Shown one piece after another: positions 1 through 33,694 of a DNA stretch of 33,694 nucleotides (positions are counted from its first letter, which is position 1; every line of letters begins with the position of its first letter). Source of the stretch: a virus. Both the position numbers and the translations under genes were made by a program. Below the pieces are notes generated by a model, which saw only the letters and a program-made list of their open reading frames with translations, was not told the DNA's origin and made no database searches. The stretch is taken from IMG/VR virus record IMGVR_UViG_3300030380_003967, positions 1 through 33,694 of that record. One strand, 5' to 3'.

Positions 1-1637
1 TTTCCAACCTTCTTGCTTGGTGCCTTAAGGTCAGATCCTGGATTTTCTCTTTCGTAAGACTTTCTTCCTTTTTCGTTAAGTCCGCCTTCTTTGTTTTTAC
101 CTGCTTTTTTTGTCCATGCTGCTCCTTCTGCATGGAGAACCGGTTGCCCTGGTTCATACTCGGATACCTGGTAACTTTGTACTTTAGCGCCAGGATATAC
201 TGTTTCGATTGAAGATTGAATCTCCTTTCTACTTGGGACTTTGACTGATGGGAAGAACATTTTGATCATGTATCCCTTGCCTCTCCAATTGAGGACAACG
301 GCAATAATATTTCCAGTCTTAGAGGGAATTCTTACTGCCTCTTCAACCATGTCTGGGCATTCCTTCTTGCCATGCACCGGACATTCTTCACCTTTGTGGT
401 TGTGCATACAACCTTTCTTTTCATCAATAAGTTCAACTTCTTCTTTCTTGGTTTTCTTGACACAGTTTGGATATCTCTTTCCAAACATAGTCTTCATACC
501 TTTCTTTTCATAACCTTTCCAACACTTCTCATCAAGTTCAAATTCTTCTTTCTTAGTCTTAGATTTATTACCCCAGTTGGCAGCACCAACTTTACGACAT
601 TTGACTAGTGCTCCTGACGCATATGCACTTGGCCAAACAGAGTAGCGTGACTTGACTTTGTGGTAGCAAGCATCTTTCTTGCCTTCCTCAATATCAATCT
701 GATCACCTACTTCAACGTTATTTTCTTCAAACCATCCGCGATTTACTTCTAACGCACACAGCACTTCTCCCTCAGAGAAAACTGGATTCTCGTCGAATGG
801 TTCTAATTCTTTAATGCTTTCTATCGTACCATCCTCTCTAATGAAAGCAATATCAAGAGGAATTCTGGTTTCAGTCATGTGGAATGACTGCTCTGCAACT
901 TCATCAAAGATGAAGAGCATTCCGCTATTAATATCTAAACTTTCGCGGAACATGAGACCTAAGTTAAAGTCTCTGATGTTATTAGGGATTTCAATGGTAA
1001 GTGGTAAAGTTACAAATTGCTCACTAATACCTGCTTTTCTCAAGCGTTTAGCTTGACTTTTGTGCATTTCAACTGCTTTATCTAATTCTTTAGCAATACC
1101 CTTTACACTCTTTTTCATTTCTTCTTTCATGGTTTTCTTGGGTTTGTCAGTTGAAACGTAAGTTGGTTTTGCTGCTCCTGCCTTTTGTGGTTGACCTGGA
1201 TCAGCAGCTCTCTTTCTTCTCTGAGCAGACTCTCTTTCCGATTTGCTCATACTTGCTCTTTTTGCAGAAGATACACATTTGGGTGTTGATTTCTGTCCTG
1301 GTTGGCGAGCACAGGGTTTGCCTGATACTACTTGAACCCAACCTGGTTTTCCGCCTTTTGATCTGGACTTACCAAACCAATCACGAAGACCTTCCTCACT
1401 TATTCCTCCTCCACCGTTACCATTTGATCCACCATTGCCACTCCCATTCCCATTACCACCATTGCCATTACCATTACTATCACCATTACCATTTTTTGGT
1501 TCATCTACAGAGTGTCCATTTTCTTTGCGAAGATATCCGGCACGACCTACTGACTTAAATCCTTTGGGGATTGGTTTACACTTTTTGTCAGTGTAACAAT
1601 AGTATTGCCCTGCGGGGCAGCGTCCGTTCTTAGCCAT
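1..1637 (-). CDS. Mosaic DUF192-domain protein, C-terminus cut by window edge
   Basis: The frame is open from an ATG at 1637 to the left edge: 545 codons plus two bases, no stop. Segments in order: a Cys-containing N-terminus (residues 1-40, C7/C14/C20); an Asn-Gly linker (49-78); a basic segment with DWFGKS and KPGWVQVVSGKPC (86-165); a DUF192-like domain (about 205-318), supported by GMLFIF, FHMTETRIPLDIAFI and ALEVNRGWF; a segment with VKSRYSVWPSAYASGALVKC (328-347); KCWKGYEKKGMKTMFGKRYPNC (371-392); a Cys/His cluster (410-427); a region at 433-505; and a tail with GGLNEKGRKSYERENPGSD. Several of these blocks recur, from memory, in proteins of marine phages, but I cannot name their families safely. 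DUF192 is a small beta-barrel family of unknown function. Function here is unknown; its place after gp16 and the fibre, with its own late-type promoter, suggests a virion or packaging-associated role. Confidence 0.85.
   Translation of the reverse strand, partial: MAKNGRCPAGQYYCYTDKKCKPIPKGFKSVGRAGYLRKENGHSVDEPKNGNGDSNGNGNGGNGNGSGNGGSNGNGGGGISEEGLRDWFGKSRSKGGKPGWVQVVSGKPCARQPGQKSTPKCVSSAKRASMSKSERESAQRRKRAADPGQPQKAGAAKPTYVSTDKPKKTMKEEMKKSVKGIAKELDKAVEMHKSQAKRLRKAGISEQFVTLPLTIEIPNNIRDFNLGLMFRESLDINSGMLFIFDEVAEQSFHMTETRIPLDIAFIREDGTIESIKELEPFDENPVFSEGEVLCALEVNRGWFEENNVEVGDQIDIEEGKKDACYHKVKSRYSVWPSAYASGALVKCRKVGAANWGNKSKTKKEEFELDEKCWKGYEKKGMKTMFGKRYPNCVKKTKKEEVELIDEKKGCMHNHKGEECPVHGKKECPDMVEEAVRIPSKTGNIIAVVLNWRGKGYMIKMFFPSVKVPSRKEIQSSIETVYPGAKVQSYQVSEYEPGQPVLHAEGAAWTKKAGKNKEGGLNEKGRKSYERENPGSDLKAPSKKVG
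1404..1493 (-). repeat. Asn-Gly-rich low-complexity linker coding repeat
   Basis: Degenerate AATGGT/GGTAATGGT units encode an Asn/Gly/Ser-only stretch at residues 49-78 of the DUF192 mosaic protein. It separates the Cys-containing N-terminus from the rest, so it is most simply a flexible linker. Such hexamer tracts can vary in length by slippage. Confidence 0.85.
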
Positions 1638-1639
1638 CA

Positions 1640-1657
1640 AAAGAGTAATTACTCCTT
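1640..1657 (-). promoter_or_regulatory. Hairpin that contains the AAGGAG ribosome binding site
   Basis: On the minus strand AAGGAGT (1657-1651) can pair with ACTCTTT (1646-1640) around an AATT loop, giving seven pairs including one G-U. The arm contains the whole Shine-Dalgarno AAGGAG and the hairpin ends two bases before the ATG at 1637. If it folds, it would mask the ribosome site of the DUF192 gene. The core 12 bases (1643-1654) are a perfect palindrome. Confidence 0.45.
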
Positions 1658-1659
1658 AT

Positions 1660-1666
1660 TATTTAT
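1660..1666 (-). promoter_or_regulatory. T4-late-type promoter element ATAAATA
   Basis: Exact ATAAATA on the minus strand, within TGATAAATAATAAGG. Its first A is the last base of the TGA stop of the fibre gene. The T4 late promoter core is TATAAATA and lies just upstream of the start site. The element lies upstream of the DUF192 gene. By T4 spacing the start would fall near 1654, inside the ribosome-site hairpin. Confidence 0.55.
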
Positions 1667-3711
1667 CATCCATCAAGTGCCACAGTGAGACCAAGAGTCA
1701 TACCAGGTAGTGACTGCCAATTAGTTCCATCATAAAACTCCATTTTCTTAGTTGTGGTGTTGAAAATCATTGCACCCTCATTAAAAGTAATCGCATCTCT
1801 TGCAGTAGTTGTATATTGCGGCATATAGAATGCAGTGCCAACTGTTGCAATGCCAGACACGTTCCAATTTCTGGCATTTGCTTCATCATATACTAAATCT
1901 CCACTAATATTCAGATCACCCGTAATTGTGGCACTACCATCAACATAAAGAGTTGAATCTGATCTAGCAGTTGTGCCAAGTCCAACATTGCTGGTTGTAT
2001 GAATACCAACACTGTCGTCTGCAAATTTTCCTCCGCCACCTGTAGATACTACCCACTTTCTACTATTACGAACATAGTCCTGACCATCATTTGGAGCATC
2101 TTCAATACCACCTCCACCAATAGTGGCAATCTGTTGCTGAATTCTATTGATGAATAAACGATAATGATTTTGTAACTGATCAAGGGTTACAAATTTTTGA
2201 TCTAGAGGAGTTAATGGATCTGCAGAGTTATTTGTAGATGGATCTCCAGGTAAAGTTGGATTGTCTTCCTTTAAAAGAATTTGTTCTAAATTAACAATCT
2301 TTTCCATGAGAGAATTACTTTTCTCTTCAATGGAACTCATTTGTAGTTTTTCTAAAACTATTTTTAATTCATTTTGAACTTCTTCAATGCTCTCATTCTG
2401 TTTTTTGATATGTTTTTCATTAACAACAAGATCTACTTGGAGATCACTCATTTGTTCAGAAATTTTGTTTCTAAACTTACTTACCTCTGTCTTAAGACTT
2501 GAGTGATAATTTTCGTTTGATTGAATTAAAACACTTTGAATTTCTCTTAAATCCTCAGTTACGGCCTCTTCTAAGAAATCAAATCTCTTATGATATTTTT
2601 TAATTTCATCAGAATAAGTTTCTAATTTTTCGTTTTCACTAATTTCCCTTTTCTTAAAATCTTTATACAGATTGTCATAAGTTTTAGAGATTGAATCAAT
2701 CTCTCCTTTATAATCTTCTACTACAGTTTTAAGTTCTACAATTTTTTCTTCAGTTTTTTCATGAATGCCACTTGAAATTGATTCAATTTTTTCAGTTAGA
2801 TTTCCAACTTTAGAAAGAACCTGTTCCTCTAATTCCTTGACCTCTTTTTCTGATTTGATTTTATTTTCAATCAGAAGACTATTATATTTTGGAATTTCAT
2901 TTTCAGTAAATTCTTTTACTGTATTCTGCAAATTCACAATTGTTTCTTGGTAAGAATCAATTGCAGTTTTAACTCTCTCTTCAGTTCTTACTTCAGTTTC
3001 AGCAAAAAGTTTTTTATACTTTGGAAGTTCTTCTTCAACAAGACTGGATACTGTTTTTACTGTCTTTTTGACATCTTTTACGTTTTCTTTAAATTCTTCT
3101 TTAACAGTATTAAATGTATTTTGATTAAGAGTTTCAACATCTGCTAGAACAGTTGTGACCTCTTTATTTACATCTGCTCTAATAGTATCTAAATTTTCCT
3201 CCACCTGATCTTTTAAATCAGTAAATCTACTATCTACTCTAACTTCAGATTCAGATATTAATTTTTTATATTTTGGTACATCAATATCAAGAAAGGATCC
3301 AACGGTGTTTGAAAGATCTACAAAATCTTCTTTAATTTTATCAACAGTCTCCCCGTTAATAGAGGATATTCTTAAATCAATTCTTGATATGGATTCTTGA
3401 ACAAAAAGAAGTTGTGCCATCATAGCACTATCAAGATCTTCTTTTTTAATTAAGTCTTTAAGATCTTCTCTTATTAGAGTTATTTCTTCAGTTACACTTT
3501 CAACTTTTTCTAAGTTATTTCTAAAACTATCGAAAGTATTGGTAAAATCTGATAAAGATTGTATGTGTTCTAAATTATTTTTAAACGAATCAAACGCTTC
3601 TGAAACCTGTTCAATTTTTTGTGGAGACGCAGAAGTATATTCCTCTTTGATTTCATCAAGAGGAGTCTTCTTAGTATTTCCAAAAAAATCTGAAGGCTTC
3701 TTTAGTGCCAC
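1666..3711 (-). CDS. Trimeric coiled-coil fibre with foldon-like motif (fibritin/whisker-like)
   Basis: 681 aa from a GTG start at 3711, which sits 11 bases after AGGAG (3727-3723). Residues about 30-480 are charged and heptad-like with little Gly or Pro: a long coiled coil. It carries a tandem FDSFKNNLE/FDSFRNNLE pair (40-48, 60-68) and three PKY-containing repeats (about 145-300). A Pro/Asn-rich break (484-500) is followed by a helix, then a motif at 533-558 with APNDGQDYVR and a WV pair. That closely matches the T4 fibritin foldon core, APRDGQAYVRKDGEWV. After it comes a beta-rich tip (560-681) with GAMIFNTTTKKMEFYDGTNW, a pattern common in phage fibre tips. It follows gp16, so a neck whisker or head/neck fibre is the best guess. 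T4 wac (487 aa) lies instead between genes 12 and 13. The fibre assignment is firm; homology to wac is inferred. Confidence 0.8.
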   Translation of the reverse strand: MALKKPSDFFGNTKKTPLDEIKEEYTSASPQKIEQVSEAFDSFKNNLEHIQSLSDFTNTFDSFRNNLEKVESVTEEITLIREDLKDLIKKEDLDSAMMAQLLFVQESISRIDLRISSINGETVDKIKEDFVDLSNTVGSFLDIDVPKYKKLISESEVRVDSRFTDLKDQVEENLDTIRADVNKEVTTVLADVETLNQNTFNTVKEEFKENVKDVKKTVKTVSSLVEEELPKYKKLFAETEVRTEERVKTAIDSYQETIVNLQNTVKEFTENEIPKYNSLLIENKIKSEKEVKELEEQVLSKVGNLTEKIESISSGIHEKTEEKIVELKTVVEDYKGEIDSISKTYDNLYKDFKKREISENEKLETYSDEIKKYHKRFDFLEEAVTEDLREIQSVLIQSNENYHSSLKTEVSKFRNKISEQMSDLQVDLVVNEKHIKKQNESIEEVQNELKIVLEKLQMSSIEEKSNSLMEKIVNLEQILLKEDNPTLPGDPSTNNSADPLTPLDQKFVTLDQLQNHYRLFINRIQQQIATIGGGGIEDAPNDGQDYVRNSRKWVVSTGGGGKFADDSVGIHTTSNVGLGTTARSDSTLYVDGSATITGDLNISGDLVYDEANARNWNVSGIATVGTAFYMPQYTTTARDAITFNEGAMIFNTTTKKMEFYDGTNWQSLPGMTLGLTVALDG
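2038..2115 (-). other. Foldon-like trimerisation motif inside the fibre gene
   Basis: Encodes residues 533-558 of the fibre. Conserved positions shared with the T4 fibritin foldon are Ala-Pro-x-Asp-Gly-Gln-x-Tyr-Val-Arg and a Trp-Val pair five residues on. It is flanked on both sides by GGGG, as expected of a domain joined by flexible linkers. In T4 the foldon is C-terminal; here about 120 residues follow it. Confidence 0.7.
2812..3279 (-). repeat. PKY repeat units in fibre coiled coil
   Basis: Residues about 145-300 of the fibre contain VPKYKKLISESEVR (145), LPKYKKLFAETEVR (229) and IPKYNSLLIENKIK (273). The spacings are about 84 and 44 residues, so a unit near 42-44 residues is likely, with one copy decayed. 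The proline-containing motif would mark regular kinks or register points along the stalk. Confidence 0.65.
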
Positions 3712-3722
3712 GTTTAATATAT

Positions 3723-3727
3723 CTCCT
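3723..3727 (-). promoter_or_regulatory. Ribosome binding site AGGAG setting a GTG start
   Basis: AGGAG lies 11 bases before the GTG at 3711 of the fibre gene. There is no ATG between the site and the MALKKPSDFFG reading, so it supports GTG as the start. Confidence 0.6.
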
Positions 3728-3735
3728 GTATTTTA

Positions 3736-4158
3736 TTATTTATTGTCCTCTTTTAATCCATTTTTGAGCATTTTTGCTAGTTCTGCAGTAGATCCAACAA
3801 ACAATGCGTTATTGACTGTTGAGGGCCCTTTGGATTGCTTTTCTTCCTCTACTTCTTTAAGTTTTTTCTGCAGTTCCATTAATTTATCAGTTGCATCGGC
3901 AACATTTTTAATTAATTGTCCTGCAACTTCATATGCTCTTGGCATTTCACTTTCTTGAGCAAGTTCGAGAACTCCATTTAATGCTTCTTGACCTTTTTCA
4001 ATTATACTATATAGATTTCCTCTAGTATACTCATAATCTTTTTTTACATCATCTGAATTGGACTTTACATTATCTAACTCTTTTTTAACCACTTCAGCCT
4101 TTACAATTTCATCGGAAACATTAAAGGTATCATTTAATTCATTAAAATTTTTAGTCAT
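3736..4158 (-). CDS. gp16: Terminase small subunit gp16
   Basis: 140 aa from the ATG at 4158. The small terminase of T4-like phages binds DNA and regulates the large subunit gp17 during head filling. The protein is mostly helical, with a charged coiled coil at about residues 95-115 and an Asn/Val-containing C-terminal part, as in gp16 proteins of marine T4-likes; T4 gp16 is 164 aa. The ATG shares one base with the gp15 stop (TGATG), the same coupling seen between gp13 and gp14, which favours ATG over the TTG one codon upstream at 4161. The 13-14-15-16 order matches T4. gp17 is not in the window; the fibre and DUF192 genes follow instead. Confidence 0.85.
   Translation of the reverse strand: MTKNFNELNDTFNVSDEIVKAEVVKKELDNVKSNSDDVKKDYEYTRGNLYSIIEKGQEALNGVLELAQESEMPRAYEVAGQLIKNVADATDKLMELQKKLKEVEEEKQSKGPSTVNNALFVGSTAELAKMLKNGLKEDNK
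3737..3743 (-). promoter_or_regulatory. T4-late-type promoter element ATAAATA
   Basis: Exact ATAAATA on the minus strand, overlapping the TAA stop of the gp16 gene (3738-3736) and placed before the fibre gene. T4-like spacing would start transcription near 3731, leaving AGGAG at 3727-3723 intact in a leader of about 20 bases. Confidence 0.6.
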
Positions 4159-5177
4159 CAAATAAATCCACCATCAAATCCAAAGTTATCACCATCTTCA
4201 ATCAGAGCACTATCTACGCCAATTGTTCCAATACTTGGTAATGTTGTTTCTGTGTAGTCAATACCTTTAACTTCTGCACCTGCAACATGCTTCTCTGCTT
4301 TTGTATTATCTCTGCCTCTATCAACAGTAATTTTATTGCCAGTCTTGGATCTAACGAAGAGTTCTTCATCTCCAATAAAGATATACTTATCTGCTTTGAT
4401 TCCTGAGGCATCTGCAACTTCAAAGGTTTTCGCTGTTGCTGTAATATCTGCTGCTAGTGTAGTAACAACATTGTCTGTATAAGACTTGAGTGCTCTTGCT
4501 GTAGCAGAATAGGTAACTTCTCTTCTTGTATTTGTAGTATCTGTTCCAGTAAGATAACTGACAGTAGATCTTTTGATGATATCTTTCGATGCAGACGTGG
4601 TAGGTCCAAACAGATATGTTTTTGCAGTAAATCTTAGAGTGTAATATAAAACTCTTCTAGTAGTAAAATCTCCCTCATAATCATCTTGCATTGTGACACT
4701 TTCTAACACAATGGGAACATCTCTTTTCTCTTTAATTTCATCAACCAATTCAATAGAAAGATTATATGATGGTTGAAAAAATGGTAAAATTTGTTCTACA
4801 ATTTGAAGTGCATCATCATTTAATTTAGTAAAAACACTTAACTCAAATTGCATGTTATACGGAACTGGCATATATGTTTTACGTGTCTCAGTTCCATCAT
4901 CTTTATCTTTTGCTATAAATGTTTGGGTAGTGGTTACTTTTCTACTTGGATCATAGGTAAGTCCAGTAAACTCAAAAGACATTCTTGGCAATGTAATTGC
5001 CATGGGTTTATTCAAGTCTGGTGACTGTTCAATCCTAGCTAAAAACTTTTGAGTAGGACCATATGCTAAAGGAATTCTCACAACGGAACCTTCCTGCTGG
5101 ACCTCCATAGAATTGAAGAGAGTTCCAAAACCAATGATGGTTTTTCTCAGGATCTCGTTGTAGAAATATTCAAACAT
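4158..5177 (-). CDS. gp15: Tail sheath stabiliser / tail completion protein gp15
   Basis: 339 aa; T4 gp15 is 272 aa. In T4, gp15 caps the top of the tail tube and sheath and forms the surface to which the head attaches. The N-terminal 200 residues have the family look, beginning MFEYFYNEILRKT, with a YNMQFELSVFTKLNDDALQI segment and RRVLYYTLRFTAKTYLFGP. The extra length is mainly a module at residues 239-306 with TFEVADASGIKADKYIFIGD and VDRGRDNTKAEKH, resembling modules in the two giant proteins of this window. The stop couples to gp16 (TGATG). No convincing Shine-Dalgarno precedes the ATG; the leader is 36 bases with a CTAAATA element at its start. Confidence 0.88.
   Translation of the reverse strand: MFEYFYNEILRKTIIGFGTLFNSMEVQQEGSVVRIPLAYGPTQKFLARIEQSPDLNKPMAITLPRMSFEFTGLTYDPSRKVTTTQTFIAKDKDDGTETRKTYMPVPYNMQFELSVFTKLNDDALQIVEQILPFFQPSYNLSIELVDEIKEKRDVPIVLESVTMQDDYEGDFTTRRVLYYTLRFTAKTYLFGPTTSASKDIIKRSTVSYLTGTDTTNTRREVTYSATARALKSYTDNVVTTLAADITATAKTFEVADASGIKADKYIFIGDEELFVRSKTGNKITVDRGRDNTKAEKHVAGAEVKGIDYTETTLPSIGTIGVDSALIEDGDNFGFDGGFI
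4260..4463 (-). repeat. IGDE...RG beta module inserted in gp15
   Basis: Encodes residues 239-306 of gp15. The pattern is a hydrophobic strand, GIxxxxxIFIGDEELFV, a turn with TGNKITV, then DRGRDNTKAEKH and a final GAEV. Related stretches occur in the gp7-like giant (near 29381-29521 and 20163-20325) and in the DUF4815 giant (near 9346-9488). It accounts for most of the excess length over T4 gp15. Confidence 0.6.
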
Positions 5178-5210
5178 GATTAAACTTTAAACTATTACAT
5201 GCAGTAAAAC

Positions 5211-5217
5211 TATTTAG
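5211..5217 (-). promoter_or_regulatory. Late-promoter-like element CTAAATA
   Basis: CTAAATA on the minus strand includes the TAA stop of gp14 (5216-5214) and lies 33 bases before the gp15 ATG. It is one mismatch from the ATAAATA found in six other gaps and has the same stop-overlapping placement, so it is a weaker candidate late promoter. Confidence 0.35.
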
Positions 5218-6668
5218 GGTATTCCAAATGGATTCTGCTCACTGAAGTCTAATATAGCATCAGCGGCAGTTTCAATATCAAAGTTGTCTGCATATGGATC
5301 GTTATTAATAGTTTTGTCTATGGTTCTCAAAACTCTAATAGCACCAGAAGTTGATCCAGTTAAAGTTTCTCCTGCAGAGAAACTTCCAGAAACTCCTGCA
5401 ACTTCAAGAACATTTGTATCAGCATCCCAAGATCTAACTCTAGCAGTCGTGTTGCTAGTGGATCCAGTTATAATTTCATTAAATACAAAGTTTCCTGTAT
5501 TTGATCCTGAAGGAGGAGCAGCTATAGAAATCGTAGGAGCAACAGAATATCCAATACCAGTATTAGTTAAATGGATATTTGTTATTGTTCCTCCAGCACT
5601 TACTATAGGAACTGCGGATGCACTAGCAGTAGTTACTCCTGCTTTAAATATTTCATTTGTAAATGTAATAACTGGATTGTCGATATATCCTCCACCAGCG
5701 TTTGTGACTGTGACTACGCCAACAATATCATCTCCAAGAACCGTTGTTGCAGCTGCACCACTACCTGTTCCATCAGTAGTTCTAAAAGTTACTGAAGGTG
5801 CAACAGTATATCCAGATCCAGGATTAACAACGTTAACTGCCTGCACAGATTGTAGTCTTTTATTCGCATTAAGATTGCAAACATTAATACCACCAATCAT
5901 TGTTGCAACACCTACAGCAGTTACACCACCAGCAGGCGCTGCAGAAACCTCAACAGTAGGAATCATTCCATATCCACCACCTCTATTGGTTACTGTAAAT
6001 GACCTTACACCGCCATTGACTAGTCCTGTGGTAGCAGTTGCCTGAACTGCAGTTCCAACTACTGTAAGAGTTTGAGTAATTCCCTGAATTGTACTAATAC
6101 CATCATCAGTCAATCCATCAGTTTCATCACCTAGCAACTCATTATCAATATCTTCAATTCCTGTTGCAATGACTTCATCTTGATACTGGAAGAGTTCGCA
6201 ATATAATTCATAAACATAGAGGTTCTGTAACTGATAATATGGTTTTGCATACTCAATATCCTTAATTTCATAAAGACGATCATCAAGTGGGAACCAGATT
6301 AAGTCTCCACCTTTTGGTCTGGTTGACAATTTAATATTTGATTGTCCTTGAATTAGAGGAGTGATATAGTTTTCGTATCTTTCTCTCGATATAATTAATC
6401 TTACTTCGTCTTTTGATTCAATACCAAACTTTGATAATACATCCCCTGCTCCAGAATATGCATCATAATTATCAACATATGCTTCAATAGGCAAAGCATT
6501 GTCAAATTTAGACTGAACAACTTCTCTAATGACAGTTTTCTCTGTCATATATTTTCTTGGAATGTAGAATATATCTACACCATACATCCTCAACTGTTCG
6601 TTGATTAAATCTTGAACAAGATTTTGCTCAGAAGAAGTGCCTTGAGTGAAAAAAGGATTTAAAACCAT
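5214..6668 (-). CDS. gp14: Neck protein gp14 with a large beta-repeat extension
   Basis: 484 aa; T4 gp14 is 256 aa. With gp13 it forms the neck that joins the packaged head to the tail. Residues 1-165 match the family pattern: MVLNPFF, a LINEQLRMYGVDIFYIPRKY segment and IWFPLDDRLYEIKDIEYAKPYYQLQNLYVYEL, in two parts here because of length limits. The C-terminal end, with an Asp-rich stretch and SEQNPFGIP (475-484), also looks native. Between them residues about 200-450 are a Gly/Thr/Val-rich insert with at least four TNxGxGY repeats, then a segment with TGSTSNTTARV and SAGETLTGSTSG. The start shares one base with the gp13 stop (TGATG), so the two are translationally coupled. The neck identity is firm; the insert's role is unknown. 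Confidence 0.88.
   Translation of the reverse strand: MVLNPFFTQGTSSEQNLVQDLINEQLRMYGVDIFYIPRKYMTEKTVIREVVQSKFDNALPIEAYVDNYDAYSGAGDVLSKFGIESKDEVRLIISRERYENYITPLIQGQSNIKLSTRPKGGDLIWFPLDDRLYEIKDIEYAKPYYQLQNLYVYELYCELFQYQDEVIATGIEDIDNELLGDETDGLTDDGISTIQGITQTLTVVGTAVQATATTGLVNGGVRSFTVTNRGGGYGMIPTVEVSAAPAGGVTAVGVATMIGGINVCNLNANKRLQSVQAVNVVNPGSGYTVAPSVTFRTTDGTGSGAAATTVLGDDIVGVVTVTNAGGGYIDNPVITFTNEIFKAGVTTASASAVPIVSAGGTITNIHLTNTGIGYSVAPTISIAAPPSGSNTGNFVFNEIITGSTSNTTARVRSWDADTNVLEVAGVSGSFSAGETLTGSTSGAIRVLRTIDKTINNDPYADNFDIETAADAILDFSEQNPFGIP
5514..5996 (-). repeat. Four GxGY beta repeats within gp14
   Basis: Residues about 225-385 of gp14 hold VTNRGGGYGMIPTVEV, VVNPGSGYTVAPSVTF, VTNAGGGYIDNPVITF and LTNTGIGYSVAPTISI. 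Each is a strand, a Gly-x-Gly-Tyr turn, a proline and another strand, 40-55 residues apart. The same unit occurs in gp8 and in both giant proteins. Confidence 0.8.
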
Positions 6669-7513
6669 CAGCCTATCATGTCAAGTGGTGGCAGTTCGTA
6701 GGTACTCGACATTACCTCTCTAATCTTATCTAGTTCTTTTTCTGCATCATCATATATTTGCCTACCATTCAATTCGATGCCACCTGGAAGTTTAACGCCC
6801 TGGAACTTGATAAGGTTTTGTCCCCATTGTCTTTTAATTAATGCTGTCAGATAACGTTTCAGGAAACCATCGTTATAAACTCTTGGAAAATCATTGGGAT
6901 TGAGTAATCTGTAACAATCAATAACCAAGTAATCATCTACACTAACGCTTGCCCAATCAATATCCAAGTAAAGTCTATCTGATCTAATATTAAATCTGAT
7001 CTGTTTCTGTGTTGTCAATGCAAAGTCGATATCCTCAAGATATCTCTTAGTCATTGCATAGGTTAAAATTTCTGTCGATCCAAAGTAGTAAATATCATTT
7101 AAAAATAACTGATACTTAATACTGAACATATTATTGGTGGTTGTATTAGAACCATCAAAGTGATATATCTTTGTTACACCTAAAACTTCTGGAGGAACTT
7201 GCAAGTAGTTGCTGTTCTCCTCAAACGAAAAGGATACAGACTGCCCATCAATCGTAGAACTTGCAGTTGTAGTTACAATACCGATGGGGTTACTTCCACC
7301 TCTACCTCTTCCTCTATCAATATCTGCTTGAGTTACCTTATACTTCAGGAACGTGTTGGTTGTCCCGTCATAGTCGCGTTCCTGGAACACCTGAAGCGCA
7401 TCATCCACCAAGTCATCAATCTGCTCGTCAGCAACGTTAATCTCCAATACAGGAGCACCTAGTTGCCTCTTACAGTACGCAATTAATTCCGATCTACTTG
7501 CTGGTTGAGCCAT
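6668..7513 (-). CDS. gp13: Neck protein gp13
   Basis: 281 aa; T4 gp13 is 309 aa. It is a head-completion/neck protein that acts with gp14. The N-terminus, SRSELIAYCKRQLGAPVLEI followed by VADEQIDDLVDDALQVFQERDYDG, is typical of marine T4-like gp13, as is the C-terminal segment with FLKRYLTALIKRQWGQNL and KLPGGIELNGRQIYDDA. The start is ATG at 7513 with GGTGA four bases before it and AGGAA slightly farther off. A late-type promoter lies in the short gap upstream, overlapping the preceding stop. The stop is shared with the gp14 start, so 13-14 form a coupled pair. Confidence 0.9.
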   Translation of the reverse strand: MAQPASRSELIAYCKRQLGAPVLEINVADEQIDDLVDDALQVFQERDYDGTTNTFLKYKVTQADIDRGRGRGGSNPIGIVTTTASSTIDGQSVSFSFEENSNYLQVPPEVLGVTKIYHFDGSNTTTNNMFSIKYQLFLNDIYYFGSTEILTYAMTKRYLEDIDFALTTQKQIRFNIRSDRLYLDIDWASVSVDDYLVIDCYRLLNPNDFPRVYNDGFLKRYLTALIKRQWGQNLIKFQGVKLPGGIELNGRQIYDDAEKELDKIREVMSSTYELPPLDMIG

Positions 7514-7535
7514 TTATTCACCAGTTTCCTATGTG

Positions 7536-7542
7536 TATTTAT
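7536..7542 (-). promoter_or_regulatory. T4-late-type promoter element ATAAATA
   Basis: Exact ATAAATA on the minus strand, overlapping the TAA stop of the 128-aa gene (7541-7539) and 23 bases before the gp13 ATG. Its placement is the same as at the other late-type elements and would drive the neck gene block. Confidence 0.6.
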
Positions 7543-7925
7543 GGTGCTGCCGATACTGCAGGAACTACCATTACATTACCATTTGCGATGGTATATAAAG
7601 TTGAACCACTACTAACTATTACGTCATACATATATCTTCCTTGTTCAAGACTCCTGGTTGAAGTAGAACCTAAAGAAATTTTTAGTTTACCTTCTACAGC
7701 ACTAGTAATCCCAACAGTAAATGACGTTGTAATTCCAAGAGTTGCTCCAATAGCAACACTTTTGGATATTGCGGCAGATCCAGAATAATCAGTTAGATCA
7801 AACGCAGTATTGGCATTATTGGTTACATTAAATGTAGTCTCAAAATCCGATCCTCCATAAATCGTCAAATTGACTCCAAAGGGAACTCCAGAAGATGGAT
7901 CGAAAGTGATATTTTTAGATGCCAT
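7539..7925 (-). CDS. Small beta-rich structural protein, upstream of gp13
   Basis: 128 aa, Thr/Ser/Val-rich, no signal peptide or membrane helix. The segments TTFNVTNNANTAFDLTDYSG, KLKISLGSTSTRSLEQGRYM and YDVIVSS follow a pattern I recognise from small beta-sandwich proteins of phage tails and fibres (a D-L-T-x-Y strand, then a G-R-Y-x-Y-D strand). It ends VVPAVSAAP. Its start overlaps the end of the 60-aa gene by 11 bases, so it belongs to the same transcription unit. A virion decoration or fibre-linker role is inferred from fold pattern and place only; no T4 counterpart is recognised. Confidence 0.75.
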   Translation of the reverse strand: MASKNITFDPSSGVPFGVNLTIYGGSDFETTFNVTNNANTAFDLTDYSGSAAISKSVAIGATLGITTSFTVGITSAVEGKLKISLGSTSTRSLEQGRYMYDVIVSSGSTLYTIANGNVMVVPAVSAAP

Positions 7926-8097
7926 TTGTAATACCTATTACCGACATGGTTTCTTGTTGTTTATAATACAATTTTGTAAAAGACTTTGCAATATTTTTTA
8001 GAATTTCAATATCATTACAACTATCTATCTCAGATGCAATCTTCTGATATGCAAAAGACTTCTCTAAACTTTTTATTTCAATATCATTTGGATCCAT
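7915..8097 (-). CDS. Small helical protein, function unknown
   Basis: 60 aa, predicted helical and charged, with KSLEKSFAYQKIASEIDSC and ILKNIAKSFTKLYYKQQE. It overlaps the 75-aa gene upstream by 14 bases and the 128-aa gene downstream by 11, the tight packing expected of a real phage gene. There is no T4 counterpart I recognise. It could be a small baseplate or neck factor or an assembly helper. Confidence 0.6.
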   Translation of the reverse strand: MDPNDIEIKSLEKSFAYQKIASEIDSCNDIEILKNIAKSFTKLYYKQQETMSVIGITNGI

Positions 8098-8311
8098 TGA
8101 TTAACTCCTTTAGTAACGACTTAATATCATTGATATCATCTTTAATTGTAGCAACTTCATCTTCAATAGTTTGTATTTTCTGATTCTTCTCATTCTTAGC
8201 CTTTCGACTAGCAATATAAGTATCATATGATACTCTATTTACATTCACTATAGTGTTTGTCTCAGGATCTCTTGCGAGATCCTTATGACCTTTTTCTGTG
8301 TATACATCCAT
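8084..8311 (-). CDS. Small coiled-coil protein, function unknown
   Basis: 75 aa. The N-terminal half, MDVYTEKGHKDLARDPETNT, is polar; the C-terminal half (about residues 37-72) has regular heptads, with IQTIEDEVATIKDDINDIKS and LLKELING, so a short coiled coil is likely. It starts one base after the stop of the DUF4815 giant, so translation is probably coupled. I recall similar short proteins at this place in marine T4-like phages, without a known function. A spacer or adaptor for baseplate assembly is only a guess. Confidence 0.7.
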   Translation of the reverse strand: MDVYTEKGHKDLARDPETNTIVNVNRVSYDTYIASRKAKNEKNQKIQTIEDEVATIKDDINDIKSLLKELINGSK

Positions 8312-8312
8312 A

Positions 8313-11300
8313 TTATGCGAGAGCGATTACTCTAAGATTTTTCAATTGAGGAACTAATTCTTGACTTGTTGATGTTAGCACAAGTTTAATTCTATAAGAT
8401 CTAAAGTTCGGAAGATCATCAATAGTGAATGTACGTTCAATGAAATCAGTATCATATGGACTATATCCTTTTTTGATTGAATTTTCTACAAAAGTATCAG
8501 GTCTTCCATCATTATTTGCCTCATTGATAATTTCACCATTAATATCTAAATTCAAATGTCCAGGGAATGGTTCAAAGATTGGTTCAAAACCAGGATCTGA
8601 ATTAATTGCATAGAATGCTCTAATATCAGCATCTGTAGGAATATGTGCATCTACAAGAATTTTGATTGAAGATGCTGGATTTGCGAGAGTTACTTCCTTA
8701 GATACGTATTGACATGCACTAGGATCATTAAAGAGTGTGTTCACTCTAGAATCAGTGGCATAGTCAACAACTTCAGAATTAACTCTGTTTGATACTGCAT
8801 AGACACTACATCTTTGAAGTTCAATTTGAGGAGTTAATTTAGTATTAGTTGTTCCAAGGAAAAGTCTCATTTGCATAGACTTATTACCCTCAATAGAATT
8901 TAACTTGCGATCTTCATTTACTTTAGAGAAGACTGCTCTTGGAGAATCAAAATAATTATTTGCATTAAGAACAACATCTTCAAATCCTACATTTACGTAA
9001 GGAATTTCATTACCACTAATACTCTGAGTAGTGACGGTTCTTATCTGACCAGATAAAGAAGTTCCTTCAACAGCAATATTGTGTATAGATGGTTTAATAA
9101 TTTCAAAAGGAATATTTTTAGTGGCCTTGACATTATCTCCACCAGTTGATTTTGATCTGTTAAGGAATAGTTTGGGTAATCCTACTCCAGTAGATCTGTC
9201 AATATTATCTGTGCTTCCAATAGTTCCAAATTTTTCAGACATATCAAGTTTGATATGATAAGAATCTAATGTTATTGGATTTGCAATGGTTACATCACTC
9301 AAATCGTGAGTTTTGTTAATTCTAGCAAGACTTACTCCTGCAAGTTCATACTTATAGACTGGTGTATCTATGGGATATGATTTTGGAGTTGTTCCTCTAG
9401 AAATACTTCCACCAATCGTTGATGCTGTTGTAGAGGTGTATTCAATAATTTCTTCACCAATCAAAAGTAATCCAGTATTAGTCAAACCAACACTAGCACC
9501 TTCAAAAGTAGAGAATACACTTCCTGTTCCAGCAGATACTTGAAGTGGATCAGTAGATGACTTGTCATAAGCTGCTGTCAATTTAGTTGGTTTAACATCT
9601 GGAAGAACTTTGAATATTCTTACAAAGTTGTCATCAAAATTCATTCCATGATTAACATGATTTACCTTAATATGAAGTCCATCAGAAATATTTACTATTC
9701 CATTTGATGGAATAGTAACATCTCCACCAGCATCAATGTTAAGTTCCCTTTCTGTATCTGTGCTATCAAAGAATCTAATGGTTCCAGCAGCTCCAGTAAT
9801 AAATTCTCCCTGAACATTACCAATTATTAACTGAGATGTGTGTCCAATACCAGTTAATGTAAATCTCGCATTCCGCCCAATACTTAATCCAGCAGGATCT
9901 GATGAAGATGGAAGTGGTGCATTTGCACTAATACTAACTACATCACCAACTTGATAACCATTACCACCAGCATTACTAATAGTTGCTGCAATAGCAACTC
10001 CATCTCTCACCGTAACGTTTGCAGTAGCTTCTGATCCATTTCCAGAAATTGAAATTAGATTTACTCCAGAATAAGTAATCTGCCCATCTGCTGGTGTATA
10101 TCCAACACCTGGATTAGTAATTGTTAACGTTCCCGTAGCACTAGCACCAACTCCGATCAGATCTCCTTGTGCAATTCTGTTTGAAGCAGTTCCTTGGAAG
10201 AAAGTATTACCAAGAGAATATCTAGCATCAGAAAGTGTCGTTCCTAATCCAACACGAATTTCATTTGAAATAACATTTAATGGATTTTCCATTAATGTGG
10301 CAATTTGTCTGTTACCCTCAGAAAGTTCTGGGCTATAAAGATCTACGGATCCTGATTCAACAAAGTCCGCTCTATACATGATAAACTTAAGATCTTCCCA
10401 CTGACTTGCTTCCCAAGTAGATGCGTTCTGTGATTTAAATAGAGATCCAAGAGTTGGTTGGTTGGAGATATAGGAATCTGTTAGGATATCATTTTCACCA
10501 ACTCTAGAAATATAAACACTATACTTAGTTGAGTTTGAAATCAAACAGATGGCATATTCTTTACCACCCTCAAGATAAACTGGAGCAGCAAACTCAAAAG
10601 TAGTTGCCACAGTTCCATCAGTTGAAGTATTAACATCTCCTGGGAAAAGAACTACTTCAGATAGATCAAAATACTTGGCAGTTGGGAAACCATTTTCCAT
10701 TGTTCTAATCTGCATTCTGACTGGAGTATTTCCGTCATCTTTTGTGCGGAAGAAAACATCACACTTTGTTATGAATATACCTTCAGGATCTTCTTCTTGA
10801 TCAACCAAGAAAGATTGTGCAAGAGGATCATACCAACCAACAATAGATTCGCTTGTAGTTGCCTGTCCAATGTTTCTAGTAGCAGTAACCTCGGTGTTAA
10901 CAGTTCTATTAACAAGTTGATCTTCAAAGAGTTTCTTTTGTTCAATTTTTGCATTCCTAATAGAAAGAATTTGATCTTGAACTGTCTCTAGGATACCAGA
11001 AGTTGGATATGCTTCTTCACCAACAGTGGTAGCAGCATCTTGATCATTATCTGGATCATTTGTTAATGTAAATACGTTGGTTCCAGTTTGGAAATTAGGA
11101 TTATCTCCATTACTTGCATCAGGAATAAAGAAACTTCCTAATAAAGCTGAAGATCTATCAGTAATAAGTCTGACATTTGTTACTTCTGCTTCTGCTCCAC
11201 TTGTTTGTCCGGTCAGTTTCATTCCTGTCTGGATATAACCAAAGAAATCTCCTTGTGGTTGATCTGCAAGAGAATACGTATCTACATTCAAAGTGGTTGA

Positions 11301-14300
11301 AGTAGAAGAATAAACTTCGGGAATAATTCCACCATTAACATAGGGATTATCTGGATAAACCTCTGTTGGTGAATTATAATCACCTCTTCTATGATTGGAT
11401 TGAGCGACTCTAAAATTAATAGTGGGATTAGTGTCTTTACCTTCTTCACCAAGACCTGCACTGATAACTCTTCCTTGAACTGTCTCACCAACCTGGAATA
11501 CCCCAGAACTCATTGTAATTTCAATTAGTTTAGGAACACAATACTTTGTAACCTCCTTACCATCAAAGAAAGCATAAATTTGAGTGCTTGGTTTTAAGTT
11601 TGCTGCATAGAATTCTACGTTTCTTGATCTTACTGCAGAAATAATTTCCGTACTAAGAACTTTATCACCAACAGAAACTTCATCAAAAGTTTCAACAACA
11701 TGATATTGAGTACCAGTTCTTTCCCGAATTCCACTTTCAATTGTATCAGTTACATCCTGCTCAATTGGTTGAGTAGTGGTCTGTCTAACCCATGCAGCAG
11801 GTCCTCCAGATCCACCATTGATCCATCCACCTCGTCCAAATGTATTACTGCTACTAGTACTGGATTGTCTAGTATCAGTTTCAGTTGTAAATGTACCAGA
11901 CCAATTTGTCTCCCAAGAATTCCATATTTCAGAGGCAAATCCAGTTTCAGGATCAACACCATATTTTTCTTCAGCCTCAGACATGATCTGAGAATAATTG
12001 CCAATAGTATCAATTGTTCTTGCTTCTAATCTAGTTTGATCGACCCAGTTATCAGAAGCGGGTGTCAAAACAATTGTTCCTTGCCAGAAACTAATTAAGA
12101 AAGGAGTTACACTTTCAGTTCTGGTTGCAAGAGTTTGTGACAACCATTCAATCTCAGAAAAATCAAGACTGATAATGTCATTTTGTTTTCTAACATTAGA
12201 TCCATCTATAGCAGAGGTTCTTTTATCCGCAGTAGGATCAACATCAACAACAGGACCTGTCTGCAAAGCAAATGAATTTGTGCTATGCTTTGGTCTAAGA
12301 ATATTATTTGATTGATCAATACTATTATTTCTACCAACTCTCAAATCTTGAGTAGAGAATGATGTAAAGTTATCTACAAAGAATCCAGATTTAAATCTAT
12401 TGAGACCGTTTGCATCAGGTACAAATTGATTAGCGGTATTTGTTTCTAATATAGAGAGAGTTGTATAATATTCTAAATTTTTAATTCTCTCTTCAAGTTT
12501 TTTGATATCCTTCATCTGATATCTCTTGTACTTCAAGAATTTAACAGATGCTTGTTGTACGTTATGAAGATATGGAGGATATTCTATCGTAGCAAGTTCA
12601 ATTGCATTAGCAGGAGACTCTGGTTGTGCTCTCTTTGGATCATCTGCAGGTGTTCCAAACTTCATCTGCAGTTTCCCATCTCTATGCAAATAAAGTCTAT
12701 CAATTCTTCCTTGATAATATGCATAATCTAAGAAAATAGTCTCATTAGATGCAAGAATACTCGGAACAGAATTTCCTGTTGCATTAAAGGATCTTCCAAG
12801 GAATTCTAAAGGAGATCTAGTTGCTTCGGCAACTGAATAGTCATTAACTCTTGGTCTTAAATCAATGAGATCTGTATTCAATACTCCATTAATCGCTTTA
12901 ACTTCAGTGGAATAATCAAAATCATTATATGATTCAACTGTAACAATATCTCCATCATCAGAGGAATCAAATGATGCTGCTTTATAATATACTTTAATTT
13001 TATTTTTTGGGGAATCTGAATCAGTTTTTCTAGTTATAAAACCATGATTGTAGATTGTTCCTCTCTGTCCAGATCCAAAGGTGTAATTTGATGAAATATT
13101 AAAGGAAGTTGTGTTTAAATTACTTACTCCTCCAGAGATAGAGGATTCTTGGAATACAACTGTTTCTCCCTCTACAAACTTAAAATTATTCTTAGGAAGA
13201 TATCTAAGAGTAGATGTATCTTTTACTTCTGAGAATACAGCAACTGCTCCACTTGTTTGTCCGACAATTAATTCACCAATAGTCATATCTCCAGTTGAGG
13301 CCGTAGGTCCATTCAACTGAGTCAAAGTCATTTCTGGAGATCCAAAATTAGCATCACTCAGACTAGAATCAGCAGTTTCATATATTGCATGAATTTCAAT
13401 AATGTCTGGTGTGTTTAGTGATATGATGTTATCTTGAATTCTGGTTCCAAATGGATAATTTCCATAAGTTAATCCATCATTTAAAGTGGTTGAACCAATT
13501 CCAGAAGCAGGATTAATTGACTTATCAACAACTAAAGATTTAACTCTATCTTTAATTTTTTTCTTTGACTTTACATTACTCTTTTTAACAGTAGTAATAA
13601 GTTGAGCTCCAGTGTCATCCGCACGTAAACCTCTAATTTGAAGTTCTCTAAGATCTGCAGAGAATGAGAAATTATTTTGAGTTAATGGTTCAGTTGTGCC
13701 ATCAGATCTGATGAGAGAATATCTTTTATCAGAATATGAAAGATAAGTTTCTCCTTCTGGAAGTGTAATCGACAATAAACTGGTAGAACTTAGTCGGTTA
13801 TTTACAATATCTACAGTAAATGGTTTTCTAATTGTTAATTCAGCATCTGTCAGATCAACAGAAGCAATATGTTCATTTGGTAATTCTGTATAGAAAGTTG
13901 TATCTGAAGAAGAATCTAATTGAGTGCTAACAACTTTAAGATCTGATGCTGTAAAGTTTGATGATGTTGGTAATGTACCATCAGCTACACCAATGACTGT
14001 GGTTACTCCAACAACAGTCACTTCTGATGTTGTAACTCCCACAACTCTTGCTAAAATTGGATCTTGGGATATAGAAAGGTCTGAATATTGAAGTAAATTA
14101 TTTACTTTTACTTTGCCAGGGAATAAAACATTTGAACTACTAATTGTACTAAAACCGAGGACATTATCAAAAGGAGTAACGGAAGCAACTCCTACAGTTA
14201 ATGTTGGAGTTTGTATAACGTTAGCACTAAAAGTATTAATTCCAGCTACATTTAGCTGAAGGTCTGGATCACCTGCAATTCCAGTATTTGAAAATACAGA

Positions 14301-15989
14301 TTTTACATCTGAAATTCCATAAGAGGTTATATCAGTTGCAACTCTATTTCTTGTAACTTCTTGAGTTGAAATTCCACTTCTAAAAACAAGAACTTCATCT
14401 TTTATAAACTTACCTTTTTGATCATATACTGTCAAAGCAGTTCCAACAACTGGACTTCTTAAAAATCCTGTTGCACCACTACTATTTCCTTCAACATATG
14501 CAGGAACTGTTAAATCAATAGAATTATTGACTGTAATTTCTGTAAAAGGTTGTATGTCATACATTGACATACCCCACTCATTTTCTTGTGGGAAAGATGA
14601 ATTGTATGAACCAGATTCGAGTCTAAAATCAAATACTCTAGCAAGTCCAATTTCTTTTCCTGGAGCAGTTTCAGAATTTACTCCAACTCTTTGATCTCTT
14701 AAACTGAGAATGAATGTATTACCCACACCGATAGTTGGTGATCTATATACACTATTCAATTTAAGAGTTGGTCCAGTGCTATAAGGGAAGAACTGGTTTT
14801 CAATAGTCCTTGTCGTTCTTGGTTTTGGTACATCTATGAAAGCAGGACTTATTGTTTCGACTTCATATCCTTTGACGTATGCTTTACCTGGAGATACTCT
14901 ACAGACAGCTAAATCTGGAGTAGGAGTAGATCCTGCAGCGGTGAATTGACCCTCTTCATATAATCCTTGATTTCCGCGATTATTATTAAGAGAATTTAAA
15001 ATAGAAACATTAAATGGTTTAACAATATAGTGCCCACTCTCATCATATGTTCTTCTTGCTAAGATATCTGTAAGGTCTTCATAAAAGACTGCTCCACCTG
15101 CTCTAGTGCTACCCCTTCTAGTGGGTGTTTGAAGAACTCCATCAATTACAGTTGCTAGTAAAATAAAATTATCATCATTTAAATCATCAAGAGATTTTTT
15201 AAATAAACTTACGGAGATTTTAAGTCTATCTGCACCAGGTGCTCCATAGTTATTAAAACCTTGAGAATTGTCATTTAAAGATTCATCGGTATTTGAATTT
15301 ACAATCTCTTCAGAAACAAAGAGACCAATCCTGTAACTGGGTGTATTTGAATATTGATCTAAAACTAAAGATTCTTTATTTACATTTACAAAATAACCAC
15401 GAATAAAATAAATTCCATTCTCTATTTGAAATACTGATCCAGTAGCAGTTGAATTTGCTGGTATAGTATTTGCAAATGGAGTTCCAGCTGGAATAATAGC
15501 ATTTCCTAGTAACCCAGAACTTAAAGACTGATTACAAGTTAAAGATTCCCCATCAGTAAATGTTTGAGTATTATTATCAGTTCTAGCAGAACCTTGATAT
15601 GCAATATATAAAGTTAAATTTCCTCTCTCGGAATCTGCAGCTGGGAGAACACTATCAACAACAGCAGTAACACCAGAAATCTGACCAGTGATAGTTGCTC
15701 CTACTAATTGATCTGCATATGCTTCAACAGGAACTCCTTGAAAGGTATTTGCTAGTTGTACGCAGTAATACAACCGCGAATATCCAGTGTTACCAGGAAT
15801 TACCTTTGCACCTTCTTTAAAAAAGTGCTGACCAAATTTTTCTACTTGATTCTGAAGAATTGATTGTAGAGTTGTTAATTCTCTTGCCTGAACTGGATAT
15901 CCAGGTTTAAAAAGAACCTTTTGGTAATCGTTCGTCGCATCAAAATCGTCAAAATATGGTGCTACGTTGAGGTTGGTCTGCTGTGGCAT
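8313..15989 (-). CDS. Giant DUF4815-type baseplate/tail structural protein
   Basis: 2,558 aa. The N-terminus is of the DUF4815 type (NVAPYFDDFD, VLFKPGYPVQARELTTLQSI, then LQNQVEKFGQHFF), a family of structural proteins in marine T4-like and other large phages. Later marks are SRNVEFYAANLKPSTQIYAF (about 1452-1475), GWYDPLAQSFLVDQ with CDVFFRTKDDGNTPVRMQI (about 1718-1760), a GxGY beta unit (about 1951-2000), an IGEE...SRGT module (about 2165-2215), and a C-terminus with PNFRSYRIKLVLTSTSQE. It lies between gp8 and gp13, where T4 has genes 9-12 and wac, so it probably forms the outer baseplate and fibre-attachment network. Homology to gp10 is not shown. A weak AAAGA is the only candidate ribosome site, seven bases after gp8; coupling to gp8 is likely. 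Confidence 0.85.
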   Translation of the reverse strand: MPQQTNLNVAPYFDDFDATNDYQKVLFKPGYPVQARELTTLQSILQNQVEKFGQHFFKEGAKVIPGNTGYSRLYYCVQLANTFQGVPVEAYADQLVGATITGQISGVTAVVDSVLPAADSERGNLTLYIAYQGSARTDNNTQTFTDGESLTCNQSLSSGLLGNAIIPAGTPFANTIPANSTATGSVFQIENGIYFIRGYFVNVNKESLVLDQYSNTPSYRIGLFVSEEIVNSNTDESLNDNSQGFNNYGAPGADRLKISVSLFKKSLDDLNDDNFILLATVIDGVLQTPTRRGSTRAGGAVFYEDLTDILARRTYDESGHYIVKPFNVSILNSLNNNRGNQGLYEEGQFTAAGSTPTPDLAVCRVSPGKAYVKGYEVETISPAFIDVPKPRTTRTIENQFFPYSTGPTLKLNSVYRSPTIGVGNTFILSLRDQRVGVNSETAPGKEIGLARVFDFRLESGSYNSSFPQENEWGMSMYDIQPFTEITVNNSIDLTVPAYVEGNSSGATGFLRSPVVGTALTVYDQKGKFIKDEVLVFRSGISTQEVTRNRVATDITSYGISDVKSVFSNTGIAGDPDLQLNVAGINTFSANVIQTPTLTVGVASVTPFDNVLGFSTISSSNVLFPGKVKVNNLLQYSDLSISQDPILARVVGVTTSEVTVVGVTTVIGVADGTLPTSSNFTASDLKVVSTQLDSSSDTTFYTELPNEHIASVDLTDAELTIRKPFTVDIVNNRLSSTSLLSITLPEGETYLSYSDKRYSLIRSDGTTEPLTQNNFSFSADLRELQIRGLRADDTGAQLITTVKKSNVKSKKKIKDRVKSLVVDKSINPASGIGSTTLNDGLTYGNYPFGTRIQDNIISLNTPDIIEIHAIYETADSSLSDANFGSPEMTLTQLNGPTASTGDMTIGELIVGQTSGAVAVFSEVKDTSTLRYLPKNNFKFVEGETVVFQESSISGGVSNLNTTSFNISSNYTFGSGQRGTIYNHGFITRKTDSDSPKNKIKVYYKAASFDSSDDGDIVTVESYNDFDYSTEVKAINGVLNTDLIDLRPRVNDYSVAEATRSPLEFLGRSFNATGNSVPSILASNETIFLDYAYYQGRIDRLYLHRDGKLQMKFGTPADDPKRAQPESPANAIELATIEYPPYLHNVQQASVKFLKYKRYQMKDIKKLEERIKNLEYYTTLSILETNTANQFVPDANGLNRFKSGFFVDNFTSFSTQDLRVGRNNSIDQSNNILRPKHSTNSFALQTGPVVDVDPTADKRTSAIDGSNVRKQNDIISLDFSEIEWLSQTLATRTESVTPFLISFWQGTIVLTPASDNWVDQTRLEARTIDTIGNYSQIMSEAEEKYGVDPETGFASEIWNSWETNWSGTFTTETDTRQSSTSSSNTFGRGGWINGGSGGPAAWVRQTTTQPIEQDVTDTIESGIRERTGTQYHVVETFDEVSVGDKVLSTEIISAVRSRNVEFYAANLKPSTQIYAFFDGKEVTKYCVPKLIEITMSSGVFQVGETVQGRVISAGLGEEGKDTNPTINFRVAQSNHRRGDYNSPTEVYPDNPYVNGGIIPEVYSSTSTTLNVDTYSLADQPQGDFFGYIQTGMKLTGQTSGAEAEVTNVRLITDRSSALLGSFFIPDASNGDNPNFQTGTNVFTLTNDPDNDQDAATTVGEEAYPTSGILETVQDQILSIRNAKIEQKKLFEDQLVNRTVNTEVTATRNIGQATTSESIVGWYDPLAQSFLVDQEEDPEGIFITKCDVFFRTKDDGNTPVRMQIRTMENGFPTAKYFDLSEVVLFPGDVNTSTDGTVATTFEFAAPVYLEGGKEYAICLISNSTKYSVYISRVGENDILTDSYISNQPTLGSLFKSQNASTWEASQWEDLKFIMYRADFVESGSVDLYSPELSEGNRQIATLMENPLNVISNEIRVGLGTTLSDARYSLGNTFFQGTASNRIAQGDLIGVGASATGTLTITNPGVGYTPADGQITYSGVNLISISGNGSEATANVTVRDGVAIAATISNAGGNGYQVGDVVSISANAPLPSSSDPAGLSIGRNARFTLTGIGHTSQLIIGNVQGEFITGAAGTIRFFDSTDTERELNIDAGGDVTIPSNGIVNISDGLHIKVNHVNHGMNFDDNFVRIFKVLPDVKPTKLTAAYDKSSTDPLQVSAGTGSVFSTFEGASVGLTNTGLLLIGEEIIEYTSTTASTIGGSISRGTTPKSYPIDTPVYKYELAGVSLARINKTHDLSDVTIANPITLDSYHIKLDMSEKFGTIGSTDNIDRSTGVGLPKLFLNRSKSTGGDNVKATKNIPFEIIKPSIHNIAVEGTSLSGQIRTVTTQSISGNEIPYVNVGFEDVVLNANNYFDSPRAVFSKVNEDRKLNSIEGNKSMQMRLFLGTTNTKLTPQIELQRCSVYAVSNRVNSEVVDYATDSRVNTLFNDPSACQYVSKEVTLANPASSIKILVDAHIPTDADIRAFYAINSDPGFEPIFEPFPGHLNLDINGEIINEANNDGRPDTFVENSIKKGYSPYDTDFIERTFTIDDLPNFRSYRIKLVLTSTSQELVPQLKNLRVIALA

Positions 15990-15995
15990 GATTCT

Positions 15996-17549
15996 TTAGA
16001 ATTGCAAGATAACTTTTATGTCTTCTTTTTGGTTTGACGATCTTGTAATCGAAGGTCTATTATCTACGTATATAATATTGCCAGAATGCTGTTTTACTTC
16101 TGGGGACGCAACACCTGTAGTGAAATCCATTCCAAGATAATATACACGATTATTTATCGTCGTTTTGTTATCGCTAAATGTACTATCAATACTCAAAGGA
16201 AGTCCTGTTGTGGGAGTAATTGCTAGCGATCCAGTTCCACTTGGACTTCCAGTAAAATCTTGTAACTGATAACCATATGTTGGGTTAGTAACTCCAATTC
16301 CAGTGGATGTGAATCCAGCCACAGTTCTATCTTGCCAAAGTTTTAAAACTCCAGTATTCTGATCATAATTTACGACCCTGCCAACTGCTGTAACTCCTGT
16401 TCCGACTGACTGAACAACAAATGAATCGGCAGTAAAAGTTGCCTCACTAAATCCAACACCTGTTAATTTTAAAGCGGTAACTGCACTTACTTTGTCTGCT
16501 GTTAGTATTGATCCTCCAGCTGGGGAAAGTGGATTTTCTACAACACCAATTCTTGCAAATTGATTACCAGTAATAAAGTCTGGATTCTCATTATCACTCT
16601 CAATTCTTGAATACATTAGTACACTATATGCACCAAGTTCTCTATAAATGTCAGCACCATGCCCACCTTGTGGAGTTATAATTACTTCAAATGTCGGTCT
16701 AGTCGTTCCTGCTGGAATTCCAGCAGATTCAAAATCAAGAGTTCCAAAAGTATATCCAGATCCCTGAGCAGATATAGAAACTTCGTCAATTTTTGAATCT
16801 CCATCAATAGTAACAGTGCATTGTGCTCCTGTACCATCACCACGAATAGGAACTCCAGTATATGTTGTATTTGCTGTTCCTAATCCAACACCACGATTAG
16901 TTACCGTTACAATTTTAATAGAACCATCTACAGCATTTTCTCTGACTAAAGAAGTGTCATTACTAGTACTCCAGTCTGTAGGAACTGGCATAAAATCTGT
17001 AGAATCAAATTTTATAATATCTGCTGGTTTGATAGTATAAAGATATTTCCAAATGTATCCATCACCGCTAGTTCCAGCCGCCTTTGGTTCTAAATCAGTA
17101 AAAGTTGGTTCATCCAGAGATGGTCTACCGAGAGTATTTTCTGGATTTGTTCCGTTTTGCAGACAAATGTAAACTCTGTAATCACTGTTTAAAACATAAA
17201 AATTTGAGTTATAAAGATTAGTAGATCCAGAAACAGGAGCTGTGTTTGATCTACTATAATTATGACGATACATGTCAAAGGTAGTTCCAGAAGACCAAAA
17301 TCTTTTTGGAACCACTTGTCTAACATCAGTGGAATTAATTCTCTTCAAAGCAATCATTGTATTCCAATAATCATTCTCCTCATCAAAATTATCTTTTGGT
17401 GAAGGAGGATTATCATTCCATGTAGAGGAATAGTCTGTCGGATTTGGAAGTCCGACAAAAGAATAATAGGAATTACTGGCATTAGCAATTCCTGCGACAA
17501 AATTTTTCGCATTTAATATTCTTACTTGATCAGTTATGATAGCAGCCAT
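15996..17549 (-). CDS. gp8: Baseplate wedge protein gp8
   Basis: 517 aa; T4 gp8 is 334 aa. gp8 is a wedge subunit that joins the gp10-gp7 arm in T4 baseplate assembly. The N-terminal part, with SYYSFVGLPNPTDYS, DNFDEENDYWNTMIALKRI and RQVVPKRFWSSGTTFDMYRH, and a later VYICLQNG with GDGYIWKYLYTIKPADIIKF, is the marine T4-like gp8 pattern. Residues about 214-277 carry beta-repeat units (VTNRGVGLG and ISAQGSGY). It follows the gp7-like gene after 35 bases that contain a late-type promoter. The C-terminal region, with YYLGMDFTTGV and IKVILQF, is intact. Confidence 0.88.
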   Translation of the reverse strand: MAAIITDQVRILNAKNFVAGIANASNSYYSFVGLPNPTDYSSTWNDNPPSPKDNFDEENDYWNTMIALKRINSTDVRQVVPKRFWSSGTTFDMYRHNYSRSNTAPVSGSTNLYNSNFYVLNSDYRVYICLQNGTNPENTLGRPSLDEPTFTDLEPKAAGTSGDGYIWKYLYTIKPADIIKFDSTDFMPVPTDWSTSNDTSLVRENAVDGSIKIVTVTNRGVGLGTANTTYTGVPIRGDGTGAQCTVTIDGDSKIDEVSISAQGSGYTFGTLDFESAGIPAGTTRPTFEVIITPQGGHGADIYRELGAYSVLMYSRIESDNENPDFITGNQFARIGVVENPLSPAGGSILTADKVSAVTALKLTGVGFSEATFTADSFVVQSVGTGVTAVGRVVNYDQNTGVLKLWQDRTVAGFTSTGIGVTNPTYGYQLQDFTGSPSGTGSLAITPTTGLPLSIDSTFSDNKTTINNRVYYLGMDFTTGVASPEVKQHSGNIIYVDNRPSITRSSNQKEDIKVILQF

Positions 17550-17568
17550 TTTGACGGACTTTTTTACT

Positions 17569-17575
17569 TATTTAT
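17569..17575 (-). promoter_or_regulatory. T4-late-type promoter element ATAAATA
   Basis: Exact ATAAATA on the minus strand, in the 35-base gap between the gp7-like giant and gp8, 19 bases before the gp8 ATG. Unlike most of the others it does not overlap the preceding stop. Confidence 0.6.
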
Positions 17576-17584
17576 TACTAAAAA

Positions 17585-20500
17585 TCATGCAAATTTTTTG
17601 AACCTAATATATCTGGTTCTATAAACCTTCGATGAAGTAGATATACCAGTAAATTCATTTGTTCCTATTCCAGACAAGGTGTGTGCTGGATATGAAAGTT
17701 CCTTAGTTCTAGCATTTAAAATAATTTTACCCCAGGAGTACTCTCCAAGGAATGCTCCTGTTGAGAATCCAGAAACTCCATTTGGATTTAGATTAGTATT
17801 CACGGTTACTTTAGCAACACTAGTGGTGACTCCAGCAATTATTTGAGTTGCTATTCCAACAGAATTTACAACATATACATTATCAAGGTATTCAGATCCA
17901 ATTCCAGTAATTGTGGTGTTGTTGGTTCCAAGAGCATTAATACTAGTTGATGCAGTTCCCAAGTTAGAATTTCTAACCGTAAAGAAATCTCCAATAGCCA
18001 ATCCACTTATAGTTACAGCGGTTCCAACTAAATCAGTGTTCCTCATGACAGAATCAAGTGGAATATGAAGATGGAATGCGATTCCAGTTGATCCAACACC
18101 AACGGAAGTTGTTCCCAATCCAACAATTATTCCAGAATCTCCAGAATATCCAGAAGTTATAACATTACAAGACTCTGTTTGCTGTGCAGGAGGTCCTATA
18201 AGAACTAATGGTGGATTAGTTTGAGTATATCCAGATCCACCGTTAGTAATCGTAATTCCAGTAACAACACCATTAGTAATTGTTGCTGTTGCAGTTGCTG
18301 TTGTGGATCCTATACCAACACTTACATCAGGTGTTGTTGAATATCCAACACCACCATTGTTAATTGTGATTGAGGTAATAGTTCCAGCAGAAGAAACTAC
18401 AGCAGTTGCTGCTGCTCCAGTAACAACCACTGGATTTACTAATCGTATTCCTTTTTGAATAGTATTTCTAAATGTAGGATCTATATTTTCATTATTAAGA
18501 TCAAATAGAGGTCTCACTCTATCAACATAGATTATGGTAGATCCAATACCAACAGGACTAATAATATTTGCAGTTGGATTAATAACAGGTTCATAAATTT
18601 CTCTGTCTTTGCCAACTTCCTTACCATTAATAATCTTATCTTGAGTTTGTCTACACCATGTTATTGGTCTTTCAAAAGTAGTATCAGTAACATTTCCTGG
18701 TCCAAAGTATGGAAGAGTATTGCACTTATCAACATTTGTAATAGAACTAATTGTTCTAGCATTTTCTTGCTGATATGGTTTTTGACCCTGATCTGGATCA
18801 TAATTTAAAGTAACTTCATCTCCAAATTTAATAGTTTCAATAACTTCTCTCTCAATAACATCTAAATCATCTCCACTTCCTTTATAGAAAACAATTCTAA
18901 GAGTGTCATCAACCTTTAATGGTTCAGAGAAAGTTATTTGAGAACCACCATTAAACTGATAAGATTCTCCAGGACGCTGAAGTATTTCATTTACAAATAC
19001 TAACAGTAACTGGTCAAGTTCAATCTTCGATCCTTTTGATTTGTTAATAGATATTGGGACACCAGCTTTGAGTAATGGGAAATCAATTCTGGTGCCATTA
19101 ATAAATTCAGAAACATCATCAAATGTTTCTAGAACACCTAAAGACCACCCACTGAATTCATCATTAATAACTTTTTCAATTTCAATCTCAAATACGTTTG
19201 AAGAAGAGAATGATGAAGTGGTAGGGATTCCAATTGTTCCCCCGATAGCAACCGTTAATCTATCCTCATTCGCATAACCAAATCCTGTATTTGTAATTTC
19301 AAAATCAATAACACTAGATCCTTGACCAACTACAACATCAATCTTTGCCTGTGTTCCCAGTCCAGTTGTTCCTGAGACATATTGCAGAGGTAAATTAGAG
19401 TATGATAGTGGACTATCAATAACTACAAATGGTGGATTAGTTGACGTATATCCAGATCCTGGATTTGTAATGGTTACGCCAGTAATATGACCACCTACAA
19501 TAGATGCAGTTCCAATGGCAACTAGATTTGAACCACTAACACTTGAAGTGCCAATACTGACATTAACAGATGTTTGAATCCCTGCTCTATACCCAGATCC
19601 AGAATTACCGATAGAAACTGAAGAAATTGTTCCCAATCCAGAAACAATTGCTGTTCCACCTGCAGCAACTAGTGGTTGATATCCAAGACCTTCTTGAGAA
19701 CCAACAGAAACGATAATTCCTCCTTTTGGAAAACTAGAAATTCCAACATCATTTGTTATCGTTCTAGATAATCCGGTAAAAGTAATAGAAGTAATTCCAG
19801 TGTTTTCGGATAGAGTAAAGTTATTTGCTCCGCCAGTAACTTGATATATGTCATTAATTAATACAATCGCACCTTCATTATCAATTCCAGTTACATTATT
19901 ACCATCAGACTCTAAAGTAAATTCATTTTCTATACCATTAAATTGATTTGAAATATCATCAAAAATGTAGTTCTTGTAATATGTTTCATTAGTGGTATCT
20001 GGCTGAGCCGTTCTCATGAAACTTCTTCCTTGGAAGGTAGAACTTGTTGTTATACCTACATAATCTCTCTGATCAGGTGGATTAGTTGTAGATCCAATTG
20101 GAGTATTTCCATATGGTGCTTCAACAAAATTCAAAGAATTTCCAACAATGTTGTAATTTCCTGTAACTTTTGTTACTAAATCACCAGTTGAAAGTCCAGT
20201 TTGGATAGTTGTTCCCATCCATCCTCTGCGAACCACAACTCTATTGGTAGTTCCTATACCAACTCCATCAACTTTCATTATTTCGTTTTCGACCTTAAGT
20301 AAGTCCCCACCAAAAATAGAATTTAAACTAGTTAATTCAATAGTATTATCTGTGCTTACTACAGCGTCTTCCAACGTTGTTGTAACAGCAGTAGAAACAA
20401 TTGGAGACTGAATAAGATTGTCAATAGCAACTAATACTTTTGGATTTTGATTTGTTGCAACAAACGAATGAGTAGCTCCAATTCCAGCAGCACCGACCGA

Positions 20501-23500
20501 AGTTAAGTTAAGAACTTTAGGCACAGACTTCAGAGCATCTTCTGCACTTCTAGAGAGTTGAATGGTATTATCATTAACTTTAACTGCAAATACTCCCGTT
20601 GAAGGAAGTAAATTAGTTGTAACTCCAGTTACAGTAAATGTAGTCTGAGCAATACCAATTGATCCTGTATTTCCAATACCTGGTCCAACATATGCAATTT
20701 GTTCTCCAGTTACATAGAAGTGATTTGGAATTTCAATAGTATCTGAGGTAAGATCAATTACACTTCCAAAGAATGTTCTTTCAAAGATGTTGTCATTTTT
20801 GTGAGTTAAATTAAATGATCTCTTGATGTCTCTTTCAGTTCCAGTGTATTCGCCATATCCAGTCTCTATTGTTCCATTATTCAAACTAATTACGTCCTTC
20901 GTATCATCTTCAATCCTAAGAGCATTGGTATATACATGAACAGTTGCATCAATTCCTGATATTGGTGTAAAGAGAACTTGAGTAGTTGCAGCAAGTCCAA
21001 CAGAGTTAGCAATTACTCTAGATCCAAAAGTTCCAAGACCAGAATGAGTTTGAATATTTGCAAACTCAGTGTCAAATGTTTCTCCAGTTGATTCTCCTTC
21101 AATATGATCATCTACGACAAAATATTCTAAGAATTCATACCGATCATTTGTAGTATCATGAACTTGAATCATAAAATATCCAGCATCATATTTGTCTATC
21201 TCAGAAGAGATATGACTTGGATATTCTGCAACAACATTTTCAGTTGGTGATCCAGATGATGCAATATCAGTCATTGTCGATTGCAATCTGGCATGTTTTA
21301 GATCAAGTGTAGAGATGCCAGAGGTTATGGAGGACAATCCAACGACAATAGTATTAACTACTGCATTTGTCCCTATTCCAGACGGATTGAAATCAAGTTT
21401 AATATTAGAACCATCCAAACGTGCAGTATAAGTTCCAAATCCAGTTGCGCTTATTCCTCCAAAAGAAGTAGTTAATTTACCATATTCTAAGATAGATACG
21501 TCTGTTCCATCATGAACGATGTTTAGTTCTTGAGCCTCAAACTCATTTGAATTAAATGTTGCAGTGTTTCCAAAAGATGGGTTGCTAACATCTGGAGCAA
21601 TTTCAACAAGGACCTTCAAGGAGTGATATGTATTACCAATACTGACAATATTAGCAGTAGTTCCAGAACTTACGATTACACTTTCTGAGTCAATTAAGAC
21701 TCCTCCAATAGAAGTGGATCCTGTGCTAAGATAATTATCATTTAAATTATAGGAAATTGTTGTAATATCATAATCATTTACTGATGATCTATTTGGGTAG
21801 AATAATAACTGACCTTCTGTGCCAGATATTGAGAAATCAAAAGATCCTTGATCGTATACAGTTTCTATTCTTGCATATTGGTTAAGATATCCAAAAGTTC
21901 CATCATGAATAAGATCAACAATTAAAGCCTGCCTTTCTTGAGTAAATCTTTTGTCTCTCAAATAAGTAAAATACTTTCTAAATCTAAAATCTTCTAAATT
22001 GAAATTATTAAGTACACTAAAAGCAGTTGCTCTAGGACTATTATTAAATTCTGGACTTATATCATCAATAGAAAGAACTCTGTTTCCAAATGACTCCGTA
22101 AAGTCGATTAAGATTTTATTATTAAGAAAAATCTCATCAGAAAGAATTGTACCGTCAGAAAGATTTAAATTATTTTCCGTAGCAATATCAAAATCAAATA
22201 CGCAATTTGTATCAATAAATCCATCCAAACTACTTACAATAGTTACATCAGTCAATTCGGTAGAAATTCCAACCTGTATTGATTGATCTAGATTCGTTGA
22301 TTCAATTTGAAGATCACCAAACTTTTTATACCCAAGAGTATGATTTACGGAAGATACAACATTTTTCCAAGTATCAAATGGAACAGTACTCTTTAATGAG
22401 TAAGAGAAATTTTGATAATAAAAACTATCTTGCAATCTTTGTATATTATCATTTAAGAATCCTGATCCGGTTTGATTACCACTGAATATTTGAGATGAAA
22501 CATCAGTCTCAAAATAAGATTCATATGAAGTTACTTTTGAAGCAACTCCAGAAAGTTCCGAAGTAAGTCCTTTTACAATATCTCCTGATACAAAACTATC
22601 GGATGAAAGAACTCTAAGAATCTTTGTTGTTTTATCCCAACTTTGAACAACACCTTCCTTTCCATTTGTAGTAACTTTCTCTCCACTAAGATAATCGGCT
22701 GTGGATACTTCTATATCAAAGGTTGGGAAATTCTTCTCCGCTGATATTACTCCAGAAGAATTAATAGCATCAAATGTACCAGGAGTTTCTCCATCATTCA
22801 ATTCATCACCTAAATTGTAAGTGACTGATCCAAGTCCTCCGAGATTTGTGGTAATTCCAGTAAGAGTGAATAGTTTATAATTATAATCTTTGGAATTATA
22901 TCCACGAGCTGTTGAACCAATTCCAATACTTGTATTTTCAACTATTATCCTATCACCAACTTCAAATGGGAATGATGTACTAAATCCAACTGACAGATTT
23001 AAAGTTACCTCTTTAGTAACGGTATTAAATCCAACAGTGCTAATTCCAACTCCATTAGTATTTTTTATTGGCAATACTGATGGAGTGGCATTATTAATTC
23101 CCCTAGTATTACTTAAAATAGTTACTGTTGAATCTCCTAAAGAATACTTAGTTGAAAGATCAGTAATTTGATTCCCAGTCTTACCGTCGAAGAAAATTAA
23201 TTCTGGTGCTGAAGAGTATCCTCTTCCTCCAGAAACTATAGAAATATTTTCAATTTTAGCAAAAGAATCTACCGTAATAATTTGTGGAAGAGATGCACTT
23301 GGTTTTAATGTTTTATCTGTTGGGAAATCATAACCAATATCTTCAATTTTTACTTTTTCAATAATTCCAATATCTTCAGTAGTAGATACTAAATCACCTT
23401 TTACTCCATCAATAGTGTTAATAGATACAATAGAAGGTAATGTAGTATAATTTTTTCCAGAACTGGTAACTTCTACTGCAGCTATTGGTCCAGATGTATG

Positions 23501-26500
23501 GGTGCAATCAGTTATATAAGATAAATCAGATAAAGTAGATGTGTATGAATCTGCTTCAGGAGCTTCTGTTAGATTAAATGTAAAGAAGTTAGTTCCTGCG
23601 ATAGAAATTCTTCTATTTCCATTATAGACGCTGTTTTGAGTTATTATGGAATTATTATTTAAGATTTCAGAATCTTTTATTATTGTTAATTTTTCTTCGG
23701 GAAGATTTGTATTAGAAACTGGATCAAGTGAATAGTAAAGTCTCTCTGGTGTAGTTTTTCCAATAGAAACTCTTACACTAGCAGAAGAAGATCCGGAAGA
23801 TCCTGTTCGAGAAACACTAAATGTTGATGATGACTGATCAGTTTCCCAACGATTTGTATATTTGTCATCTAGATAGAAATTCAGTTTAAATGCAGAATAT
23901 TGAGTAGATTGTTGAGTAAATCCTAAAGAAGAATCTGAAATATCAAAGTCTAATATTGAACTTCTATAAGCTTTAATTGAAGGGTTAACTAATCCAAACT
24001 CGCCAAATGATGTACTTGCAATTCCAACGATATTTGGTATTAAATTAGTCGAATCATAATAAGTATTAGATAATTTAATATTATCATTATCAACTTTTAC
24101 AATATAATAAATTTTATCATTCTGTAAACCTTGACACGGTGCAGTTGATGAATGAATTACCTTGTCTCCACTTTCATAACCATGATTGGTTATGCCGATA
24201 GTATTAGTAGTGCTATTAACACCTACAGCACTGAATGTTTTTATACCAACTAATGCTCGTCTGTGAGTATCATTGTACTTTACAACATATGTTGTTGCAA
24301 ATGATGGATTGACATCGATATCAACCCTGTGTTCTCCGCGAATACCATGATTTACATCTGTTGTTACAGTTACAACTCTCTTTATAACATCAGCAGTTAT
24401 ATTACTATAGTTTGTTGCAAAACTATGATTTGTTCCACTACCAATACCTGTAAAGAATAACGTCGTAGTTGTATTTCCTACTCCAACAAATCCACCAGTA
24501 GAACCAAGTCCAACTCGTTGAGTTGCAATACCAATTAGGTCATTTGAAATTTTAGCAACAAAAACATCCTGCCCATCAGATAGAGTTTTAGCAACACCCA
24601 CACTACCAACTTCATTATAGACAATACCCTGTCCACCATTTGGAGAATATGTTAGTGTATCACCTGTTTCTAGTCTATGATTTTTTATGTAAAGGGATTT
24701 AATGGGAACCGCAAGAGTACTAGATCCAAAAGTTGTTCCAAGACCAACGGTGTTTAATCCAAAAGAACTAAATTGTAACACAGATCCAATTCCAACAGCA
24801 GTAGTACCAAGACCTACTGTTTCTGTTGGGTTAAAATATATTTCTCGATTTCTCTTAAAATCATACTTTGTTTTAAATCCAGATTTAAATGTAAATCTTC
24901 TTGGGTCTTCAGATAAAATAGATCCAACAGTATGAGATACTCCAACAGTACCATCTACTTCTCGAAGAACTTTAAATCTAGAATTATCTCTATCTACATT
25001 TAAAACTTTTACTCTCTCAGTACCAATACCCAAAATATCATTTGGTACAATATTTGATGCAATCAAACTTGATGATACATTGAAGAAAGTTACTACTCCA
25101 GTGATACTAGTGTTTCCAACAGCAACTCCAGTAGTACCCAATCCAACAAGCGAGAATCTCTCACTTGAAACTCCTATTGAATATGACCCTTCAATTTTTG
25201 ATGATGTTGTAGAAATACCCGTAATATTAACAATATCTAATGATTGAAAATTGTGTGGGGACTCTGATTCTATAATATATGTTCCTCTTTTAGTTGAGGG
25301 AATTAATTCAACATCAGATAATTTATTTGTAGAAGCACTAATACTATTGACAGTTTTTCCTTTTAATCTGGAGATTCTTCCAGCTGCTCCAAATCCAGTT
25401 GCATCTTCATCAGAAAAGTTTAAAGTTTCTCCGATTCTGTAATTATCACCAGAACTTTTTATTTCTACTCTAGAAACTTTTCCTCTATTTGTAGATATAA
25501 TTTTTCCTGTTTGAGATAAATTGTTTGGAGAATATATGTAAGGATATTCGATATTATCTTCTCTCAAATTATATGAGATTGTATTCCTACACCAATTGTT
25601 TGATTCAATATCAAAATCATCTTGATTAGAAGATTTTTTAAAGTTGAACTCATTTGGAGTAGAATAATAAGTATCACCTAAAACATATGGGAATTGAGGA
25701 AGTTTATAATTTTCAAATAGTCCAGAAGACTCTATACTATCAGGATTAACTGTAACAAAATAAGCATAAGTTCCATTTGGATATTCTGGTGTTATACAAA
25801 ATCTTCCATTATTCCTATCAAGATAATCATTGTCATTATTTTCATGATAAGTAAAATCTTCTACAAAAAATCCTAATGGAAAAGTTGATACTGGCGGACC
25901 ATCTGTACGTGATGAATTAAGTTTGTAACTAGACTTCATCAATGTAACTATTCCACCATCATTATTAGAATATCCATATGGTCCATAAATTGGATTTCCA
26001 TCGTAAGCCCAACCAATAATTGGGGAATGATCAGTAAATTCTGTTTCTTGAGAGTTAACTAGTTTTAGATCTGGTTTTCCATATAAAGTATCTCCACCCT
26101 CTGAAACAGAATAAACCATTTGTCTTAATGATCTTGGTGCATACAATGAATAGCACTGTAATCCATACTGATCACTTAAAGATTTTTGTAAAACAATATC
26201 ATCATTTTTAATGACATCATTAACGTATAATTTTTCAAATAAGTTTACTCTCCATTTTTGAATTTGAGGAATGAAAGAAAAGTCTCTCTCTGCAGTGGAT
26301 ACTTCAATACTTACATCTCCAGAAACGTATCCTTCTCCTGACTCTACAACTCTTACTTCCTGAAGAGTTCCATTTATTAAAATTGGAGTTAAGATGCATC
26401 CAATTCCAGAACTAGATATTATTTCTAAATCTGGAATAGATGTATAATTAGATCCAATATTTTCTATGATAACCTCTATGATTTTTCCATCAGAGGAAAC

Positions 26501-29500
26501 AACAGGTTTGACCTGAGCGTTTTTACCAGATACTACAGATATGTTGGGTAATTTATTGAAATTAATAATATTATTAGTTCCATATCCAGATCCTTGATCA
26601 GATAAATGTATCGATGTTAGTTCTCCTCTAAAAATAGGTTGAACTTCAGCCTTATATGCACTTGATTCAATTCCTGTAACTGTTGATATTCCAACAGGTC
26701 CCTCTACAGTAACAGTTATTGGGGGATAATTAAAAATTTGAGTTCCCGTGCCAGTGCTAGTTAAATTAACATATTGATTTGTTCTATAGAAGAAAGTTTT
26801 ATCAGTTGATCTAATTTCAGATAATTTAAATTGATTATTATCAATTACTGTAACATAGTAATCAGTGTCATTGTTTAGTCCACCAATCGCACTTGTTCCA
26901 GCAGAATATCTTAATGTCTCTCCAGATCTATAATCATGATTTTCTATAGTAATGATGTCGGATGAAGTATTAATACCAGTGGAAACAACACTTCTCTTTT
27001 TATTTTCATAACCAGTTCCATTATTAACAATGTTTATTGAATCAATGACAGATTTTCGCGATGTGCATTCTAAAGTATGTCTTCCAATACCATGAGAAGA
27101 TAAAACAACTGTGTTAATACCAACAATTGCTTGCTGTAAAGTGTCATGTAACTTAATTGTGGTTGCATTAACAACTTCTGCAAAATATGTAGAATTGGTA
27201 GATAATCCACCAACTATTTTTTGAGAATTTGGTTTATATATTAACTGCTCACCATTTCTAAATTTATGAAAAGTTGAAAATCCAATGGTAGAATCATCAG
27301 CACCTGTAGAAACTTTAGCAGAATTTGAATCCGAGAAAAATTCTACAGAATGAGAAATTAATTTTGTGTTTACTAATGCTCTAGCATCTTTTCCATTTCC
27401 ACCTGTTATTGAAACGATAGGAGTATCTGTAAAATCAAATCCTCTATCAAGAATTTGTATTTCTCTTAGGTTTCCATTAACAGCAAGAAATCCTGTTGCA
27501 CCAGAACCAACAGGATCTTCTATTTTTAATAAAGGAGGATTAATTATATCAAAACCATTTCCACCAGAAGTTACTTCAATTTTTTCTACTTTTCCAGTAT
27601 GAACTAAATCTTTTGATTTATAATTTAAAATTTCAACACCGTTAATTAAAATTCCAGTAGCTCCTGGAGAAGTTTTAACTTTAGTATTACTATCAATTGG
27701 TGTGCTTATTTCTCTATAAAGTCTTTGTGAATCTACAACTTTACCTTTTGTCTCTACCAGTTCTATAGTATTATCTGCAATGGTAGTTGATGTTGGTACA
27801 GATGCAAAATTTGATGTATATAAATTAGCAGGAGATTTGGCTAATTTTATGTTATTATTATCTACTCTAAAAATATAATAAACTCCTTCACCACCAGTTT
27901 CTCCACCAAATAGTGAAGATATGACAGAACTTTCAACTATATCTTGTCCATCAAGGCTAACGGTTGTTTCAATTTTTTGCGGAGTATAGTATACAGATTC
28001 TCCTCCATAAAATCCATGCTCATTTATGGTTATAGTTTCTCCAAGAAATGTACCACCAAATGTTTTTACAGATTTTGATGCAATGAGAGGTACATCTTTA
28101 TATGAAGGTAATGAGTTTGATGCAACTAAAATTGAATCTCCATATTGTTTTTTATAAATATTCTGAATATTTGCATTAAATTTATTAAGATGAGTAAAAT
28201 TTGAAGAAGTTACTTTTCTCAATTTTCTTGTCAAAGTATAACTTGCTAAAACATTAAGTGTTCCAGAGGTTTTAATTGTTATAACTTTGTCGGTGATAAT
28301 ATCAAGAACTTCTGCATCAAAAGAATCTGCTCCAGTTAGAGAATCTATAGTTACAGAATCTCCAAGAGATAAGTAATTTTCTTTGTTTAAAGTTAATTTA
28401 TAAGTTTTTGGCGAAACACTACTAATTAACTCAACTTTATTAATTGAATATTTTACTGGATTACTATACAACCAATTTTTAAACTTAAATGTATCGTCTT
28501 CAATACCAAGAGTTTTTATATTAAATTGATCTCCTGTTTTATAATCAAATATACCATCTTGTTTTGAAAATCCAGATAAAACAGACGTAAGACGAACTTT
28601 AACGTCAATATCGGAAGGTTCTACTGCAGCAAAATTTTCTGTAGTTAAAGTGTTACCATCAATCAAATCATCGGTAATATTAGTGCAATCTAAAAATTGA
28701 GTTATTGTTTTAGATGTATAAGAAACAATGCCTGTTGTATTTGTGATGGAATTTGGATATGTTACATAGATTTCTCCAGAATTGGGAAATCCTATTGTTG
28801 AATCTACGTCAATAAAAGTAGATCCAGCAGAAACAGTTCCAATTATATGAGTTTTTGGAGCAACTTTAAATTTACCTGAGGTAGATCCAAGAACTCTAAT
28901 ATCTCTATTATATCCATCATCAAAAGAGAGTTTATAAAAAGTTTTTGCAGTTCCTGCATTTATTGTTTCAATATCATATATTGAAGTATAAGTTTCATCA
29001 TTATCACCTTGGAATATAGTTCTACTTTCTAGATCTGAAGGATTGCCCTCAATTGATTCTACTAAAAAATTAGAAGTTACTAAGTTTCTAGCATTTGAAG
29101 GTGTGAACAGATAATCTCTTGGTTTTGTTATTTCAACATTTACACCATAAAGAGCTTTAAATAAAATTTTATAAGATTCATCTGTTCCTTTACTTGTGTA
29201 AAAGTCTTTTGCCTGCTTTATGAAAATATTTTTATTCAAATTCGATGCAAGAGGTCTATCAGATAACCCTGGCAGAAGTTGAATTTTAGTTTTATTTAAA
29301 AATTCTTTTAAGAAAAGGCAGCTTAAATTTTCAATAGTCGCGCCATCTGTATGTTCAGCAGATGAAGTAGAATTAAAGACAAGATCCCCTTGATTGGTAT
29401 CGGACTTATATGAAGTTACTCCAACAAATCCCCTAATGCATCCAGTGAAAGAAGAGGATGTTTTTCCAGTGTAAGTTATTACCTCATCACCTATTCTTAG

Positions 29501-29800
29501 AAGGCCATATGAGTCTGGAAAATGATTTGTTCCGTCTGGAGATTCTGAAAGATTTACATTTATTGTTGTTGTAAATTCATCAATATCACCATTCAAAACT
29601 ATTTCATGATTTAAAGTAGTCTGCTCATCAACCTTTACATATTGATCGATATTTTGTATTAAATCAACAGGGCCACTTTTGTATTCCTGACCAATATAAT
29701 ATTGCTTTAAAAATTCAGAGATAAGAGGGAACTCATTCTCAACATAAGTTGGGAGCTGGTTCTTGACGATGTTGCTAAACTTGATTCTTGTTTCTGCCAT
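17585..29800 (-). CDS. gp7: Giant gp7-position baseplate wedge protein with YHYH-type domain
   Basis: 4,071 aa, about four times T4 gp7 (1,032 aa). gp7 begins wedge assembly with gp10 in T4. The N-terminus (KNQLPTYVENEFPLISEFLK, residues about 13-32) and the 150-250 region (FLNKTKIQLLPGL, then KDFYTSKGTDESYKILFKAL) look like marine T4-like gp7-position proteins. So do ERPITWCRQTQDKIINGK and the C-terminal GEYSWGKIILNARTKEL. A YHYH-type domain lies near 1200-1330, with SPIIGWAYDGNPIYGPYGY and NGRFCITPEYPNGTYAYFVT. The rest is small beta modules: at least 15 GxGY units, six H-x-x-G...KLS units (for example near 588, 840, 949, 1703, 1868, 3019) and two RG modules. The frame is uninterrupted. Orthology to T4 gp7 rests mainly on position between gp6 and gp8. 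No strong ribosome site is seen. Confidence 0.85.
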   Translation of the reverse strand: MAETRIKFSNIVKNQLPTYVENEFPLISEFLKQYYIGQEYKSGPVDLIQNIDQYVKVDEQTTLNHEIVLNGDIDEFTTTINVNLSESPDGTNHFPDSYGLLRIGDEVITYTGKTSSSFTGCIRGFVGVTSYKSDTNQGDLVFNSTSSAEHTDGATIENLSCLFLKEFLNKTKIQLLPGLSDRPLASNLNKNIFIKQAKDFYTSKGTDESYKILFKALYGVNVEITKPRDYLFTPSNARNLVTSNFLVESIEGNPSDLESRTIFQGDNDETYTSIYDIETINAGTAKTFYKLSFDDGYNRDIRVLGSTSGKFKVAPKTHIIGTVSAGSTFIDVDSTIGFPNSGEIYVTYPNSITNTTGIVSYTSKTITQFLDCTNITDDLIDGNTLTTENFAAVEPSDIDVKVRLTSVLSGFSKQDGIFDYKTGDQFNIKTLGIEDDTFKFKNWLYSNPVKYSINKVELISSVSPKTYKLTLNKENYLSLGDSVTIDSLTGADSFDAEVLDIITDKVITIKTSGTLNVLASYTLTRKLRKVTSSNFTHLNKFNANIQNIYKKQYGDSILVASNSLPSYKDVPLIASKSVKTFGGTFLGETITINEHGFYGGESVYYTPQKIETTVSLDGQDIVESSVISSLFGGETGGEGVYYIFRVDNNNIKLAKSPANLYTSNFASVPTSTTIADNTIELVETKGKVVDSQRLYREISTPIDSNTKVKTSPGATGILINGVEILNYKSKDLVHTGKVEKIEVTSGGNGFDIINPPLLKIEDPVGSGATGFLAVNGNLREIQILDRGFDFTDTPIVSITGGNGKDARALVNTKLISHSVEFFSDSNSAKVSTGADDSTIGFSTFHKFRNGEQLIYKPNSQKIVGGLSTNSTYFAEVVNATTIKLHDTLQQAIVGINTVVLSSHGIGRHTLECTSRKSVIDSINIVNNGTGYENKKRSVVSTGINTSSDIITIENHDYRSGETLRYSAGTSAIGGLNNDTDYYVTVIDNNQFKLSEIRSTDKTFFYRTNQYVNLTSTGTGTQIFNYPPITVTVEGPVGISTVTGIESSAYKAEVQPIFRGELTSIHLSDQGSGYGTNNIINFNKLPNISVVSGKNAQVKPVVSSDGKIIEVIIENIGSNYTSIPDLEIISSSGIGCILTPILINGTLQEVRVVESGEGYVSGDVSIEVSTAERDFSFIPQIQKWRVNLFEKLYVNDVIKNDDIVLQKSLSDQYGLQCYSLYAPRSLRQMVYSVSEGGDTLYGKPDLKLVNSQETEFTDHSPIIGWAYDGNPIYGPYGYSNNDGGIVTLMKSSYKLNSSRTDGPPVSTFPLGFFVEDFTYHENNDNDYLDRNNGRFCITPEYPNGTYAYFVTVNPDSIESSGLFENYKLPQFPYVLGDTYYSTPNEFNFKKSSNQDDFDIESNNWCRNTISYNLREDNIEYPYIYSPNNLSQTGKIISTNRGKVSRVEIKSSGDNYRIGETLNFSDEDATGFGAAGRISRLKGKTVNSISASTNKLSDVELIPSTKRGTYIIESESPHNFQSLDIVNITGISTTSSKIEGSYSIGVSSERFSLVGLGTTGVAVGNTSITGVVTFFNVSSSLIASNIVPNDILGIGTERVKVLNVDRDNSRFKVLREVDGTVGVSHTVGSILSEDPRRFTFKSGFKTKYDFKRNREIYFNPTETVGLGTTAVGIGSVLQFSSFGLNTVGLGTTFGSSTLAVPIKSLYIKNHRLETGDTLTYSPNGGQGIVYNEVGSVGVAKTLSDGQDVFVAKISNDLIGIATQRVGLGSTGGFVGVGNTTTTLFFTGIGSGTNHSFATNYSNITADVIKRVVTVTTDVNHGIRGEHRVDIDVNPSFATTYVVKYNDTHRRALVGIKTFSAVGVNSTTNTIGITNHGYESGDKVIHSSTAPCQGLQNDKIYYIVKVDNDNIKLSNTYYDSTNLIPNIVGIASTSFGEFGLVNPSIKAYRSSILDFDISDSSLGFTQQSTQYSAFKLNFYLDDKYTNRWETDQSSSTFSVSRTGSSGSSSASVRVSIGKTTPERLYYSLDPVSNTNLPEEKLTIIKDSEILNNNSIITQNSVYNGNRRISIAGTNFFTFNLTEAPEADSYTSTLSDLSYITDCTHTSGPIAAVEVTSSGKNYTTLPSIVSINTIDGVKGDLVSTTEDIGIIEKVKIEDIGYDFPTDKTLKPSASLPQIITVDSFAKIENISIVSGGRGYSSAPELIFFDGKTGNQITDLSTKYSLGDSTVTILSNTRGINNATPSVLPIKNTNGVGISTVGFNTVTKEVTLNLSVGFSTSFPFEVGDRIIVENTSIGIGSTARGYNSKDYNYKLFTLTGITTNLGGLGSVTYNLGDELNDGETPGTFDAINSSGVISAEKNFPTFDIEVSTADYLSGEKVTTNGKEGVVQSWDKTTKILRVLSSDSFVSGDIVKGLTSELSGVASKVTSYESYFETDVSSQIFSGNQTGSGFLNDNIQRLQDSFYYQNFSYSLKSTVPFDTWKNVVSSVNHTLGYKKFGDLQIESTNLDQSIQVGISTELTDVTIVSSLDGFIDTNCVFDFDIATENNLNLSDGTILSDEIFLNNKILIDFTESFGNRVLSIDDISPEFNNSPRATAFSVLNNFNLEDFRFRKYFTYLRDKRFTQERQALIVDLIHDGTFGYLNQYARIETVYDQGSFDFSISGTEGQLLFYPNRSSVNDYDITTISYNLNDNYLSTGSTSIGGVLIDSESVIVSSGTTANIVSIGNTYHSLKVLVEIAPDVSNPSFGNTATFNSNEFEAQELNIVHDGTDVSILEYGKLTTSFGGISATGFGTYTARLDGSNIKLDFNPSGIGTNAVVNTIVVGLSSITSGISTLDLKHARLQSTMTDIASSGSPTENVVAEYPSHISSEIDKYDAGYFMIQVHDTTNDRYEFLEYFVVDDHIEGESTGETFDTEFANIQTHSGLGTFGSRVIANSVGLAATTQVLFTPISGIDATVHVYTNALRIEDDTKDVISLNNGTIETGYGEYTGTERDIKRSFNLTHKNDNIFERTFFGSVIDLTSDTIEIPNHFYVTGEQIAYVGPGIGNTGSIGIAQTTFTVTGVTTNLLPSTGVFAVKVNDNTIQLSRSAEDALKSVPKVLNLTSVGAAGIGATHSFVATNQNPKVLVAIDNLIQSPIVSTAVTTTLEDAVVSTDNTIELTSLNSIFGGDLLKVENEIMKVDGVGIGTTNRVVVRRGWMGTTIQTGLSTGDLVTKVTGNYNIVGNSLNFVEAPYGNTPIGSTTNPPDQRDYVGITTSSTFQGRSFMRTAQPDTTNETYYKNYIFDDISNQFNGIENEFTLESDGNNVTGIDNEGAIVLINDIYQVTGGANNFTLSENTGITSITFTGLSRTITNDVGISSFPKGGIIVSVGSQEGLGYQPLVAAGGTAIVSGLGTISSVSIGNSGSGYRAGIQTSVNVSIGTSSVSGSNLVAIGTASIVGGHITGVTITNPGSGYTSTNPPFVVIDSPLSYSNLPLQYVSGTTGLGTQAKIDVVVGQGSSVIDFEITNTGFGYANEDRLTVAIGGTIGIPTTSSFSSSNVFEIEIEKVINDEFSGWSLGVLETFDDVSEFINGTRIDFPLLKAGVPISINKSKGSKIELDQLLLVFVNEILQRPGESYQFNGGSQITFSEPLKVDDTLRIVFYKGSGDDLDVIEREVIETIKFGDEVTLNYDPDQGQKPYQQENARTISSITNVDKCNTLPYFGPGNVTDTTFERPITWCRQTQDKIINGKEVGKDREIYEPVINPTANIISPVGIGSTIIYVDRVRPLFDLNNENIDPTFRNTIQKGIRLVNPVVVTGAAATAVVSSAGTITSITINNGGVGYSTTPDVSVGIGSTTATATATITNGVVTGITITNGGSGYTQTNPPLVLIGPPAQQTESCNVITSGYSGDSGIIVGLGTTSVGVGSTGIAFHLHIPLDSVMRNTDLVGTAVTISGLAIGDFFTVRNSNLGTASTSINALGTNNTTITGIGSEYLDNVYVVNSVGIATQIIAGVTTSVAKVTVNTNLNPNGVSGFSTGAFLGEYSWGKIILNARTKELSYPAHTLSGIGTNEFTGISTSSKVYRTRYIRFKKFA
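18195..18370 (-). repeat. GxGY beta-unit pair in the giant (C-terminal)
   Basis: Encodes INNGGVGYSTTPDVSVGIGS and ITNGGSGYTQTNPPLVLIGP, with an Ala/Thr strand between them. The second shares most DNA bases with the copy near 19410-19480 (both read plus-strand tatccagatcc), so the units are similar as DNA as well as protein. Confidence 0.75.
19245..19615 (-). repeat. Three GxGY beta units in the giant
   Basis: Encodes IGNSGSGYRAGIQTSVNV, ITNPGSGYTSTNPPFVVI and ITNTGFGYANEDRLTVAIGG in succession, spaced about 45-60 residues. They are the same unit as in gp14. Confidence 0.75.
25900..26050 (-). other. YHYH-type domain core in the giant
   Basis: Encodes residues about 1250-1300, with SPIIGWAYDGNPIYGPYGY. 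The G-W/Y-A-x-D-G-x-P-I-Y-G-P core is the signature of YHYH domains; the later TPEYPNGTYAYFVT corresponds to the C-terminal part. The namesake Y-H-Y-H is not kept (here TYAYF), so any metal-related role of the family may be lost. Confidence 0.65.
26310..26605 (-). repeat. Three GxGY-type beta units next to the YHYH domain
   Basis: Encodes LSDQGSGYGTNNIINF, IENIGSNYTSIPDLEI and VVESGEGYVSGDVSIEV, ending just before the YHYH-type region. The central copy has G-S-N-Y in place of G-x-G-Y, showing divergence between copies. Confidence 0.65.
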
Positions 29801-29818
29801 TTTTTCTATATCTCTAAA

Positions 29819-31900
29819 TTAGTAACCGCTGCCTGAACCCGAAGGTGTTGATGAACCACCAGTTGCACCGCTAGTGCTAGTAGTAACAGTGGTTGTACCA
29901 GTAAAGGAACTATTGGTAGAAGTAGTCGCATTCACTGCATCGGTTGCTGCAGTAGTTATAACATTATCAGGACCACCAGCACGAACCAAATTACCCTCCG
30001 CATAAGAAGAAGAAACGATATAATTTGATGCTGATGGATCAAGTCCTGATGCAATTTCGTCTGATACCATTTCAAATGTACTGTTACTAGTATCTAGTTG
30101 CAAATAAAGGTCCTGTAATCCAACAACATCATTTGACAAAGGTGTTGCTTGAATTTCTATAATTTCTTGACTATCTTTTTGCATAGCTGCAATAATATTG
30201 ATTGCATTAATGGTTATAATACCATTTACATAATCAATAGTTCCTACATTAGATCGTATAACGACTGGACTTTGAGATCCTATATTAGGGACAGTAAAGA
30301 AGAATAAAGTTCCGGTTTGTCTATTTGAATTAGGTATGTCACCAATATAAACATTTTCAGAAATTCCAGAAACTCTAAAAGAACTAGTTTTTATATTGTA
30401 ACCAGTCATGCTTGAAATATAAAATTGATTACCAAATCCAATTTGATACTCTGCAATAGTATTTGGTACTACTCTCAAATCTCTCCTCATTTTTACAACA
30501 GTAATGTTTGAAGTTACTGAATCATGACTATCATCAATTATTTTCAAAAATTTACTATATTTAAATCGAGCACCATACTTATTTAATTCAGTAGAATCTG
30601 CGTATTTAGCGGCATTATTAGAAACTATTGTTGATACCTCAGCAGCTGATGGTGCTAAATTTGTATTGTAGTAAACTCTTGAACTTACTTCTAAGTAAAG
30701 ATATTTGAGATCTAAGATTTCAGGAACAACTCCTGCTACTGCATATTTTTTTAATTTTAGTTTAATATTATCTTTGATTAAATTGGGAAGAAAATCTCCA
30801 AATCTAGGTTTGATGCTGATAAACACTTTACCGTACTGTGGAGGAATTAATTCTTCTCCACCAAATACCGAAATAGACTCTGTATCTGGATATATCTTTG
30901 CAGGAATTAATGTTTCATAATCATCCGCAGTTACTGCACGATTCTGAGTTGAATAAATTTTTGGTGCATATTTTCTAACAGATTCAACTTCTTCAATTGC
31001 AGATCCACCTCTAGAACTATACTCAGGTGTTATAAGTGATATACCAGATGTAACTGTATATTCACTTCCATCTCTTACATAAGTCAATCTGCCGTTAAAC
31101 GAAAATTGTGAGAATCCATTTCCAGCATCACCATTAGTTACTAAGTAAGTAACTGTGATATAATTCTGATCATCAAGTTTTTTACCAAAAACTCCATCAC
31201 CAAAAAATACTTCATATCTTTCATCTGATACTTCTTGTAAGAAATATACTTTTGAATCGGAACCAACATAGAATAAATTATCCTGCAAAGAATACTTTAC
31301 CGTTGCGGTTGAAAATTCGTTATTCTTAACACCTACTCTAATTAAGTCGGTGTCAATTCCTACATTTGGTAAAATAAACTTTTGTTGAGGATTTCTAGCA
31401 CTAAAAGTAAAATTCTTTTCTACAACTGTTCCTTCATAGATGGGTATCTCGTTAAAAGCAGCTACTCCATTGATCACAGGAACGGTTATATCATCTAAAA
31501 TACAGAATGCCCCACTAGAACCACCAAAGACCCCAGTAGACGCTGCTACAGTCCCTTTACGGAGGGTTATAGACGCAGGTTTAGGGGTTATGTTAGATGC
31601 ATCAACAAAGAATGATATTGCAGATATTGCTGCTTTTCTTGATCTAGGAGTATACCCAACGTTTCTTGCTAATGCTACTACATTTTCTCTTAAAGTTGCA
31701 GTATCAATAAAAACTTCGTTTGCCACCATGTTAGCATTATACGAAGTAATATACGTATTATATGCTAATACATCTAAAATGGTTGATAGGTTAGAGCCTT
31801 CAAAGTCATAGTCCGTAAAATTGGAATTTGACTTTAGGTATTCTTTGAGAGTGGTTTTAACGTCCTCAAAGTCTAAATTTGTAAAATTTACTAGTGACAT
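29819..31900 (-). CDS. gp6: Baseplate wedge protein gp6 (Baseplate_J family)
   Basis: 693 aa; T4 gp6 is 660 aa. gp6 forms the continuous inner ring of the baseplate by dimerising between wedges. Family marks are TILDVLAYNTYITSYNANMV (about 45-64) and ENVVALARNVGYTPRSRKAA (about 73-92); RAVTADDYETLIPAKIYPDT (about 320-345) and YGKVFISIKP sit in the Baseplate_J core. VTNGDAGNGFSQFSFNG lies between these. The last 45 residues are almost only Ser, Thr, Gly and Ala, ending SGSGSGY, a disordered tail not expected from T4. It starts with ATG one base after the gp25 stop (TAAAATG, with AAGG just upstream), so it is coupled to gp25. Confidence 0.92.
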   Translation of the reverse strand: MSLVNFTNLDFEDVKTTLKEYLKSNSNFTDYDFEGSNLSTILDVLAYNTYITSYNANMVANEVFIDTATLRENVVALARNVGYTPRSRKAAISAISFFVDASNITPKPASITLRKGTVAASTGVFGGSSGAFCILDDITVPVINGVAAFNEIPIYEGTVVEKNFTFSARNPQQKFILPNVGIDTDLIRVGVKNNEFSTATVKYSLQDNLFYVGSDSKVYFLQEVSDERYEVFFGDGVFGKKLDDQNYITVTYLVTNGDAGNGFSQFSFNGRLTYVRDGSEYTVTSGISLITPEYSSRGGSAIEEVESVRKYAPKIYSTQNRAVTADDYETLIPAKIYPDTESISVFGGEELIPPQYGKVFISIKPRFGDFLPNLIKDNIKLKLKKYAVAGVVPEILDLKYLYLEVSSRVYYNTNLAPSAAEVSTIVSNNAAKYADSTELNKYGARFKYSKFLKIIDDSHDSVTSNITVVKMRRDLRVVPNTIAEYQIGFGNQFYISSMTGYNIKTSSFRVSGISENVYIGDIPNSNRQTGTLFFFTVPNIGSQSPVVIRSNVGTIDYVNGIITINAINIIAAMQKDSQEIIEIQATPLSNDVVGLQDLYLQLDTSNSTFEMVSDEIASGLDPSASNYIVSSSYAEGNLVRAGGPDNVITTAATDAVNATTSTNSSFTGTTTVTTSTSGATGGSSTPSGSGSGY

Positions 31901-31901
31901 T

Positions 31902-32303
31902 TTACCTTGTTGGTTGCAATACGAATTCTAATTGTTGTGTTGGGATATCATCTCCAATAATGTCATATATGATAACCACATCAAATGCATTGCCATCAAT
32001 ATTGGCATTTGCATCAACAGACTTTAAATTAACCCTTGGTTCATACCTATTAATAGATTCTTCAATTTGAGTCTGAATTTCAATTGCAGTTAAATCATCG
32101 GCATTTTCAAAAAGAGAATCAGTAATGCGAGATCCAAATCTTGGATTAAAAAATTTCTCTCCAGGATTTGTAAAAACAATATTTTTTACTGATCTTGCGA
32201 TTGCATTCTCATTTTTCATCGCAATTAAATCCTTAGTCAGAGGATTAGTCTGAAAAGACATACTAATATCTTTAAATCCTTGACTTATCCTTTCTAAAGG
32301 CAC
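31902..32303 (-). CDS. gp25: Baseplate wedge protein gp25 (GPW/gp25 family)
   Basis: 133 aa; T4 gp25 is 132 aa. gp25 is a small wedge protein clamped by gp6 and near the sheath. Family signs are NPGEKFFNPRFGSRITDSLF, IEESINRYEPRVNL and a C-terminal IIYDIIG with QLEFVLQ. The start is GTG at 32303, reading GTG-CCT-TTA-GAA. No in-frame ATG lies near, and the start fits the family N-terminus (PLERISQGFKDISMSF). No Shine-Dalgarno is visible. A late-type promoter lies 21 bases upstream, so a leader of about 16 bases is likely. gp6 follows after one base. Confidence 0.93.
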   Translation of the reverse strand: MPLERISQGFKDISMSFQTNPLTKDLIAMKNENAIARSVKNIVFTNPGEKFFNPRFGSRITDSLFENADDLTAIEIQTQIEESINRYEPRVNLKSVDANANIDGNAFDVVIIYDIIGDDIPTQQLEFVLQPTR

Positions 32304-32324
32304 AACAATACGGCAATTATGTAT

Positions 32325-32331
32325 TATTTAT
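32325..32331 (-). promoter_or_regulatory. T4-late-type promoter element ATAAATA
   Basis: Exact ATAAATA on the minus strand in the 46-base gap between the 53-aa gene and gp25. It is followed by TACATAATTGCCGTATTGTT and the GTG start. It would head the baseplate operon 25-6-7. Confidence 0.6.
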
Positions 32332-32349
32332 CAAGGATTTTCCGCATTT

Positions 32350-32511
32350 TTATTCGTATAATGGTTCAGGGTCACTTTCTGTCGAAAAAATTTCACCTTC
32401 TTGATGAAGTTTTTTCTTTTTTGGTGTCAAATCATCATTCGATATCTCACGAAGCATTTTTTGATGCTGATGATTAGCTAAATTATCTAAAAAATCGTGT
32501 TCAGTTCCCAT
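32350..32511 (-). CDS. 53-aa protein, function unknown
   Basis: ATG at 32511, stop TAA at 32350. The product begins MGTEHDFLDNLANHQHQKML and ends ESDPEPLYE: acidic, with a KKKK stretch at 31-34 and a likely N-terminal helix. AAGGA (32521-32517) sits five bases before the ATG, and a late-type promoter overlapping the preceding stop lies just upstream. This complete set of signals supports it as a real gene despite its size. No function can be given; its place before gp25 suggests late expression with the baseplate genes. Confidence 0.75.
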   Translation of the reverse strand: MGTEHDFLDNLANHQHQKMLREISNDDLTPKKKKLHQEGEIFSTESDPEPLYE

Positions 32512-32527
32512 ATTTTTCCTTTTTTGC

Positions 32528-32534
32528 TATTTAT
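32528..32534 (-). promoter_or_regulatory. T4-late-type promoter element ATAAATA
   Basis: Exact ATAAATA on the minus strand, overlapping the TAA stop of the 237-aa gene (32533-32531). T4-like spacing gives a start near 32522, which just keeps the AAGGA ribosome site of the 53-aa gene at the RNA 5' end. Confidence 0.6.
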
Positions 32535-33244
32535 TGGGGATCTAAATGCCTCCCATCTTGAGATTTGTACATATCTTCAAGTTTTTCTTCTTCATTTTCG
32601 CGTTCTTTTGCGGTTTTCCAGAAATATTCGTCTTCACGACCCATTCCAAGACGCTCAAAACCATTTTCAACACTATAATATTGAGTTGATACCTTAAAAT
32701 CAGGCATTTTGGGGTCAACAGGAGTCAGACTGTTGTCAAAGATACGCATTCTGTTGTTAGGATACAGTGCATACTGACCATTTTCAAGTTCAATTAAGTT
32801 ATGAGACTTGTGTTCAGCTGGATTTTCACTAGTTGCATAGTCAATTACATCACAATCTTGATGATAGTTGTCTATCGTACAAATATACTCACCTTTAACA
32901 ATGCCATGATCTCTGGTATAACACTCAAAATCCATTGAACCAATGAATTGTTTATGAATCGACATGACCCCATAATCCATGCAATTCCAGAATTGGAGGT
33001 TAGGTAGGTTCATATCAGGTGAAGGCGTCTCAGGGGCGCTTACAAAGGCACTGATGGGCAATTTATCGTACATTGCAGCATACTCTGGTAAGTATGTCTC
33101 AAAGTAAAAAGCACGTCCAGGAATCGACTTACACGATACCCAAACGCCCTTTACAAATTCGCCATGTCCAGACTGATGATCGGTAAGATATTCTTTTCTT
33201 ACCCATACCTCTACCGAGGGGAGGTTACAAATTAATGCGCTCAT
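32531..33244 (-). CDS. Conserved-looking 237-aa protein, function unknown
   Basis: ATG at 33244 overlaps the stop of the SET-domain gene by four bases (ATGA); this is preferred to a TTG two codons upstream at 33250. The protein is soluble and acidic, rich in Trp, Tyr, Phe and Met: SVEVWVRKEYLTDHQSGHGE, GRAFYFETYLPEYAAMYDKL, LPNLQFWNCMDYGVMSIHKQ and GQYALYPNNRMRIFDNSL. The last 35 residues are charged and helical (KTAKERENEEEKLEDMYKSQ). No signal peptide or membrane segment is seen. I recall similar proteins in marine T4-like phages but no function. Coupling to the SET gene suggests a shared role, and the C-terminal helix could bind a partner. Confidence 0.8.
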   Translation of the reverse strand: MSALICNLPSVEVWVRKEYLTDHQSGHGEFVKGVWVSCKSIPGRAFYFETYLPEYAAMYDKLPISAFVSAPETPSPDMNLPNLQFWNCMDYGVMSIHKQFIGSMDFECYTRDHGIVKGEYICTIDNYHQDCDVIDYATSENPAEHKSHNLIELENGQYALYPNNRMRIFDNSLTPVDPKMPDFKVSTQYYSVENGFERLGMGREDEYFWKTAKERENEEEKLEDMYKSQDGRHLDPQ

Positions 33245-33609
33245 GTCCAATTTTTTTCCATCTTAGAGTATCTATACAACAACTCTTCATCTTTTTTAAT
33301 ATCTTTGATTGCAATATAAAATTCATCTTCATTAATACCTACATTAGGATCATCAGAGTGATTAACATAATATGCCTGATAGATTCTATCAAGGTCACAA
33401 TCAATCCAAAACCCATCTTTATCACACCATGTCATTGATGCAATATGTTGTTGCATATATGTTGGTATTTTATTCCAAGTAATCTTTTGTGCAGGCTGTC
33501 GCCCTTTCCATATCATTGTGCCTTTTGGAATATCACATAAAGAAAAAACACCCACCCCGCCACAGACTTTACTGGGTGCGAGATAGGTGTAAAGAGTTAG
33601 GTCATACAT
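33241..33609 (-). CDS. SET-domain protein (lysine methyltransferase-like)
   Basis: 122 aa, essentially one SET domain without pre- or post-SET parts. SET enzymes move a methyl group from S-adenosylmethionine to protein lysine. Visible motifs: GVGVFSLCDIPKG (18-30, the usual G-x-G-V-F-A...I-x-K-G), YVNHSDDPN (81-89, the NHSxxPN knot strand), and DEELLYRY (107-114, matching G-E-E-L-x-x-x-Y), where Y114 would be the catalytic tyrosine. All main motifs are kept, so it may be active. It starts two bases before the preceding gene's stop is cleared (one-base-scale spacing) and overlaps the 237-aa gene by four bases. The target is unknown: a host protein or a virion protein are both possible. Confidence 0.82.
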   Translation of the reverse strand: MYDLTLYTYLAPSKVCGGVGVFSLCDIPKGTMIWKGRQPAQKITWNKIPTYMQQHIASMTWCDKDGFWIDCDLDRIYQAYYVNHSDDPNVGINEDEFYIAIKDIKKDEELLYRYSKMEKNWT

Positions 33610-33694
33610 TTAACCTCTTCCTTGACCACGATACTTCTTCTTTGCATTATTACGAGAAGTCGCGGATCTTAAAGTATATTGCGAGTTTCCTTGG
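33610..33694 (-). CDS. 3' end of an unknown gene, cut by window edge
   Basis: The last 27 codons before a TAA at 33612-33610, directly followed by the ATG of the SET gene at 33609. The product ends RNNAKKKYRGQGRG, a basic Arg/Lys/Gly-rich tail that could touch nucleic acid. The frame is open to the window edge. Too little is left to identify it. The zero-base spacing to the SET gene argues for one operon. Confidence 0.6.
   Translation of the reverse strand, partial: QGNSQYTLRSATSRNNAKKKYRGQGRG

Follow-up and report, generated by a model that had tools for sequence, protein, structure and literature searches.

Why does the same short glycine-rich beta motif recur in four different virion proteins of one phage? 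The window analysed here is a stretch of 33,694 nucleotides, positions 1 to 33,694 of IMG/VR virus record IMGVR_UViG_3300030380_003967, which holds 35,652 bases. Its genes, all on the minus strand, encode gp25, gp6, a giant of 4071 aa in the gp7 position, gp8, DUF4815/VrlC, a 128-aa protein, gp13, gp14, gp15, the terminase small subunit and a tail fibre, and in both gene order and content they match those of the cyanophage Bellamy (Kyanoviridae). A preliminary description of the sequence had noted a TNxGxGY-x(3)-P unit between strands in gp14, gp8, DUF4815 and the giant and had taken it for a mobile mini-domain of baseplate and neck genes. The reading at which we arrive, and to which we give a probability of about three in four, is that two units would make up an Ig-like domain that is inserted in virion proteins, protrudes from them and adheres weakly to host sugars, and that its spread is old.

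All four proteins do carry the unit, with DUF4815 as the weakest case. GxG[YF] occurs 4 times in gp14 where 0.39 occurrences are expected after shuffling, 12 times in the giant (3.1 expected), 3 times in gp8 (0.33) and twice in DUF4815 (1.2), so that in DUF4815 the motif by itself shows no enrichment. One of the three gp8 motifs, at 263, falls within a unit, and the other gp8 unit reads GVGL. The proline three residues past GxGY is present in most units, as had been described, but is absent from those of gp8 and DUF4815. A profile built from the gp14 units only was run against the proteins of the window and matched the giant (14.3, 12.8, 12.3 and 10.1 bits), gp8 (11.9 and 6.8 bits) and, weakly, DUF4815 (7.8 bits), while the best shuffled sequence in 50 proteome equivalents gave 7.3 bits and the best reversed sequence 1.8 bits. 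Alignment of the gp14 units with giant units from the window, Bellamy and P-SSM2 using hhalign resulted in a probability of 96.8 (E 2.9e-10, score 42.6), compared with at most 8.8 (score 14.4) for 200 column-shuffled controls. The unit profile matched nothing in the whole genome of T4, which includes Gly-rich beta fibres of its own. These comparisons support a single homologous unit in the four proteins.

In gp14 the units lie at aa 205-256 (5901..6056, 41.7 bits), aa 273-310 (5739..5852, 35.2 bits), aa 304-351 (5616..5759, 25.9 bits) and aa 346-394 (5487..5633, 33.3 bits). They are followed by a second beta-module, module B (aa 388-447, 5328..5507, 91.5 bits), which is common to gp14, the giant and DUF4815; the giant copy is at aa 2366-2416 (22553..22705, 21.7 bits, best control 6.2). 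In gp8 the first unit spans aa 206-241 (16827..16934, 13.7 bits; 11.9 bits with the gp14-only profile) and the second aa 241-267, probably continuing to around aa 292 (16749..16829, 11.2 bits). As had been stated, the T4 proteins are much shorter, with 256 aa for gp14 and 334 aa for gp8 against 484 and 517 aa here. The first DUF4815 unit (aa 1954-1993, 10011..10130) is weak at 6.0 bits, or 7.8 bits with the gp14-only profile. The second (around aa 2001-2050, 9840..9989) is below threshold and was recognised by eye and from 0.1 bits with the gp14-only profile; its Bellamy copy reaches 6.8 bits. A third common module, 'IGDEE...RG..GT' of gp15, was dropped with a best match of 5.9 bits against 4.9 for the controls.

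For the giant, the preliminary count of at least 15 units was too high: 12 are above background, with a further weak candidate at aa 1155. They comprise a first pair at aa 735-808 (27377..27598, 9.9 and 18.2 bits), an isolated short unit at aa 917-931 (27008..27052, 5.6 bits), a second pair at aa 1058-1134 (26399..26629, 9.1 and 16.4 bits) with perhaps a third unit at aa 1143-1160, two separated units at aa 2102-2124 and 2178-2208 (23177..23497, 9.1 and 12.4 bits), a run of three at aa 3378-3528 (19217..19669, 7.1, 25.6 and 6.9 bits) and a last pair at aa 3794-3872 (18185..18421, 34.1 and 30.3 bits). The giant also has a YHYH domain within aa 1256-1355 (25736-26035, 89 bits). The name gp7 rests on position only, and T4 gp7 is held to be absent from these phages (PMC7029224). 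The gp14 PHROG profile matches the giant with E 2e-22. In HTVC008M (NC_020484) the 1016-aa protein in the gp7 slot, I899_gp055 (33435-36485), is annotated 'head closure Hc2', the name given to gp14, probably owing to modules that it has in common with gp14.

The structure of gp14 aa 200-450 was predicted with AlphaFold2, mostly with pLDDT of around 83-92 (10-residue means) and with dips near 262-267 and 381-390. The model has three strands per unit. Each unit would be half of a small beta domain, consisting of b3 (ATATATV), b1 (VTSITITN) and b2 (PTVTIS), with GxGYxxxP as the turn that joins b1 to b2. A model of giant aa 3361-3885 was poor overall (mean pLDDT 62.9, pTM 0.31). Its last pair, modelled at pLDDT of around 73-86, nevertheless has the same strand order as gp14. 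In Foldseek searches against the PDB the core of the gp14 model matches T4 gp14; the unit region of the gp14 and giant models has no significant match, and Dpo31, discussed below, is not among the 50 matches listed. For the giant segment (window 18146-19720) several domains that anchor the tail fibres of podoviruses were also listed (the N-terminus of T7 gp17, 7boz, probability 0.96; 7ey9; 8dsp), which with E values of 0.17-0.8 is only a hint; the match presumably falls between the two unit clusters of this segment.

It is apparently the pair, not the single unit, that acts as the functional block. After similar proteins had been removed, run lengths were even in 79 cases and odd in 21 for cellular proteins, and even in 81 and odd in 27 for viral contigs. 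These counts are samples, taken from the best 80 loci of each scan, and were fetched with a two-unit query (75 aa, derived from the window with consensus letters) that favours pairs, so that runs of three or more are the fair part of the test; here the excess is modest, with 57 even and 32 odd over both sets. Of 84 two-unit runs, 68 carry an additional b3 at one end and not at the other, leading in 36 and trailing in 32, and the order of the six strands takes two circularly permuted forms, (b3 b1 b2)x2 or (b1 b2 b3)x2. Such permuted layouts are expected of a closed domain with neighbouring ends, and we infer that the two units close into one domain. By eye, the layout in the window is b3-first in gp14 and b1-first in gp8 and DUF4815. 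Against pairing, three units in a row and a lone unit occur in the giant, odd runs are found elsewhere, and the gp14 counts reflect few independent events. Spacing between pairs did not differ consistently from that within pairs, and this idea was dropped.

Searching the PDB sequences with a single gp14, giant or 18-unit cellular protein revealed no relative of the unit. With a profile of the pair there was one match, to aa 439-505 of Dpo31, the tailspike of the marine podovirus Carin-1 (E 1.2e-5). Both Dpo31 units score 12.6-22.5 bits with two profiles, compared with at most 11.4 for 1000 shuffles. In the accessible text of PMC13317679 the domain concerned, D3* (aa 434-536; PDB 28lx, 28mg, 8ck1), is an inserted, protruding domain termed Ig-like; it was soluble when expressed alone but did not crystallise alone, its fold coming from the full-length structure, and it is distantly similar to sugar-binding domains with low DALI Z scores of 2.9 and 2.8. 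D3* is a recognisable sequence homologue of the unit pair, although it is found in a beta-helix tailspike and contains one pair only, and the same text draws no link to the proteins described here. Going by this homology, D3* probably shows how a unit pair looks.

Across 416 complete gp14 genes from IMG/VR contigs and cultured phages, unit counts are 0 (86 genes), 2 (83), 4 (241), 8 (5) and 10 (1) and never odd, irrespective of which of three thresholds or two profiles is used. The corresponding lengths are 230-297, 372-376, 456-547, 644-663 and 852 aa. The N-terminal core of the window gp14 fits the T4 gp14 family PF11649 (aa 2-176, 95.7 bits against a cut-off of 25), with the units outside the matched part. 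It also aligns with T4 gp14 itself (PDB 9mkb, 9lu4) over aa 2-168 (E 2.7e-21), but the T4 protein has neither the units nor module B and ends in a short C-terminal arm. Other cyanophages, namely S-PM2, Syn1 and S-CAM1, likewise have a gp14 of 292 aa with no units. In gp14 of the S-RIM32 type (372-376 aa; S-RIM32, S-RSM4 and ACG-2014e) two units lie inside module B, while in the window, P-SSM2 and others four units lie ahead of it. These two sites mean that there were at least two insertions. In L473, L481 and L495 (546-547 aa) the four units are accompanied by around 80 extra residues past module B.

Within the S-PM2 clade a tree of gp14 aa 1-170 requires nine changes between 0 and 2 units, at least six of them forced by well-supported branches, whereas the tree of the part behind the insert requires only two. 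The block is therefore passed between phages together with its C-terminal flank and is not inserted anew each time, as expected of homologous recombination. The suggested mobility of the unit thus holds on an evolutionary time scale, as a change of genes and of sites, with five gp14 forms, two insertion sites and exchange of one form between phages.

The range of the unit also goes beyond baseplate and neck, which, like its pairing, had not been foreseen. Ten Kyanoviridae genomes were searched (Bellamy, P-SSM2, S-T4, S-PM2, HTVC008M, S-SM2, S-8S53, S-RIM32, Syn1 and S-CAM1) and contain 3 to 21 unit matches each, in several genes (two in HTVC008M); nine have at least 8 and HTVC008M has 3. When bacterial and archaeal genomes were scanned, the unit turned up across many phyla. 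Its carriers include tail-tube and capsid proteins of prophages, SusD, multicopper oxidases and YCF48-like proteins among others. In a Niabella SusD_RagB protein aa 375-629 cover 172 profile positions with 83 residues extra, and the units are at 456-525. Similarly, in the lambda-type tail tube (Phage_TTP_11) of Pseudomonas graminis, the gene for which presumably sits in a prophage, aa 12-248 cover 151 positions with 86 residues extra, and the units are at 119-195. The tail tube of Pseudomonas phage PseuP_224 (27229-27504) is 50.5% identical to the unit-pair part of the P. graminis protein over 79% of the query. Pairs or larger runs are also found in or beside PSII_BNR, multicopper oxidase, DUF2589, DUF3383, XM1_gp53/cement, PilY1, FGE-sulfatase and gp8-like proteins. 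The block is inserted into unrelated folds, is promiscuous over many host families and is optional within a host protein, since gp14 with and without it occurs in one clade.

No model in the Pfam and NCBIfam libraries covers the unit, even in long arrays. There is no Ig model among the Pfam matches (E up to 1) of the window gp14, gp8, DUF4815 and giant or over the unit arrays, the Big_7 match of L520 at aa 688-756 being outside the units. A tblastn search of phages with an idealised two-unit query gave zero matches, probably because of low-complexity masking, and a literature search by motif letters gave nothing relevant among the matches listed.

How might such a block come to be in these proteins? 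Two units would form one compact Ig-like domain with its ends near each other, and near ends would allow the pair to fit into a surface loop of an unrelated protein and leave the host fold unbroken. The domain would have entered several virion genes long ago and would since have been inherited at fixed places, as in the giant and gp8, or exchanged by recombination with flanking sequence, as in gp14. In the particle it most likely protrudes as a decoration, in as many copies as the symmetry of neck and baseplate dictates. In T4 the C-terminal region of gp14 joins gp15 upon tail attachment (PMC12270204). Because the units are located between the gp14 core and the C-terminal tail they would ring the neck, presumably facing outwards if the arrangement is that of T4, and six gp14 copies, as in T4, would place 24 units or 12 domains around it. 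The window gp15 (4158-5177) has 339 aa; gp15 is around 332-361 aa in Bellamy, S-SM2, P-TIM68, S-B43 and S-8S53 and around 266-280 aa in P-SSM2, T4, HTVC008M and phages with a 0- or 2-unit gp14. Since gp15 in T4 pairs with the C-terminus of gp14, the two proteins may have lengthened together.

It would seem likely that the job of the domain is weak, many-fold adhesion to host-surface sugars, by analogy with the Ig-like domains of other phages, for which carbohydrate adhesion was proposed by Fraser et al. 2006 as cited in the accessible text of PMC5292684. Sugar binding by the pair is plausible and has indirect support from the weak DALI similarity of D3* to sugar-binding domains; nothing found here points to a lattice-forming surface, which had been suggested as the alternative. 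Like the promiscuous Ig-like domains of T4 Hoc, the lambda tail tube and T5 pb10, the pair is an optional beta domain on many unrelated virion proteins. It differs from them in having no Pfam Ig match, in consisting of two similar half-units with a GxGY turn, in its two circularly permuted layouts and in being common also inside non-phage bacterial proteins. It is best described as an unnamed relative of these domains. Domain mosaicism of phage proteins, as set out in the accessible text of PMC10684548, likewise has fragments shared between functional classes, baseplate included, but that text mentions no comparable module in the neck, gp8 or gp14.

Three other accounts bear on what the units are and how they came about. 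That they are unrelated Gly/Thr-rich beta stretches, alike through composition, is hardly credible: the motif is short, the sequences are simple and the DUF4815 motif counts are not above chance, but the gp14-only matches exceed locally shuffled and reversed controls, the hhalign probability is far above its controls, T4 yields no match at all and the strand order is conserved in the gp14 and giant models. Recent origin, or upkeep by gene conversion, had been suggested from copies said to be alike at the DNA level. A single pair does stand out, 18198-18272 and 19419-19493 in the giant with 76% identity over 75 nt, and there are no others. Giant unit 3855 is also slightly nearer to 3448 in the same protein (score 119) than to the same-place Bellamy unit (116), a near-tie. 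For the remaining 10 of the 11 giant units tested, the best match is the unit at the corresponding place in Bellamy and not another tested unit of the giant. Where residues agree between copies, the codon is also the same in 617 cases, against 580 expected from codon usage, and all 84 close gp14 relatives found keep four units. The spread is therefore old, and recent copying in this genome is very unlikely, with hints of later exchange for that one giant pair. The even gp14 counts could also be due to chance, through a handful of founding events, and to the profile, with no folding rule behind them. Perhaps four events would account for counts of 0, 2, 4, 8 and 10, and odd runs do exist, but cellular and viral proteins also have the even excess, most pairs gain the third strand at just one of their ends, the extra length in SusD and the tail tube equals two units, and D3* is two units in one domain; we consider this account improbable.

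The main rival on function is that the pair binds no ligand and works as a structural spacer or cement, giving stiffness to neck and baseplate. In its favour, conservation in the unit region falls mostly on the turn residues (G, Y and P), as would be expected of a scaffold, and tail-tube, DUF3383 and cement-type proteins are among those that carry the block. A role as virion cement makes no sense, however, for SusD, multicopper oxidase, FGE-sulfatase and YCF48-like proteins, within or next to which the block also lies; gp14 of close phages lacks it; and D3*, in the text available, protrudes from Dpo31 and has distant similarity to sugar-binding domains. A spacer is unlikely, though less so than the accounts above, and we favour the protruding, weakly adhesive domain.

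The unit is widespread yet nameless in the libraries searched, and can mislead annotation, as with the 'head closure Hc2' label and the gp14 PHROG match to the giant. With the pairing and the insertion sites known and a crystal structure available for a homologue, the fold of the unit and possible sugar binding can be tested directly, and the occurrence of 0- and 2-unit gp14 in otherwise close cyanophages provides a natural experiment. More tentatively, and with somewhat less than an even chance, the doubled three-strand half-unit in its two permuted forms may be an unnamed family that travels between phages and bacteria and enters surface loops of unrelated proteins, in the phage neck, baseplate, tail tube and DUF3383 and in cellular SusD, oxidases and YCF48-like proteins. 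If this is true, viruses and their hosts would have in common an adhesion module of general use that can be added to a protein.

Follow-up and report, generated by a model that had tools for sequence, protein, structure and literature searches.

A giant wedge protein at the gp7 position of a marine T4-like virus appears to be a divergent gp7 homologue with a recombining cassette site

In phage T4, gp7 is a subunit of the baseplate wedge; it binds the gp6 dimer and starts the building of the tail base. T4-like phages abound in the ocean, and little is known of the way they attach to their hosts. The T4 record gives gp7 a length of 1,032 aa, as an earlier note on the DNA studied here had stated. 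The size and continuity of a giant form are already known, a protein of 4,156 aa being annotated as gp7 in the public record of phage S-SM2. In the accessible part of PMC3037559, gp7 is counted in the non-cyanophage core, with divergent clusters.

We analyzed a window of 33,694 nucleotides, positions 1–33,694 of a 35,652-base contig of a marine cyanobacterial virus (IMG/VR record IMGVR_UViG_3300030380_003967), whose relevant features are collected in Table 1. The main genes run in one direction in the order gp25, gp6, gp7-position gene, gp8, VrlC-annotated gene, gp13, gp14, gp15, and gp16, with 18 bp between gp6 and the gp7-position gene and 35 bp between the latter and gp8. This locus between gp6 and gp8 is common to the window gene, T4 gp7, and the gp7-position genes of the relatives. 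The uninterrupted frame of 4,071 aa announced by the earlier note was borne out by the open reading frame list and by translation, which meets no internal stop, as well as by family and blastp matches. Indeed, PHROG 2885, a baseplate wedge family of 4,179 positions, matches the protein in two stretches, the best covering residues 1–3422 with 3,596 bits, and this match together with one-piece blastp alignments to five cultured phages excludes a chance ORF. An NCBIfam search with the protein gave zero matches. Elsewhere in the window, the gp14 neck protein (5214–6668, 484 aa) has a C-terminal part that matches PHROG 2885 positions 3907–3958 (E 1.6e-8), within the repeat region of the giant gp7, so that neck and baseplate proteins have repeats in common. 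A 681-aa gene at 1666–3711, between gp16 and a partial ORF at the window end, has a C-terminal piece that matches tail fibre and wedge families.

Table 1. Features of the gp7-position gene and of its neighbours, in window coordinates
Feature	Position	Strand	Residues or length	Remarks
gp7-position gene, giant baseplate wedge protein	17585-29800	minus	4,071 aa	ATG start
N-terminal core region	28691-29800	minus	residues 1-370	most widely common to marine gp7s
Block N, core helix	29093-29323	minus	residues 160-236	homologous to T4 gp7 ~727-759
Inter-block insertion	22481-29092	minus	residues 237-2440, ~2,204 aa	chain of small beta domains
YHYH domain (PF14240)	25736-26035	minus	residues 1256-1355	E 3.9e-25
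Block C (YYQ..SY...W...H..G)	22301-22480	minus	residues 2441-2500	near C-terminus of compact S-H34, phiM12
C-terminal extension	17588-22300	minus	residues 2501-4071, 1,571 aa	
Expansion site	19406-19600	minus	residues 3401-3465	short allele in window
gp6 baseplate wedge	29819-31900	minus		upstream neighbour; PHROG 219, E 1.1e-187
gp8 baseplate wedge	15996-17549	minus		downstream neighbour; PHROG 438, E 2.9e-164
gp25 baseplate wedge	31902-32303	minus		PHROG 261, E 1e-54
Large structural gene, VrlC-annotated family	8313-15989	minus	2,558 aa	after gp8; PHROG 358; DUF4815

Within its clade the protein is of ordinary size, the cultured relatives measuring 3,884–5,195 aa. The gp7-position proteins compared are those of Bellamy (4,067 aa), SynMITS9220M01 (4,067), S-SM2 (4,156), S-B05 (4,024), S-SCSM1 (4,120), P-TIM68 (4,307), S-8S53 (3,891), S-CAM9 (3,884), S-SRM01 (3,895), ACG-2014f (4,225), S-CAM7 (4,314), S-T4 (4,749), P-SSM2 (5,195), P-HM1 (4,446), S-H9-1 (3,530), S-PM2d (3,048), S-H34 (1,942), HTVC008M (1,016), phiM12 (1,007), and T4. 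Others are split over several genes, namely in B23 (2,845+1,081 aa), in S-SSM6a and S-SSM7 (3,007+340+3,001 aa), and in S-SM1 (6,180+407+1,387 aa). A single end-to-end blastp HSP joins the window protein to those of Bellamy (49.6% identity), S-SM2 (44.6%), SynMITS9220M01 (41.3%), S-B05 (38.1%), and S-SCSM1 (35.7%). The earlier note had set growth by insertion against a constant length and domain order throughout the family: the near clade does show such constancy, but the wider family, at 1,007–6,180 aa, does not. In the environmental contigs L033, L073, and L080 the gp7 ORF lies in several frames, through sequencing error or decay.

Kinship with T4 gp7 is seen most clearly in block N. When a profile of residues 1–1000, built from 57 sequences, was compared with 177,635 distinct PDB sequences, two matches were obtained at E ≤ 1, both of them T4-type gp7 (E 2e-5 and 3.7e-5), and window residues 192–224 aligned with T4 726–758. 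In hhalign against a profile of four T4-like gp7s, window residues 193–295 matched T4-like positions 727–815 with a probability of 96.8 and an E-value of 2.9e-10; with shuffled T4 gp7 (10 shuffles per block profile), the probability was at most 0.4% among the matches listed. The T4 residues before ~643 have no match in the window protein. Block C gives a weak signal in the T4-like profile (near T4 863–896, probability 46, P 2e-4) and in each of the four T4-like gp7s, with i-E of 1.5e-4 to 4.7e-4 in this small set, at constant spacing and in the right order; a search of the PDB with the block C profile retrieved no gp7 at E ≤ 10. The N-then-C order is kept in 4/4 T4-like gp7s, in phiM12, in HTVC008M, and in S-PM2d081, the T4-like gp7s and S-PM2d081 having been absent from both block models. 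Block C is present in 20 aligned sequences, picked because they matched it, and is followed by 49 aa to the protein end in S-H34 and by 20 aa in phiM12.

The Pfam models Gp7_helical, Gp7_5th, and Gp7_6th, all three found in T4 gp7, have no match in the window protein at E ≤ 1. Since the core helix is nevertheless homologous, the window protein would be a divergent gp7 homologue rather than a T4-type gp7. In another Pfam wedge model, PF23786 (284 positions), blocks N and C adjoin in the profile; it matches HTVC008M at 153–230 and 231–276, and the same halves are matched with weak E-values by pieces of S-H34, S-H9-1, and S-SM1. PF23786 matches window block N below the cut-off and does not match the block C piece. 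The HTVC008M protein (L005:18436-21486), which has both gp7 blocks, is annotated as "head closure Hc2", possibly via shared repeats. The gp7-like ends described in the earlier note thus hold for the N-terminal core and not for the C-terminal end, where the second block is internal and the ~1,570 C-terminal residues form an extension.

An AlphaFold model of residues 1–1000 (pLDDT 69.8, pTM 0.32, a low confidence) contains helices at 2–55 and 159–230 and mostly short strands elsewhere; nearly everything after residue 230 being strands, the model is consistent with the many small beta units noticed earlier in the middle of the protein. A Foldseek search with this model gave nothing at E ≤ 0.001, and gp7 was not among the matches listed. 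Small beta domains fill the structure-search results: residues 313–390 resemble a tail tube domain of a phage (Z 10.4), and residues 448–528 resemble beta-barrels of V-ATPases (Z about 9). Neither the YHYH region nor the C-terminal extension gave anything useful when its sequence was searched against the PDB. The 100-aa YHYH piece matches 461 phage records; the names tallied all belong to cyanophages or unnamed marine viruses, with one exception, the Actinomycetia phage DSL-LC01 (OQ999401.1).

The two blocks provide a measure of how the protein has lengthened. They lie 101–105 aa apart in the T4-like gp7s (n = 4), versus 516 aa in HTVC008M, 796 in phiM12, 1,571–1,604 in S-H9-1, S-PM2d081, and S-H34, 2,130–2,231 in the window and its class, 2,340 in P-HM1, and 2,706 in S-SM1. 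Hence a large part of the marine protein sits inside the gp7 core. After block C, the chain measures 20 to 2,682 aa across the marine forms and phiM12. The family appears to have grown by insertion between conserved parts, the right-hand part being internal and the extension being added after block C. The repeated insertion of modules proposed by the earlier note agrees with this separation of the blocks and with the cassette polymorphism described below, but not the idea that growth is spread over the protein: near relatives are colinear, and when the window protein was aligned globally with 13 named orthologues, 65 of its 4,071 positions took up 2,263 of the 5,423 inserted residues. Internal duplication was considered as a source of length and rejected, self-BLASTP giving 0 pairs (E ≤ 0.01) and TRF only two trivial DNA tandem repeats.

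These 65 positions form the expansion site at residues 3401–3465, from which most of the length variation among near relatives stems while the chassis hardly changes. Between fixed anchors, the site measures 57–66 aa in 8 of 14 phages, 155–156 in two, 275–278 in two, 658 in S-T4, and 1,142 in P-SSM2. Total length follows site length with r = 0.97 (n = 14), and subtracting the site lowers the length variance from 121,017 to 9,121 and leaves a chassis of 3,827–4,151 aa in 14/14 phages. Where an HMM match was partial, as in several of the 14 phages, the anchor ends were set by manual extrapolation, and the global alignment offers independent support for the same site; the table of site lengths leaves out B23, S-SSM6a/S-SSM7, S-SM1, P-HM1, S-H9-1, S-H34, and HTVC008M, which are split or do not have both anchors. 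The second-largest insertion bin, residues 3801–3900, holds 705 residues, mainly from S-8S53 and S-CAM9, two phages without ~390 aa at about 2600–3000. The expansion site is set among GSGY-type repeats, which may tolerate insertions. A module in the inserted material of P-SSM2, S-T4, ACG-2014f, and S-CAM7 recurs in S-SSM6a, whose second gp7-type gene gives 15 matches to it. Near the C-terminus, a second small indel site (window 17765–17808, residues 3998–4012) carries 20–30 aa in the environmental contigs L029, L037-L041, L046, L047, L077, L081, and L082.

In 44 sequences with both flanks of the expansion site, the short allele occurs 28 times, an allele longer by ~196 aa 14 times, and one longer by about 90 aa twice. 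On trees of the left and right flanks (restricted to rows that cover at least 93% of each flank), the long allele requires 8 and 9 changes, at least 7 of them forced by well-supported branches. The allele label is somewhat clustered on these trees (values as low arise in 4–27 of 500 shuffles), and part of the clustering comes from near-copies. The DNA junctions of the cassette are sharp, and in environmental relatives the site is dimorphic, alleles of about 125–145 and 715–730 bp lying within DNA that is 92–97% identical. Contigs L061 and L059 share 97.2% identity along 5.1 kb and 97.7% along the 3.3 kb that follow, and the lengths between these two stretches are ~124 versus ~715 bp; in L045 and L051, stretches of 11.3 and 11.8 kb at 92–93% identity are separated by ~144 versus ~732 bp. 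Such pairs show allelic replacement at one fixed place, the alleles being exchanged repeatedly in natural populations.

The long-allele cassette, carried by relatives of the window virus, matches PHROG 17885, a tail fiber protein family (E 5.4e-20), and 107 phage records, including annotated tail fiber proteins of S-PRM1, S-CAM9, and P-SSM2, so the swapped module resembles tail-fibre modules. A Pfam search with the cassette gave nothing significant. Its structural model shows small beta-barrels, the best Z, 9.3, being to an E1 enzyme barrel, followed by phage endosialidase domains (Z 7.3–8.1), and Foldseek gave nothing at E ≤ 0.001; since the confidence of the model is low (pLDDT 63.3, pTM 0.56), the fold gives no function. 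In the titles and abstract openings of the literature searched, no account was found of this cassette site or, for cyanophages, of a gp7 core made of two blocks; as far as these searches show, the internal architecture and the recombining site are undescribed, whereas the size is known.

A further suggestion was that the giant protein possibly replaces separate fibre or peripheral baseplate proteins. Searches of ten whole records found gp11 in that of T4 alone (no homologue in 9/9 non-T4 records) and the gp9/gp10 N-domain in four, namely T4, S-SCSM1, P-TIM68, and S-SM1; the near relatives Bellamy, S-SM2, and SynMITS9220M01 have neither. The suggestion fits the missing gp11 and the N-domain missing from 6/9 non-T4 records, but is not general, since the N-domain occurs in 3/9. 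In S-SM1, S-SCSM1, and P-TIM68, the interval from gp7 to gp8, or else the point where a split gp7 is interrupted, holds a gp9-type fibre-connector gene (PF07880); by annotation, S-SSM7 has such a gene in a like place.

Proteins at the gp7 position have been detected in virions. According to the accessible text of PMC10665884, virions of S-CREM2 contain ORF122 (91 unique peptides, 27% coverage), which from its table order and length probably occupies the gp7 position; in the part of PMC3037559 at hand, S-SM1 virions contain T4-GC969, the gp7-position gene as matched by locus tag. S-PM2d081, reported as a large hypothetical protein, is the gp7-position ORF between gp6 and gp8 and has both blocks (L197:11530-20676). 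During coexistence with Synechococcus in a chemostat, it was hit early by a non-synonymous mutation, as was gp8, and most early mutations stood at 100% in all three replicates, according to the available portion of PMC9910659. The same portion counts 33 early non-synonymous changes in 18 ORFs, so gp7 is not singled out.

We favor as probable a joint reading in which a gp7 homologue with a conserved chassis exchanges tail-fibre-type cassettes and presents an outward, host-contacting chain. The gp7 core formed by blocks N and C would anchor the chain in the inner baseplate, and the beta chain and the extension would project outward, taking over some of the tasks of T4 gp10, gp11, and gp12 and meeting the host surface. 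The extended gp7 would thereby fill the outer baseplate and might touch the host, with cassettes at the expansion site tuning adhesion. A stronger form, put forward tentatively as a possibility, is that in marine T4-like phages the wedge initiator and the outer, host-contacting baseplate have merged into one chain, the fixed-length beta chassis replacing gp10/gp11-type proteins and the one docking site, where co-occurring phages would swap cassettes, acting as a host-range switch within the baseplate. It is, on the other hand, unlikely though conceivable that length is neutral, the spacer beta domains setting baseplate geometry and the cassettes turning over at a tolerant loop without a host role. 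The near-constant chassis and the GSGY-type surroundings of the site suit such neutrality; repeated allele exchange and the tail-fibre-type cassette speak against it, and drift is still formally compatible with them.

Very unlikely is a tail-fibre-like or decoration protein at the gp7 locus, VrlC having taken the baseplate place of gp7. The accessible text of PMC7029224 describes gp7 as absent and apparently substituted by VrlC in cyano- and pelagimyophages, and much of the chain consists of generic small beta domains. However, both the PDB-wide search and the profile comparison recovered the gp7 core helix, and the 1,007-aa gp7-position protein of phiM12 has both blocks alongside a VrlC-like gene; the two-block core and this coexistence argue against the absence of gp7 as stated in that text, and so against marine T4-like phages lacking it. 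A misassembly fusing two genes can draw on the separate genes of B23 and S-SSM7, yet is vanishingly improbable and was rejected: five cultured genomes are collinear with the protein from end to end, environmental contigs L034 and L045 carry full-length ORFs at 88% identity, L083 and L075 are 100% identical to the two ends of the gene, and L029 spans gene nucleotides 7,321–11,837 at 95.8%.

With the favored reading of an exchanged cassette in a gp7 chassis, gain and loss of cassettes may adjust the hold of these viruses on their hosts. The source of most length variation in the giant wedge proteins of the near clade is explained, and the alleles of the one site named here allow direct host-adsorption tests in cultured cyanophages.

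Compared with the described systems, the window protein is closest to the gp7 of S-SM2, Bellamy, and SynMITS9220M01 (PHROG 2885), which share its locus and length class and are colinear with it at 41–50% identity; S-SM2 gp7 has ~90 aa more at the expansion site, and indels elsewhere are small. T4 gp7 (PDB 5hx2, 5iv5) is alike in its position between gp6 and gp8, in block N (E 2e-5), and, weakly, in block C in the same order. It differs in having ~640 residues ahead of the helical block and ~105 aa between the blocks, which are 2,204 aa apart in the window form and followed there by 1,571 aa. The proteins of HTVC008M, phiM12, and S-H34 have both blocks in the same order as the window with a shorter insertion; the C-terminal extension is missing from phiM12 and S-H34 and measures ~200 aa in HTVC008M, whose protein gave no YHYH match. 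Finally, the tail-fibre modules of cyanophages (PHROG 17885) are homologous to the 196-aa cassette of the relatives, which differs from them in being lodged at a single fixed site of a baseplate wedge protein.
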